DNA from: Paramacrobiotus metropolitanus
Taxonomy: Eukaryota > Tardigrada > Eutardigrada > Parachela > Macrobiotidae
Direction: 5' to 3'
Assembly: GCF_019649055.1 (NCBI RefSeq)
Contig: NW_026570221.1
Span: 2,976,001-3,040,000, forward strand
DNA: 64,000 nt
Shown here: positions 1-64,000 of the stretch, in pieces
Numbering within the stretch: the stretch's first letter is position 1
How the letters are laid out: the number at the start of each line of letters is the position of its first letter
Program-made: the position numbers and the translations under genes
The notes under the pieces: model-generated
What the model saw: the letters and a program-made list of their open reading frames with translations, nothing else
Databases searched by the model: none
Told to the model about the DNA's origin: nothing

Positions 1-1196
1 ACTGCCACTCGCTCCCAGGAGAGCATAGATCAGACAAGTCGCACCCAAGATCAACCCACTGTTGATGGGACGGGGGAACGCTTTGTACAATAACCGCAGT
101 TCGGGGATGACGGATGTGTACCAGGGCTCCATCCACCATTGCGGGCTGCGGTTGACCGGTGTTGTTCTGCCGCCGATGATGATGCGGGGTTTTTGTGGAG
201 GATGATTAAGGGACTCCTCGGCTTCGAGGATTTGATGCAGACGCATCATTTCGTGGATGAATTGACGAACACGAGAACTGCAGATAAAATGTGTTTAACA
301 AAGCATTTAAAAGACATAACAGAATTTTTTTCTTATTTTACGAGAAGCGTGGCGCCACATTGCAGCAAATTCGTACACGTGAGCGGAAACGGCTGCTTTT
401 CTGCAAATTCAGGCACCGATTTCCGTTGCTATATGTCATTGTGTAACCAAAACATTGATATGAAAACCGCTGGGAATTATGAGGAAAATAAAATTCCAAA
501 AGGGCAAAAAGCTGCCAGGTTAACCGAAAGTCTCATTTTGAACCGATAATCATGCTTAATACTTAAAGATTTTGCCATATTCTTCCCTCCACAACGTCCC
601 AATCGGAAACGCCGGTTTTCACACCAATGTTGACAATTCGTTTGGCTGTAAAATGGCTTCCTATACAGGCTTTATAGAAATCCCCTAAATGGATTCCAAT
701 AAATTCTAACTAGAACTAACTCAGGCCGCAATAAAACTCCCACTAATTAGTAGTACCTACTATCTACGTACAGTTGTGAAGATGTACCTGAAAATTTGAA
801 AACACGCCGAATCATTCATCTGCATTGTGGCGGGGGTGGAGTCGTTTAACGGTCCGCATACGTTAAGTGGATCCAGAAAGCGCTGGACGGCCCCCTCATT
901 CCAGACAACTTCGCCGTGCTTACATTTCGCTTGACTGTTAGCGGAAAATAGCAAACGGTACATCAGAATTTCTAAATGATAAGTGCAAAATTAAAGTGGT
1001 ACCTTATCAGGTCGGCGATCAGCGGCAGTCTCTCCGTCTCCAGTGCGGCTGCGACGGAGTCATTTAACTCCCCGCAAACGTCAAGAGGATCCAGAAATTC
1101 CCGTTTGGCAAGCTCATCCCCGGTAACTTCGCCGTGCACCGCTGCGATAATAACCGCAGCCAACGAAATCACAAGATCTGCACGCTGTGCTCGCAT
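1..1196 (-). CDS. Two-TM secreted family gene A1 (partial at left edge)
   Basis: I do not recognise the protein. Exon 1 runs 1196 to 1003, starts MRAQR, has a hydrophobic signal peptide (LVISLAAVIIAAVHG) and a lumenal motif FLDPLDVCGELNDS, and ends AG|GTAC in phase 2. Exon 2 starts at 277 after TGCAG. It reads in frame through RVRQF, an ILEAEES segment and a QWWMEPWY block, then enters the first membrane segment before leaving the window. A2 (5439-6553) and A3 (33318-34352) share this layout and these motifs. By comparison with A2, the missing part should hold the rest of two membrane helices. The intron is 725 bp and contains a second, exon-1-like block (788-934). No lesion is visible in the part seen. 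The role is unknown; a type of membrane-anchored, ER-routed protein is inferred. Confidence 0.62.
788..934 (-). other. Possible cassette exon of A1 duplicating the lumenal domain
   Basis: This lies inside the A1 intron and resembles the second half of exon 1, sharing FLDPL.VCG.LNDS. On the minus strand it is preceded by a TTTTCCGCTAACAG acceptor and followed by CAG|GTACAT. It is 147 nt long with both borders in phase 2, so inclusion would add 49 residues without changing the frame. The hydrophobic signal peptide of exon 1 is not preserved upstream, which argues against use as an alternative first exon. It may be a usable cassette or a decaying tandem copy. Confidence 0.4.
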
Positions 1197-2247
1197 TATA
1201 GATCAGTGGTGGTTCTACAAAGACCACGGATGAAGTGGCTTATTCGTGCAGAGCAACAGTGCGGGACTGATTGCGGAATGCAGTTACCCAGAAGACTAGA
1301 ACAATTATATATGTTCTGTTGGTAGGACCGTAGATTTCTACTGCTCTGAATGTCGATCAATAGGGCAGGCTCCTCGAGTGCTCTTGTCTAAGGTGTTTAC
1401 GCACCTAGCCAGTCCACAATCCAACCTGCGGAACGTAGATCGATGCCTACATTACAGTACTTCACATATGGCTGAAATCAGTATGGTTGAATGTACAGGT
1501 ATGGCATTTTCGATCGATAAATTCCACGCAATGAAGATGATCCACGATCCCGATCGCTAAATTACACTTTTCCTTGAAGATGGATGCTGTGCCACAAATC
1601 CGTTCACAGTTCCCATACGAGTTTTATTAATCACATACGCCATTCTTGTAATTACAGTTGTTACGTGAAACCTTTATAAGGCATGGGACCTGTGGTGAGC
1701 GGGGGTGGAAGGGATTGACTGCCTATAGTGATTTCCTACCATTTAATCCTGCTGCGCTTTGGTCACGCATCGGTGCAAAGAGCGAATGCGCTTTCCTAGT
1801 ACTCAGAGGTTTTACTGTACCCGGTACCGTTTTTATTATGGAAACTTTGGATTTGGTTTGTGTAGTTCATGGCTTCATGCCGTGAACCGTGAAGTACAGG
1901 GAAACCTGGAAACAACAATCCTTTAATAATGCAGCTTTTAATACGTAATGCCAAACTGGTCAGAGTAGGCAGTCATTGCACGACAATCCGATTAGAAAAT
2001 CACTCGTATCATGAACTATATAAAGATTGTGTTTATACCTGTACCCCTACAAGCGCAGGTCAGCGATTTTGGCATGCATGCAGTCTGACTCGAACTTCCG
2101 CTTTAGTGCGTTTAAGCGGAAGCTTCAGCAAGCGTTAAAATAATGTGGAAAAACCGCAGGAGAACGTTCAGTACGATCTCGGTTTATTTTCTTTGTCGAC
2201 CGAAGCGTAGCGGAGGTCCTGTATGTTCAGCGTTTATGAAAAAAGTG
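1197..2247. other. Upstream flank of A1, no gene seen
   Basis: No supported gene. Several stretches match the flank of A2 at 6554-7354. Examples are a block ending TGGCATTTTCGATCGATAAAT near 1500 (compare 6865-6890) and the CATTTAATCCTGCTGCGCT block near 1740 (compare 7270). The two loci are therefore copies of one longer segment, and this flank probably contains the A1 promoter. Confidence 0.5.
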
Positions 2248-2990
2248 GTGTCCGTCGGTCACCGCCACCTAATGCACATATGCGCGGGTTCACTATCAAA
2301 CGCACATATGCGCGCTGGCCGTATATACTCAAGCCGCAAGCAAACTATGGTGTCCGTCGGTCACCGCCACCTAATGCACATATGCGCGGGTTCACTATCA
2401 AATGCACATATGCGCGCTGGCCGTATATACTCAAGACGCAAGCAAACTATGGTGTCCGTCGGTCACCACCACCTAATGCACATATGCGCGGGTTCACTAT
2501 CAAATGCACATATGCGCGCTGGCCGTATATACTCAAGACGCAAGCAAACTATGGTGTCCGTCGGTCACCACCACCTAATGCACATATGCGCGGGTTCACT
2601 ATCAAACACACATATGCGCGCAGGCCGTATATACTCAAGCCGCAAGCAAACTATGGTGTCCGTCGGTCACTGCCACCTAATGCACATATGCGCGGGTTCA
2701 CTATCAAACGCACATATGCGCGCTGGCCGTATATACTCAAGCCGCAAGCAAACTATGGTGTCCGTCGGTCACCGCCACCTAATGCACATATGCGCGGGTT
2801 CACTATCAAACGCACATATGCGCGTTGGCCGTATATACTCAAGCCGGAAGCAAACTATGGTGTCCGTCGGTTACCGCCACCTAATACACATATGCGCGGG
2901 TTCACTATCAAACGCGCATAAGCGCGCTGGCCGTAAATACTCCAGCCGCAAGCAAACTATGGTGTCCGTCGGTCACCACCACCTAAGGCA
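2248..2990. repeat. 102-bp tandem repeat, about 7.3 copies
   Basis: GTGTCCGTCGGTCACC recurs at 2248, 2350, 2452, 2554, 2656, 2758, 2860 and 2962, a constant 102-bp period. Each unit holds two CACATATGCGCG blocks. Because 102 is divisible by three, two plus-strand frames stay open across the array, giving long repeat 'proteins' that I treat as artefacts. The last copies are more diverged and the array fades after about 2990. Confidence 0.93.
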
Positions 2991-5438
2991 CACATACATG
3001 GTCCCCTTATTATCAGATACATACAGAGATACACGCTGTCCGAACATGTCCAGGCCGCATCTCAATGTGTCTTTATTGGTCACCATCTCTTTTGATAAAA
3101 TGTCCAGTGGTACGGTAGCCATATACAAGTGCTGCGCTGCTTAATTAAATTTTCGGGGATATATTTCTTTGGTACCTCAATTTTGGCATTTCGCGTCACG
3201 ATCTCAATCTTACAATCTAGCAGATAAGATTATATTGCGTTGCCCGAAAGTACGGAAAAAGTCACAGTTGCTCGATGTGACAAGCGCAATACCGGCATGG
3301 GTATCTGCGTCCTTACCTGACAGCAACTTCATAGGGTGGCTACTGCAGTACTCATTATTCTAAAGTGCAAGTATTTCCAAAACCATATTTTACCACCAGC
3401 CCGAGTTGCGACAATAAAATTTTGATATTATGCCGGGAAAGTTATTAACTTCAATAGGGAGCAAGTAAAAAAATTAGGCTCGTGCACAGATACAACGTTA
3501 TTCGATCCAAGTTTTGTACTGACATGCTGCGTAATATGTTCATGGGACAAATCGCCACAAGGAGGGTCAGCCCGTTCCGGTTTTGAAACAAAGAAGGTAG
3601 AATCTACACACCAGATAAATTAAGAAATTGATTTTGGGAATTGATTACAATAAATACCTGTGTCGAAATACAAGAGGCGGTTCTTTGACCATATCAGGAA
3701 ATGCGCTCTTCTTTTTTTGTGAAAACTGCGCGATTATTAATTTTTTTACAAAATATTAACTTTGAAGAAGGCAGCTTTAAATGGTTCATTCCGGAAAAAA
3801 ACCGTGATGCGAGCACGCTACGCTTCGGTCATGCAGTGCCCGCAATAAGCGAGTGCACTTTCCTAGTAGAAGTGTTATTGGTAACATTTTTTTGGTAACG
3901 TGTTATGGGTAACAGGGCTTTTAAGGCTGCAGTATTGAAATCGGGAAAATATTAATTTTAAATTTTGTTTGTTGAGATTTGTAAATGTAAAAGGATGGTT
4001 CTTGCGTCTCATCCGGTTTATAGTTCTACTTTTGTTTCGTTTTCGATGAAAACGTATTGAGAAGCGCTCCACCACCTGATCACCGGCATTTGGCCAACAG
4101 CCCGCCGCCGTTACAGCCGCATCAACCGCCACCACCCTCGCAACCCAGGCCTGGTTGAAGCTGAGTAGTGCAACAGAGCCCCCTCCAGAACCAGTCCGAC
4201 ATGTCCAATTGGCTTGGGACAATCCAGTCTGTCAGGCTGCACACACAAACGTTTGCAGCACTCACTCGTATTTCATCTGAAGAAGTGGCCACCCTTAAAG
4301 CAATGTCGACTTCGGAGTCTGGAGCGTGGTCGCACGTCCTTCCCGCGGTATGTCCAGGCAGCCTGCTGGAGTACACCCCATTCCAGATTAGCGTCGCTCT
4401 CCGAATTGCTGCCCCGATTGTGACTGCGCACATTTGTGTTTGTGGTTCCGAAGCCGATGAGCCAGAGTAGGTAGACATGGTCTCCGGTGTAAGCGATCAG
4501 TGGGCGTCTCCCCAGGCACGATGGACTCAGCACTGAATTCGCCCGGGGTTTAAAAACGGCCGGCTTTCCCTTTCCATAACTGAGTCCCAGGGCCTGTCAA
4601 CGGCCGTCAGGAAACGTCCTGAACTCCTGACGTGATAACGTTACAGTAATCCCCTGAGACCATGGGAAGCCACCTAGTGGACCGCATCGGGCGCGGAATC
4701 ACTATATCCACTGGCCAGCTGCCTTCTAAAGAGTTTTTTCGGCAGCGTTTGTCATTCCAGATTCAAAGAGGGAATGCGCTGTGTGTTGTGGGAACTTTAG
4801 CGGACACGGAAAACATAGCAGACGTGTTTTTGTTATAGCTTGTTATGGTGTTTCCATTCTATTCGATCGATATCTGCGGATGTGAAATTGTGAAGTAGAA
4901 AAAAAACAATGAGAGAAGCCGTTTTATATCCAAACCAAGCGTCGAAGTTTGTTTTGTCAGGAACTTTTATTACCTGGTGATCCAAATATGAAACTAACTC
5001 AAAACACTTTTTAAAAGAATCTGTCACATTGCAAAAGCCGATTTTGAGCAAGTAATTAGTACTTTGATAAAGCAGTGGTAATTCTGCAGGAGCCGAACCG
5101 CCTTTTCTACGCTACGAAGGATCTCCTGGCCGAATACATATGTTATTAAAGGTTCAAAGAACAGCTATCAGTGTCATTATCAGAGCCGGGAGAACACCGG
5201 AAAGCAGGCTTGTTTTATTAGACGCTTCAGTTCTCCCGTAAGTAAGAAAAACGAACATCAAGCTGGACAAACTGGAGAAAGAATGGACAGCATCCAGGAA
5301 ATATGCAGCCCCGACGCGCTAATGGCAAGTGAGAAAAATAGGCATACTCAAAAATATACTCGTAAGTCATAAATACGTAACACAGACCTAACAAATACGT
5401 ATTCGCTTAAAGGCGCTGCTGGTATGCATGCAGCCCAA
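2991..5438. other. Intergenic region, no supported gene
   Basis: Mostly AT-rich. A GC-richer island at about 4060-4540 is open in several frames on both strands, for example 4168-4470 plus and 4122-4478 minus. None of these has recognisable motifs, paired splice sites or a match elsewhere in the window. Around 3810-3880 a short stretch (GAGTGCACTTTCCTAGTA) echoes the A-locus flanks at 1780 and 7310. Confidence 0.5.
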
Positions 5439-6553
5439 CTAGTTTCTCCGATTTTTAGTGTACATGTTAGTCAGCGTTACGAAGATATAAGAGCCCTGCA
5501 TGATAACGTTAAATGCCAGTATCCCAAGCGCTACATAAGCTAACATTGTCAGCAAAAGCTTGATTTTCCTATTAATCCCTACACATTGTTCCATGGCGTC
5601 CAGGAAGCAGTCGATCGCTGGTTGGAAAGCAATGTACAGACAAATCGCCAACACCAGTAGCGTGGTCTGGACGGGTCGAGGGAATTGCCTATACACCATC
5701 AGCAACTGGGGAAGAACCGATATAAACCAGGGCTCCATCCACCATCGTGGGTCGCCGTTGGGCGGGAATATGCTGACGATGGGGAGGCTTCTTGGAGGAC
5801 GATCAGGGGACTCTTCTGCTTCGAGGATTTGGAGCTGACGTGCCATTTCGCGGCCAAATTGACGGACACGAAAACTGAAAAAGCAAAAATCATGGTTGTG
5901 CGAATGTTTCCAAGTTTGGAGTGTTGTTTGTCGGTCCATAGCATAGCACTAAATTCGTGTACCAGCTTGTCGAGTAATTTCTGGCACATTAACACTGCCA
6001 CATCGCTGGAAAACTGTTTCTGTGCGCAACACTCGGTGAGAAAAACGGATTCCGAAAAGGCTATTGCTTAAATGCAAACAGTTCCACCAAAAGTCTCATT
6101 TTGGTTCGATAAATTTAAGAATTAAGTCTGCACCAAATCGCATTGATTCAGAAGTTTGAAGATTGTAAAAATAATTTTAAAGATCGGTCCAAAATTAGAT
6201 TTTTGGTGCACGAAATGTGTATTTTAATTCCCCGTGAATCAACATTGTGAACACCAACGGTTTTCCTACCAGCGCTGACATTTTGTTAGGTTGTAAAAAC
6301 GAATCGTACGGAAAATAAACAACGCTGCAACAAAAAATATACTAGATTGGGAAGAAGTACCTTATTATGTGAGCGCACGCCGATAATCTCTCCGCCCTTA
6401 TTGTGACTGGGATGGAATCGCAAAACCTTTCGCACACGGTAAGTCGATCCGCTGCATCTACACCGGTCAACGTATCCCTGGCAAATTCGCCGGGTACCGC
6501 TACGACAGAGCCGCTTCTAGCGGAATCACAAGGGGGACACGCTGGGCTTTCAT
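5439..6553 (-). pseudogene. Two-TM secreted family gene A2, frameshifted in signal peptide
   Basis: Exon 1 (6553 to 6361) starts MKAQR and ends at AAG|GTAC. Exon 2 (5874 to 5439) is intact: RVRQFGREM, ILEAEES, RWWMEPWF, a membrane helix, FLDAMEQ, a second helix and a short polar tail ending in TAG. The intron is 486 bp. Exon 1 is 193 nt, one short of the 3n+2 length needed for the phase-2 junction. The frame opened by MKAQR hits TAG inside the signal peptide, while the lumenal part (VPGEFARDTLTGVDA, SACAHIIR) continues in another frame. So one indel disables exon 1 unless the start or the assembly is wrong. The intact exon 2 suggests recent inactivation. Confidence 0.62.
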
Positions 6554-7354
6554 GGTGGATTATTGCTAGTTCTAGGGAAAACAAAAATACACTGCGTTGA
6601 TTAAGCAGTGCAGATGGGCAACGTGGAACTTATTGTGGAATATAAGTAGGCAAATTACTACAGTAGAACCAGATGCCTGCTGGTACGGCCGTTGATTTCC
6701 GCTACCCAAAAGACTGATCCATATGTCTAGTTTCTCGCGTGCTCTCTACTAGGATTAGTTACGCATTCAGTCAAGGATAGAGGCGGTGCGATTTACATCG
6801 ATGGCTATATGCCTGTACTGTTCACACCACCTGTGTGCGTACCGTACGCTTGAATGGGCAGGAATGGCATTATTCCGATCGATAAATACACGTGTTGGAA
6901 ACACTTTTTCTCCTGGGTGCTTGCACTACCACATAACTAGATACATACCTAGTCACTCTACAATCCAACCCCGTGCCATGAACGCGTCGTACATCGTTGC
7001 CTACGTCCAGTACATATCACAAAAATCAGTGCTTGAATGGTGCATATCGATCTCAAAATTGTGCTCAAAGAGTCGTAGCTGTTTCTTGAATGTGTACCGC
7101 AAAATATTATACAACTACTCGGTTACGATTCAGTATGTTATTACTCAATCAAAGCGTCATTACTGTGATTACAGATTAAGAAATTTTTACGTAAAATGTC
7201 TTCTACTGTAGTGGTTAAGGGTGTGCGGGGGTGACAGGGAGCGCTTTGATGCAACAACAGTTTTCGGTCATTTAATCCTGCTGCGCTGCAATCATGCAGG
7301 CTTGCAAACAGCGAGTGCGCTTTCCTTGTTTACTTTCCATGTTAACAGAGGTTT
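6554..7354. other. Upstream flank of A2 and left border of retroelement insertion
   Basis: No gene seen. The stretch is homologous to 1197-1815, and the match ends at CAGAGGTTT (7346-7354). In the unoccupied copy this motif (1804-1812) continues directly into TACTGTAC. Here it continues into retroelement sequence, and ACTGTAC reappears at 32656. Confidence 0.55.
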
Positions 7355-7358
7355 GTTC

Positions 7359-8122
7359 GACCAACGAACAGGAAGTCGACAGGAGGACGGCCAGAACCAG
7401 CCACTCCTGCCACAACAAGCGGTCCACGGTCGCCTAGATTTGAGAAGAAGAAGAGGACTCCCCCAGAAGCAGAGGAGCCTCCTTCGCAACGGTCACTCCC
7501 ACCTTGGCGAGGGCCAAGAGAAAACTTGGAGTTGAACCGCCCAACAAGGCCCATTCTACCAGCGTGGAGTGGTCCGCCAACGGACATAGACGTCCCTGGC
7601 CCTACCAGGCCAGGCCGGTCCATACTTAAATCAAAGAAGGCGGAACCACCGACTTTAACACTTCGTGGCTTACCGACCAAGAAGAAGAAGTCGTCGCCAA
7701 AGAGTTTTCCTGGTAAAGGACATGTGCTTTCACCACCGGAAGCACCAGTAATTCCGTCAGGAACAACACAGCCAGTGCGGGACGAACCTCCAACGAGGCA
7801 CCGTATCCGATTGACTCAAATGGAGTCATGGGATGACCCGCACAACTGGCTTGTAAGCGAGATCATAGAACTTGATCTACGCTTAAATCTGACTGAGGAA
7901 GATATGCGCCAGCGATTACGTGCCGGCGATCCTACATTAACGGACCGAGAGATTGACCGCATCAACCGCGGACAGTCAAAAAAACGACTAAGTTTTTTGG
8001 CCCGTCCAACGACGTGGCCCACCGAAAATTTTCTAAGTCTTTTGGCCCGTCCAACGACGTGGCCACTGGAAAATCGACTAAGTCTTTTGGCCCGTCCAAT
8101 GACGTGGCTCATCAAAAAATGA
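7359..8122 (+). pseudogene. Deletion-derivative copy of the large post-integrase ORF
   Basis: This plus-strand frame matches part of the 1438-residue ORF at 16055-20350 (its DNA at about 16602-17205) with many substitutions. Shared blocks include GRPEPATPATTSG, KKAEPPTL, FPGKGHVLSPPEAP and AGDPTLTDREIDRINRG. At CATCAACCGCGG (about 7968-7979) it leaves the ORF and enters the 45-bp minisatellite, which it translates as LLARPTTWP-type repeats until the stop at 8122. The same 12-mer occurs in both parent sequences, which points to template switching at a microhomology. The 5' part is missing. Confidence 0.75.
7980..8120. repeat. Three minisatellite units, inverted relative to 9557-9835
   Basis: CTAAGTCTTTTGGCCCGTCC-type units of about 45 bp occur three times. 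They are the reverse complement of units at 9557-9705, including the flanking CGCGGACAGTC block. They mark the tail of the plus-strand element fragment. Confidence 0.85.
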
Positions 8123-9161
8123 CTAAGTCCACATTGGAGAGCCAAAACCGGTTATACAGGACCCACACCACAGCAAAGGCCTGAAGCAAGGCCATACTAT
8201 TCTAAAACCCTGTATCCCGGCCCAGAGTATGTCAGAGACCGAGTTTGGACCGCCCTAACGGGCTTGGTCCATTACACCACTTGGTCCTCGGACTTAGAAA
8301 TTTTTCCATTATGGCCCTCCTGGACTTAGAAAATTTTTGGACCTAGGCGCATGACCAAACCGGCATGCAAGGCCAAAACCGGTCCAAGTTAGAGACCCAT
8401 ATGGGCCATCCAAACGGAATTGGTCCAAGCATACGATTTCGGCCACAGGAGCACCTCTCCTGTCCAGAGCCATCACTATGGCCCTCCATGGACCGCCCAA
8501 CCGGGCTTGGTCCACCATAATCAGGAAGGGGACAACCTGTCCTTGCGCATGCAACCGTGCCTTCCATACACCGCACCGCTGGATATACTTCACTGGACCC
8601 CTGTGGACATCTCTGGGAACCGTCGCCCCGGATTCACAGGACCAGACATATCCTACCGGATAAAGCGGACCGTTGACTAGGACCCCTGTGGACAAAAGCG
8701 GCCCTGTGGTACACCTAGTCGGAATAAGCCTTTTGTTTTGTCTAGTTTTTTAACCAAACCTGGTTTTTCTAGACTTATTAACCAAAGATGATGTTTTTAT
8801 TTAGCCATTATCCAAAGGAATTGGCTTCGGGATCTCTAACTATGATCTTTCTTTAATTCTCACCGGAATTGTGATCTTTTTAATTTCGATGTTTAACCTA
8901 TGAGCCTTATAAACTTTATTTTTTTTACTTGTTCGACCAACCAAGCCTTCAAACCCCACTGGAACCCCCAGCAACCAGAGTGCACTCCAGATTTCGGCCG
9001 TTTGGCGCACTGCACCGCGGGTCTGGAGGAAGCGACCCTACCGGGTTTAGAGACAAAGTGGCATCCGGCCCTACCGGGTATCGGATCCTGGCACCCTACC
9101 GGGTTGGCCAGGGGCAGAGTCGGAAGGTGCTCGCAGGAGCTCCCACTCCCGCCCAGAGGCA
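8123..9161 (+). other. 3' untranslated region of the plus-strand element fragment
   Basis: No convincing gene. GGCC-rich up to about 8700, then AT-rich. It leads directly into the LTR at 9162. At 8228 the sequence CAGAGTATGTCAGAGACCG nearly repeats the 3'UTR/LTR junction at 9153-9173 (CAGAGGCATGTCAGAGACCG) and then diverges. This may be a second, aborted internal/LTR junction. Confidence 0.5.
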
Positions 9162-9549
9162 TGTCAGAGACCGCTCACTCGAGGCGGTAGACACCTCTTG
9201 TGGCTTTCTCTGTCGCCCGCCCGCACACGGCAACGCCGTTCGTGCCGCGCTATTACGCTGCTTACTCAGCGTATACTTTGTCTACGCTGACCAATCAGCG
9301 CATTTCTCTGCACTCTTGGGGGCGGAGCCCTGTGCCTACGGGCGATTCCATGCTTTGCAGCATCAGCTGTTGCATACCCGCAGCACGCGGAATCATTATC
9401 ACAATTCCTTGATAGCGCACTGCAGGCACTTTTTCCACAGCTTTTCCCACATCGGGTTTTCTGTTGGTTTTGTGTTGTTGTTGCTTTATTGTTATCACAA
9501 TAAAGGCTATTTGCCCCATTTTCCATCTGCTTCTGTGTCATATCTGACA
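9162..9549 (+). repeat. LTR, 388 bp, plus orientation
   Basis: Starts TGTCAGA and ends TCTGACA, the TG...CA inverted termini of an LTR. It carries a CCAAT box (GACCAATCAGC), a GC-box-like GGGGGCGGAG and AATAAA in its 3' part. I count two differences from the copy at 32268-32655: G/T in TCTTGTGGC versus TCTTGTTGC, and A/G in TATCACAATT versus TATCACGATT. Open frames inside it are incidental. By order it is the 3' LTR of the plus-strand fragment. Confidence 0.88.
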
Positions 9550-9556
9550 TGGTCAT

Positions 9557-9835
9557 TGGGCCACGTCATTGGACGGGCCAAAAGACTTAGTCGATTTTCC
9601 AGTGGCCACGTCGTTGGACGGGCCAAAAGACTTAGAAAATTTTCGGTGGGCCACGTCGTTGGACGGGCCAAAAAACTTAGTCGTTTTTTTGACTGTCCGC
9701 GGTTGATGGCGGGCCAAATGGACTTAGTCGTTTTTTCTACGGTCCAAGGTGTATGGCGGGCCAAAAGGACTTAGTCGTTTTTTCGACGGTCCAAAGTTGA
9801 TGGCAGGCCAAAGTGGGTCCGTCTCACTGGCCGTG
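9557..9835. repeat. 45-47 bp minisatellite in the element 3' region
   Basis: About six units of the type GACTTAGTCG...GACGGGCCAAAA. Units near 9560-9705 match those at 7980-8120 in reverse complement. Units towards 9835 are more diverged. It belongs to the 3' part of the minus-strand element. Confidence 0.85.
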
Positions 9836-10614
9836 GGCCATGAGTTGGCTACCATGTTCGATGAGTCAGGTAGGTTTCCCTGAGACCATGGCCATAACAA
9901 AAGTAAGTGGCGTCTGACGAAAACATCAGGTTGGCCGGGCCAAACTCCAAAAAATGTGGGCGCCGGTAGGCGTTTTCCACAAAGGAGTCGGTCTACTGAC
10001 TAGAAGCATCCTCGTTTGGCCTCGGGGCGGTGCATCTTTTAGATGGGCCTCTGGGCGTTCCGTAGTGAGGATGTTGGACATGGCATGCAAAATGGGTATA
10101 CCACAACTTCTATGTGGTTCCCTTACTCACTTGTCCCAGTTGCTTGGTATGGCAACTAAACTCGTGAGCCACATATGGTCTGTTAGACGCATAGTGGGCC
10201 TGGTCCAACTTTATGGGCCAGGACTTGGCCTTGGCTTGTCGCAACTTCTATGCGGGCCAGGCTGATCCACGGCTTGTCGCAACTTTTATGCGGGCCGTCG
10301 CCGCCTTCTGGGCGCTGGATCCTTTCCATGCCGGTGAACCAGGCGTTGTGCCAAGTTCGGTCCGGTGGACTCCGTCGGATGGTCTGGGATGGCCGAGCCA
10401 AATTCATGGTCCCAGCCGCTAAGCCAGAGCCTATCCGGGGAATCCGGTTAAGATCCAGGGACTTAGGTCCGGTAAGATAAACAGTACATGGCCGTATGCC
10501 ACGTTTGTTGGGCGAGGGTAACAACCGTTAGATTGCACCCATCATGGTGTTCAAGTCCGGTTTCAGGTGATGTTGGTCCGTTTGTAGGGCCAACATGCAG
10601 GAATGGCCGTTGGC
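9836..10614 (-). other. 3' untranslated region of the giant element
   Basis: GGCC-rich non-coding stretch with scattered open frames lacking motifs. No polypurine tract followed by a same-strand LTR is found. The normal 3' end of the element appears to be missing and replaced by the inverted LTR at 9549. Confidence 0.55.
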
Positions 10615-11064
10615 CTATCCCTGCCCTCCTTGTCCGGCTTGGTCGCCGTCGCCCAACCCAGGGTGGAGTGGGTCGACGACGCTTTCCTCCATGGCCGCCA
10701 ATTCCTGTTCTGTCAGGTTTTGTTGATTTTGGCTGGAGGTGCTGGCTGGCTGGACTTCTTGGTCTGGTTGGACAGCCTGGGTCTGGGCGTGTGTGGACGA
10801 TCCCGTTGAGGATCGCTGGGTTTGAAACTTCGTTGGAAGTTTCCTCGTTGCTGTTCGATTAACGAACACTTCCGCATTGTCGTCGAAGTCCGTTGGACGT
10901 TTATAGCGGTAATCTTTGACGTGGCTCCTGAATACGTTCAGGGCACTCTGGATTTTGACTCCCGCTTCGATTTCGTGGATCTGGTTTCCCAGGAGAGCCA
11001 CTTGGGTCAATAGTCGAGGAACAATCTGTCCTTGCCGGTAGGCAACTTCAAGTCCCAGTGGCAA
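10615..11064 (-). CDS. Retroelement accessory ORF, last (149 residues)
   Basis: Not recognised. The first half is helical (RLLTQVALLGNQIHEIEAG, then FRSHVKDYRYKRPTDFDD); the second half is Gln/Ser/Glu-rich and probably disordered. It overlaps the end of the preceding ORF (11007-11549) in the -1 register, and its first codons fall where that ORF still reads coherently. It is therefore more likely the C-terminal continuation of that protein after a frameshift than an independent gene. Confidence 0.55.
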   Translation of the reverse strand: MPLGLEVAYRQGQIVPRLLTQVALLGNQIHEIEAGVKIQSALNVFRSHVKDYRYKRPTDFDDNAEVFVNRTATRKLPTKFQTQRSSTGSSTHAQTQAVQPDQEVQPASTSSQNQQNLTEQELAAMEESVVDPLHPGLGDGDQAGQGGQG

Positions 11065-11549
11065 TGTAGATGACCAAGTCTGGCGGCAAAGATGCGTATC
11101 ATCGTGCCGTTATAGGAGTATTTCTGCGTTTGTGGGTCATCCTTATGGTCAGCCAGTTTCCATGGGATGTCTATGGCGGCTCTGCATGCTGCGATGATGA
11201 AACTGGCGTTTGCGTCCGGTAGGACAAACTGAGCCAGGTATTTGACGACGTCAAGTTGGTCGTCCTTGATGTGCAGTTGGCACAAGTCATTCCAGTCCGG
11301 CCGGGTGATAGGCTGTCCGAGTAAGTTCACGTCCGTGATGCTCGATAGAGCATTGTCACGGACCATCGGGTAGCCCTCGCGGTTCTGAGTGTGCTCGGCC
11401 ATGCTGAAATCGCGAGGCCAATCTTTCCGCTGCATTTCCATTTCTAGTCCGGACCGGGTGACGAAGGTTTGCAGGTTTTGAACCATGGCGTCCACTTGGG
11501 CCCATTTGTCCCTGGGGTACGGGATGGCACCCATGATATAATCCGTCAC
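11007..11549 (-). CDS. Retroelement accessory ORF, globular helical (180 residues)
   Basis: Not recognised. Mostly helical with many Trp, Cys and His residues (WNDLCQLHIKDDQLDVVKYLAQF, LGHLHCHWD). No zinc-finger spacing or membrane segment is evident. It lies in the same frame as the upstream ORF (11589-12584), separated by one TAG at 11591-11589, and the sequence between the TAG and this ATG (DQGINIRPLPHRVVTDYI) reads as coding. A Gag/capsid-like role is possible from position and composition but is not shown. Confidence 0.55.
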   Translation of the reverse strand: MTDYIMGAIPYPRDKWAQVDAMVQNLQTFVTRSGLEMEMQRKDWPRDFSMAEHTQNREGYPMVRDNALSSITDVNLLGQPITRPDWNDLCQLHIKDDQLDVVKYLAQFVLPDANASFIIAACRAAIDIPWKLADHKDDPQTQKYSYNGTMIRIFAARLGHLHCHWDLKLPTGKDRLFLDY

Positions 11550-11588
11550 AACCCGGTGGGGAAGTGGCCGGATGTTGATGCCCTGGTC

Positions 11589-12584
11589 CTATGCATACTT
11601 GTAAGGATCGAAGTCCGAAGTGCTGCCAGATGGTGCAGGCTGGACCGGTAGGTCCGCCGCTGGCGATGTGGCCTCAGTCTCCATTGGTATTTGGATACTG
11701 ATATTGTGGGCCACCGAGCTGACACTTCGTTCTGGTCGCTTGGTGGACTGCGCGACAATCAGGCTGGACTCCGTCTCGTTTCGCTTCCCGGGTGATGTGC
11801 GCGGTTGGCGCTCGGGCTGGCTACGGCTTTGGCGTCCACTTTGGTCCTGGTTACGGCTCTGGATCTGGTGACGTAAGTCATCTGGGTTCCGCGGTAGCGG
11901 TGCCAGTGGCGTGCGCTGTTCAGTGCGCGCTGGCTGGTATTGGCCTTTTAAGGCGTCCAGCAATCCACCTTCCAACAGCTGTCGAGTCACCTGGTCAACC
12001 ATAGCCTTGTTGATGTTTTCCAGGATCGTTTTGTCGAACCCCTGGTTGTATTCCATCGGTATGGGCAACTCGTATCCGTAGGATCGAGAGCCTGATGATG
12101 GCCGCTGCGACTGGTGTGCGTAACTGCTCGGGGCGGCCGTTAGGCCACGCCCTGAGGACTGGTCAGATCCCGAGGTGCGGGATCGACGTTCCCGGTCCCG
12201 CTCGTCCTTCCGTTCTCGAGCCGATTGGCTGAGTGGAGGAATCGGAGTTCCGGTACTGCACCAGCCAGGTTGTCGGGCGCCACTACGTTGCATATAGAGG
12301 TCGTAGATCTCTATCTGCTCATGATCCCTCAATAGGGGAATCAGGTGGCTTCCGTCGCGGCTGGTCATGTGTATGTATGCGTCAAAGTTGCCTCTCACCA
12401 CTTCCAGGTAGAAGCAGTAGGCTCGTTCGCTCTCGTCGCGGAAGCCCGGCCGCAGGTGGTATGCGCAGGGGATCAACTCCCGTGAGGAATTGTCCCGGCG
12501 GTGAGGATGTGTCATACTATCGCCGCTGTTGCGTCTGCAGTCCGAGCATCGCGGTTCGTATTTCTGCTGCGGTGTAAGTCCCAT
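11589..12584 (-). CDS. Retroelement accessory ORF with Cys cluster (331 residues)
   Basis: Not recognised. Starts MGLTPQQKYE, then CSDC and later CAYH within the first 45 residues, a possible small metal-binding site. An aromatic-rich folded segment follows (AYCFYLEVVRGNFDAYIHM), then Arg/Ser/Gln-rich linkers (SRSQPERQPR) and a Pro-rich tail ending KYA before an in-frame TAG. A helical stretch ILENINKAMVDQVTRQLLEGG lies mid-protein. About 190 bp of apparently non-coding DNA separate it from the preceding ORF. Confidence 0.55.
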   Translation of the reverse strand: MGLTPQQKYEPRCSDCRRNSGDSMTHPHRRDNSSRELIPCAYHLRPGFRDESERAYCFYLEVVRGNFDAYIHMTSRDGSHLIPLLRDHEQIEIYDLYMQRSGARQPGWCSTGTPIPPLSQSARERKDERDRERRSRTSGSDQSSGRGLTAAPSSYAHQSQRPSSGSRSYGYELPIPMEYNQGFDKTILENINKAMVDQVTRQLLEGGLLDALKGQYQPARTEQRTPLAPLPRNPDDLRHQIQSRNQDQSGRQSRSQPERQPRTSPGKRNETESSLIVAQSTKRPERSVSSVAHNISIQIPMETEATSPAADLPVQPAPSGSTSDFDPYKYA

Positions 12585-12774
12585 TCTCTGTGGTAACAGA
12601 AATGAAACTTGCAGAATAAGGTAAAGTCCGCTTTCTATGACGGGTCCCTATGATAATTACGCCCTATGTTTTACGTCCCTACGATTTTAAGTGTGATTTG
12701 TTAACTAGGCTTTTCTTGCCCGGTGAATTATTTCGGGATCACCCCCTAGACCCTATGCGAGTTCTACGCCTAGG

Positions 12775-13842
12775 TCACTGATGGTAGGTACGCCGCTTCT
12801 TCTTGGACTTGGTTGAGGCCAAGGAGTCGGATTCGGTGGGACGAGGGCCGTAACGATCCGGTGGGATGTTATGTTGTCTGTACCGCTGCTGGGCCTCGGG
12901 CTCATCAACAGTTTGCTCGAGCCATCCATCGTTTAACATCTTCCGTACGACGTATCTGACGTCCTCGCAAATAGGGTACAACCCGCTAGGGCGGCCCTGG
13001 TTCGGCATGTATGCTATCCCATCAATAAATTGTGGATGGTGCGAGATGACGTTCAGATCGTATCGGCCCAGGAGCTGGTTGGCTATCTCGCCTCGTGTGA
13101 GGCCTAATGGGTGCTGAGTGGTGGTCAGCACTGTGAGAACGGCGTTACGCCACTCCCAATAGCCTTGAGGAGCTTTATCCACTTTTTCCGGTGGGAAAGT
13201 GTAGAAGATCTGCGTATTGGGCAGATGGGTCCGTAATATAGCTCCTTCATGGTAGGCCATCTGTATGTACTTCATCACTTTGGACTTAGACAGCGGTGGG
13301 CCATTCCATTTCTTGATGAGTTGGAAGGCCAAGCCCCCTGTAGCAAGGGTTGTACCCGTTTGGGACAACGCCTTTAAGGCCGCCTTGATATACGCCCATC
13401 GCTTGTCAGAGTTGGAGATCCGCGGCTTTTTGGAAGGATCTCCGCCGGGCCATTTCCTGGCCACCTTTGGTGTTGGTGGCGAGACGTAGTCAATCCGCGG
13501 TATGGCCGGGCACAGGTCAGGTAAAGTCCATGGAATCTCACCATCATCTGATTCTGGTGAGGTCGAGTCGCGCATCCTTTCCCGTTCGGGCGATGCAGCG
13601 CTTCCACTTGGCTCAGCGTTATCTACGCTGGCTGGACTTTCTTGGCTAATACCTTCTGCGCTGCCTTGGTCCTGATCGGCGCCTTCTGCGCCACCTTGGT
13701 CCTCCATGTCCTGGTAACCGTTAGGTGGTTGGTTCTCATCACCGGGTGGTATTTCCGTGTCATGGTCCGGTGGGAGGTCCATGGTAAGTTTACCAGGGCT
13801 TTGGTCATCATCGTCATCAGAGTCGGACTTTTGGGACTCCAT
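12775..13842 (-). CDS. Retroelement accessory ORF, acidic N-terminus and winged-helix-like core (355 residues)
   Basis: Not recognised. The N-terminus is very acidic (SDSDDDDDQSP), and the same frame stays open and acidic upstream of the ATG to about 13985. Residues from about 145 contain two segments that look like winged-helix folds: AYIKAALKALSQTG...FQLIKKWNG...KVMKYIQMAYHEGAI and AVLTVLTTTQHPLGLTRGEI...VRYVVRKMLNDGWLEQ. The C-terminus is basic (KSKKKRRTYHQ). The preceding 848-residue ORF overlaps it in the register from which a -1 shift leads here. A nucleic-acid-binding role is inferred only from the fold guess. Confidence 0.55.
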   Translation of the reverse strand: MESQKSDSDDDDDQSPGKLTMDLPPDHDTEIPPGDENQPPNGYQDMEDQGGAEGADQDQGSAEGISQESPASVDNAEPSGSAASPERERMRDSTSPESDDGEIPWTLPDLCPAIPRIDYVSPPTPKVARKWPGGDPSKKPRISNSDKRWAYIKAALKALSQTGTTLATGGLAFQLIKKWNGPPLSKSKVMKYIQMAYHEGAILRTHLPNTQIFYTFPPEKVDKAPQGYWEWRNAVLTVLTTTQHPLGLTRGEIANQLLGRYDLNVISHHPQFIDGIAYMPNQGRPSGLYPICEDVRYVVRKMLNDGWLEQTVDEPEAQQRYRQHNIPPDRYGPRPTESDSLASTKSKKKRRTYHQ

Positions 13843-16169
13843 GGTTTGGTCCTGGTCCGGCTCTTCTTGTTCTTCGTCCTCTGAGTCCTCCGGTTGTGAG
13901 TCCTCAGAGTCCGAATCGCTTGGCTGCGGTGAGGGGTCTTTTTCCCCCTTTTCTTTGAGGCTGTGGCCTTTCGGCTCTTTGTGGATGTGACCGATAAGGC
14001 TGGCGAAGGAGGTCTGGACCGGCCAGCTGCGTTAGGCAGTGACACTGTGTCCCTGGGCACAGGCCGAGTTCCGGCTGCGCGCATCTCATCCTCCGCTTCT
14101 TGCCGTGCAGCCATTTCTCGTCTTGTAACTGACGGTCGAGGAGGCTTTTCTACCGGCAGTTTCTTTGGACCTGGCAGTTTGGCCACTTGGGAGATCAAGT
14201 ATGCCTCCTTGGCTCGGCCGGTCAACTTATCTTTTGGCGGTCCAACCGCTTTCTTCCTATCCGGGTCCCATTTTGTGCCCACGTCGTGTGACACGTACAG
14301 AGACCGTTGGGTCTTCTGCGGGATGAACCCGGGGATGGTGAAGCGGATGTGTTCCTCCCGGTAGGCGTTGGTCGTTTCTAAAGTTCCATCCTTGACCAAT
14401 GCTAATAACTCGTCAAATATGATCTTTTCCAGTTCCTCCTGGTCCGCCACTCCTTTGTAATAGAGAGCGTTGATGGTCCTGACGATGTCGACCAAGTTGG
14501 AGCCTCTTGGGTTGTGCAGGTAAGCAATGGTCCTGCATATTTGATGAAAGGGGTAATCCCGGCTGCGGGAAAGCCCTGCTGGCCGATGAGGCACGTGAAG
14601 CTCCATCATGCTGGTCCAGTCACGGTGTGTGCGGACCAGAAGTCCCATGTCCAAAATGAGAGTTACTACCCGCCGCATAAAGGGTGCCGTTAGTACACGG
14701 TCCGCTGGCGGTAGCACTCTGAATTCCTCTCCATGTGCCATTCTGGCTCGGAGAACTCGGACGAGACATTGGTACATGTCTCTTCCTGTTGTACGTCTCA
14801 TGATCCTGGCCGCTGCCACCCATTGGCGCACATATGGACCCGTTGGGATCTCAATGTGCGTGGCCTCCGGTCCAGGGTTGGGAAGCTCAGCTTCGTCGTC
14901 TCCCGGCGTGGGGAGCATTGTTTCCTCCGAAGGCGGTTCACCTTCGGGAACTGGCTCGTATTCCTCTTCTTGCCATGGACGATATGTTGCTGGCTCCTCT
15001 GATTTGTTTGGACTGTCCGATAGGACTTGAACGTCTTCATCGCCGGACAGCCGTTTCTCAAGCTGGGCGATCTTGGCCTCGTGACTTTTCTTGTCCTTGG
15101 CCGCTTGTTTCTTCTGGCGGTTCCTTTCGGCCTCTGGGTTTGATGTTGGCCGAGGTGTGGTCGCCTGGCTCCCACTCGGTTGAGGGGAGTTTGGACGAGT
15201 GGCCGGTTTGGCCCTCGATTGAGGAGAAGTTGGGCGAGAGGCCGGTTTGGCCCTCTCCGGGTTTTTGGCTTTCCTTGGCTGCTTACTCCGTTGGGAGTTA
15301 GCTGAGTGAATCACGCCCATGCCAAGTGCCAAACTGTCCAATGTCCCTGTTATGGGGAAGGTTACTGGACGGCCAAAAGGTATGTCGCCGACGTTGGCAG
15401 GCATATTCGTCAAGTTTATCGGAGCAGCGGCCGTTGGCCCTGTTCCGGACTGACTTTGGCCTGTTGTATCCTGCGCCGACGAAATGGCCTTAGGTGGCTC
15501 CTCCGGTTGTGCCGGTTCTGGCTGCGCTACGGCCACAGGTCCAGACGGAGAAGTATCCATTGGCTCTAAAGCCGCTGGTGGTTGTGCCTGCGTCTTTGGC
15601 GGTACCACTGTTGGTGGCGCATTTGACGACAGGGTTTCAGCCATTCTAAAGTCTTCCTCCGGTGGGGGAAAGGCTTTCTGGTTGCGACGGCGCCAGTAAT
15701 CGTCTATCATCCGTAGGACCAAGGATCGGAGCATTTCGGTTATCATGTCGTATTCTTCCATGCGATTCTGCTCCTTGGCCTCCTGTCTCTTTGTGAGCAG
15801 GAACGGATATTGCCGTCGTTCATTATGGTCAGCATGGATCAGTAAGTGTCTCTGCTCGATAGGAGTGAGAGCACTCATGGGCATCAAGGCCGCGTCGGCT
15901 TCCACTTCTTGGGCCGAGACAGCCGGAGTTATCCGCACCATCATTCTGGCCGATTCTGCGACCACTGGTGCAGGAGTCCTAACCGTGACCGTTACTGGCT
16001 CAAGTGTTGTACCTGCGGACACCGTAGGTGCTGCGATTCGTTCCACAGTAATGGTCATCGTTGGCTCTGGAGGAGGTGTTGTATCCATCCTCTCTTTGGT
16101 TGGGGACTTGCCTGGCCGGCTCGGTATGAACCTGGCAGGCGCCGGTTCGATGGCCGGCATACTGGGCAT
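13623..16169 (-). CDS. Retroelement accessory ORF, middle section (848 residues)
   Basis: Not recognised. It begins in a Pro/Thr-rich linker (the frame is open and coherent upstream to about 16260). A helical hairpin follows (TPIEQRHLLIHADHNERRQ, LRSLVLRMIDDYWRRR), then Pro-rich linker, a basic coiled segment (RNRQKKQAAKDKKSHEAKIA) and an acidic stretch. A folded domain with winged-helix character (AARIMRRTTGRDMYQCLVRV, ELLALVKDGTLETTNAY, REEHIRFTIP) comes next. After about residue 750 the reading becomes Arg/Thr-rich while the overlapping frame becomes acidic and regular, so the true C-terminus probably continues in the 355-residue ORF. Confidence 0.6.
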   Translation of the reverse strand: MPSMPAIEPAPARFIPSRPGKSPTKERMDTTPPPEPTMTITVERIAAPTVSAGTTLEPVTVTVRTPAPVVAESARMMVRITPAVSAQEVEADAALMPMSALTPIEQRHLLIHADHNERRQYPFLLTKRQEAKEQNRMEEYDMITEMLRSLVLRMIDDYWRRRNQKAFPPPEEDFRMAETLSSNAPPTVVPPKTQAQPPAALEPMDTSPSGPVAVAQPEPAQPEEPPKAISSAQDTTGQSQSGTGPTAAAPINLTNMPANVGDIPFGRPVTFPITGTLDSLALGMGVIHSANSQRSKQPRKAKNPERAKPASRPTSPQSRAKPATRPNSPQPSGSQATTPRPTSNPEAERNRQKKQAAKDKKSHEAKIAQLEKRLSGDEDVQVLSDSPNKSEEPATYRPWQEEEYEPVPEGEPPSEETMLPTPGDDEAELPNPGPEATHIEIPTGPYVRQWVAAARIMRRTTGRDMYQCLVRVLRARMAHGEEFRVLPPADRVLTAPFMRRVVTLILDMGLLVRTHRDWTSMMELHVPHRPAGLSRSRDYPFHQICRTIAYLHNPRGSNLVDIVRTINALYYKGVADQEELEKIIFDELLALVKDGTLETTNAYREEHIRFTIPGFIPQKTQRSLYVSHDVGTKWDPDRKKAVGPPKDKLTGRAKEAYLISQVAKLPGPKKLPVEKPPRPSVTRREMAARQEAEDEMRAAGTRPVPRDTVSLPNAAGRSRPPSPALSVTSTKSRKATASKKRGKKTPHRSQAIRTLRTHNRRTQRTKNKKSRTRTKPWSPKSPTLMTMMTKALVNLPWTSHRTMTRKYHPVMRTNHLTVTRTWRTKVAQKAPIRTKAAQKVLAKKVQPA

Positions 16170-19100
16170 TCGCGCCGGAGTTGATGTGGCGCGTCCAGGA
16201 GAAGTCCTTTTGATGGAGATCGGCTTCGGCGTGGCGATTCCTTCGTTGAAGGTAGCCGGACCTGACTGGTCTCATATAACGCCCTTTGAACATTTTTGTC
16301 CAAGTCTTCCTCAATCTCCGACTCCTCGCTGGAGGAGACGCCCCAGAAGGCCGCTGGCAGTTGAGGACGTTCATCCTCACTTTCTGCTTCTTCCGGTGGA
16401 AGTTCGTCTTCCACTGGCTGGCCTGGTCGTGGGCGGGGTTCAACTGTCCATGCCCTTGGGTTAATGTGAGGGCCACGGATGTAGATGGCATGCTCAATGA
16501 TTTCGCCAGGCAACTTGCGTTGGCGAAGGGCCTGGCTTTTACTTCGCATGGCCATCAGTTTTCTGATGAGGATTGTACGTCCTTGGACCATCTGTTGACA
16601 GCCGCGGTTGATGCGGTCAATCTCTCGGTCCGTTAGTGTAGGATCGCCGGCGCGTAGTCGCTGGCGCATATCATCCTCAGTCAGATTTAAGCGTAGATCA
16701 AGTTCTATGATCTCGCTTACAAGCCGGTTGTGCGGGTCATCCCATGACTCCGTTTGAGTCAATCGGATGCGATGCCTCGTTGGAGGTTCGTCCCGCAATG
16801 GCTGTGTCGTTCCTGACGGAATCTTTGGTGCTTCCGGTGGGGAGAGCACGTGTCCCTTGCCAGGAAAGTTCTTCGGCGGCGACTTCCTCTTCTTGGTTGG
16901 TAGGCCACGAAGTACCAAAGTCGGTGGTTCCGCCTTCTTTGGCTTGAGTATGGACCGACCTGGCCTGGTAGGGCCAGAAGTGTCTGAGTCCCTTACTGGG
17001 TCACTCAACGCTGGTGGAGTGGACCTGGGTGGTCGGTTCAACTCCAAGTTCTCCCTTGGTCCCCGCCAAGGTGGGAGTGACCGCTGTGAAGGAGGCTCTT
17101 CCGCTTCCGGAGGAGTCCTCTTCTTCTTCTCGAATCTAGGCGACCGTGGGCCACTTGTTGTGGCAGGAGTGGCCGGTTCTGGCCGTCCTCCTGTCGATTT
17201 CCTAGGCGTTGGCCGGACAACGAGGGTGCCACTTGATGTGTCGCCTTCAATTGGCTTCGGTGTAGGCTGTGATGACGCCGTTGGCGCATCAACAGCCATT
17301 GGACTTGTAGGTTCACCAGCCGGTTGGACTGGTGTTGGCTCCGTTTCAGCCGACTTCTCTGGCGAGAGTTCCAGAGTTTTGTCCTGCAGGGCTACGTCCA
17401 TTTCGACGTCCTGCTGTTGGACTTCTGTACTGTTGCCCGCTATAGCGGTTCCAGCAGTGTCCATGGGTTGGTCGGATGTTGGACCAGGCACCGTTAGGGC
17501 CTGGGCCAACTCAGCTGGAATAGGTTCTCCAACTGATGTTGAGGCGGCCGGTTCATATGTCAGGGCCAAAAGTGCTGGCTCGGACACTGGTGATGGTCGC
17601 CATTCGTTCACCGGATCGAAGTCACTGGAGCGCGCCGTCGTTGACGAGCCAGGTGGATGGACCTGCCAGTATTCTTCGATGCGGTCTCTGATCCATGTTG
17701 TTAAGATGTCAAAGACTCTTAGTGCGATACCGGTGGGTATCGTACTGTTCGGAGTGATTTCCCTTAACAAAGTTATCCGGTAGGACAACGTTTGTTGTTG
17801 ATCCGCCAATCTGGCCGCTTCCGGGTCAGATGGTTCAAGGTTTTGGATTTGATTAGTTATGCGACGTTCGACGTCCTCGGCGTCTCTAATGAGGTCTCTA
17901 TGCCTCAATGCCTGAGGAACCGTCATCGGTGTTGGCCTAGAGACAATCTCGCGGGACTGGTCCTCCTGCCAATTTAGACGTAAGATTCGAGGGGCCGGTT
18001 GGTTGACATTATCCGGTTGATTCAATACCGGAAAGTCGTCCGTATAGGCCGGTCTGGCTGATGTGATGCTACCCCTCATAATCTGTCCCAGGCGTTCCGC
18101 TATATCTGGTGGCGGTGCCAGTGAAGTTGGCCTCGGGTGGACCTGTCGTTCTGGCGCGACCAAGTGATCAGGCGGAGCTGTAAGTCCTGGTACAGGGGTT
18201 GGATCTGGCATGTCGAACCACTCAATGTCGCTGTCGGTTTCTGTGTCCGACGCGCTGGCTGGTCGACTAAGTGCTGGTCCGGCTGCAAATCGTTCAGCCG
18301 AGATCCGCATAATTCTCAAAAACCGCATCTTCAATTCTTCCGCCGGTTGGCGTGTTGAAGACTGTGTCGGTGTGAGAAGTCCGGTTTGTCCTACGCGTGT
18401 TGGCTGCCCCGGTCGAGGCTTAGGCAACACGCGCCGAAGTGCTTCATCGATCAGGCCAAGCTGATATTGCCGATTACGGAATTCGCGCAATGCCGGTGGG
18501 TCATTGGCCGTGTTTAATGGCTTGTCCATAAACCGTAGCATGGCCCGTCGAATCCTGGTTATGTATTCCAGGACGCGCTGGAATTCCAGGTCCAACGCGA
18601 CTTTTCTCCGCAAGGTAGCAACGTCCACACCTCTTAGGTTGCTAATGGCCTTACGGATCGCCTCTTCTAAGGATTCCGCTGCGTGAAGTTCACGTTCCAA
18701 GGGCGGTATATCTGGGTGAGCCCTTAGGTCGTACGGGGAAGAAGCCGGTTCTCGCATTTCCAAGCCAATGGCCCTCAGCATTGCCTCGTCGGTAGACGTA
18801 GGCTGAGCCGCTGGTGGCGCGGAAGATTCCCCTGTCGTAGTGGTAACTACGACTGTTGGGTTTAATGGGGGAGGCGGTGCTGATGGTGCTGGCGCCGGAC
18901 GTGTGCATACTTCTGAGTGTTCGGTCCTCAGCAGTCTTTCCGTCCGATATTGTTCCAGCTGTTCCCTCAGCCTGCGAGATGCCGCCAGCAATGCCTGACC
19001 AGTTTGGTCATGCAAAGGAAATATCTCATTCTGAGCCTGGCGGGTCGCAATTTCCTCGCTAAGTTCGTGTGCGAGGCGCCGGAACTCGTCTTGATCGAGG

Positions 19101-20350
19101 AGGATGCGTTGGGCCAACTCACGGTAGTGAGGGCTGTGCCTGTCCAACTCTCGGATCATGGCCTCCAATTCTTGGATGGCGTTCTCTACTTCCTTCAGGT
19201 TGTCCTGAAGTTGGTAGAGTGGAGTCCGGCCGTCGGCCAGAGGTTCGGTGGGGGATTCAATCCGCAGTGGTGGGGTAGTTGGCTCCCATTGGACGTCCCC
19301 TTCATTTTCATCGTCATCCGGCTCTGCCGATGACACAGGCTCTGTCGGTGGGACAGTCTGGTCATGCCTAACTACACACACTGGATTCAGTGGTGGTTGT
19401 GCTGCCGGTACCGGTTCAGTTAGGCCAAGTTGGGCCGCCAATTCCGGTGGAACCTCCTCTGGCCGGTTATAAACAGTGAGCCGTCCATCCACGAATACCC
19501 GTAATGGGTAATCACCAGGCTGGTCGAGCCGTGATGTGCTTGGCTGGGTTTCCGGCGGCGCTGGAGTTTGGTACGCTTCCGGTCCCGCTCGTGGAGGCTC
19601 AATGGATGAATCAGACGGCGCCTGGCCCGTAGGGTCAGGTTGTGCCGCTGAAGGTGGGCTATACGGCGGTTGGCCGTATGCTCCATATCCGCCGTAAGGC
19701 GGTGGATATCCATAAGGTGCAGGCGGATACATCCACGGTGGTGGGTATCGCCATGGGTTTATGTCCGGCTGCGGCTGGTTTGAAGGTCCAGGCGCAGGAT
19801 ACGGTGGATATCCATAGTGCGGGTTGTAGTATGGCGGCGGAGTAAACTGTGGCCGCGGTCCGGCATGGACCGGTGTAGTCGTGACCGTTGGCCCGACTGC
19901 CGCGGTTGTGAAGACTGGCTGACTCGCCGAAGTGGTCGGTAGGCCACCATACAAAATTGGTTGAGGTGGGCCGGTGCGGCCTTGAAGGTAACGTCGGACT
20001 GTTTGGTCCGATGTTGAGCTTGGCTGGCTGCCAGTTACTGCTGCATTCACCAAGAGTCCAGTGTGGTCAGAGAATGTCCCTGGCGGCCAAAGTTGTGGCG
20101 GAATGGCTCGAGGTGGCAGAGGCTGTGACCGCGGTAGCGGTGTGTCGGCCCGTGAACTGGGGCCGACTGACATAGTTGCCAGCTGCTCAGCAGTTAGGTT
20201 AGCTCTGATGTTCGGTACCTGTACACTCGGAGGCCGGTTAGACGACCGAGTGGAAGATCCGCCCGACCGGGATTCCGGTCGTGAATATGGATGTGTGCGG
20301 TTACTGCGGTCGGAGTCATCAGAGCGATCAGTGCGTCGGCGTCCGTCCAT
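16055..20350 (-). CDS. Giant retroelement accessory protein, Pro-rich with helical modules (about 1430 residues)
   Basis: Not recognised. I place the start at MDGRRRTDRS; an upstream GTG-initiated extension is less likely. The N-terminus is Arg/Ser-rich, then Pro/Tyr-rich with PPPYY and PPPYG (PPxY-type motifs). Later, helical blocks alternate with disordered Pro-rich linkers: ELDRHSPHYRELAQRILLDQ, LRRKVALDLEFQRVLEYI, EAARLADQQQTLSYRITLLR, and DREIDRINRGCQQMVQ. They look like variants of one helical hairpin. A PSAP occurs mid-protein. After about 16270 the frame turns into low-quality Arg/Pro-rich sequence while the -1 frame becomes coherent. There are no membrane segments, so this is not an envelope protein. 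Confidence 0.65.
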   Translation of the reverse strand: MDGRRRTDRSDDSDRSNRTHPYSRPESRSGGSSTRSSNRPPSVQVPNIRANLTAEQLATMSVGPSSRADTPLPRSQPLPPRAIPPQLWPPGTFSDHTGLLVNAAVTGSQPSSTSDQTVRRYLQGRTGPPQPILYGGLPTTSASQPVFTTAAVGPTVTTTPVHAGPRPQFTPPPYYNPHYGYPPYPAPGPSNQPQPDINPWRYPPPWMYPPAPYGYPPPYGGYGAYGQPPYSPPSAAQPDPTGQAPSDSSIEPPRAGPEAYQTPAPPETQPSTSRLDQPGDYPLRVFVDGRLTVYNRPEEVPPELAAQLGLTEPVPAAQPPLNPVCVVRHDQTVPPTEPVSSAEPDDDENEGDVQWEPTTPPLRIESPTEPLADGRTPLYQLQDNLKEVENAIQELEAMIRELDRHSPHYRELAQRILLDQDEFRRLAHELSEEIATRQAQNEIFPLHDQTGQALLAASRRLREQLEQYRTERLLRTEHSEVCTRPAPAPSAPPPPLNPTVVVTTTTGESSAPPAAQPTSTDEAMLRAIGLEMREPASSPYDLRAHPDIPPLERELHAAESLEEAIRKAISNLRGVDVATLRRKVALDLEFQRVLEYITRIRRAMLRFMDKPLNTANDPPALREFRNRQYQLGLIDEALRRVLPKPRPGQPTRVGQTGLLTPTQSSTRQPAEELKMRFLRIMRISAERFAAGPALSRPASASDTETDSDIEWFDMPDPTPVPGLTAPPDHLVAPERQVHPRPTSLAPPPDIAERLGQIMRGSITSARPAYTDDFPVLNQPDNVNQPAPRILRLNWQEDQSREIVSRPTPMTVPQALRHRDLIRDAEDVERRITNQIQNLEPSDPEAARLADQQQTLSYRITLLREITPNSTIPTGIALRVFDILTTWIRDRIEEYWQVHPPGSSTTARSSDFDPVNEWRPSPVSEPALLALTYEPAASTSVGEPIPAELAQALTVPGPTSDQPMDTAGTAIAGNSTEVQQQDVEMDVALQDKTLELSPEKSAETEPTPVQPAGEPTSPMAVDAPTASSQPTPKPIEGDTSSGTLVVRPTPRKSTGGRPEPATPATTSGPRSPRFEKKKRTPPEAEEPPSQRSLPPWRGPRENLELNRPPRSTPPALSDPVRDSDTSGPTRPGRSILKPKKAEPPTLVLRGLPTKKRKSPPKNFPGKGHVLSPPEAPKIPSGTTQPLRDEPPTRHRIRLTQTESWDDPHNRLVSEIIELDLRLNLTEDDMRQRLRAGDPTLTDREIDRINRGCQQMVQGRTILIRKLMAMRSKSQALRQRKLPGEIIEHAIYIRGPHINPRAWTVEPRPRPGQPVEDELPPEEAESEDERPQLPAAFWGVSSSEESEIEEDLDKNVQRALYETSQVRLPSTKESPRRSRSPSKGLLLDAPHQLRRECPVCRPSNRRLPGSYRAGQASPQPKRGWIQHLLQSQR

Positions 20351-20622
20351 CGTTGAATGGGGCGCTGTCACGAGACGAATCACGCGGTGTTAGACTCCTA
20401 CCTACTATGTTAGTTCAATGTACGGCTAGCTACTTATAAGCTACCGTGACAGATATTGGACCAAGTAAGGCTACTTCTAAGCTACTGGTCCTTTAAGTTC
20501 AGGTTAGTTAATTTAGGTTAGTTAATTATGGTAGCAGCTCAGTTAATTGAGCTTAGATCACCGTGAGCTGAGTTAGTTAGACTAGTTCTAAGTCTACCAT
20601 GTCAGATATTGTTAGAGATTAT
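20351..20622 (-). promoter_or_regulatory. Spacer between integrase and accessory ORFs with LTR-end/PBS echo
   Basis: Non-coding, about 270 bp, rich in TTAGTTA and CTTATAAGCTAC repeats. On the minus strand at about 20609-20594 it contains ATATCTGACATGGTAG, identical to the LTR end plus the first bases of the primer-binding site at 32276-32261. A degenerate copy (CCAATATCTGTCACGGTAGC) lies at about 20460-20441. It could be a relic of an internal LTR/PBS, or a start site for a shorter RNA that expresses the downstream ORFs. Confidence 0.5.
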
Positions 20623-22230
20623 CTATGCGTCATTCTGTCCAGCCTTATCAACCGCCTTGTCCAGTGCATCCGGTGGGACTGTACTGGACTTGTCCGATAC
20701 GTCCGGTGGGACCGTATTGGACTTCTGCTTTTTGCCCTTTGAGACTTTCTCTGATTTTTCCCGTCCTGTTTTTATGCGGGTGAGCAAGTCCTTATCCGCC
20801 TCATCTTCAGCAACTACGTCCTCTTCCAGGACTTGCTGGGCCGTAAGGGTTGCCTTAGGCTTCTTGGGCGTCTTTGGTTTCTTGGGCTTTTCCTTGGGCG
20901 CCGGGGCCACCTTTGGCCCTTCGGTCACCGCCGGCTTGTCCGTAGCGGATGTCCCTTTTTCTGGTTCTGCCGGGGCCAAAGTCGGATCAATGACGGCTAA
21001 TGGCTGGTTTTGAAGCTTTGTCAGCGCCGGTGTCTCGAAATCCGGTTTGGCCTTTCGAGGTCGGCCTGGGCCACGCTTTACTGGTGGCTCTGGGTCTGAT
21101 GTTTTTGGGTCAGGTGGGCCATAGCCTGGGATTCGCAAAGTCTTTTGTTGCTCCGCCACAAGTTTCTTGGACGGGCCCTTTCCGGGCTTCTGCTTCCTCA
21201 GCAGCTCCTCAAGTTTGGTTTCGGGAGGAGCTGCCGGGGAAGCCGCATCTTTGCCCTTGTCCGGCTCTGTTTTGTTGGCGCACCTTCCTGACTCTGTACC
21301 TTCCGGTTCGGCGTCGCCGCCCTTCTTCTTAGTCCTGCGAGTTATTCTGCGAGTTGGGCCGTCCGGATTAAGGTAAGGCTTTAGGCGGTCAACACATACA
21401 GTGTGTTCCACACCGGTGTCCCGCTCTCGGATCCAGTAAGTGTTCGGCTTAGGTATGCCGATGATGGTGTAGACGCCTTCGAACTTGTTTGGATTAGTCG
21501 GGTCGTCTACCATATTCTTCTGGGTGACCAAGTCCCGCTTCTTGAACTCGGCCTGCGACTTCTTTTTGTTGTAGATGGCCGCATCCCTTAAGAACCCTTC
21601 TTCGATCCGCGTCTTGGCGATTTCATGCGCCCGGTTCAGGCGCTGCTGCATCCTCTTGACGTAACGTTCGTTAGTCGTAAATGTTTCTGGGACGTTGGTC
21701 CCAGCGAGGACGTCTTGCGGTATCGTCATTTCTCGTCCAAACAGCATATGGTATGGCGAGAATCCAGTGGTTGCGTGAACGGCACGGTTCATGCCGGAGA
21801 TCACGTAAGGTAGGGCCCTGTGCCAACGATGTTCGTCGCCGGCGCCGCCAAAGTTTCGAATTCCGTCCCAGATGGTCTGCATCTGGCGTTCGACTTGGCC
21901 TTGGCCCTCTGGATGATAAGCGGATCCGAAGGTCTGCTCGATGCCGAAGATTTTCGCCACTTTGGCGAAGGATTTTGCCGTAAAATGCGTGCCCCGGTCG
22001 GAGTGCATTGTATGTGGCATGCCGTACTTTAGTACGACTTCTTCGACAAAGAACTTGTCGAATTCCTCGGCCGAGTTTGTTTTGGTCGGCCGGGCTATGG
22101 TGAACTTCGTCATTTGATCGACCACCACAGCGATGTACCGGTATTTCTTTGTTTGGGTCACCGGTAGAGGTCCTTTGAAGTCAGCAAAGACGCGGTACCA
22201 TGGCGCAACAGCTTCAGTCGGTTGCAGCAT
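20623..22230 (-). CDS. Retroelement integrase (535 residues as opened by first Met)
   Basis: DDE integrase core: the first Asp is in VFADFKGP (residue 17), the second in HSDRGTHF, and the Glu in GQGQVERQM. I count exactly 35 residues between the last two, the D,D35E signature. FSPYHMLFGREM follows, as in Ty3/gypsy integrases. The C-terminal half carries a long Lys/Pro-rich acidic/basic tail ending at TGA/TAG-free sequence before the stop at 20623. Upstream, the frame continues through CRTC, the cysteine pair of the zinc-binding domain. One TGA (22281-22279) separates it from the RT ORF. It would insert the cDNA into host DNA. Confidence 0.9.
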   Translation of the reverse strand: MLQPTEAVAPWYRVFADFKGPLPVTQTKKYRYIAVVVDQMTKFTIARPTKTNSAEEFDKFFVEEVVLKYGMPHTMHSDRGTHFTAKSFAKVAKIFGIEQTFGSAYHPEGQGQVERQMQTIWDGIRNFGGAGDEHRWHRALPYVISGMNRAVHATTGFSPYHMLFGREMTIPQDVLAGTNVPETFTTNERYVKRMQQRLNRAHEIAKTRIEEGFLRDAAIYNKKKSQAEFKKRDLVTQKNMVDDPTNPNKFEGVYTIIGIPKPNTYWIRERDTGVEHTVCVDRLKPYLNPDGPTRRITRRTKKKGGDAEPEGTESGRCANKTEPDKGKDAASPAAPPETKLEELLRKQKPGKGPSKKLVAEQQKTLRIPGYGPPDPKTSDPEPPVKRGPGRPRKAKPDFETPALTKLQNQPLAVIDPTLAPAEPEKGTSATDKPAVTEGPKVAPAPKEKPKKPKTPKKPKATLTAQQVLEEDVVAEDEADKDLLTRIKTGREKSEKVSKGKKQKSNTVPPDVSDKSSTVPPDALDKAVDKAGQNDA

Positions 22231-22278
22231 ACCGTAGGTAGCTCGCCGCGGTACTTTGCCGAAGATGCACGTCCGACA

Positions 22279-25200
22279 TCAGTCGATGTAGTCGTGTATG
22301 TCGCAGCTCATACGGTCCCAGTAGTACCGAAGTTTGGCTGCTTCAATGGTTTTGCGGTATCCAAAGTGGTTCCCTGTTTTTCCATCATGGAGGGACTGGA
22401 TAATGTTCTTCCGCATGAACAGAGGGACAACGAATCTCCTTTCGAGTTTCGCATTGATGTCGGTGAGTCGATAGAGCACACCTTTGTCCATCTGATAATG
22501 TTCAGGTAGTTTGGACCTCTTATCCATTTCGCTTTGGTGTTCCAACTCGTGGATTTTCTTGGCCAGAGTTGGGTCACGGTGTTGCATCCGTCGCAGTTCT
22601 TGCGCGGTGCGGTCCGTGACTTGTTCTGGACACGGTGGGACTTCGGGCTCTGGCTCTCCCGGTGTGGGCGCCGGTACATTGATGACCCGTATGTCCGCCG
22701 TGCTAAACTGGTCCCAATCTGTGATTGCGTTGCAATCGGGCAGAAGAGGCTTGTCCCATTCGTTTACGGGGTCCTCGTCCGTGACTTGCAGCCTGCGCAC
22801 CCTTATGATGCGTGCTGGAATCTCGTCTTTATAATCCTCGAAGTTTGGGACTTGGTCCAACTCTTCATGTGGGCCTTTGTCATCGTCCCGTTCGAGTGGC
22901 CATCTGGACAAAGCGTCAGCATTGTCACAGAATGTGCCTGGCTTGTACTCAATGGTAATGTCCCGTCCCTGTAAGGCGAGGGCCCATCGAGTAAGACGAG
23001 GATTGATGCCGGGCCGGTTAGACTCGCATCTGGGCAGATTGGTTAAGGCTCTGTGGTCCGTCCTTACTCTGAAAGGTCCGTGGTCAATGTAATGCTTAAA
23101 CTTTTGGACGGCCCACACTACGGCTAAGCATTCCCATTCGGTTACGCCGTAGTTCTTCTCAGCTCCATGTAGGACACGGCTTGCGTAGGCGATTGGCCTC
23201 GAGTCCTGGCTGAGTATGGCTCCGATGCCAGCGCCTCTTGCATCACATTTGATGGTGGTCTGCTTGGTCGCATCGAATTTGGCCAATATTGGGGCTTCCG
23301 TTAGGGCCTTTTTGATTTCGTTGAACTCAGCGGTGTGGGCGTCGGTCCAGTCGTTCTTCACTGAACTTTCCTTCCGCAAGAGTTCATACATCTTGGAAGT
23401 CTTCTGGGCGTAGCCCAGAATGAACTTCCGGTAGTAGTTAGCAAGTCCAAGAAACGAGCGAAGTTGACGCTCGGTCTTGAGCGGTAGTTTCTCGGCGATG
23501 GCCGCTACCTTCTCGGGATCAGTATGGACGCCGTCCTTGCTGAGGATGTGTCCAAGGAATTGGAGTTTTTCCATTCCAAATTCGCATTTCGACGGTTTTA
23601 TCGTGAATCCGGCGTCTCTGAGGCAGAGGAGCGTGTTTCTAAACGCCTTCCTGAATTCCTCAAATGTCTTGCCGAAGAATATCACATCGTCGATGTATGC
23701 GAAGACGCCGCCTTGTTTGCGTGCTGGCGCCATAATCTTGTCCATTGTCATTTGGAATGTGGCTGGCCCGTTGCAGACGCCAAACGGCATTCGTTTGAAC
23801 CGGAACATCCCTTCTGGAGTCACGAAGGTAGTGTAGTCCATGGACGCTGGGTCCATAGGGATTTGCCAGAATCCGGACTGACAATCTACCTTGCCGTAGT
23901 AGGCGTTTCCTGCACATTGATCCAGAAGTTCGTCTGGATTGGGCAATGGGTAATTGTTCTTTTTGGTCACCGAGTTCAGCTTTATATAGTTTATGCAGAA
24001 CCTGGTGCCCATGGTTCCGTCGCCGTTTTTCTTCGAAGCGAGGACCACTGGGAAACTCCACGCTGCCATGGACGGTTCAATTACTCCTTGGTCCAACATT
24101 TCTTGGACGTGTTTATTGATGAACTTTCGTCCCTTCCAACTCGTTCGAGTTGGGTTCATTTTAATTGGTGCAGCGTCGCCAACTTCTATGACGTGGGTCA
24201 CTCCTTTGACGTCGCCGTAAGGCTTTTTGGACGTCGGGAATATGGCCCGGAGTTCCCATAAGTCCTGACGGAGGAGAGCGGTCTGCTCTTCAGTCAAGTG
24301 GTCGCCAAAATGTGCGTTAGCGATGTGGGCGCGGATTCCGCGCTCCACTTCAGGATCTTCCTCTCCGGTCTGGAGGGAATTTATCTGGGCGAATTCTTCG
24401 TCCTTATCTGTAATGGCTTCATATGGCTCTACTCGGCCCATGTCCACTCCTTTACGGAGGATGTGGGGCTCCTTGGAGTAATTAGAGACCAATATAGTGA
24501 AGCATTTGCCATCATGCTGGACCGGTCCGTCGAGCATGGCCAGACTTCGTTTAGTATCCTGGCTTCCGAGGTACATTAGCCTCTGCCTTGGGTCCACTTC
24601 GAAGTCGATGGTGACTTGGACTGGTGTAATGGACTCCGGTGGGAGTTCCGTTTTTACACTTGCCCGTACCTTAGCGTAGTCAGTTATGACTCGCTGTCTG
24701 GTAGGGTTATGTCCCGCCTCTTTTGGCCATGGTAAGGCACTGGCGGCCGGTATGTCCCAGTCTACTCCGTCCTCCCTGATGTCCGCTCTATGTAAATCGC
24801 TGTAGTACATGTAGCCGAGTCTTGCGCCTTTGCGGAGGATCTGGTCTCGCATGGACTTATTTTGAATCTGAATCCATGCGTACTCGTCATGACGGGTGTG
24901 TACCTTCGCCTCGATCGGTAAGAGCTGGCGGTGTGGTCGTCGCAACGAGTTAAAGTATATTGGGCGGTTCGGGTCCATGGTTCTATATGTGCGGACCTTA
25001 ACCCAACAAGTTGAATAAGCTGGTATGGTATACCGCTTATACGCGAAGACGACTTCCTTTTCCTCTTTGAGGCCTTCCATCTGCCGGTGCAGCCTAGTTT
25101 GGCGGATGGTAGGTGCTTCGGCCCGGAATTGAAGGATTTCTGCGTCGTCTTCGTCGTCGCTTGACTCCTCCGATGATTGGTTATCAGAGTCCGTATCCGG

Positions 25201-25401
25201 TGAGTCACTTGTGCTTTGGACGTCCGAGTTGGTAGACTCGGATTTGTCGTCTTGCACTTGTTTTGGCTTGCCATTATCCTCGTCAGAGGTTGGCGCACCG
25301 CCGGCCACTGTTGGTGCCGGTTTGGTCACGAGATCCACTTCTTGGATCTCTGGCGCTCCGGTTGCGATTTCCTGTTTTTCAGGTTCGTCCGGTTCCGCCA
25401 A
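22279..25401 (-). CDS. Retroelement reverse transcriptase/RNase H (1040 residues)
   Basis: RT domain at about residues 400-620 with FCINYIKLN, the active-site YIDD (569-572) and FLGHILSKDGV. RNase H follows with Asp in IKCDARGAG (about 720), Glu in TEWECLAVVWA and Asp in RTDHRALTNL. LGLANYYRKFI, typical of Ty3/gypsy connection regions, lies between. The first 330 residues are acidic and carry two aspartic-protease-unrelated folded blocks that I cannot name. The ORF ends with the His part of the integrase zinc motif (HDGKTGNH) and IHDYID, then TGA. Codon register continues into the integrase ORF, so RT and integrase were one reading frame. Confidence 0.93.
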   Translation of the reverse strand: MAEPDEPEKQEIATGAPEIQEVDLVTKPAPTVAGGAPTSDEDNGKPKQVQDDKSESTNSDVQSTSDSPDTDSDNQSSEESSDDEDDAEILQFRAEAPTIRQTRLHRQMEGLKEEKEVVFAYKRYTIPAYSTCWVKVRTYRTMDPNRPIYFNSLRRPHRQLLPIEAKVHTRHDEYAWIQIQNKSMRDQILRKGARLGYMYYSDLHRADIREDGVDWDIPAASALPWPKEAGHNPTRQRVITDYAKVRASVKTELPPESITPVQVTIDFEVDPRQRLMYLGSQDTKRSLAMLDGPVQHDGKCFTILVSNYSKEPHILRKGVDMGRVEPYEAITDKDEEFAQINSLQTGEEDPEVERGIRAHIANAHFGDHLTEEQTALLRQDLWELRAIFPTSKKPYGDVKGVTHVIEVGDAAPIKMNPTRTSWKGRKFINKHVQEMLDQGVIEPSMAAWSFPVVLASKKNGDGTMGTRFCINYIKLNSVTKKNNYPLPNPDELLDQCAGNAYYGKVDCQSGFWQIPMDPASMDYTTFVTPEGMFRFKRMPFGVCNGPATFQMTMDKIMAPARKQGGVFAYIDDVIFFGKTFEEFRKAFRNTLLCLRDAGFTIKPSKCEFGMEKLQFLGHILSKDGVHTDPEKVAAIAEKLPLKTERQLRSFLGLANYYRKFILGYAQKTSKMYELLRKESSVKNDWTDAHTAEFNEIKKALTEAPILAKFDATKQTTIKCDARGAGIGAILSQDSRPIAYASRVLHGAEKNYGVTEWECLAVVWAVQKFKHYIDHGPFRVRTDHRALTNLPRCESNRPGINPRLTRWALALQGRDITIEYKPGTFCDNADALSRWPLERDDDKGPHEELDQVPNFEDYKDEIPARIIRVRRLQVTDEDPVNEWDKPLLPDCNAITDWDQFSTADIRVINVPAPTPGEPEPEVPPCPEQVTDRTAQELRRMQHRDPTLAKKIHELEHQSEMDKRSKLPEHYQMDKGVLYRLTDINAKLERRFVVPLFMRKNIIQSLHDGKTGNHFGYRKTIEAAKLRYYWDRMSCDIHDYID

Positions 25402-25518
25402 AGTGGTTGGACGGTTACCATTAGGGAGTGGCGAGGCTGGTCGGCCTTTTGCCCAACGTTGAGTCGAACGGGTTTGTATGGCCCGTATTACCGCTTCAAC
25501 GCCGTCTCCACATAGAGG

Positions 25519-25833
25519 TTAAGTCAATTGGACTTCCTCTGATGAAGGGTCCTGCTCGTTCTGGCTGGTATCCCTTCGATGGCCTCCCTGTTCTGGGTGT
25601 GGGCCATCAGTGAAGCGCACTTTTGTCGCTATATGCGGTGCAGCTTCCGGCAATGGTTCCGGTATAGTCCTGACGTTAGTCAGGCTCAAGTCATATTTTG
25701 GCCATATGCTGACGGTTAAGCCAGGGTGTTGGGCCACTTGTCTTCGAAGCGTTATGATGTCATCGAAGAGATCCGTGCACATCTTTTGGAGTGCTTTCGG
25801 CATTTCCATGTGGTACTCTCTGTATTCCCACAC
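25519..25833 (-). CDS. Short Pol segment between two in-frame stops (104 residues)
   Basis: Same reading frame as the protease ORF before it and the RT ORF after it, cut off by TAA at 25872-25870 and TAA at 25521-25519. Translation across both stops stays coherent (for example EGGLWEDERLALVWEYREYH after the first). It is helical at the start (ALQKMCTDLFDDIITLRRQ) and then linker-like. It is best seen as part of one interrupted Pol polyprotein rather than a separate gene. Confidence 0.55.
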   Translation of the reverse strand: MWEYREYHMEMPKALQKMCTDLFDDIITLRRQVAQHPGLTVSIWPKYDLSLTNVRTIPEPLPEAAPHIATKVRFTDGPHPEQGGHRRDTSQNEQDPSSEEVQLT

Positions 25834-25869
25834 TAGGGCTAGACGTTCGTCCTCCCATAATCCTCCTTC

Positions 25870-27159
25870 TTAGACCAAGTCGTCCAGTTCTTGGGCGAAT
25901 GGTCCGTATTGTGCGGCAATTTGCGGCCACGTTAGTGGTTCGCCTTTGTCTTCAAGCCAGCCCTCTTCTAGGGCAAGGAGTTGGTTAGCGCGGTATTCCA
26001 GGAAATTTCTGACTCCTGTGAACCAAGTTTTGTAGCGCTGGACCAGGTTCTCTTTAATTTCTCTGTCAGGCACCGGCCGTTGGCCCGGTGCCTCTGGTAT
26101 CGGGATAGTCTTTACTATCCCGTGATTTGGCTTGAGTATGCCTGCACGGAATTGGGTCATGTACCGCTCAATTGCGTTATGGACGCGCAGCTCCCATATG
26201 AGGCTTTCAATGGTGTCCAGGCATTCCCGGCAAGTGAAAGTTCGGACAGTCGGTTCGCGAAGCCGATTTATCCGCACCTCGTTGTCGGGTCCCGGTGCCT
26301 CTGGTATCGGGATTGACTTTACCGCGTCCCAAACGATTTCTTCGTTTGGCTTAAGGATGAAGGTAAACTTGGAGTGGAGATAGTCACAGCCAAGTAGTAC
26401 GTGCACGTCCGTTAACGTCGGTTGGACGAAGAACGTGTGGTGGCTCTTGTATCCCTGCAGTGTCACCGGTACGGTGCAGCAGTGGGAGACCACGAAGGCG
26501 GTTTGTCCGCCAACACCAAGGATTTTGGTGTTCCGTCCTAATGGCTCTGTTTTGATGCCATTGGCGGTGCAGAATTGCTGGCTGATGAGGGATGTCTCCG
26601 CTCCAGTGTCCAGCATTGCGAGCGTGTGGACTGGTCCGATTTGGACTTTGTGCGTCCATGCTCTAACGGTTTTCGGTTTGCAATTCTCATCCAGACCAAC
26701 TGTCACTTCCCGCATCACTGGTACAATGGGGATTAGCGACACTGGTCCTGGATCGTCAGGAGCGTAGTGGGGTGAAGGTGGCTCCTGTTGGACAGACTCT
26801 TCCTGTGGTGGTGTTTCCGCAACCCGTAGGGTGGAAAACATACTTTTGGTGTTAAGGAAGGTCCGTGAACTTTTTATGGTTCGCACCGTTGGTGTGGTGC
26901 CGAGGGGTTGTCCGCGGTTCTGGAGCTCACAGATCCGGGGAGTAGACGCCTCGAGAGGTTCGGTTGTCCAGTCTTTTAGGGATCCGACCTCGCCGGCGGT
27001 TTCGGTTCCGGTCGTAGGTCGGGTGAGTTGCCGATACTCCCCGACCTTAGGCGTTTCCCGCGGTTGGGCTGGCCCGGCTAGGGCCGCCGCCGCCGTTGCC
27101 ATTTGGCTGCACCAGCTGGCCCGGCTAGGGCCGCCGCCGCCGTTGCCATTTGGCTGCAC
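25870..27159 (-). CDS. Retroelement aspartic protease ORF (429 residues)
   Basis: Retroviral-type aspartic protease: active-site AMLDTGAETSLI (Asp at about 184), flap-like ILGVGGQTAF and the C-terminal VLLGCDYL. It would cleave the Gag and Pol precursors. The N-terminal 130 residues are a linker. The frame is open further upstream to 27297, overlapping the end of Gag by about 10 nt around a GGGGG run. A perfect 47-bp tandem duplication (27069-27162) lies at the first codons and alters the register relative to Gag. The first Met codon given here is GTG, so the protein is more likely made as a Gag extension. Confidence 0.82.
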   Translation of the reverse strand: MQPNGNGGGGPSRASWCSQMATAAAALAGPAQPRETPKVGEYRQLTRPTTGTETAGEVGSLKDWTTEPLEASTPRICELQNRGQPLGTTPTVRTIKSSRTFLNTKSMFSTLRVAETPPQEESVQQEPPSPHYAPDDPGPVSLIPIVPVMREVTVGLDENCKPKTVRAWTHKVQIGPVHTLAMLDTGAETSLISQQFCTANGIKTEPLGRNTKILGVGGQTAFVVSHCCTVPVTLQGYKSHHTFFVQPTLTDVHVLLGCDYLHSKFTFILKPNEEIVWDAVKSIPIPEAPGPDNEVRINRLREPTVRTFTCRECLDTIESLIWELRVHNAIERYMTQFRAGILKPNHGIVKTIPIPEAPGQRPVPDREIKENLVQRYKTWFTGVRNFLEYRANQLLALEEGWLEDKGEPLTWPQIAAQYGPFAQELDDLV

Positions 27160-27162
27160 CAG
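27069..27162. repeat. Perfect 47-bp tandem duplication at the Gag/protease junction
   Basis: Two identical 47-nt copies starting CTGGCCCGGCTAGG at 27069 and 27116. The length is not divisible by three. With both copies the protease frame is -1 relative to Gag. With a single copy it would be in the Gag frame downstream of the Gag TAG, and that frame is open from the TAG onward. Confidence 0.9.
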
Positions 27163-27287
27163 CTGGTCCGGTATGGGTGGTAGCGCTGGCCTCTCATTGG
27201 CTGGCGTCTGGTATCCCTGCTTTGGACCATTCTGGCGATTTCCGCCACCGAGCCCACTTCCTGAGCCGGCGGACTGCCTTCGGCTGC

Positions 27288-29306
27288 CTATCCCCCATTA
27301 CCACGTGGTGGTCTGGGTTGTTTGGGTGGCACTAAGCCGAGGCGGTTAGGGTTGGCTGACCCGGTAGGGTAGCCTTTTTGATAGCGATTTCGCCAATCCA
27401 AATACCATTTTCGGTTCGGATTTTCGCCATATGGCCTATTCGCGTAGCCACAGCCGTCGGTTGGGTGGTTTCCCCACAGGCAGTGGCTGCAAGTGATGTT
27501 ACCATCTTTGGCCCATCGCTCGAACATGCGCTCGACTCTGCCGATATACATGTCCTCTTGTCTGCGGGCCTCTTCGGGGCTCAGAGTCTGGCGTTGGCCG
27601 CTCTGGCCTCCCGGGCTTCGGTTTTGTCCTCCAGGGCTGTTGCCGCTTTGGTTTCCGTTAAAGCTGGCGTTTTGGCCCTTGGAGAACTTGCCCTTTGGTC
27701 CTCTGCCGCTGTTGCCCTGGCTGTAGCCAAAGTTGCCCTGGTTTCGGGCTTGGCCATAGCCGCCACTACCGCCGTTGGGCGGTGTGGGCCCACGTTGTGG
27801 GGAGGCTAAGTTCAAGGCCACGATAGCGGCGTATGTTGCCTCAATCTGGGCTTGTGTAGCCTGCGGGGGATAAAGTGCCGGTTGTTGCGGTACGACTTGG
27901 GCTGGTGGCGTTTGTATGGCCGTTCGGATGGTTGGGTATCCGCGGCCCGCCTTCCCTTCGTACTCCGGCTTTCCCATTGTGTATTGCCGGACGTAGTCCC
28001 GGAATTCTGCCGGTGACTTCGGTATCCGGATGTCCAGCGCGCGTCGCAGTTCTGGCTCCTTCACATTCTCTCTCAAGAATTGAAGTGTCATAGTGTCGTC
28101 CAAGCCAGCGCGCGTCTGGAGAGTCAATATGGCGTCGTAGTACTGCTCAGGAGTTTCGGTCAAGTGTTGGTAGTACCGATGGGTGATTTCTCCCATGGCA
28201 GTGGCCTGCTGATTATCGTCACCATATCGAGTGGCAAATTTTTGGAGCCACTCTTCTACTGGCCAGCCGTCCTCGTCTTCGCGATTGGCTTGGCCAGTGT
28301 ACCATTCCTTTACAGGGTCCGATAGGGCCATGTAAATGCGGCTCATAAAGTCCGGATCTGGTTTGTTCAGATCGGACGACTGCTTACAGATCCGTCGGAC
28401 CTGTGCAAGCCATCCTTTCACCATTGTCTTGTTGCCGTCAAATTTTGGCAACTCGGTGCGGACTTGAGCTCTCGCGGTGGCTTTTCCCATCTCTTGGGCT
28501 ATTTCCTTTATTTGCTCTCTGGTTGAGAGAGCTGGACTGGCCGGTGGTGATGGGGCAGGTGTTGGCTGCTGAGGTATCAGCGGCACTTGTTGAGGTTGGG
28601 CCCACGTTGGTTGGCCCGGTACGATCTGGATAGCTCCGTTGGACGCCATCCATGCGTATGCTCCATTCGGGAGCTGGATCAGCATGGGCGCATTCTGGCC
28701 CAGGCTTGGTTGGGCTGCTGGTCCTGTTGGCATGGCCGCTGTTGGCGGTATGCCTGATGGTTGGGGCATGTTTTGGCCCGTGGGCGTGGTTTGGCCCATC
28801 TGTGGCTGAGCTTGGCCCGTTGGGGCTGCCGCCGTGATAGGAGGGCCGAATAGGCTTAGTTGGCCTACTAATGGTGGTTGCACCGTTGGTGTACCACCTT
28901 GGCCTCCTATCTGTCCTTGCCTGGCCGATGGCCCGAACATAAGGCTCGGCTGGCTGGTCCGGTTTGGATCCACGCTGCTAGTGTGAGCCTGGCTTATGGC
29001 CGGTTGTGGACTGAAGTTGAAGTCCATGTTCGGGAATATTGACGGGTACAAGGACGGGTACGATGGCTTTGATCCGTAGTTGCTGTGGCTCGGATCAAAG
29101 CTTGGCCCGCTTGACGTAGACGGATAAGTCTGCGTTGCGGGCGTCACTATCGTCGTTGGACCGATAGTGGCAGTTGTGGTGACCGGGACTGGTGGTGGCG
29201 GCAGTGTTACTGTCGCCGTTGATGTTCCACGGTCCACTGGGCTGGGAGGCGCAGGTATGGTTGGCCCCTTTGGAGGATCTCCAACCGATGGCCCTTCCAC
29301 AGCCAT
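27288..29306 (-). CDS. Retroelement Gag capsid/nucleocapsid (672 residues)
   Basis: A good start context (CAACATGGC) precedes a Pro/Thr/Ser-rich N-terminal 260 residues. The capsid-like domain covers about 265-460: ELPKFDGNKTMVKGWLAQV, DPVKEWYTGQ, WLQKFATRYGD and LRENVKEPELRRAL, the usual retrotransposon Gag pattern. A Gly/Asn/Gln-rich RNA-binding stretch follows, then a zinc knuckle CSHC-x4-H-x4-C at about 606-619. It ends in a basic tail and TAG at 27290-27288. It would build the particle and bind genomic RNA. It follows ORF2 in the same frame after a single TAA and 15 nt. Confidence 0.9.
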   Translation of the reverse strand: MAVEGPSVGDPPKGPTIPAPPSPVDRGTSTATVTLPPPPVPVTTTATIGPTTIVTPATQTYPSTSSGPSFDPSHSNYGSKPSYPSLYPSIFPNMDFNFSPQPAISQAHTSSVDPNRTSQPSLMFGPSARQGQIGGQGGTPTVQPPLVGQLSLFGPPITAAAPTGQAQPQMGQTTPTGQNMPQPSGIPPTAAMPTGPAAQPSLGQNAPMLIQLPNGAYAWMASNGAIQIVPGQPTWAQPQQVPLIPQQPTPAPSPPASPALSTREQIKEIAQEMGKATARAQVRTELPKFDGNKTMVKGWLAQVRRICKQSSDLNKPDPDFMSRIYMALSDPVKEWYTGQANREDEDGWPVEEWLQKFATRYGDDNQQATAMGEITHRYYQHLTETPEQYYDAILTLQTRAGLDDTMTLQFLRENVKEPELRRALDIRIPKSPAEFRDYVRQYTMGKPEYEGKAGRGYPTIRTAIQTPPAQVVPQQPALYPPQATQAQIEATYAAIVALNLASPQRGPTPPNGGSGGYGQARNQGNFGYSQGNSGRGPKGKFSKGQNASFNGNQSGNSPGGQNRSPGGQSGQRQTLSPEEARRQEDMYIGRVERMFERWAKDGNITCSHCLWGNHPTDGCGYANRPYGENPNRKWYLDWRNRYQKGYPTGSANPNRLGLVPPKQPRPPRGNGG

Positions 29307-29321
29307 GTTGACTTGGTAATT

Positions 29322-30263
29322 TTAGTGATGATACACTGGCTCGCGGTAGAAGCGTTGGCCCTGCCGCAGAGCCTCGTCGACTTTTTCTTGTCGGCGTTTT
29401 GTATCCGAGTCTGGAAAGGTATGATAGGACGGTGGTTCTGCGGACAGCTCGGAGTTGATGTCTACGAGGTGTGATTTCTCCGCATCTAAGCAGGCGCTTT
29501 CCGTGCTTAGTCTTTCCAGTTCCTCGTTCATTTCGGTTATGCGTTGGGTGGCCGCCTGGTAGTCTTTGACCAGGCCGGCGTTATTGGCCTCCAATGTGAT
29601 GATCCGGTCATGTTGGCCCTGGATCACTTGTTTAGCTTGGTTGAAGGCCTGCTCCAATTGGACGAAGTTTTGGTGTCCTATGGTGCTGTTCTGCTCAAGT
29701 TGTGCCCGAATGGTCGCTTCGGTATTGAGCTGGCTCTGGAGGGCAACGATCTGTTGCTGGAGTTGCACGTTCTGTGCCTCCTTCTGTTGAACCGTTTGGC
29801 TCAACAATCCTCCTTGTTGGATCGTCTTCATGAGATTTTGGTGACTCTCATAAAGAAGATTGCAGCCGTTCAGCAGGCGGTTGATTTCGTCCTGCAGGTT
29901 GGCCAAGTCTTCGGTGAGACGCTCGTTTTCCCTCTGTAGGCGGTCCGCCTCAGAGTCGGTATCGTCAATGGTTGTCCGGGCCGCAGTCAAGTCATCCTTG
30001 GCTTTGGCCAGCTTAGTCCTCGTAGAGGTGAGCAAAGCTTCGAGTCCCGCCACAGCCATTTCTAGGCTGTGGATTGTCCTGTTGAGCTGGTCTCGCTCAG
30101 CGTTTGGACATGGTGACAACTTGAGCTGGGTTAGCTCAAGTTGGGTCTGGGCCAGTATGGCCGAGACACGTTTAGCCTCTGCGTCCGTTTGGACCGCAAG
30201 GTCTTTGTGTCGGCAGATCTCATCCTGCATCCAACGTTCGGATAGCAGGGCCGCTTCTGCCAT
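29322..30263 (-). CDS. Retroelement ORF2, coiled-coil with PPxY motif (313 residues)
   Basis: Not a standard Ty3/gypsy protein. Nearly the whole length is heptad-rich coiled coil (DRLQRENERLTEDLANLQDE, LQQQIVALQSQL). Near the C-terminus EPPSYHTF contains PPSY, the PPxY late-domain type that recruits Nedd4-like ligases in retroviral budding. The frame is open upstream of the ATG to about 30390, overlapping the end of ORF1, so ORF1 may continue into it by a -1 shift. It could be a scaffold part of a multi-piece Gag. Confidence 0.7.
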   Translation of the reverse strand: MAEAALLSERWMQDEICRHKDLAVQTDAEAKRVSAILAQTQLELTQLKLSPCPNAERDQLNRTIHSLEMAVAGLEALLTSTRTKLAKAKDDLTAARTTIDDTDSEADRLQRENERLTEDLANLQDEINRLLNGCNLLYESHQNLMKTIQQGGLLSQTVQQKEAQNVQLQQQIVALQSQLNTEATIRAQLEQNSTIGHQNFVQLEQAFNQAKQVIQGQHDRIITLEANNAGLVKDYQAATQRITEMNEELERLSTESACLDAEKSHLVDINSELSAEPPSYHTFPDSDTKRRQEKVDEALRQGQRFYREPVYHH

Positions 30264-30346
30264 GTCCGCCAGCTGTTTAGTCAGGTCCCTTACTGTGGTC
30301 CTGAGTTGGTCGACTTCGTCGATTTCTTCGAGCCGGGTTGCCTGGT

Positions 30347-31249
30347 TCAGCTTTGGCGGAATGACGTTTTGGCGCGGGTTGTGTCCCAGGAGGGCTGGTT
30401 AAGGTCCATCCTGGCTGTGGCCCTGTTAAGTTGGGCCAGGTCCACAATTGGCTCTCCGTCCGGTTTGGACGGGCCAGACGCGCCGATGACGTCATTGGTT
30501 GGCGATGGCGTTACGGGGGTTGAGCCATCGACTTCGAACATAATGAGCGACTGACTCATGGGCTGTTGGCCCTGGTCATGTGCATTTGGGCCAGCCTTTT
30601 TGGCTTGGCCCTTTGCCTTGCGTCCACCTTTGGCCGCCGTTGGTGCCTCAGGTTGGATCTGGTCCAAGCCCGGTAGGACTGGACGTGCTGTCAGATCCTG
30701 GACGTCAAGGTTGGACCGGGCCAACTTGTTTGGCCCTGGTCCGTCTGTGTGTGTCTTGTCCTCACTTGTGGCCGCCGTCGGCGCCGCAAGTTGGACTTGG
30801 CCCGGACCAGGTATGGCCGGTTGATGCGCCAAGTCCCGAGGGACACTGTTGGCCTGGGCCGTCCTATCGGCGCCAGGTTGGCTGTCCAGAGGCTGGTTGG
30901 CCTCGGACAGTCCGTCGGATGCCTCCTGGAATGTGTCGTCCCGGGTGGCGTCCAGACTTTCATCACTTGTCTTCAAGTCGGCCGGCAGGATTTGTCTGTC
31001 CCGCCTGGCTTTGGCCTCGACCGAACTCGTTGAGCCGGCCGAGTTTGGCTCGTCTGGTTCAGAACCGCTCTGTTTGGCCCTGCGGAAACCGTATGTTCCC
31101 GGTGGGTCGCGTGTGGCATAGTTCTTCCCCAGTTGCTTCTTGTATTCATTTGGCTGGCGCCCGTCCATTGGACTGAGCAATCTCCGTTGGAGTTGCTCAT
31201 GGCTGGTGTATGGCATCACCTTGGCCAAGGCGCTTTCAATTTGGCCCAT
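30347..31249 (-). CDS. Retroelement ORF1, matrix-like with myristoylation signal (300 residues)
   Basis: Begins MGQIES, which fits the N-myristoylation consensus (Gly2, Ser6) seen at the start of many retroviral matrix proteins. The first 60 residues are helical and basic (HEQLQRRLLSP, NEYKKQLGKNYA). The rest is disordered, rich in Pro, Ala, Asp and Gln, with repeated short blocks (PAIPGPGQVQLAAPTAA and VLPGLDQIQPEAPTAA). It is the first ORF after the leader. The function is inferred: membrane targeting of the particle precursor. Confidence 0.68.
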   Translation of the reverse strand: MGQIESALAKVMPYTSHEQLQRRLLSPMDGRQPNEYKKQLGKNYATRDPPGTYGFRRAKQSGSEPDEPNSAGSTSSVEAKARRDRQILPADLKTSDESLDATRDDTFQEASDGLSEANQPLDSQPGADRTAQANSVPRDLAHQPAIPGPGQVQLAAPTAATSEDKTHTDGPGPNKLARSNLDVQDLTARPVLPGLDQIQPEAPTAAKGGRKAKGQAKKAGPNAHDQGQQPMSQSLIMFEVDGSTPVTPSPTNDVIGASGPSKPDGEPIVDLAQLNRATARMDLNQPSWDTTRAKTSFRQS

Positions 31250-32249
31250 GGTATTGGGACTTAGAAAAATCTTGGTCTTGGTCCGGACCGGAACGGTGGG
31301 TTGGCTGTCGCTGGTTGGTGCTGTTCAGGTGTGCTAGAGCTTAGGATCAGCGTTAGCTCCCTATGGCCCTAGTTTACATTACTGACCAGTGTGACGTCAC
31401 GTACGAAATGGTCTTGCAATTAGCTCTACGTCACAAGTAGCGTGCCGTGAGCAAAATTTAAAAAACAATATGAGTCACTACGAGAGTTATAACACGGGGA
31501 AGTTTCCCACGTGTTCTGATTGGTCGAATTTTTATGGAAAATCACCACAGTGACGTCACGCGACTTTTCGCAAAATTTTCCGGCTGGACAAAATGGCGGT
31601 TGTTTTTCGCCGATAATTCATCAAAAGTCAAAGAAAATTTTCTCGAGAGTTCTGTTCTAATTTTCTAGGACAGAATTTTACGAGGAATCCAAAAATGCCA
31701 ATTTTAAGCAAATCGGATGAAAGGTTCAAAAGTTATAGGATTTTAAAGTACGGGTTCTTCCGAAAACTTCGAAATTTTCAAAGTTCTACGAAAGCCCTAC
31801 GACGCCACAGCAGGTCTTACCGGTCGTTTTTCGATCCAAACTGCTGCTCCGTCGTTCCACTTCACCCTCTTCTTCCGTGAGGGCCGCAGCGCACCCGATA
31901 GGGCGTAATGGAGTTACAGGACCGTACCGAACGCAGTTTTTGCGCCGGGAGCCAAAGCTGCGGGAGGCCTACTTTTAGGCGCTGACCCGTATCAACGCGA
32001 CCCGGTAGGGTGCTTAATTGGTAAACAGCGACGTACCCAACGCAGTTTTTGCGCGGGGAGCCAAAGCTGCGGGGGACCTACTTATAGGCGCCGACCCGTA
32101 TGAATAATCCGTCGCGCTGCAGACTTCCAGTGAAGTCTGTATGATGCCGGAAATGATGGTCGCGGGATTGCTGGCCTACTTATAGGCGATCAGCGTAGTT
32201 CGACCGTGTTGCCTTCACTGGGGATCAGAGGTCTCGTCGGAAAGAAAAC
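31250..32249 (-). promoter_or_regulatory. Leader of the giant element with hairpin repeats and CRE-like sites
   Basis: About 1 kb of non-coding sequence. Two copies of a block spaced 109 bp apart (31924 and 32033) share AACGCAGTTTTTGCGC, GAGCCAAAGCTGCGGG and a hairpin-forming CCTACTTATAGGC-type palindrome; a third hairpin core lies near 32180. These may be dimerisation or packaging structures. The palindrome TGACGTCA occurs at about 31389 and 31551. The AT-rich stretch 31500-31780 nearest ORF1 shows nothing I can assign. Confidence 0.55.
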
Positions 32250-32267
32250 CGAACGATGCTGCTACCA
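32250..32267 (-). other. Primer-binding site
   Basis: TGGTAGCAGCATCGTTCG starts exactly at the end of the LTR on the minus strand. TGG is the complement of a tRNA CCA end, and the reverse complement reads like a T-loop arm and acceptor strand. I could not name the tRNA. Confidence 0.75.
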
Positions 32268-32655
32268 TGTCAGATATGACACAGAAGCAGATGGAAAATG
32301 GGGCAAATAGCCTTTATTGTGATAACAATAAAGCAACAACAACACAAAACCAACAGAAAACCCGATGTGGGAAAAGCTGTGGAAAAAGTGCCTGCAGTGC
32401 GCTATCAAGGAATCGTGATAATGATTCCGCGTGCTGCGGGTATGCAACAGCTGATGCTGCAAAGCATGGAATCGCCCGTAGGCACAGGGCTCCGCCCCCA
32501 AGAGTGCAGAGAAATGCGCTGATTGGTCAGCGTAGACAAAGTATACGCTGAGTAAGCAGCGTAATAGCGCGGCACGAACGGCGTTGCCGTGTGCGGGCGG
32601 GCGACAGAGAAAGCAACAAGAGGTGTCTACCGCCTCGAGTGAGCGGTCTCTGACA
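32268..32655 (-). repeat. 5' LTR of the giant element, 388 bp
   Basis: Reads TGTCAGA...TCTGACA on the minus strand. Same length as the LTR at 9162-9549 and differing at only two positions I could find, but in the opposite orientation. It is followed at once by the primer-binding site, which identifies it as the 5' LTR. The outer end abuts host sequence ACTGTAC at 32656. Confidence 0.9.
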
Positions 32656-33317
32656 ACTGTACGGTTATTTACACCATGAAGACCGCTTTGCAACGTAAAT
32701 CAGTGTATTCAAAACCTTGGGTTTGGTCCGGGTAGTGTGAGCTTACACGGGAACGCTTTCTGCAAAAGTCTAGAAATTTTTCATCGTAAAAACTTTGCAA
32801 ACTGAAACATTATGGACTTGGTCACTTTCAAGACGCGAAGGGCTCGGTTCTTAATAATATAGCTTGAATTTTAGTAACAGGAACTGTGCTGCTTGTTTAC
32901 CGTAGCCTCCAAAAAGCGAGTAAAAACAAAAATAAATCTATAAATTTAATATGAATTTTTATTTTACATCTTAATTTTTTAAGTAGTGTCATCATTTTGA
33001 TAACGATAAGTTCTCCGGTAACTATCTTACCGGGAATTAGCTTCCTATAAATCTGTAGCCCTGAAACTCTCGTGGCAAGATGATCAAAACACTCACAACG
33101 GGAAAAATAGCAACTGTTAAACAACTATGCGAAAATGCGTTGGTATCTGTATCATCGACAAATTAATGTCTATGTCATCGACAAATGGTATCTGTATTAT
33201 CGACAATGCACACAATTAACGCACAAATGTCTTGAATAACGCTGATCGGCCAATGAAGCTGGTATGTACACGAGTAAAAACGCTGTTGGATCCTTCTTGT
33301 GTAATTTTGTTTTCGCG
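32656..33317. other. Host DNA right of the insertion, no gene seen
   Basis: Begins ACTGTAC, the host continuation of the sequence interrupted at 7354, and is loosely similar to 1813-1910. It becomes AT-rich. It includes the 3' flank of A3 with repeated CATCGACAAAT/TATCGACAAT motifs at 33155-33205. Confidence 0.45.
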
Positions 33318-34352
33318 CTATTCCACGAGCATTCCAACCAGCGTCAAGATAATCCAGGTAAATTGCATGAAGAGGCTCACTGCCAGCGTTATAATCGCTA
33401 CTACAGCCAACATTCTGGCCATCAGCTTGATTTTCTCCCAGCCTTCGCACCGGTCCATGGCCTCCATGAAGTCGTTGCACATTTGCACGAGGCAAATCAC
33501 CAGGCCGACCACCCCGACCACCAACGCAGTTGTGGTAGGCCAAGGGTATAGCCTCCAGAGCCCGTGCAAGCCGGGGAGGGCTGATATGTACCATGGCTCC
33601 CTCCAACATCGCGGGCCGCGGTTGGGTGGTGTTGGACTGTTGCCAATCATGAGGCGTGACGGAGGAAGGTTAGGGTACTCCTTGGTGTCGAGAATCCGAA
33701 GCAGATGTGCCATTTCCCTGCCAAATTGCCGGACACGATAGCTGTGAAAGGATTATGATGAGCATAAATCGAAGCCAAGTGAATTTTACCAATTTTTAAG
33801 GGAGGGGTGCTTCTCTACAAGTACATAGCACTACTTTCGAATGCGCACATCGGGGAACTTCCGCGCATTTCCAAGTACTTTCTCCATTGATTTATGACAT
33901 TTTATAACTAATCGACGGTCAGAGGCTCCCTCCTCAGATTAATTTTTTTGTTCGAAAATAGAGTAGGCAATAGGCAGTGAGAGTACTGTAATTAAAAATT
34001 AGTTTATCCGCAAGGTCCAGTGGGCCTGAGACCAGCAAGAATTTAGAGGATGGCGTATATATCGGCAATGATATTAACTCGCCACTCGTACTTTGCAAGT
34101 CAAAATACATTTTTCAAGATGAGGATCGTTAACGTTCGTTATGCGGAAGTTATGAACCAAGGTTGTACCTGATCAGTTGGGCGCACACCGATAACCGCTC
34201 CATCTTAAGTTCGGTTGGGATTAACTTTCCGCACATGTTAGGTGGGTCAGTACTTGCAAACCTGTCAGCCCATCCCCAGGAAGTTCGCCGCGTACCACCA
34301 CGACAAGGACCACAGCCAAGGGAATCACAAGATCGATACGCTGTGCCTTCAT
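33318..34352 (-). pseudogene. Two-TM secreted family gene A3, frameshifted in exon 1
   Basis: Exon 1 runs 34352 to 34169: MKAQRIDLVIPLAVVLVVV signal peptide, then VRGELPGDGLTGL, ending CAG|GTACAA. Exon 2 runs 33741 to 33318 after TTTCACAG: YRVRQFGREMA, a WREPWY block, membrane helix, DFMEAMDRCEG..KIKL, second helix, stop. Exon 1 is 184 nt, one short of 3n+2. The opening frame hits TAA after TCAES, while MCGKLIPTELKMERLSVCAQ continues in another frame to the donor. So one indel breaks the lumenal segment. Exon 2 is intact and retains all family landmarks. The intron is 427 bp. Confidence 0.65.
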
Positions 34353-34420
34353 TGTGGAATGTGGACCACTCATCGGTGATAGTTCTAAAAACAACACGGA
34401 TATAGTAGTTTATGTAAATA

Positions 34421-34909
34421 CCGTGATTATCGAATTTGTGGCTCCCCCCGCAATAAGAGCCCCCCCTGTAATAAGCCCCCCTCCCCGACCCTGTTTGAAA
34501 AATACAGCCACCCCCCGAAATTACGCCCCAGGGGGCCGTTATTAAATGTCAAGCGCTGCAAAATGATTGGTATACCGCAAATGCTTTTTAAAAATTGTTG
34601 TGCTTATGAGCAAACATTAAACGCACATCAATATAATGCGGTATTCGTTGGCAAAAAGGTGTACAGGGACCTCAGTATACGCTCGAAAATGTTGCAGGGA
34701 AGGTTGCGCTGTTGCGTATACCGGTAACTACTGTTCAGGTCCACTAGAACTGGATGCGAAGTTGTTTGAAATATAATGCCCCCTCCCAAAAAATACCGTT
34801 CGAAAAATAATGCCACCACCCGAAATTGCGCCCCTCCCCGAAATAAGCCCCCCTCCGCCATAGCCTTCGAACTATTTGTACCCCAGGGCCACAAATTCGA
34901 TAATTACGG
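34421..34909. mobile_element. MITE, 489 bp, TA-flanked
   Basis: Terminal inverted repeats of 22 bp with one mismatch: CCGTGATTATCGAATTTGTG at 34421 and its complement ending CGATAATTACGG at 34909. TA lies immediately outside each end, which suggests a Tc1/mariner-like or other TA-targeting family. The interior has repeated AATAAG/CCCCCTCC tracts and no ORF for a transposase. Confidence 0.8.
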
Positions 34910-34936
34910 TAAGCAGTGCGACAATGCAAAGCGGGG

Positions 34937-36000
34937 TTAAGTTTAAGTTTAAGTTTAATGGTTTAACGTCCGCACACATTCAGGGAAAAATCCCAATTCG
35001 GGGCAGCAGACACTCACAACAACAACAATTCTCCAGAATACACAGTATTTCAGATCAAGCTTTAAACAATAATACAGCAGCTTTTTAAACAAGAATACTG
35101 CAGCGTATTTAAACACACAACTCAGTATACCCACTCCCTTACAAACACATTTGTAGGCCAAATCTCAGGTTCCAAAATTTTTTTCGCCATGTCTTTAAAC
35201 GTACCGATGCGGGCAAACGTGGAAGATCGTCTATCTCCACGAGCAGGAACGTACACACTCACAAATCTTGTAGGAATCCCTACATCTTCCAGCTGTTTGG
35301 CAATGAACGCATTATAGTCCTTAACACTGTCAAACTTCGAATCCTCAACCCGTGGTATACCTCTCACACAAAAGTCCGCATGGGGCTGGTGCTTGGCTTG
35401 TAGTGTTTCTGTCAGTTCTCTCGAGGGTCCCTCACTCGTTCCAGTACGCGTGCCACGCACAACCTTCGGTGCCTTCTTGATAACTGAAGCGTAAGACTGT
35501 GATTTCATCGCCAGTGTAGGATGGTTCGTGGATGTGGTAGGGTTCTTCGATTGTGACTGGGCAAGCTGTTTCGCAGGGACAATCCTCTTTGGGCTCCAGA
35601 CTTTACCCGCCTGTTTCAAGCCAGGAATGTCTTCCGAATAGTTTGTCACTCCAAAATGTTCGTCCACAGTTTTCACATAATCAGGGTCTTCCTTCATGTA
35701 ATCATCCATCCCATTCCACTGGTGACCAACTGCACACTCAACCAGAAACACTCTTTCACAGAGCTCCTCCACAGTTTTATCAATCGATTCCACATTAACC
35801 AGGGACGGAGGTGCATCAGGGGTGTGATGAGCTACAGAAGAAGACGACACATCGACGTGCTGAGCCAACTGCTCTGTTAGGGTCTTGTTGAGGGCCGTCA
35901 GCTGCTCCACTTTCTCATTCAGGATTTCCACAAAGCTAACCAACGTTTTAAACTGAGGTATGAATTTTGTCCAAACTGAGGTTGATGGTGGAGAAGAATT
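34937..36000 (-). mobile_element. Non-LTR element containing only ORF1
   Basis: A minus-strand ORF1 (35943-35122) is followed by about 160 bp of 3'UTR and a tail of AAACTT repeats at 34937-34960, the usual end of a target-primed LINE copy. No endonuclease/RT ORF is present between ORF1 and the tail. The 5' limit near 36000 is approximate. Confidence 0.65.
35122..35943 (-). CDS. LINE ORF1-like protein (273 residues)
   Basis: Starts MVSFVEILNEKVEQLTALN with a short coiled coil, followed by a linker containing SYASVIKKAP. The C-terminal half resembles the RNA-recognition part of LINE ORF1 proteins: FCVRGIPRVEDSKFDSV, IAKQLEDVGIP, RFVSVYVPARGDRRSS and ARIGTFKDMAKKIL. It would bind element RNA. 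The frame is uninterrupted. It has no CCHC knuckle. The family cannot be named from this alone (CR1-, L2- or I-like are possible). Confidence 0.7.
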   Translation of the reverse strand: MVSFVEILNEKVEQLTALNKTLTEQLAQHVDVSSSSVAHHTPDAPPSLVNVESIDKTVEELCERVFLVECAVGHQWNGMDDYMKEDPDYVKTVDEHFGVTNYSEDIPGLKQAGKVWSPKRIVPAKQLAQSQSKNPTTSTNHPTLAMKSQSYASVIKKAPKVVRGTRTGTSEGPSRELTETLQAKHQPHADFCVRGIPRVEDSKFDSVKDYNAFIAKQLEDVGIPTRFVSVYVPARGDRRSSTFARIGTFKDMAKKILEPEIWPTNVFVREWVY

Positions 36001-36689
36001 CTCAAAATGCTATGACAAGCCTAAACAGCAACAAACGGCAGTACCAACGCCCGTCTGCTGGTACGAGGTTGATTTCTGCAATGACAGAACCAGAATGTTG
36101 ACAAATACCTCAGCTTGACCCATAATGTTGACAAATACCTCAGCTTTCGCGACTGCTTTCTTCTAAGAATTAGGCTGAGTTAAATGTTTAGTCAGTCCTT
36201 AATCTAACCCGTGTCATATACTCGTACATCCATGTCTACATGCCAGCAGACGCCAGCGGAATGAGTATTCCTAAATGTGCGGAGACTGTACATATGGATC
36301 GATAAAATTTTACACTCATGAAGTCGTGGCTGTTTCTGGAAGGTACAACGCTCACATACAGCAGCCAAGATTGTGCCACAATTATACAGTTCGATACAAT
36401 TAATAAGCAATCCCTTATTGTAGGGCAAATTACGAGAATGTTCACGTGAAACCCCATCGTAAGTATGGCGTCTATGGTGCGCGGGTGTGCAAGGGAGTTC
36501 AAACTCATAGCACCCAGAGTAATTTTCCGTTATTTAATCTCGCGGCACTTCTGTCTGCAATACCCGTAAACAGCCAGTGCACGTTTATTCCGGAAACTGG
36601 AAAGGATCGTCTTATAATTTAGTGTACTGTATGCGCTTTATTTACATTACATGTGTCCTCTTATACGCTATTGTTTGACACTTCGAATT

Positions 36690-37945
36690 CTTCGAATGCC
36701 ATAAAAGGCACACCGACAACTGGCTGACCGACATCTTGCTGACCGGCAACTTTCTGACGACTATTTGCTGACCGACAAAATGTTTACCCGACAATTTGTT
36801 GAAACAACAAATCGTTGAACGACATTTTGCTGAAGGACAGTCTGCTAACACCGACGATTTGCTGACGACATTTTGTTGACTGACAGAATGTTTACCCGAC
36901 AACTTGCTTACTGACTAAACTGTTGACCGACATTTTACTGACCGACGTTTTGTGGAAATACCGACAACTCGCTGACCTCAAATTCATTCTTTTATCCTTG
37001 TATATTATACAAGAATTTTATGGTTAAAAGAATAATTTTGTGGTCAGCGAGTGTTCCACAATGTGGAACACACATAAACAAAACACACCAGTCGGATTAA
37101 AATGTGTCATTAAAATAGACGTTACAGATGCAATACAAAAATGATATCACTACTGAGTACTGACACAGCTGTTATCTTCATACTATTATTCATCTACTCT
37201 CTAATATCATCACATACCCTATTCGGCATTTTTTTGGAGGCTTTCCGGTTTGCAGTTCATTAATGGCGACTTCCTGCAGTGCTTGCTCATTCCGCAAGGC
37301 ACGAATAAAGTCATGCATAACAGGACGCGTTTTGTGAAATATAAGTACTGCTGGGTTGTAGGTACTGACCCTGGTCATTTAGCGAAAAATAATACTGTCA
37401 CTGAGCCAAATGCGCAGACCGAGCGCTCTCTTCCAGATATGTATTTGTTGCCAGGATGTGCAAGCAGCAGGATGCTTTTGTGCGTATGCGCCGTAAGAAG
37501 ATCTGTTCTCGTAAGCATAGCAAAAACGATAATACAAGGTTTACACTATTTTGATTTGATACAGATACGCCGCAGACCAAATACCACCGGTATGATTATG
37601 AATATAATATTATTAAGAATTATTTATTAATTAATATTAAGTGAGATATGAACATATTGGCTAACTTAATGTGACGTAATAAATAACAGAAAATTATATT
37701 TCGGTTATAACTGTCACAATATTGCTAATGTGTGTTGAACTGGTCAGCAAAATGGTCGGTCAGCAAGTTTTCATCTTCTACAAGTTGTCGGTCAGCGAGT
37801 TGTCGATTACCGACATTTACGCTGACCGACAAGTAAGCTGTCGTTCAGCAAATTGGTTTCAGCAAGATGTCGCTCAGCCAGTTTGTAGAAAAGCGAACTG
37901 TCGGTCAGCAATTTGTCGGTCAACAAAATGAAGGTCATAGAGTTG
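36690..37945. mobile_element. Foldback-type element with short-repeat arms
   Basis: The left arm (36690-36982) is a run of GACATTTTGCTGACCGACAA-like units of about 20-25 bp. The right arm (37737-37945) is the same units in reverse complement (TTGTCGGTCAGCAAAATGTC type). The loop of about 750 bp contains perfect small palindromes (CTTGTATATTATACAAG near 36997; GTGTTCCACA..TGTGGAACAC near 37050) and no ORF with recognisable motifs. This matches the architecture of Drosophila FB elements, though the sequence need not be related. Confidence 0.7.
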
Positions 37946-38196
37946 TCGTGATACCCCCCGGGCACTACGAAACTAACGAAAGTACGGTAACTAACTTTCC
38001 ACGAATTACGATGCACCTGTTTTGCATTAATTTTAAGAGTAAAGCAATGACGCTTGACAATTAGCCACTACACGTTCTACTGACCATTACAAACCGGAGC
38101 ATTTCGAAAACGGAAATTTGTATCTGAAAAACAGGTGCACGTACAACAGGAGCGTGATGCACACGGTGTCGATTGATCTGATTAACAGCATCCGAT

Positions 38197-38310
38197 AGCC
38201 GTATTGATTGGTTATTATACATGGTAGCGGAGCTGCAGCATACGTTATGCATAACTATGGCATCGACTGGGCTACTGTAATTGAAGGCGGCGAGCTCCGC
38301 TGGCAGACGT
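38197..38310 (+). promoter_or_regulatory. Promoter module of B1
   Basis: AGCCGTATTGATTGGTT at 38197 and GAAGGCGGCGAGCTCCGC at 38283. Both blocks recur in the same order upstream of other B genes (40305, 55494, 60319, 63788). They lie about 280 and 195 bp before the B1 ATG. The factor is unknown. Confidence 0.55.
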
Positions 38311-38479
38311 GTTATAATATCCTACCAGTGCTCCACGGATCTACTCTAATACTTTGGTTCTTTCCTGTGATATTGCTGCAGGAAACATTGCTCTTTTTCG
38401 GTACTTCAAGTATTATTTTTCGCTGCTGCCCGCTTCAGCGCTCTGCGGTATTTACCAGCTGTTCTCAGATGTGTGGAAT

Positions 38480-39665
38480 ATGGAGCTACTTATCGTTTGG
38501 GGAAAGGTTGTCGTTCCTTTAGCGTTTGGAATACTGGCCATAGGATTCTGTACAGCCACCGCACCAGCATCCGGCGAGCCGCTACCTCCTCTGCTCTGTG
38601 GCCAATTGGATCCTTCTGCGTCCACCGTTGAACAATTCCAGATGTTGTCAGATTGCGTCATGACTATCGGGTAACCGCTGAGCAGAATATTTCTCTTGAT
38701 GCTTATAACAGGAAAGCTTTTGCTCGACCTTACACAACCCGCATATTTTCAATTTAAGTGCTGCATTTATTTATTACTGTAACAAAGATAATTCTATTAG
38801 GTTACACTGAACAAAATTTATTCATTTTATGGATTTTAATAAAAGCGTGATTCAAGCATCCATTCTTTTATCAAACGACTACAGATCTGTAATATTAATA
38901 TGGACACCACTTCATTGTAAGAATTCGGTTGAAAAGGAGATACACATAATTCGTGCTGACTTACTCCATCCAGTGCTGGCAGCTTATGTGCATTTTTCTG
39001 TTCCACGATGTTTCCTGACTTTTTAATATAATAATTTAGTAGCTTGATTCGTCCACGGAAATCCCGCTTTAACAAGCTTACGAGAAACCGCAAAATTAGA
39101 AGTCCAGCTCCCAGTAGCATCACAAAAACGACAAAAACTCCCGTGATGCTGGCGCAAAACGGGTGACGTTGGGCCAGCCGCAAGAAGCTGTACGTGGTGC
39201 TTTGAAGCCACGAGGTTTCGCTTTCACTGGGACCCGGCTCGCAGTCAACGGGATCTGGTTCGTTGTCGCCGAGAAACGATTCGCAGTCATCGGTAGCCGG
39301 CTGGTGTTGAGCGGTGCGGGCCGTTGGCAGTGGTGGGCGGATGGTGGTGGAAGTAGTGATGCTGCAGGTCGGAGGTTTATCGAGATGAACCATGTCAGTT
39401 AGCCGCTGGACGCTTTTGCTAAACAACAGACACATAATGTGATACAGGTTGGCAGCTCGCCTAAATGTCATGTTAGGACTAAGAAAGCGAATATCTTGCG
39501 CGCCGTTTCTCAGCTAATAAATTAAATAAATCATACCACATTATAAAATCAAAAATAATTAATAAAATGGGAAGCAAATAAAATATAATAAAATCCAGCT
39601 ACGCTGTCCTGGTCCTGCTGCTCGGTTCTTTGGCGATTGACAGTCTTTTCCAGTCTCTCTGCTAA
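38480..39665 (+). pseudogene. Two-TM family gene B1, exon 2 internally inverted
   Basis: Exon 1 (38480-38670) is intact: signal peptide VVVPLAFGILAIGF, LLCGQLDPSASTVEQ, LSDCVMTI, donor CGG|GTAACC in phase 2. No plus-strand exon 2 follows. Instead the exon-2 body is on the minus strand from 39414 to about 39040: acceptor TGTTTAG, SVQRLTDM, Thr/Pro-rich linker, RLAQRHPFC, a first membrane helix, FRGRIK. The missing last helix and C-terminus (AVLVLLLGSLAIDSLFQSLC, stop 39663-39665) are back on the plus strand at 39600. A segment of about 555 bp (39040-39595) was therefore flipped within the gene. AGCTAC occurs at both breakpoints, on opposite strands. The inversion should abolish normal splicing. 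Confidence 0.78.
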
Positions 39666-40304
39666 TTCTCGCGGGACCGATGTCCTTAAACTTTGGGCTA
39701 TGTTTATTTCCTACTTTACTGTTCAGTCAAACTAAAAATATGCATGCTCATCATATGTAAGAATTACTGCTATTAAATATTATTGAATCGTTCTTAAAGC
39801 GTGATTCTAGTTTTTACCATTTGATAATAACCTTTCTTGAAGCAATTTATGGAGTATAATTTTCTTAAGATGGCTAGATTCATTCGACGTAGGCGCAGTT
39901 TTATATTGCTGTAATAATTTCCATGTACCAAAAAGACTGCATTATTTACTGGATACATTAAAAGTTTAAAGAAATTCTAATGCATCGATATGTCTGATAT
40001 AAAATCAAGCTTTCAGTTAGTCAATAACTCAATGATGTCGAAGTCCCCTTTCTGTCATTACTAAAAACCTGAGTTCAGTTACCAACCGAAATCGTAATAT
40101 TATTGGAAGATAATCCAAACTGACACTATTACAAAGGCGAAGTCAAGTCATCATAACTTTCATTTTTCCTCAAAACCGGTGAAAACTCTGATAAAAAGCA
40201 GAATTATTTTAGAGGGAGGAATATTCTCACTAAGCATCATGCCTTTAAAAAGTGATTTTTCTACTGTACATTGCCTCAATCACGACTGCCGAGACCGTAA
40301 TAAC
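39666..40304. other. Intergenic, no gene seen
   Basis: AT-rich spacer between B1 and the B2 promoter module. I see no ORF, repeat or RNA gene that I can support. Confidence 0.5.
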
Positions 40305-40500
40305 CTGTCGTATCGATTTGTTAGAGTATAAAATAATGCTTATGGTTAGGATGTGTACGTACACAATTATATCATGCGGTGTGCTGTAACTATGTAGGTA
40401 ATAGCATGCTTTAGTTAGTCAAGGCGGCGAGCTGAGAGTGGTAGTTGTGTAATATTAAAATCCTGGGTCGGAACTACTCCAGAACCCTCGTTGATTTATA
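40305..40500 (+). promoter_or_regulatory. Promoter module of B2
   Basis: CTGTCGTATCGATTTGTTAG at 40305, preceded by GACTGCCGAGACCGTAATAA (compare GGCTGCCGAGATTATTAGCC at 60305). Then CAAGGCGGCGAGCT at 40421 and ACTACTCCAGAACCCTCGTT at 40474. Same order and spacing as at the other B genes. Confidence 0.55.
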
Positions 40501-40621
40501 TGTTGAAGTGATGCACGATTAATCAGTGTGCGTTTGCGGTATTAGTTTCCAACATCTCCAGATTTGAATTCTGATCAAACGAACCCTGTTTTTTACTGGT
40601 ATTTCGAGGCCGTGTAGAGTT

Positions 40622-41438
40622 ATGGAGCAAATTGTCCCTGGTGGGAAGGTTTTCTTCCCGTTTGCGTTAGGAATGCTGCTGGTAAATGGACTGTGCACAG
40701 CCACCGCACCTGCATCCAGGGTGTCGTTGGTTCCTCCGTTGGGTGGCCCGTTAGATCCGTCCGCGTCCGCGGCTGAACAGATTCAAATGTTGGCTGACTG
40801 CGTTGTAACCATCAGGTACTAGAACACTGATAAACGACCAGCTTCTCTGCTTGTAAAGTAGAAATGTTTTGGCTTAACTCTATGCAAAAAGGATTCAATA
40901 ATAATTCTTGCCAAATACGAGTACTGCAAAAATTTAAAAAAGCATTCTGGCACTTGCAAATTAATTTCAAGTTTCAACGCCGCATGGAGAAATGGTGCGT
41001 GCAGTAATTGTTTCCAGATAATCCGGAAGTAAGTTATTCTTTATTAATACAACATACTATTTAGGGGCGTCCCCATGTCAGGCAAATTATTGATCTAAAA
41101 TGCATATTTTGCACATCCTACTGCAATTGTTGTGGGTATTGATTAGCGACAACTACCGCCGGCTGACTGATGCGAACCATCGGGATACTACGGCTTCGGT
41201 ACGCAGCACCGCTCCTATCCTGAACGCTTCATCCACGCCGTCTGCCGCCTGTCCCGCTATCCACCCCCCACCGACGAAACCTCGACCCGCTCAACACCAG
41301 TCGAATCCAGTCCGGCGCAACGAACTCACGTGGCACCACGTCCTGCAAAGCCTCGAACGGTCATTTGAACGTCAGCCGGTTTGCACTACCATCTTTGTCC
41401 TTTTCGCCATCTACACATTGTATCTGGCCAGGATGTGA
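40622..41438 (+). pseudogene. Two-TM family gene B2, frameshifted between membrane helices
   Basis: Exon 1 (40622-40815) encodes MEQIVPGGKVFFPF, a signal peptide, LGGPLDPSASAAEQIQMLAD and CVVTI, donor CAG|GTACTA, phase 2. Exon 2 (41147 after TTGATTAG) reads SDNYRRLTDA, a Thr/Pro-rich linker, LQSLERSFERQPV and one helix, then stops at 41438 after LYLARM. The expected loop and last helix continue in a shifted frame (VCGRVMLNRAAFYWTLSVLC) to about 41530. The spliced frame before the stop would be 161 residues with one helix missing. A real truncated protein is possible but a decayed copy is likelier. Confidence 0.62.
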
Positions 41439-42464
41439 GCATCATCTTAATCGTCAACGACGTCTGTGGGCGCGTTATGCTAAACAGAGCCGCTTTTTAT
41501 TGGACCTTGTCTGTGTTATGTGTGTCGTTGAGTCTTTTTAGCCTCTCTTGGGATATTCGCTGGATTGGTGTACTAACGCTTGCAGACTTTTATCTGGCTT
41601 TCTTGCCGCTTAACCGGCTTAATATCTATTCGTGAGATTACAGCCCTGTACGGCTTCTCTTGATGTAAAAAAATAACTGTAATCGGTATGGGAAGAATAA
41701 GTTCTCTGCTACTTCTGTGGTCCGATATGCGTGGACACACTCGATTTTTGAGTATCTGGTTCGTGTATTCGTACCGGCATACATTGTTCATAAGGGCAGT
41801 TAGGCCAATATAGAGTAAATCGCTTCATTCGCTTAAGCCTGACCTTAAAATGGGCGTTGGGTACCTGAGAACTCCATTACAGCCAGGCGAAGAAAAAACA
41901 GTTACTACGAAATTAAATTTAAGAAGATTGGATAACAACGTCTTTTCAAAATCTCAGTTCAGGTCGCCATATCTCAGCAACCGAATGCTGAGCTCTCCAG
42001 CCAACGTAAAGCAATCAATTCAACTTTGCATTGGCACTGCACGGTAGATAAAGTGTTGAGGAGTGCGTGCAACCGGAAGTGAAATTGACACCCTGTACCT
42101 GTGTACCCGGCCGCTTGCCTTCAAAATAGGGCCGAAGTATTGATTGGCTTATTTGGTGGTTGCTGTGACTGGATGTTACAGTAGCTAGAGAGTGCGAAGC
42201 ACACATCTATCATATAAATGTAAGGCGTATCCACAACAACGACTTGAGTTATCGAAAGACACGAGATTCAATGCCTATGATGGTATGAATTACATGCTGC
42301 TGCGGAACAATTGTAAATTCCGTTGATTGCTGTATAATTTCTGTAATTGTACAGTTGACGACGCTGAGTCTCTGCAGTAACTCGATATACTGTCTCCTGA
42401 TTAGTACCATCACGTTACCAGCTGCATTAGTTACCAGCGGCTGAATATTTTGGCCGTATTGAGT

Positions 42465-43572
42465 ATGGACTTACAGATACTTGTCGTACACCGAAAGAAG
42501 GTTCTTCCGCTGGCGTTGGGAGTACTGCTGGCCATGGTATACCCAAAATTTGCCAAGTCATCACGCAAAGAACAGCCAGCTTCATTGTGCAGCGTGCTGG
42601 ACACGTCCGCTTCCGCCGCTGAGCAGATTCATCTTTTGGCTGACTGTCTTCGTACCATCAGGTAATGGCGTTGATTCGGTATTTATGGTAAAACATCGCT
42701 CTCATATTCATCTATCGCACACAGCGACAGATGGTTACAGTGTATGCTGCAAGCTTAAATTATTTATTTATTATTTTTTTTGTAATCTTAAGGTCCACCG
42801 CAGCTGTTTGTTTTAAAAAAATATCATTTTGACCAGAATTCTCCAAATGTTTCGTTGCTGTTGGCACAAAATGATATTTAGGTTGTTTCCACATTCGATT
42901 CGTAGAAATATTGCTCACTCCAAGGAATTAGGCATGCCGCATGTAGGTAGAAAGTGTTATTACAAAATAGCATGTTTCTGAACTTAGTAAAAATTGCGGT
43001 GGCGAAAGTAAATAGCAACGTTTTCTCCCGCCTCTGCGCATGGATGAGCATGAAAACCGAAAAAACGGGAAGGTAATAAACACGGAGTAAATGGCGCGCA
43101 GGTAAAGCGCGCAAACGGTAGTGCACACAGCGAATGGTAGCGCAGAAGTTTGTGAACGGAGTGGTCACCATAATTTTTTTGTGGATTATCGTAACTACAT
43201 ATTTTGGGTTCCAGCGCGAACGCCCGGCATACGGAGGACATCGGCCAGCGCGACACAGCATCTCCGCCTTCCTCGCAGACCACCTCCGTCAGTCCCACGT
43301 CGACCCGCGGTAAGCGCGAAATCCCCTGGCTGTGGCGCCACTATCCCGACATCATCCGAGCGGCCTATCGCCACCCGAACTATCTCACCGCGATATGCAT
43401 CATCATCAACCTGCTGATAAGAAAGGCTATTCTCCTGCCGCTGCACTTCTGCCTCGACGCTGAGAGCCAGCGCAGTACACGCGGGAGCTGCCTGTTTCTT
43501 CTAGGTTCTATAATAGGTCATGTGTGTGGTCAATGGGTCAACGATCGCATTTTTGAGGCGCTGGGAGCCTAA
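42465..43572 (+). CDS. Two-TM family gene B3
   Basis: Exon 1 (42465-42661): MDLQILVVHRKKVLPLALGV signal/anchor, ASLCSVLDTSASAAEQIHLL, ADCLRTI, donor CAG|GTAATG. Exon 2 (43215-43572) follows GGGTTCCAG and reads SANARHTEDI, a Ser/Pro/Arg linker, IPWLWRHYPDIIRAAYRHP, a helix, FCLDAESQRSTRG, a second helix, WVNDRIFEALGA and stop. The exons total 555 nt, in frame, for 184 residues. Lys/Arg residues in the signal region and a shorter linker set it apart from the other copies. No lesion is visible. The intron is 553 bp. Confidence 0.68.
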
Positions 43573-44026
43573 ACTGCTGGCAAATTCGTTGACCTTTATT
43601 TAGCTTTCCGACACTTGGCTTTCCTGTGACGTTGTTAACTTGTGGGTCGACGACAAATCAAACTGCTTTTTCGGTGATTTTTTAATGTCTCTTGATGGTT
43701 TTTTTAGTGCTTCTTAGGTAATTTGGTTTCTATATTTAGCAGACCAATGTTTAGACGCTGCCGATTATTGATCGTTCTATAAGCTCGCGGGCCCTTTTCG
43801 TTCGTCAGCAATATAAATACTATCACCACTTGGACAAATCGCTCGTACGTTCCAAATGACCAACACAGAACAGAGAAAAGGCCGGTATAGTCCGGATTTA
43901 TCACCGAGCGTCTGGCGGAGCATCCGGACATCTTTCTATGCAATAAACTGATTAAGCTAGCAATTTTTAATGTTTTAAGCAGTTCATGCAATATTCTGTT
44001 ATAGAAAGTTAGAAATTGTACTGGTA
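43573..44026. other. Intergenic, no gene seen
   Basis: 3' flank of B3 and AT-rich spacer before the MITE; nothing else supported. Confidence 0.5.
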
Positions 44027-44323
44027 GTGTACGAGGAGGGAACAAGCATCTTCGGTAGCGCGCTCGATTAGTCAAGATACTTTGAACACTCGTGTGGCTG
44101 GAAATCTGGCTTAATAGTCAACCGCGGAAGGCTGGCAATCCACGTTTAACTTGCAACTGTCAATCAGGGCACCCATCCACGGTTGACGGCGAGGTGCACG
44201 CAGATGGGCAACATTCCACGGTTGGCTGTTAAGTTAATCATGCTGTTGGCACACTTGACGCAAAGTGTTCAAAGAGTCTTGACTTTCGAATGCGCTACCG
44301 AAGATGCTTGGTCCCTCCTCGTA
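44027..44323. mobile_element. MITE, about 297 bp
   Basis: Inverted ends of about 60 bp: TACGAGGAGGGAACAAGCAT on the left and its complement ending CTTGGTCCCTCCTCGTA on the right, sharing CATCTTCGGTAGCGC and TTTGAACACT further in. CTGGTA flanks both sides (44021-44026 and 44324-44329), an apparent 6-bp target duplication. The interior has repeated CCACGGTTG and no ORF. Confidence 0.75.
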
Positions 44324-44817
44324 CTGGTATTTATCATACACCGTTTAAAATTCATTTAAGTAAATTGGTGACGTAGCGCTAACAGTTAGCGTTGGCCGCT
44401 GCCGCTAGAGCGTAATTCCTGAATGGGCAGCTGCAGTTGTTCCGGCAAAATGAAATTTGATATTTGTATGGTTTTGCGTCATTTGCTTCCTAGTAACTTC
44501 CAGTGCTAATAAGCCGCTCGATACATCGTCTGATAAGCACTAAACGTAACATTTTTACAGCCATATGTTACACAGAGCAGGTTCATTTGTGACAACTTCA
44601 GCGTTCAAAACGAACACTTATGTAGAACTGCATCACTTGTTAGAATTCAAGATACTTAAATCGGATGAACTGACGTTGTCTGTTACCGGGTAGGATAGAG
44701 GAACACGGAAATTTGGCCAACGGTGTAAGCATTTTCCGGCGTGCAGTGGAATGCACATTCTTAGTACTTGTACTTGTTTTAACATGTGGTTGTAAAAATC
44801 GTTTCTTGTGCGGGCCA

Positions 44818-44983
44818 GTTCGAAGAAAATCGTGTGGTGGAAAGACTGGAAGGCGATGTGGCATTCCAAAAATTTTTCGAGTGCCGTAAATTAAAACTCA
44901 TGGCTGCATTGAAGGCGGATCGGGAAAAGTACGATCTTTTATCGAGTGCAGCCAAAACACGCGCACAAACCAGCCAAAAATAA
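44818..44983 (+). CDS. Possible terminal exon of an unknown small gene
   Basis: After a GCGGGCCAG acceptor-like site, a plus-strand frame reads FEENRVVERLEGDVAF, FFECRKLKLMAALKADREKY and ends TRAQTSQK then TAA. It is helical and charged with a coding-like composition. No start codon, upstream exon or poly(A) signal could be paired with it, so it may be chance or a decayed fragment. Confidence 0.22.
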
Positions 44984-45578
44984 CCGAACTTTCATCGGCA
45001 CACTTCGAATGCCGACTAGTAAAAACGCCGAATACTAAAGCGTACGCATAAATTTACCAACTAAACTACATCGGAGGTTGGAGTATGGCTCATAGAAGAG
45101 GCCAACCAGACAAGTACATACACCGCGTTTGTTTCGTTTTTCGCATGGCTCGTTCGTTATAAACTTAGACCTGTTTGATTTAGTGATTTAAGGACTGCGA
45201 GAGCAACAAGTACTGAAAGGTGTACTCGATCGTGGCGTAACACCGGAAGTAGGCGTGCCGCTTCTCCGCCTCCTTAATAACTTGTGTTATGTGACTTATG
45301 TTAGCCGCAGATGCCATCGTGCTTATAATATTTCGGCAGCGGTTAAGCATATTTAATCCGACTATCTCGGGTGTTTGAATATTTTGACATTCACTTACGT
45401 CGCTGGAAGAATTGCAGCATATGCGATAATCATCCCCGAAGTTGCTGCGCGATTTCTTGTTGCTACGGTTCGTATTACAGATACTTTTGCGTTACTCGTT
45501 GACTAGTTTCATCATTTTACGCTTTTCGTTACTTACCGATTTCCAAATAGGTCGGTTGTGTCACGTGTGGAATACATT
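44984..45578. other. Upstream region of B4, no other gene
   Basis: The B promoter blocks are not clearly conserved here; only weak resemblance is seen (ACTCGATCGTGG near 45225). No ORF supported. Confidence 0.4.
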
Positions 45579-46703
45579 ATGGAGGAGCTACTGGGCGTTC
45601 ATGGGAAGACGGTCCTTCAGCTGACGTTGGGAATCCTACTAGTCATCGGAGTCGCTGCAACGGCCCCGACACCAACTGACGAACAACTGGCGCTGTTATG
45701 CACCCCATGGAATCGCTCCGCACCCACTTCCGAGCAGATTCAGGCGTTGGCGGACTGCGTTATGGGCATCGGGTGAGCGGTATGATAATTAGTTTTTGCA
45801 AATCGTGTCAGAAAACAGCTCACTCAGTCGATCTTTTGTCTCATACAAACCGGAATACACTACAGCCTTCATAAGTTGCTAATTGCTTTAGGAATCATTT
45901 ATTAGCCATAAGCCAACCATACGAAGGAAATAAAAGGAAGGTCACGCCACTTATAACCATTACTTTTATAAGGTTAAATTACTAGTAGGTATCTATATAA
46001 AAAACCAGTTATACTTTGTTGAATTCCTTTATTTGGGAGTTATATGGAGGAGTTATTGGAATATTCTCCTTCGTTTATTTTTTACACGTTATGTATTATT
46101 GTTTCACATAATTATGTATTCTGTCATTTTAAAGTATTTTACTGCAGTAATATGCATTAGATATTTGGCTCCGTATTTCTTCAATTGTTCCGTATTGTCA
46201 GTTTAAATATTTAATTTATACTTTATTTATTTTTTCATAATTTGTGTATAAAGTATAACTCGCGGAATTTTGTACTACCTTGACTTTGCAGTATGAACTT
46301 CCGCCCACTCGCTGATGCAGCCCAGTCCACCATCTCGATGCCCACCGGGAACGGTAGCAAAATCACCACACTCCAGCCTCCCACGAACACTACCACCGTC
46401 TGCCCCCCACCGCGCGGAACTCGCCGACCGACACCGCAGCCCGATGCAGGGCACGTACCGTTGTTTCAGCGCCTCATTAAAGGCCTCGTCAATGCGACCA
46501 ACTATCATCCCTTTTTCACCTTCGCCATTATCTTCACCATCCTTGGCCTGTTTATGCTGTGTATTGCGCCTTTGTCGATGTGTTTCATCAAGATCCTGGT
46601 CAAGCGCAGTGTACGTGACCGCATCCTGATGGTTGGTGGCCTGATAGTAGGTATTCTGGTTGGCGCTTTTGCCCTCGACAGCCTGCTGCAGTCACTGTAC
46701 TGA
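45579..46703 (+). CDS. Two-TM family gene B4
   Basis: Exon 1 (45579-45772): MEELLGVHGKTVLQLTLGIL signal peptide, APTPTDEQLALLCTPWNRSA, PTSEQIQALADCVMGI, donor CGG|GTGAGC, phase 2. Exon 2 (46292-46703) follows GACTTTGCAG and reads GMNFRPLADAAQ, a Thr/Pro-rich linker with potential N-glycosylation sites, FQRLIKGLVNATNYHPFF, a helix, a basic loop (KRSVRDR), a second helix and FALDSLLQSLY. The exons sum to 606 nt for 201 residues. It is the clearest intact member. The topology would put the linker in the lumen or outside the cell. Confidence 0.75.
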
Positions 46704-48576
46704 CCATCCAGTTGCCCCGATTTAACTACAACCTTTTCAACCACAGCAATTTCTACGCTTTTAAGGATAGAAATACCGTGGATTAATTAAGTTTTGTGTG
46801 GCAATATTTATTATCGCTAGAAATATTCACGCCATATATGATGATTTAAACCATCGGCTTAATTGACTGCCTTAGCCTTTATTTTCGATAAAATTATTCA
46901 GTTTTTAAGAAATGTTAATTAATCATGCTGCTTTGAATATGCTTTGGTAAAGTGCGGCAAAATGCTGTCATTTTTCTGGGTGGTATGCACATGTTCATTA
47001 TAGCACCTAAAACTTCTCGCCAAAGTTGGAACTTGCAACCGTGCTGTGCTGAGAATGTGAGCTGATGCATGGCGCATAATGATTTATTTTCGTGCATGGG
47101 AAAATCTTGTAATGGCGAACTTGTGCAACACCGTACAGCATAGTTACTCAGAATTACGAAAATAGCGCTGATCAGTTCTGTGCGGTTCGTAATTTCGAGA
47201 CGTTTGCGTCTAATCATTAACTAATGCGCACCGTGAAACTAAGTTATGCATTCCCAATGAAACTGAGTTAGAAAAGAATGCAGTATAACCCTGATTTGCA
47301 TAGATAAGCCAGGCACAATCAAAGGCGGTAAAATGCGTTCAAGTGGTGATGTCAACAAGAATAGCAGCAGCAAACCTCTCCAAAACTAACCGAATGGCAC
47401 TATCATGACGTTGACGGCTTTTCCGCTTTTCAAAAATTTTCCGTTTTATTTGAGCGTATTGTTAACTTGTTGCGTTTGTGAGTGTCGCACTCGTAAATAT
47501 GTACTCACATACAGAATCAGAAGTCGCTGCTTCAAATAGTAGAATAAGGCCTTCTCACTGTTCTTGAAATTCCCTGCCGACGGAAGTATTTTCGGAGCAG
47601 TAATTGAACGCGTTAACTTTCACTAAACAAAATGATAAATTATTACACACTCAAGTGGTAACCACACCGTGGCTTGTCTAGAACAAGCTCTAATTATTTG
47701 ATGGTGTCGAACATCTTACCAGTCAACTAACACAAAATAAAATAACCGACCTTTTTTTATTTTATTTTTTTTAAATCGCCAGCACTTTTGATAAGTATTA
47801 CATACGAGTACATACTGAGTACTAAAACAAAATTTTAAATAATCTCACTAACAAAGAAGACGGCGTTCTCCAGTTGCATCCCTTAACCGTGCCTCAGTTC
47901 GCGTTCCTTCCACGCTGCGCCAGCAGAACTAAACGTGTCAAAAATTAAGAGAACAACAAGTGTTAACTTTAAAAATAAGCGTATTTCCGGCGCTTCTCGT
48001 CCCGCGCCTTCCTGGCTGCTCCTCCGGAATTGGTGCTGCTGTTGATGACGTAAAACAACGCGAACGCATGTTACGTGTTGAAACAGTGGGGCGTGGCGCG
48101 CCGTAGTATGAAGACTGGCGTAACACGGGAATTTGTACAATTCGCTGTATTTTATCGTGCTCATCATCTGGAACGGCCGATATGTCCGGCCGCAAAATTT
48201 GTACTTGTACTCAGGGCAGGTGGAAATCGATTGCTACACGTGCCGTCACCCACACCGCTTACCACGGAAGCAGTACATGCGCAGGGAAGGTACTTTAATC
48301 AACAATTACATAGCATACTCGATATGCAGGAAGAGAATTGCCAACACGACTAAATACAGGTTATGGATAAGGTGTTCGAATATATGCCCTTGCAATATCG
48401 ATCTACAAATAGTTCCATGAAAGACATGAAAGTGGGCCCATTACGATAGCATCTTTCTAGGGTATTATAATTTCGCCTGTGAACTTCCACTATATAATAT
48501 TTCCGAAGCATAGTTGCATTAGATTTCTCACTTGTCTGTAATACCAACCTTAGGTTCGCATCCAGTGCTTTTCAGA
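46704..48576. other. Long intergenic region, no supported gene
   Basis: AT-rich. Around 47883-48353 both strands have ORFs of 85-95 codons, but none has a signal peptide, matching exon or conserved motif. Confidence 0.45.
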
Positions 48577-49464
48577 ATGAAGACGTTGTTGTACTTCTAC
48601 TGGGCAATTTTGCCAGCAGTATTTGCGGTGGGTTTACTGCAGGATGGCAGCCAAAAGATCGACACAGCGACCGAGGAAGAACAGCAATGTATGCTTGACC
48701 ACTTTCATGACGTTTCGAGCGAAGAGGACAAGAAAATCACCTTGCATAAATATCTCCCATTTTTAAGGTATTTTCAAGTTGTATATGCAGCGTACTGCTT
48801 ATGTAACTCTGAACGACAAAGTATTAAACGTTTTGTTTATGTCAAAGTGCAATACTGCAGGAACGGGGTATGCATGAACATGGACGGTTTTTACAAGACC
48901 GCATACAGAATAAATTTGTTTGTAGAATAATATTAAGCGATACTCAAACTGTCTTAAAACGATAGATTCATTGTCGGTCCATGTGTGTTGCCATTGCAAT
49001 ATCTTCTTATAACATAACTTACTCCGTCATTTTTGGCGGTTTAGTTAATGCTACACGTTAATAGGGACACGTCTGAGGCAGAAGCGAAGAGTTCCAATGA
49101 ACTGAAAAAGTGTGTTAATGATGTGTACATTGTGGAGCAAAGCAAGACACAGGGATCTTCTCGCTCCACACCGGATGCTGCTGCCTCTAAGTATAGCCAA
49201 ATCTGGAAAGGAAAACGTGGGTTCTGGGACAGAGTGTGGATGGACCTGCGGAAACTGTGCAACAGCGAACCTGTTCTTGGACTGCCAAATGCTCTAGCGG
49301 CAGTTGTTTTTATTTTCGGGTCAACGATGGTAGTGTTTGCACTTCTTATGGTTTACTATGATCCTCAGCCAAAGCATATTCTTCTCATGATAATTGTCAT
49401 GAGTTTCATCGGCGCCATCCCGATGTATCGCATAATGGTACCCATACTGCATACTGCATGCTAA
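48577..49464 (+). CDS. Divergent two-TM family gene B5
   Basis: Exon 1 (48577-48767): MKTLLYFYWAILPAVFAVGL signal peptide, an acidic lumenal segment with one Cys (EEQQCMLDHFHDV) and donor AAG|GTATTT in phase 2. Exon 2 (49065-49464) follows GTTAATAG and reads DTSEAEAKSSNELKKCV, a Ser-rich linker, GFWDRVWMDLRKLCNSEP, a helix, a short loop and a second helix, ending HTAC. The exons sum to 591 nt for 196 residues. Exon number, phase and topology match the family, but sequence identity is low. AATAAA lies near 49726. This may be an ancient paralogue. Confidence 0.62.
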
Positions 49465-50090
49465 ACGGACTGTTATAGACGAGCTTAAAGTTTCTCAAAT
49501 TTAGATGTAAGGTTTCATTTTACTTGCGTGGGAGAAATGAAGTTGTAAAAAACAATTAGCTTATGCTGCGCACTTGGAGCATTTACCTGGGATGTCTTGC
49601 CTGTGTGAATGTACAGTCGACATCTTCTCATTATTATCATTTGCCGAAACGATTTAGATAAACTAATCACAAGCACAAGACGACAATCATTTTCTTATCC
49701 TCAGACTGGATAACTGGAAGAGTTGAATAAACCGTGCATTTTTATCCCTGCGGCATGTACATGCTGTACTTCCAGTTGTAGTATTCGTGTGCTATTCATT
49801 GTACAAATCTTTGCCCTGTACATTGTAGTGATTGTACTATTCTTGGTATACTGTAGTATGTATTTACAAAGCATGTACATTTTAATCGTGTAAAGGCGGC
49901 TGTTTTTAAAAATGAAGTAAATTTTGAAAAACGTCTGGACCGATCAAAAGTCGCTCAGTATATTCCGAAGCAACTGTCTAGCCATTCACAAAGCGTGGCA
50001 AACGTTGTGCAACGCCCTCTCAGCGCGGGTGAACTATCTTGAAACCAGAATCATTTAAACGGCGAATCTTGATTGACGTTTCTCCAATTT
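49465..50090. other. Intergenic between B5 and gene C1, no gene
   Basis: 3' flanks of the two converging genes. Contains repeated GTACAT/TGTACA motifs (49750-49890). No ORF supported. Confidence 0.45.
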
Positions 50091-52590
50091 TCACCACAAC
50101 ACTGCTCTGTAGCCCATCTCGTACAGCTTCACCATTTCTTTCTCCTCTTTACACCGGCCGCACTGCTCCTCGATACCAACGGAGACACGGTCTGTGGCAT
50201 TCATGCAGTCATTCATCTTGTTCATCACTCTGCCCAGGACAAACTTGGGCCAAGCCCGCAGCCGGTCCCAGGCCTCGCGATGCGGCCCCGTCCAGGAACC
50301 GATTTTTGCTCCCGGCTCGTCGATCCACGTCAATCGAAACGGCACGCTGGCTTCTCTACGCGTTACACAGGCGACCTTTTGCAGGCAGTCCACCTTATCG
50401 ATAACCAACATGAGCGGCGGCATGCAGCACGGATGGACGATTATGCTGACTTTCCCGTCGTTACAGTACGGTCGACCTGTCAAGAAAGACGGGGAAAATT
50501 ATAATTTTGGCCGTCGATTTTCAGCAAAACTCCCTTAGACGTAATCGCTTTGCCTAGAGGTACGTTTCCTGACTGGAAAAATCGTTTTTAAGTTCTGCGG
50601 TATAACAGTAATTTCCGTCTTTTACTTGGACAACTGGCTTGTGCGCCAGTTGAGTTCCGCTTCAACCTTTTCAAGCGCAAGAAAAAAAGTGCAAATAAAG
50701 CAGTCGTTCCGCTGATACACGACTGAGTAAATAAAAACACCGGTTAGGGGGCAACAGCTGGAAGACGTTCCACGTCGCCAAAACTGTTATAGAAAAGCAA
50801 AGCGCTTAGTGGGACAGTTTTTGAGGTATCTACTTTCCTAGCTGTGCAACGCACGCTTTTTCGAACGTCCAGTGAAATAAATTATCGACCGGAGCATTGC
50901 GAAGGTCCTCTATATTCAAGACAAATGCTTTCGTTGATTTCTGTCCTTTACGGAAGGTCGTTACGGAAATGTTTCTGGCGGGTATCTTGCTTTGCTTAAA
51001 TGTTAACTATGATTGCTAAGAAATTGTTAAGTGCTACTGGTAGAACGTTAAAACTTTTCTGTCACTCGAAAGGGAAAAAGCTGCTACGGCTCCGGTCTAT
51101 TAAATGACGCCAACGTGCATTTTTTCTAGTACTTCAAGGGATACCTGTTGCAAAAAATATAGTTTTTAAAACTTGAACTCTTTTTTCTGAACGAGAAAAA
51201 GAAGTACCTGTCATGGGGGGAGCGGGAAGCCGGCTATAGGCGGGGTCGGTAATCATCCCGTAAATCTGTTCAGACTCATCGACGCTCTCCATCAGGTCCA
51301 ACATGGTCGTTTCATCGTACAGTGGCTTGCAATTATCCCACACACGTCCCAATGAGAACAGATTGTAATGGCACATACCCAGCTTGTACATGCTCCCGCA
51401 GCAAAAACAATCGTTGTCCGGTGCGCACATCGGTCCCGACGACATTGTGGAAGTGAAACATGTCGGTGAGAGCCCGCCGCACTGAATAACATTAAGAATA
51501 CATGTAAGTAAGCCGGGCTTTTACTGAATTTAATCCGCATTATGGTTCCATCAATACCCATTCGTAATTTGAGGGAAACGGCCAGTTCGTGTACCTGTAC
51601 CTTCCACGGGATTCCTTCGTTTTCGAGCTCTTAGAGCTTAGAGCTTTTATTTCTGTGTTAGCTCTTTATTTGAAAACCGAGACACACATGTGTCAATTTT
51701 TATTTGTATTTTTTTATAGAATGTGAAGTGAAACATAGTACCAAAGGCGGGTACATACACGAGAACGCTCGATTTTAAATCAAAGTTTAATCAAATTTCT
51801 AAATTCATTTTAAAAATTTTAAAATGCCAGAATGAAGGTTCCGTGGCAAAGCGATCATTATTCTGTATATTTATGTGTGCGTTTAGCAAAACTGGAAAAC
51901 TAGCGCTTCGCAGCGATACTGACGTGGCAAACAAAGATTGAAAATTGTAAATTTTCAAAAATACCTAAAGCTATCATAAACTACTTGTTCTGCGAACGAA
52001 ATCAAAGTAAAAATCATATGGCAACATTAGGCAATAAAAAAAGAAAAAATGTTTGGTAGTAAGGGAAGGCGCAAGGACCCAAGCATGTAAACGCACGGGG
52101 TACCAGTGTCGAAGCACACCCGTTATGTTCGTGCAATTATGTTTAACTAACCAGATTCCTTTTGAAAGGTCATCCCGACAAAAACCGCAGCATGTTGGAA
52201 ATTCTGTAGCATACCTTTCATCCAAGCCAGAGACACATAAGTTGGACTCACCGTGTAATGAATTTGGGACCGAACCAGTTCGCCGGATTGTGAGGGTTCC
52301 CGGCCGACTTCGGTCATAGTTGGCCAAGTACACATATCGAACATTACTTTCCCGGTGACTTTCATAAGCATTGCGTCCGGTTGGGTGGGGGAACCGACGC
52401 ACTGTACAAAAGCAAAAGCGGATGTCATTAGAGGCAAGCAGGCTGCATAGGTTGCGGTCTATGGATTACTACTGACTTCAAAGGCGTAGTGGAGGCGCTC
52501 ATCAGGGCCAGTAGCAGCTGCAGAGTTATGTAACAGCAAGGAGTGTAAAGCGATAACGGAGGCTACAATACCAGTGGGAGAGCCTGACAT
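50091..52590 (-). CDS. Cys-rich secreted protein gene C1 (307 residues, four exons)
   Basis: Not recognised. Exon 1 (52590-52477): MSGSPTGIVASVIALHSLLL signal peptide. Exon 2 (52401-52252): CVGSPTQPDAMLMKV to SQIHYT. Exon 3 (51481-51208): CGGLSPTCF, CAPDNDCFCCGSMYKLGMC, VWDNCKPLYDE. Exon 4 (50476-50091): RPYCNDGKVSIIVHPCC, LMLVIDKVDCLQKVAC, GSWTGPHREAWDRLRAWPKF, CMNATDRVSV, CGRCKEEKEMVKLYEMGY. Phases are 0, 0, 1; the exons total 924 nt. The donor of exon 1 (GAA|GTCAGT) is slightly non-consensus. Exon 4 contains an NAT glycosylation site. It is the mirror partner of C2. The many conserved Cys suggest a disulphide-stabilised extracellular protein. Confidence 0.8.
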
Positions 52591-53513
52591 TCTCCGATTA
52601 CAGCCTTTATTAACAAAGATTGTCAGGAATAAAATTATCGTACGATGATGTTGTGGGCATGAAAGCGGCTTCGTATTTAGTTTAAATACTGTGTGAGGTT
52701 CAAGCTGGTTTGTCAGGTTGCCGACTAAAAACCGAGTGAGGAACAAACACCAGCATCGCCGACCGTCAGTCTACTGATTATTCAAAGAAACAGTAAAAGA
52801 GAGTCATTATTATGAAATGGAATTTTGGTACCTGTTTGAAGTGGCTGACTGCAGCTTTGCCCGTATTCGGCTCATAAGTTCCAGCTTTCGGACCTGGTTT
52901 TGCAAAGCGTGGCATTTGATACGTGTGCATATTTCAAGTGGCATCTTGTTATCAACCAGTTTTCATGGAAAGAAACTAGAACTTTAAGTCCATAGTTCAA
53001 GTAAACAAACTTTCGAATGGATTCGTTAAGCAGGAAAAAGAGGTGGAAAGCACAGAGATCCCACTGATGGAGATTGTAGGTGTACAGTTTCGACAGCCGC
53101 TGGCTCGCTTATTGTGAGCCTGGTACCTTGCAAAGTGGTAAATAATATGGCACTTGAAATGTGCACACGTTTCACATTAAACCCTTTCGCAAAACCAGGC
53201 CCAAAAGCTGGAAAATCTTGAGCGAATTCGGGCAAATATGCAGCCGTCCACTCGAAACGGGTACCCACTTGAAACGATACTGCGAGTTCCACGTTGAGCC
53301 TGTTTTTTCTTGTCTGGCCGAATAACAGCTAGACGGGCTGCGATGCTTTGCTGACGTGGTATTCAGGCTGACAACCATACTGGTAAATGTCTCGTACATA
53401 TTTAAGCGAAATAGAAAGTAGAGCTGTGTTAACATTCACCACGTCTTAATGCAATAATTCCATTGCAGAGAGAACCTTTTTTGCGTTATTTAACAATTAC
53501 CACTACCGCTACA
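52591..53513. promoter_or_regulatory. Divergent C1/C2 intergenic region with mirrored arms
   Basis: About 920 bp between the two start codons. The stretch 52850-52950 matches 53140-53240 in reverse complement, sharing GGACCTGGTTTTGC/GGGCCTGGTTTTGC and CGTGTGCATATTTCAAGTG/CGTGTGCACATTTCAAGTG. The symmetry axis near 53050 is also the midpoint of the two ATGs. It probably holds both promoters; a coding-looking ORF at 53026-53292 falls in the repeat and is not supported. Confidence 0.65.
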
Positions 53514-54931
53514 ATGTCCACATCTGCAACTATTTCATTAGCCATCGTTATCGCTTTAAATGGCATCGTATTACATAACCGGGCAGCTGATGGGCAGTTC
53601 AACTATGTCTTCGAAGTAAGTGGTTACCAAAGGGATAAAGTTTATTTTTGTACCTGGCTGAAAGGTGTACGTAGCTTGGGAATGTATATGCGAGGACACT
53701 GTACTGTAACTCATGAAATACGTATCTTATTTTATTTCTATCCTCTTTTCTACAGTGCGTGGACACTTCCACCACAGCTGACGAGATGTTTAAGAAGGTC
53801 ACCCGCCAACTTGCCGAGATGTCTTTCGACAAATGCAGTCTGTGGAAGACCCCTGAAATCGGCGCCGCTCTCTCTCAGTCTGGCGGTGCAACCGAACGCA
53901 AGTACCACGTTTATTACACGGTAAATTCATTCTATGTACCGCGATTAGGACTTTCATATATACCCTACTTCGTTTTGGTCAGGGCAACCTTTAAAAATTT
54001 CACGTTGTTCTAACTTGTTAGTAAGAGAGGCATCAAACGGTTTTCGTTTCTATTTTTTTTTACTTAGTGCCGCGAAGGCGCGAATTGCTATTTGCCTTTT
54101 GACGGTCCGCGCTGTTCACCGGAGAATCAGTGCCTATGCTGTAGGATGTGGTACAGCCTAACTAGGTGCCAGTACGAAATAATGTCGCTGAACCGCTTTT
54201 GGAATGCTTGCACACCTTTTTACGACGAAGAGAGCAAGACGTTGCTGGAGACGATTGAGAGCGTAGATGATAGCAACCGGGATTCTCTTTACGGTTTGAT
54301 TCGCGATCCAGATTCTATCGCCCGTTCCGTCGCGACAGGTACCGTGATCGCAATGTTTATTAATTTTATAAAATCAATTAGAGCACATTACTCGATATTA
54401 GTGGGAGTATTTTAAATTTTAGCAAGAGTGCATTGCGATAATATTAGTGAGAGTACGCTACTACATATGTGAGTACCAGTACAGATATTCCAAAATAATT
54501 ATATGATGTTACTGCTTCCGGACTTCACTGTGGGCACCTTTTTGACAGATCGACCATACTGTAACGACGGTAAACTGAGTATGGTCATCCATCCCTGCTG
54601 CGAACCGCCACTCATGCTCGTTGTCGATAAGGTAGACTGCTTGCAAAAGGTGCTCTGCGGAACCCGTCTAGAATCTGGCATCCCTTTCAAGTTTTTCGAT
54701 AGCGATAGCAGAGGGGCCACTATCGGTTCCTGGACGGGGCCGCTTAACGACGCCTGGGACCGGCTGCCCGCATGGCCGAAGATTGTCTTCAGCAGAGTGA
54801 TGCACAAGCTGGTTGCCTGTATGAATGCAACAGACCGTGTCTCCGTTGCTGACACTGATCAGTGCAATCTATGCAAAGCACCGAAGGAAGTAGTGAGACT
54901 GTACGAGATGGGCAACACAGTGGTGTTGTAG
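53514..54931 (+). CDS. Cys-rich secreted protein gene C2 (306 residues, four exons)
   Basis: Paralogue of C1 on the other strand. Exon 1 (53514-53615): MSTSATISLAIVIALNGIVL signal peptide. Exon 2 (53756-53920): CVDTSTTADEMFKKV, CSLWKTPEIGAAL. Exon 3 (54068-54338): CREGANCYLPFDGPRC, CLCCRMWYSLTRC, FWNACTPFYDEES. Exon 4 (54549-54931): RPYCNDGKLSMVIHPCC, VDKVDCLQKVLC, GSWTGPLNDAWDRLPAWPK, CMNATDRVSVADTDQCNLC. Introns are 140, 147 and 210 bp with phases 0, 0, 1, identical to C1. The exons total 921 nt. AATAAA motifs near 55105-55120 could end the transcript. No known family is recognised. Confidence 0.83.
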
Positions 54932-55493
54932 AAGCGCGGACGATGTTTCAACTGGGTTTACAGTCAAACTGATCCTATCTACGACGATTCGGCATCCCTC
55001 GTAAGACGCTGCCTTTCTTTCTAATCATCAAACCACTTTTAACCGCAGTACAGTTTTGCCCGCTTTTTCGGTGACCCGGATAAAATATGCCGCGCCGCAG
55101 AAAAGTTAATAAACAAAATAAAATTTTTATGCGCGGTAATTGGGAGTGTTGTATGTAATATCTACCTGATTCAAGGTGCAGAGATCACGCTATACATTGT
55201 ACCGTAAAGGATGGCCAGGCACAAAATGCATAAATAAGCCGTTGCATAAATGAAATCATGTATAAAATAACCACAACATTTCTTTACATAGCGCATAAAT
55301 ACTATACATAGTTGCATGATTGCCTAAATCAGTTAACTGTGAAGTCAAACGACGTGACAAATTAGGGAAATATTATTGTGACAGCTGGCAGCACTTCGGC
55401 TGCTAAAAATCCTGGCAAGAAAAAAAACATCGGGAAGATTAGCGTAATGCTGCTACTGCGGCATGCATATGTGTACGGTACCGGCTGTCAAGA
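54932..55493. other. 3' flank of C2, no further gene
   Basis: AT-rich, with AATAAA motifs just after 55100. Nothing else supported. Confidence 0.5.
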
Positions 55494-55690
55494 TTAATAG
55501 CCGTCGTATTGATCGGTTGATGTGCGGTACAAAGTAAAAAGTGATGAGCGTACTACATCATAAAGGTGCTTAATACACAGCAGCAGCGACCAGAGTTTTA
55601 TTGAAGGCGAAGAGCTTCGCTGCATGTGATGATATCATTCATAAGCTGCGTGAGAACTACTCTAGATCTCTCGCTGACTATCCGTGGGGT
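55494..55690 (+). promoter_or_regulatory. Promoter module of B6
   Basis: TTAATAGCCGTCGTATTGAT at 55494 followed by CGGTTGATG, then GAAGGCGAAGAGCTTCGCTG at 55603, TGATGATATCATTC and ACTACTCTAGATCTCTCGCT. All are shared with the B8 upstream region (60319-60520) and with 63788-63985. The ATG lies about 330 bp after the first block. ACAGGAATTTC just before the ATG, shared with B8, could be the acceptor of a 5'UTR intron. Confidence 0.6.
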
Positions 55691-55825
55691 TGCTGCCTGA
55701 TTCCTTTCTGTACGGTTGGTAAAATGTTTCAGCAATATCATTCTGATTTACCGCGGTGCTGATTTTGTAATTATACAATACGTTGCGTTACTTAACAGGA
55801 ATTTCTTCGTTCAGTGGAATATATT

Positions 55826-58364
55826 ATGGATTCGCTGTTTTTCGCTCGAGGAAAGGTTCTTTTCCCGTTGACATTGGGAATCCTGTTGGTCATCGGATTC
55901 GCCACAACAGCCTCCATACCATCTAAGCAAGACCTAGCACTGCTGTCATTAGTGTGTCGCTTGGATACATCTATGCCGGTCGCTGAGCAAAAGGAGGCAC
56001 TTGAGGACTGCGTCACCACCACAAGGTCATTTCATTATACTCCACTGGAAATTTTTCCTTATCTTGTGGTTCACAGCCAGCTTTTCTGAACGGCATTTGC
56101 TCCTTTTCTGATAAAAATTCATTTAAAGAGCTACGTAAAATCCTGGTACCTTCGTCAGCGTTCCAAAAAAAGCCTGATAGTCTCCCGCATGTCAATTTTT
56201 TTCATAATTTCCCTCACACTGGAATTACGTACATGTTCATGAAGCAATCAGCTAGGTTATAGTTTTGCTACAGTAAAACATTCGCACAGGCAGAATCGAT
56301 TTCTTCGAGATGCTAGTTTGCGAACAATCTACATACAAGCGCTTGCCGTCTTCCTTCTGCTAAGGAATCGAAGGCTGCAACGTGCTACATAGTCTTGCGT
56401 TAGGTTAATCGTAGTTCAGTCGCCTAAGTTTCAAACTCTGAGTCTATGTGGACCGCTTATACAAAATTTTTTTAAAAAAATGTTAAAAAAGGTTACCGAC
56501 TGCCGAAATAGAGAAAGAGCTGCTGCATCAGGTATTCAGTATTCAGATACAACGTGAGAGTGCAGGTTTTGTTCTTGAAAGATTTATTGTTATGCCTTGG
56601 AAAGACGATGTATTGTTTAACAGTTATAGGCTGGCTAAGCAGGATAATGATAACGCTCTACTTTAAAGCTAAACTATAGTATTGCGCTTTATTGGTAAAC
56701 CCTCCCGGAAATAAAATCTTCCGTTAAAACGAAGAAGTTCCGCTAGTCAGTCCCAAGAACATCGTTATGCACAGCTCGTTAGGGTCGCACTAGGGGAATA
56801 ATTCGTACAGCGCCTGCTCGTACAAGTTCGGGCCACTGCACTCACACACACTAAGTGACGTGTAGCGCAGCGCTGAGCTCACACGCAGTCTAACACGTAA
56901 AGACACGTCGAAGTTCCAACGTCTGCACCAGTACAGCTGATGTTCCGAGTAGGAGCGATAAAACTTACTACAGTAATCTCTCTGCAAACACTGCACAAGT
57001 GAAGGACCTTGTGGGATTCAACGCTTGGGATTCAACGTAGGAGCTCCTTTTATTCGTGATGATTTCATTATTATGAAAGGTAAATTTCAAGCTTTACGTA
57101 CACTGTAGTAAGAACTGTGCGATAGCGTCTTCTAAATGTCTGCATGGACAGGTAACTGGGACTACAAGAACTCAACATGAAGGAGCTCCTTGTAGCTGAT
57201 TTCTTCAAACAGCGCCTCAAAGGTAAGTTTACTGCATTTATCGCTGTAATTTTGACTTCTTTGTTTTAGAGTCAACCACACTGTGGATTGTTCAAGTGTC
57301 GATGCTGGTTTTAGGTGCTATTCCGTCAGCGGAGCTCCGCACAGGCTTTTTCGATCTGCATTACGGATTAAAAAATGAAAAAAACAGTGCACATAAACCA
57401 CCAACACGAACTGGACAATTAAGTTAAAAAAGAAAACTGGGTCGCAACAAAAACTCCAACAAAATTTAATTGTTTTTATTAATAAACAATTTTGCAAGAA
57501 ATGTTTGGCATTTGGTGCTTTTAAAATGCCGTGCCATTTGGCTATTAATTTCCCCATTGGATAGTATTGAGCCAATTAGCGTCTTTGTTATGATCACGCC
57601 TAGTGGTTTTGCGCAAATACGGTTGGGTGAAACCTGGCCACTCACAGAGCGGATAGATGCTCGACGGGCCAATGCGAGAGCGGACATACTAACGTGCTCC
57701 GTTGATATGTGGAGTCATATCAACGCAACACGCTACGATCTCACTTTTTCCGGGAGGGAAACGAATCAGAATACCAATCAACACTAGTGTTTTCGTGTTT
57801 TCATAACTCTGAGCTGTACACATCGTGTGGCTTCTTTCATGGCTTGTCGCTAACATTCCTTTACTCTTCAAGCATGCCTCAATATTTTAATTTTGCCTTC
57901 TCAGCACCAACTTCCGGCGTTTGGTTGACGGGATCCTAGCCGGAAAACTGATTCTATCCAACAGTACCATGGCGAACGCGAGCGCTTCATCGGTGCCGCT
58001 GTCCCCGCCCACCACCACCACAGTTCCCACACCGGAAACGCCGACACCCGGGGTGATTCAAGGTGACAACGATGTAACGCCGCCATCTGCAGCGGCTCCC
58101 CGCCCACAGAAAATCTCCTGGCTACGGTACATCGTCCAGAACCTGAGTCAGGTGGCCGAACGTCATCCGTTTTTCGCCATCATTACCGGCTTGGCAACCA
58201 TGGCGGCGAGTTTGTCCTGTTTTATGTTTCTGGTCACGCCCCGCTTTCTCGATGCCCTCGAGAAGCGTACGCTGCGCGGCCGGGTCATGTTGATTTTGGG
58301 GCTGCTGTTCGCCATTGCGTTCGGCGCGTGGATCGTCGACAGCCTGTGGCAGGCGCTATACTGA
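55826..58364 (+). CDS. Two-TM family gene B6
   Basis: Exon 1 (55826-56025): MDSLFFARGKVLFPLTLGIL signal peptide, IPSKQDLALLSLVCRLDTSM, PVAEQKEALEDCVTTT, donor AAG|GTCATT in phase 2. Exon 2 (57905-58364) follows CTTCTCAG and reads STNFRRLVDGILAG, a Thr/Pro-rich linker starting NSTMANAS with N-glycosylation sites, ISWLRYIVQNLSQVAERHPF, helix, FLDALEKRTLRGRVM, helix, IVDSLWQALY. The exons total 660 nt for 219 residues. The 1.9-kb intron is the longest in the family and contains two other gene-like stretches (56790-56990 minus, 57177-57427 plus). The 3' flank matches that of B8. Confidence 0.75.
56688..56990 (-). CDS. Possible terminal exon, Cys-containing, with poly(A) signal
   Basis: On the minus strand, after a TTGTGCAG acceptor, a frame reads CLQRDYCSKFYRSYSEHQLY, then WCRRWNFDVSLRVRLRV and ends CECSGPNLYEQALYELFP at TAG (56790). 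AATAAA lies on this strand at 56693-56688, about 95 bp further on. CECSGPNLYEQALYEL faintly recalls CNLCKAPKEVVRLYEM at the C-terminus of C2. No upstream exon was identified. It sits within the B6 intron on the opposite strand. Confidence 0.3.
57177..57427 (+). CDS. Possible two-exon small gene inside the B6 intron
   Basis: Exon 57177-57222 reads MKELLVADFFKQRLK and ends AAAG|GTAAGT, a near-perfect donor. After a 47-bp intron ending TTGTTTTAG, exon 57270-57427 continues in phase as ESTTLWIVQVSMLVLGAIPS, then AELRTGFFDLHYG and stops at TAA. AATAAA is at 57481-57486. The product would be 67 residues with a hydrophobic stretch. No homologue is recognised, and chance cannot be excluded for so short a frame. 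Confidence 0.33.
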
Positions 58365-59123
58365 TGAACGCCAGGACGCGCATATATTTGGTTGGAAGAA
58401 TATTTAGTTGGAATATTTAGTAGGAAGTAAATAACTACTATAAATAATTTACGACTTCGGAATAGTCTGTTTGTTTGCGGTAGTTGTATAGTCTGATGTT
58501 GTCTGCTCTATACGAACAGAAATTTTGCTTGTGATCAAAGCATTGCAAACAAATTTTCACGGCATTCTCAGTTTGGCATAAAGTGAGATTCAAGGTTTTA
58601 AACTGTGCATGTATACAGCTGACCATGTTTCATTAAATTTACCATCATTTCACTGAGTCTTAATAACATGTTGACAAATTATACGACGCTTGTCAAGCAC
58701 TGGGCGAAGTATTTAAAAATTAAATTAAATTAAATAACTAAATTAAATTAAATTAACCGAATTTGATCGTAAGCTCGCAAACCTGCACCACGACAGTGCC
58801 GTTGTATGGATTCAAAATTAAAATCTTTGCCGTGTTCACTCGGGAAAAAATTCTTTTCAAAATGTCTGTACAGGCAACATACATACAAGAGCAGTTCCCC
58901 TGAACAAAGGCATCAAAAGCGCGAAACTTACAAAAATCACGGGGCGAGAAAGCGGATATGTGCATGTGGAAAGCTTTGGAGTGCAACGAGTGCATACTCG
59001 GTACATTAGAAACAAACCTGAGAAATACCTAATCATCACTTTAAATGAGACAAAACTGTGCATTTGTAAGAATGGAGGTGGCACTACCAATCCCACATTG
59101 CTGTTCTTTTAACATTCGTTCAG
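58365..59123. other. 3' flank of B6, tandem-duplicated with 3' flank of B8
   Basis: The stretch 58500-58700 resembles 61880-62100, with shared CGGCATTCTCAGTTTG, GTGCATGT and TTCATTAA.TTTACC blocks. The duplication unit therefore includes promoter, both exons and at least 350 bp of 3' DNA. No gene here. Confidence 0.5.
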
Positions 59124-59526
59124 GGTGCAGATCCAACTGCTGGTTGAAGCAATCTATCTGGATCTACAGGAGGCATGCACCACAGACGGCACCATGAACA
59201 CTTCTACGCCGTCGGACGCTAAACGACCCGTCCCAGTCCTTTCTGCACCACCGATTAAGAACCAATCTGACGTCATTGAAAGCTCGGTGCTACGACAGAT
59301 TATGTACAGCGTCGGATGATGGGCCACCCGTCATCCAGTTTGTGCCGTCACCACCGCTGTTTTTGTCGACAGTTTTGTGCGTTGGGTTTTTAAACTGCTG
59401 CTGGCCTTTCTGGATGGACTGCACCGGCGCGACACTCATGGATGTATCACGCTATTCTGCGGCGTTTTTTCATGCGTGGTGGCTTGGTCGCTGTTCGCTG
59501 ATGATCTTGTTCGGGGTCTCCGGTGA
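59124..59526 (+). pseudogene. Two-TM family exon-2 relic B7 with in-frame TGA
   Basis: An acceptor ATTCGTTCAG precedes VQIQLLVEAIYLDLQEA, which aligns with the start of other exons 2 (TNFRRLVDGI). A short linker, SVLRQIMYSVG, then TGA (59317-59319), then WATRHPVCAVTTAVF, helix, FLDGLHRRDTHG, a second helix and LFADDLVRGLR before a stop at 59526. Everything after the TGA is in the same frame. No exon 1 or promoter module is visible in the preceding 700 bp, so this is an orphan exon 2. Confidence 0.6.
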
Positions 59527-60318
59527 TGCTCGCTATACCAATGCCTACGTCACTTTGGCCACGTGTTTTTCTTTGGTGAATTAATCCCTTGATCACCCAA
59601 ATGTATATTTTACTTGTATGGTAGGATGTATTATTAGGATAATTATGCTTAAACCAGTATTTAAATGGTAATGACACTGCGGCATGAAGACAGTGCATTT
59701 AATAGTTTTGCTTTTCTAAATTAAAACATTTCTTGCAACAACAAAATCGAATAGTTTTCTTACTGATGTTATGTGCGCACTGCGCAGTCAGTTTATTTTA
59801 ATGCACCTACTCTGAAACAAGTAAATGCTGCAGTGATTAGCGGTAAAATACAGGTAGTGGTGCTTATTTGTCGGTGGCGCACATACATAGCATCTTAACT
59901 GCGCACTGTATAGTTTACCGTACAACGGGATGCCCATTCTGAATTGCACGTTTGCTACGCGGAAACACGGGAAAAGTTATTCCATTCCGTAGCGGTAAGA
60001 GCTGCCCGCCATGGGTGGAACATGATTCCTGAATGGGCCAAGAAAGCGGAAGAAGGTACTTCCGACAGTAGTCAGTTTGGAATTTGATGTTTGTATGCCG
60101 GCGCAATCGGGTCTTAAACGCAACTGAACTAACCGTCTCACTTTCTCACAAGTAACATGAATACTGTTATTGTGGTCGTATTTTCTGGTCTTAAGACCAT
60201 TTAAAGCGGTATCTCAATATGGAGTATGGACAATAATATTGGATGTAGATACAGACATTATTGATGCTGTGATAATATTGAACCGTGTTGCAAGCATTAC
60301 GGTGCCGGCTGCCGAGAT
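59527..60318. other. Intergenic, no gene seen
   Basis: AT-rich spacer between B7 and the B8 promoter module. ORFs here are short and show no motif. Confidence 0.5.
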
Positions 60319-60520
60319 TATTAGCCGTCATATTGATCGGTTGAGGTACAAGTGCTGAGCTGGAGGGTGCTCGTTACATTACGTAGGCATTACAATATTC
60401 TCGTACAACAGTAGCGGGCTTGGTTGTATTAAAGGCGACGAGATCCACTACATCTGCATGTGATGATATCATTCACAAGTTGCATCGGACTCGGGACTAC
60501 TCTAGAACCCTCGTTGGTTT
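60319..60520 (+). promoter_or_regulatory. Promoter module of B8
   Basis: ATTAGCCGTCATATTGATCG at 60319, AAAGGCGACGAGATCC at 60432, TGATGATATCATTCAC and GACTACTCTAGAACCCTCGT. Order and spacing match 55494-55690 and 63788-63985. The ATG is at 60647. Confidence 0.6.
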
Positions 60521-60646
60521 TCCTTAGAGCTGCTGCATGATTTCATGTTTTACCATTGGTAACGCCTCCTGACTCAATGCTGTCCTAGCTATCCATTTTT
60601 TACCTGATCAAAACTCTGCATTTTTTAACAGGAATTTCCTCGAAGA

Positions 60647-61802
60647 ATGGAATACCTGTGTATTATGCAGGAGCTACTTGGCGCTCGTGGGAAGGTTCTC
60701 TTCTCGTTGGCAGTGGGAATTCTGCTGTCTGCTGGATTTGCCGCAATGGCACCATTACCGTCCAATGAAGAGCTAACATTATTGTGCCACTTGGATTCAT
60801 CCATGCCCGTTGCTGATCAAAGAGAGGCACTGGCGGACTGTCTTATGGGCATCGGGTAATTATGCTATTTTTCCAATAAAACTTTCCGTTTCCTTGATGC
60901 TCAAACAATTCTGTGGAAAAACATGTATCTGTATTCTTGCGCTTTTGATCAAACTGCTTGTACCAATAAGCCAACTACAAAATATAGGTATCTTTAAAAG
61001 GCTGACCAAAAGCTTATTCTCGTAAATGTGGCATAATATACATTTTCACATTTCCTTCACTTCAACAATACGGTTTTCTAAACCATTGATCTAGGTTTAG
61101 CACCAGGACGTAAATATTAAACCAATTTTGTTTCGGGTAACGGAATATTTTCGGATATTACTCAAGACAGCGATCGCTAGAACAATTCACCGAATTCGAG
61201 AAAATTCGTCACCCGTAAAGATAAGGAACATTGTTAATGTCTGCATTCATCGCTTCAGTCCGAACTGAAAATTTCTTATCTGATTTTTTATTGTCTGGCT
61301 ATCGATGAGAATACCATTTACCAAATTCTAATTACTTCAATTTTTTTAATATGTCAGCACCAGCTTCCGGTGACTTGCGGATGCGATCCACGCCGACACT
61401 CCAACGCCGTCCAACAGTACAATGATCAGCACGAATACTTCTTCGACGCCGCTAAGCCTACTCACCGTCACAACAGTTCCCACCATGGCCACTCCGTCGC
61501 CCCAGCTGATTCATCCAGACCGTGAAACCAGTCCGCCACCCTCGCCAAAGATCTCCTGGCTGCGTTCCATCGTCCAGTACATGAGGCAAGTAGCCGACCG
61601 TCATCCGTTCTTCGCGACCATTACCGGCTTTGCCCTCGCCTCGGCAACCATGTTTTGTTTAACGGTGCTGATTTTGCCGCGCGTTTTCGAGGCCCTGGAA
61701 AAACGCGGCCCATGTGGCCGGGTTGTGCTGGTTCTGTGGCTGCTGCTCGCCATTGCGTTGGGTGCGTGGATGGTTGATAGTCTCTGGCAGGCGCTGTACT
61801 GA
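60647..61802 (+). pseudogene. Two-TM family gene B8 with TGA at the start of exon 2
   Basis: Exon 1 (60647-60855): MEYLCIMQELLGARGKVLFS, signal peptide, LPSNEELTLLCHLDSSMPVA, ADCLMGI, donor CGG|GTAATT in phase 2. Exon 2 (61358-61802) follows ATATGTCAG and reads TSFR, then TGA (61371-61373) where B6 has an Arg codon (CGT), then LADAIHADTPTPSNST, a Thr/Pro-rich linker, ISWLRSIVQYMRQVADRHPF, helix, FEALEKRGPCGRV, helix, MVDSLWQALY. Apart from this TGA the 218-codon frame is intact. It is closely similar to B6. Either a young nonsense mutation, an unrecognised splice variant, or an assembly error. Confidence 0.65.
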
Positions 61803-62163
61803 TGGGTGACGAGAATATTTGGTTGGAATTCAATATTTACTGGAAATTATGCCATTGGCTTACAATTAGTGTATTCAGTTAAAGTGTGTCTGCGCCAAAA
61901 TACCGTATCCGAACAAAACTTTTGCCGCTTGTAATCTGTAAAGTATTGCAAAGTACGGCATTCTCAGTTTGAAACAATGTGCGTTTAATGCTTTTCTGCA
62001 GTGCATGTGTGCAATAGATATCTTTTCATTAAGTTTACCGTTATTTACTGGATGGTTTAAAATAACCCATGTTAATAAATTATGCAAATCTTGCCAAGCA
62101 GTGGACGGAATACCTAATGGCGTACTTAGGAAAAGCATCAAATGCTGCCATTCTTTCTACTCG
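61803..62163. other. 3' flank of B8, no gene
   Basis: Homologous to 58400-58720 downstream of B6. No gene supported. Confidence 0.5.
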
Positions 62164-62587
62164 TTAACAATTCACATTGAAACCGTGTCCATGTCTAGAA
62201 TATACTGTAACTTTTCCCTCTTTGAAAATGGCGCAACCTCCCTGAAACCAGCTATCGTAAAAGTTGGTGATTGCAAATTGCAACCTGTCCTTCAAGGCGT
62301 ATTCCCCGTCGTAAAATATATTGTAGCGCTGCTTGGCTAGAAAAGGGACCATTCATACATCTGTATATAACGTATCCATTGTACATGGAATTCACGTTTT
62401 ACTCAGCTTTAATAAGCAACTCGGCGGTACCGTGCTGGATCGTGATTCCTTGCAGGGAAACGTCAGCCCACCTAGCCTTGTATTCCTCGCCTAAATAATC
62501 CAGGCAACAGCGTGCAGCGTTGATTTTGTGGAATCCGCAGTATATTGGTGCCTCCCATTTAAGCGCTACACTCCCGATATACCTGGA
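62164..62587 (-). CDS. Possible exons of an unrecognised minus-strand gene
   Basis: After a GCCATCCAG acceptor-like site (62587), a frame reads YIGSVALKWEAPIYCGFHKI, then NAARCCLDYLGEEYKARW, ADVSLQGITIQH, with a possible donor at CACG|GTACCG. A second frame (62338 on, after TTTTCTAG) reads KQRYNIFYDGEYALKDRL, QFAITNFYDSWFQGG, CAIFKEGKVTVYSRHG and stops at 62164. A splice joining them keeps phase. The composition is strongly protein-like, and without splicing the first frame ends in TAA at about 62404. The 5' end was not found. Confidence 0.4.
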
Positions 62588-63787
62588 TGGCTGCTGTTTG
62601 CTTTACACACCACATTTAACAGCAGCGGAACATTGATCCGATGGTCTACCTGAAAATTTCTGGAGAGAAATCTTTACTGTAATACAAAAGCATCGATTTG
62701 CGATTGCATTCAACTGCGAAAACCTTTATTACGAAAGCATCGAAATGCGATAACCCATTGCGTGGCTAGTTTCTGCGCCATGTTTTCACACGGCCCGGAA
62801 TTATTAAGAAATATTCTCATTAAGCGGTTGCTCTACGTAGACGGACAATTTGCAAAGAAAAGCAATCGCTGTTTTCAGCAAGGCGAGCGCGATATGAAAT
62901 TTCCTAACAGGGAAGATGACGAAAGTAGCCACCGCAACAAATAATCTCCGCTAATAATCCAAAAAATTCAAAAAAGTTTAAATGCATTCCGGTGTGCCAA
63001 AGTCTCGTTATTAACCGATCTTCTCCAAATTTTGCTTGGAAACGCACCTATGCATGAAGTTCGTTTTTACACCGAACCACGATGCTAGCATTATTTTTAA
63101 ATTTTTAAATCAGTTTTAAAATTGTTGAAATTCATTTTAATATGTGAAAAAAAGGTGGTAACTTAGGTCCGGTGTAAAAACGACCTTCACCTTCACGATC
63201 TCCATACGATAAAAACGATCTTCATACTTAGGTGGTTGTATGTGCAAAAAGATCGATCCATAGACCATAATGAGACTTTTGGTACATCTGAATGCATTCA
63301 TAGTTTTCTGCATCTTCTAACGGCCATAACTCCCGAACCGGATTTTGCGCGCACGAACGGTTTTCACGCTTATGTGTACAAATCATCTGTCTAGAATGTC
63401 GTGAAATAAAGCAAAGAACTATTTGGGATTGCGCGAAAGTGAAAGTTTTCGTGCACGCATACGAATTCGGTACCATGTACCGGGCCACTTCATTTATTCT
63501 GTAGTTTGTGCCAAAAGGACCCTTTACTGGTCGTTTCTGAACAAAAAACCTTCTGAAAGCGGATTAACATATATAGCGTTCTGTTTACTTTGCACGCTAC
63601 CGCTTTCGTTTGCCCGTGCAACTGGTTAAACATAGTATTTCCGTCAGGTGACGGTTTGCCCGAATTTATCTTGATTGCTGACTAAAGATTCCGGGAAGCG
63701 GAAGATTCTGGCGAAAATCACATGAATCGAGAGCGTGATCATGATACTAGTGCGTGTACACCACGCCGGCTGCATGAACCCTTTATC
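62588..63787. other. Intergenic, no supported gene
   Basis: AT-rich; a possible upstream exon of the 62164-62587 candidate near 62640-62700 (ending TTTTCAG|GTAGAC) could not be confirmed. Confidence 0.4.
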
Positions 63788-63985
63788 CAGTCGTATTGAT
63801 TGATGGTGTACTGAGACGGAGCATGCGCAAACCAATGTACAGCATTACGCTTATTACATGCTGCGGCAGCATCTTGGCTTGTTAAAGGCGACGAGCTCCG
63901 CTGGCAGCATATCGATGATATCACTCACAAGCTGCGTCGGAAATAGCACTACTCTAGGACACTCGTTGATTATCCTTGTGGTTTC
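63788..63985 (+). promoter_or_regulatory. Promoter module of the next B gene, beyond the window
   Basis: CAGTCGTATTGATTGATGG at 63788, TTAAAGGCGACGAGCTCCGC at 63882, TGATATCACTCACAAGCTGC and ACTACTCTAGGACACTCGTT. The same blocks precede B6 and B8 by about 325 bp, so an exon 1 is predicted to start near 64110, outside this sequence. Confidence 0.6.
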
Positions 63986-64000
63986 TTTGCAGGATTGTGC

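What the first reader, a model, noticed from the sequence alone, without database searches (positions are those of the whole stretch)
7355..32655. Giant Ty3/gypsy-type element with about 10 kb of accessory coding sequence after integrase
The sequence shows Gag, protease, YIDD reverse transcriptase, RNase H and D,D35E integrase in Ty3/gypsy order. It also shows two extra ORFs before Gag (a matrix-like ORF1 and a coiled-coil ORF2) and six ORFs (1430, 848, 355, 331, 180 and 149 residues) after integrase. Known large gypsy-like elements such as Ogre and Burro carry extra ORFs, but I recognise none of these proteins and none has an envelope-type membrane segment. The inferred intact element would exceed 23 kb.
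Basis: partly seen in the sequence, partly recalled or inferred. Interest (0 to 1): 0.88.

Follow-up and report, generated by a model that had tools for sequence, protein, structure and literature searches.

The report
Giant tardigrade retrotransposon with two extra genes
This is one copy of a very large (about 23-25 kb) copy-and-paste mobile element of a water bear that carries, besides the usual virus-like genes, two big genes of unknown origin that selection has kept, which makes it a test case for what such extra genes do.

Summary
Confirmed and refined. The window is from the tardigrade Paramacrobiotus metropolitanus. Positions 32655->9557 (minus strand) hold a Ty3/gypsy-type LTR element. 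The ORF count is wrong: in other copies the two 'pre-Gag' ORFs are the N-terminus of one ~1.4 kaa Gag, and the 'six accessory ORFs' are two genes, ORF3 (~2.5 kaa) and ORF4 (~675 aa), broken in this copy. Both are under purifying selection (dN/dS 0.07-0.27, like pol); ORF4 relatives persist at dS about 1. A GGGAAAC site plus hairpin marks a probable -1 gag/pol frameshift; invariant splice-acceptor-like sequences precede ORF3 and ORF4. No ORF has a membrane-like segment, so no env was found. Searches found no relative of ORF4 or of the ORF3 parts tested outside this genome. The window copy's 3' end (7353-9553) is inverted and partly from another copy. Function of ORF3/ORF4 is inferred only: probably nucleic-acid/chromatin-facing or particle proteins. 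New variant of a known kind.

The parts
32268..32655 (-). 5' LTR (TGTCAGAGACCG...ATCTGACA), 388 bp
   Evidence: Ends defined by comparison with both LTRs of six copies
32259..32267 (-). Putative primer-binding site TGGTAGCAG directly after the 5' LTR
   Evidence: Sequence; 9 nt shared by the 4 copies printed; match to the 3' end of initiator tRNA-Met is recalled, not tested
30347..31249 (-).
   Evidence: dN/dS 0.35
29322..30263 (-).
   Evidence: Sub-threshold coiled-coil matches; fused to Gag in other copies; dN/dS 0.13
27288..29306 (-). Gag capsid/nucleocapsid part with a CX2CX4HX4C knuckle (CSHCLWGNHPTDGC)
   Evidence: no Pfam match; dN/dS 0.19
27053..27059 (-). GGGAAAC slippery heptamer, followed by a hairpin
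25870..27159 (-). Aspartic protease region (Pfam gag-asp_proteas, RVP)
   Evidence: dN/dS 0.21
22279..25401 (-). Reverse transcriptase, RNase H, integrase zinc finger
   Evidence: Pfam PF00078, PF17917/PF17919, PF17921; dN/dS 0.16
20623..22230 (-). Integrase core (rve, D,D35E) and C-terminal tail; same frame as RT in 4 of 6 copies
   Evidence: dN/dS 0.13
20386..20622 (-). pol-ORF3 spacer with CTAAC repeats and LTR-end/PBS-like motifs
16055..20383 (-).
   Evidence: dN/dS 0.20
13623..16169 (-). ORF3 part 2 (848 aa), with winged-helix-like stretch 14319-14570 (weak)
   Evidence: dN/dS 0.27
12775..13842 (-). ORF3 part 3 (355 aa), weak RPA_C match, basic C-terminus
   Evidence: dN/dS 0.10
11589..12584 (-). 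ORF4 part 1 (331 aa), preceded by acceptor-like TTTCATTTCTGTTACCACAG
   Evidence: dN/dS 0.21
11007..11549 (-). ORF4 part 2 (180 aa), lowest dN/dS of the twelve ORFs
   Evidence: dN/dS 0.07
10615..11064 (-). ORF4 part 3 (149 aa)
   Evidence: dN/dS 0.16
9557..9813 (-). 3' UTR tandem repeat, 45-47 bp unit; last sequence in the element's own orientation
7960..9161 (+). 3' UTR of the element type in inverted orientation
9162..9549 (+). Inverted LTR, 2 mismatches in 388 columns from the 5' LTR
7353..7971 (+). Fragment of ORF3 of a different copy (89% to 16602-17220; 93% to copy C57)

Best explanation
A giant, env-less Ty3/gypsy (Metaviridae-type) LTR retrotransposon family of Paramacrobiotus metropolitanus. 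Shown from sequence: the layout LTR - gag - pol - ORF3 - ORF4 - 3' UTR - LTR; multi-copy occurrence; purifying selection on all coding parts; a window copy that is broken and has an inverted 3' end. Inferred from conserved signals: full-length RNA is made from the 5' LTR; Gag (myristoylation-like N-terminus, coiled coil, capsid, CCHC knuckle) is made from it, and Gag-Pol by -1 frameshifting at GGGAAAC; ORF3 and ORF4 are made from spliced subgenomic RNAs, as env would be; reverse transcription and integrase-mediated insertion follow. Inferred, less certain: ORF3 (long proline-rich and helical stretches, repeated basic clusters, winged-helix-like segments) acts on nucleic acid or chromatin in the particle or the nucleus, and ORF4 is its partner or a second particle/assembly factor. 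Both serve the element's own replication, because selection keeps them about as strictly as pol.
For: Collinearity and LTRs at both ends in 6 of 6 copies; of 39 other 5'-end places, 18 have ORF3 DNA downstream, 18 the 3' part, 12 both. LTR pairs differ by 3-29 mismatches in 389-395 columns, so some insertions are recent; 4-bp target duplication perfect in 2 of 6. dN/dS pooled over 7 copies: ORF3 parts 0.20, 0.27, 0.10; ORF4 parts 0.21, 0.07, 0.16; pol parts 0.13-0.21; other frames about 0.8-4, except one reverse frame (0.16-0.49) that shares the wobble position. ORF4 in 10 of 10 distant loci fetched: dS 0.43-1.19, dN/dS 0.19-0.27; at the one tested, integrase was found where the giant layout predicts it. 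GGGAAAC plus hairpin (-14 to -21 kcal/mol) in the window and 5 of 6 copies; pol frame -1 to gag in 5 of 5 copies where one search lists both. Acceptor-like sites: ORF4 27/27 nt and ORF3 51/51 nt identical in 7 of 7 copies, the ORF4 site tying for first of 671 YAG sites by an ad hoc pyrimidine score. No membrane-like stretch in any ORF. Ty3 is the best solved match of the RT.
Against: No transcript, protein or mobilisation data. ORF3/ORF4 have no recognisable domain: winged-helix-family matches are all below cut-off (RPA_C 0.016, linker histone 0.067), and both structure predictions failed (mean pLDDT 39-41). Pfam does not recognise Gag. The ORF3 acceptor-like site ranks only 51st of 671, and a splice donor is only weakly indicated. 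No purine tract is visible right before the 3' LTR in the six copies, which second-strand priming would need. Perfect target duplications are missing in 4 of 6 copies. None of the six copies has every frame open, and in three of the five copies with both gag and pol frames stops lie between them; since the assembly is ONT/Canu (PMC11191345, passages), part of the breaks may be assembly errors. 21 of 39 other 5' places showed no ORF3 DNA match in the capped lists, and 2 of them look like a short form without pol.
Confidence: 0.78

Rival explanations
1. The ORFs at 10.6-20.4 kb belong to a separate element nested in an ordinary gypsy element.
For: The window copy has a scrambled, inverted 3' end.
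Against: 6 of 6 other copies carry the same ORFs in the same place inside the LTRs; 18 of 39 other 5' ends have ORF3 DNA downstream, 11 of the 18 at 16.8-17.0 kb; a distant subfamily keeps the integrase-ORF4 spacing.
Confidence: 0.03
2. ORF3 and ORF4 are host genes captured recently (transduction), passengers without a role for the element.
For: NCBI/UniRef name one ORF3 copy as a 'titin-like' protein of the host.
Against: The search with the last 1575 aa of ORF3 gave 1 hit, a copy of this element itself; the ORF4 search none; purifying selection, for ORF4 over dS up to about 1.2. The protein search reaches only relatives sharing 5-residue words and scored about 8000 candidates each.
Confidence: 0.08
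3. ORF3/ORF4 are a highly diverged envelope or other entry system, and the element is an endogenous retrovirus-like agent moving between cells.
For: Position after pol, acceptor-like sites and a myristoylation-like Gag N-terminus resemble retroviral organisation; Env-independent cell-to-cell transfer of LTR elements is reported (PMC11952523, abstract).
Against: No 19-residue window above 1.39 Kyte-Doolittle in any ORF; the reported sORF2 is a short transmembrane protein (abstract), unlike ORF3 or ORF4. Signal peptides were not predicted with a dedicated tool.
Confidence: 0.07
4. The ORFs are open by chance or composition (GC-rich strand) and encode nothing.
For: Proline/serine-rich stretches; no Pfam match above cut-off.
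Against: dN/dS 0.07-0.27 in frame against about 0.8-4 in four of the five other frames; 14 of 72 ORF4 matches cover at least 95% of the query without a stop.
Confidence: 0.02

Closest known systems
Burro (giant gypsy-like elements of planarians; PMC6431247, passages read)
   Same: Animal Ty3/gypsy-type element with an internal region over 20 kb and a much enlarged coding capacity
   Different: Burro carries extra domains (BIR, BCL2, MATH, dUTPase, env homology) within a ~4.9 kaa polyprotein, env homology between gag and pol; here the extra genes follow integrase, Pfam lists none of those domains, and LTRs are 0.39 kb
Ogre/Tat and Retand plant gypsy elements (PMC6431247 and PMC11963269, passages)
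   Same: Long internal region; Retand has a long pol-3'LTR stretch, tandem repeats there and a probably DNA-binding accessory protein domain (TRP28)
   Different: Ogre: internal region 11-13 kb, LTRs 1.9-6.5 kb. Retand: internal region 7.4-12.9 kb, accessory ORFs mainly antisense. Here sense ORFs, about 10 kb, 22-24 kb internal
Bdelloid rotifer LTR elements with captured ORF3 (PMC5408684, abstract)
   Same: Non-env ORF3 after gag and pol
   Different: Those ORF3s are GDSL esterase, DEDDy exonuclease or env-like; here two large proteins without recognisable domain
Ty3 (yeast)
   Same: PR-RT-RNase H-INT order; best solved relative of the RT
   Different: Ty3 has gag and pol only and is far smaller (recalled)

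Membership tests
Ty3/gypsy (Metaviridae) | Domain order PR-RT-RNase H-INT with D,D35E integrase | tested here: met
Ty3/gypsy (Metaviridae) | RT closer to Ty3 than to other retroelement groups | tested here: met
   Solved-structure search only: Ty3 232 bits, CaMV 153, MLV 105, HIV about 25. The RT tree holds 110 rows found by similarity, no named reference clades
Ty3/gypsy (Metaviridae) | LTRs with TG...CA ends | tested here: met
   6 of 6 copies
Ty3/gypsy (Metaviridae) | 4-6 bp target-site duplication | tested here: inconclusive
   Perfect 4 bp in 2 of 6 copies, 3 of 4 bases in one, none in three
Ty3/gypsy (Metaviridae) | tRNA primer-binding site after 5' LTR | tested here: inconclusive
   TGGTAGCAG present; the matching tRNA was not searched for in the genome
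Ty3/gypsy (Metaviridae) | Polypurine tract before 3' LTR | tested here: inconclusive
   No purine run seen by eye in the 60 nt before the 3' LTR of six copies
Giant LTR element (>20 kb internal region, criterion of PMC6431247) | Internal region above 20 kb without LTRs | tested here: met
   About 22.4-24.0 kb in six copies (arithmetic)
Burro | BIR/BCL2/MATH/dUTPase or env homology | tested here: not met
   No such match among the Pfam families listed at E up to 1 for the twelve window ORFs (25 of 33 listed for ORF2)
Ogre | LTRs of 1.9-6.5 kb | tested here: not met
   LTRs 383-392 bp
Errantivirus / env-bearing gypsy | Env with membrane segment after pol | tested here: not met
   Highest 19-residue hydropathy 1.39, in ORF4; no dedicated membrane predictor was run
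Troyka | 3-bp duplication and CG...CG ends (PMC12440569, abstract) | tested here: not met
   TG...CA ends

The most novel reading that the evidence does not exclude
ORF3 and ORF4 are a new kind of retroelement accessory machinery: a two-protein system, expressed from spliced RNAs, that lets a gypsy-type element package, protect or chromatin-target a genome of 23-25 kb without any envelope, and that works alongside a gag-only satellite form having the same ends.
Probability: 0.3. Interest if true: 0.8.

Novelty: new variant of a known kind. Interest (0 to 1): 0.6.

Why it matters
In the passages I saw of the 2019 review of giant transposons (PMC6431247), planarian Burro is the only LTR element given an internal region above 20 kb. 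This family is another animal case by that measure, in another phylum, with a different solution: short LTRs and two large sense genes after integrase, both under strong selection. It asks what limits the genome size of retroelements and what non-env accessory genes do. It also warns annotators: one ORF3 copy stands in NCBI/UniRef as 'titin-like'.

Tried and rejected
Nested insertion: rejected for the six copies. Internal repeats in ORF3: nine ORF3 segments (five helical, four winged-helix-like) together with five Gag and ORF4 segments were compared by hhalign; only one pair passed 15% probability (22%), so no repeat claim. Structure prediction of an ORF3 piece and of ORF4 part 2 from single window sequences: mean pLDDT 39.4 and 40.5, so no fold search was run. 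PDB searches of ORF3 part 3, of ORF4 and of a 5-row ORF4 profile: nothing below E 0.99. Pfam on the five rows of that profile: best 0.042, unrelated. Viral contigs with ORF4 and with ORF3 part 3: no relative. Rfam and tRNA scans of the window: none (the tRNA scan used the bacterial setting). Structured spacer before ORF3: z -1.49, 16 of 200 shuffles fold as well, not notable. Genome searches with the ORF3 and pol proteins did not complete, so their distant subfamilies are unmapped. The first LTR comparison included a few bases beyond the LTR ends and overcounted mismatches; one search repeats it with trimmed ends, and its numbers are used.

Rows dropped before a count: for I took 39 of the 42, 48 and 41 rows each; the window's own row and short secondary rows (2, 8 and 1) were left out. 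In some searches only matches above a length or identity limit were used.

In-print search: PMC full text only. 'Paramacrobiotus' + 'retrotransposon' gave 0 papers; 'tardigrade' + 'retrotransposon' + 'gypsy' 11; 'tardigrade' + 'LTR retrotransposon' 18; giant/LTR retrotransposon/Burro/Ogre, at least 3 of 4 terms, 206 with 20 listed; further listings. I saw listings and the passages, abstracts or section named in the Full report section; none of what I saw describes this element. Subscription papers and Repbase were not searched.
Full report
What was checked. The window lies in G000:C1:2976001-3040000 of a 169.8 Mb genome. A protein search with part of ORF3 returned one protein, 'titin-like' of Paramacrobiotus metropolitanus, at 87% identity over 26% of the query, and contig lengths in the pol search (4,484,719 and 949,340) equal those of contigs C1 and C57, so the host is that tardigrade. 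A paper on the species gives a 170 Mbp genome, a Canu assembly and ONT reads (PMC11191345, passages); single-base breaks in repeats may therefore be assembly errors.

Anatomy in the window. The 5' LTR begins at 32655 and the element runs on the minus strand to 9557. At 9557-9813 there is a 45-47 bp tandem repeat. Beyond it the sequence turns round: 7960-9553 (plus strand) is the 3' UTR and LTR of the same element type, the LTR differing from the 5' LTR by 2 mismatches in 388 columns; 7353-7971 is an ORF3 fragment of another copy (89% to this one, 93% to copy C57). Either a rearranged insertion or a misassembly; not resolvable here.

Other copies. Genome DNA searches gave 42 matches for the 5' end, 48 for the 3' part, 41 for ORF3 DNA and 40 for integrase DNA (40 candidates were scored in each, out of 339, 436, 75 and 258, so these are lower bounds). 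Of 39 other 5' places, 18 have ORF3 DNA 13.5-20.8 kb downstream (11 of them at 16.8-17.0 kb), 18 have the 3' part and 12 have both. Six copies were fetched in pieces; all six show LTR, gag, pol, ORF3, ORF4, 3' UTR and LTR in order. From the coordinates they measure 23.1 (C7), 24.5 (C6), 24.7 (C57), 24.7 (C244), 24.7 (C9) and 23.9 kb (C1b). LTR-pair mismatches are 7, 29, 8, 6, 7 and 3 in 389-395 columns, with 0-18 gap columns. Perfect 4-bp target duplications: 2 of 6.

Genes, not fragments. In other copies the window's small ORFs are joined: ORF1+ORF2+Gag in one 1420-aa frame in one of six copies, partly joined in the other five; RT with integrase in 4 of 6; the end of ORF3 part 1 with parts 2 and 3 in one frame in 2 of 10 copies seen over that stretch (C6, C110), with part of the joints open in others; the three ORF4 parts in one frame in 5 of 6. 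So the layout is gag, pol, ORF3 (about 2,500 aa by adding the parts), ORF4 (about 675 aa). None of the six copies has all frames open. A genome search with ORF4 gave 72 matches (66 candidates scored of 759), identity 100% down to 45%; 14 of 72 cover at least 95% of the query without a stop.

Selection. Pooled over seven copies, dN/dS is 0.35, 0.13 and 0.19 for the Gag parts, 0.21, 0.16 and 0.13 for PR, RT and INT, 0.20, 0.27 and 0.10 for ORF3 parts and 0.21, 0.07 and 0.16 for ORF4 parts. A second count on DNA alignments gives 0.08-0.36 in frame and about 0.8-4 in four other frames; one reverse frame is low (0.16-0.49) because it shares the wobble position. Ten distant ORF4 loci were fetched: against the reference, dS is 0.43-1.19 and dN/dS 0.19-0.27 in 10 of 10, on the best matched stretch of each. 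For one of them (C29) the giant layout predicts integrase about 8-10 kb upstream; a 2 kb stretch taken there holds the end of RT (89% over 114 aa) and integrase (79% over 534 aa). The other nine were not tested. The accessory gene ORF4 is thus old in this family.

Expression signals. GGGAAAC, followed by the Gag-frame stop and a hairpin of -14 to -21 kcal/mol, is found in the window (27053-27059) and 5 of 6 copies (the sixth lacks the stretch). The pol frame is -1 to gag in 5 of 5 copies where one search lists both, although in C6, C9 and C1b stops lie between the two frames or the Gag frame is shifted before the site. Before ORF4, TTTCATTTCTGTTACCACAG lies 3 nt upstream of the ATG, identical in 7 of 7 copies, tying for first of 671 YAG sites by an ad hoc pyrimidine score; before ORF3 a 51-nt stretch with CTAAC and CAG is identical in 7 of 7 but ranks 51st. 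Several donor-like GT sites in the leader are conserved, among them GTAAGA in at least 6 of 8 copies, weak evidence. Splicing is therefore inferred.

Proteins. Gag begins MGQxxS and has a CCHC knuckle (motif names recalled). No ORF has a membrane-like stretch. ORF3 has several basic clusters and weak matches to two families in two separate segments (linker histone 0.067, RPA_C 0.016; that both are winged helices is recalled). Structure predictions were not usable. In the protein search the last 1575 aa of ORF3 gave only a copy of this element and ORF4 nothing; PDB (of ORF3 only the last part was searched) and viral contigs (same limit) gave no relative.

Placement. RT scores Ty3 232 bits, CaMV 153, MLV 105 among solved structures. 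The pol search found 841 proteins, 120 listed; the best are three of P. metropolitanus at 59-65% identity, then others at about 37%. In a tree of 110 rows (109 of the 120 plus the window) the four P. metropolitanus rows form a clade (support 100) on a long stem (0.71), with the nearest outside row at path 1.51; no named reference families were included, so the lineage within Ty3/gypsy is open.

A partner form. At C27:131075 (fetched as L044 and L043) a shorter element of about 13 kb shares LTR and leader (86% over 1366 columns; the LTR alone 94%) and 3' end (92%) but has its own Gag (about 33% identical, E 2e-77), traces of PR, no RT or integrase match at E up to 0.01, and short ORFs in the ORF3 position (41% over 61 aa, E 0.006) and the ORF4 position (no significant match). 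C46 shows the same spacing (not fetched). It looks like a gag-bearing satellite of the giant element.

Known or new. Papers seen: PMC6431247, PMC11071193, PMC11191345 and PMC11963269 (passages), PMC5408684 (outline and abstract), PMC12440569 (outline, abstract and one section), PMC11952523 (outline and abstract). By these, Burro has an internal region up to 25 kb, Ogre 11-13 kb, Retand up to 12.9 kb. The element is of the Ty3/gypsy kind by domain order, RT and LTR ends; it is not Burro, Ogre, Troyka or an env-bearing element by the tests listed. I rate it a new variant of a known kind, with an open question about two large conserved proteins.

Noticed in passing
L044 and L043 (G000:C27:130900-144300); perhaps also G000:C46:351474-363153: About 13 kb short form with the giant element's LTR, leader and 3' end but its own diverged Gag, no RT/integrase match, and short ORFs in the ORF3/ORF4 positions: looks like a gag-bearing satellite.
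   Followed up: partly
window 7353-9556: 3' end of the window copy is inverted (LTR 2 mismatches in 388 from the 5' LTR) and joined to an ORF3 fragment of another copy; real rearrangement or assembly error.
   Followed up: partly
window 20386-20622: The pol-ORF3 spacer contains ATATCTGACATGGTAG, the junction of LTR end and primer-binding site, with further variants there and in copy C244; might mark an old fusion of two elements.
   Followed up: no
P0001 (NCBI/UniRef 'titin-like', 1173 aa): A copy of ORF3 is annotated in public databases as a host titin-like protein.
   Followed up: no
window 2246-2992: Tandem repeat of 102 bp, 7.3 copies, open as a 34-aa repeat in a 333-aa ORF (2143-3144).
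   Followed up: no
window 50096-50312 and 54713-54929: Inverted repeat of 217 nt, 77% complementary, 4.4 kb apart; perhaps an old DNA transposon pair.
   Followed up: no
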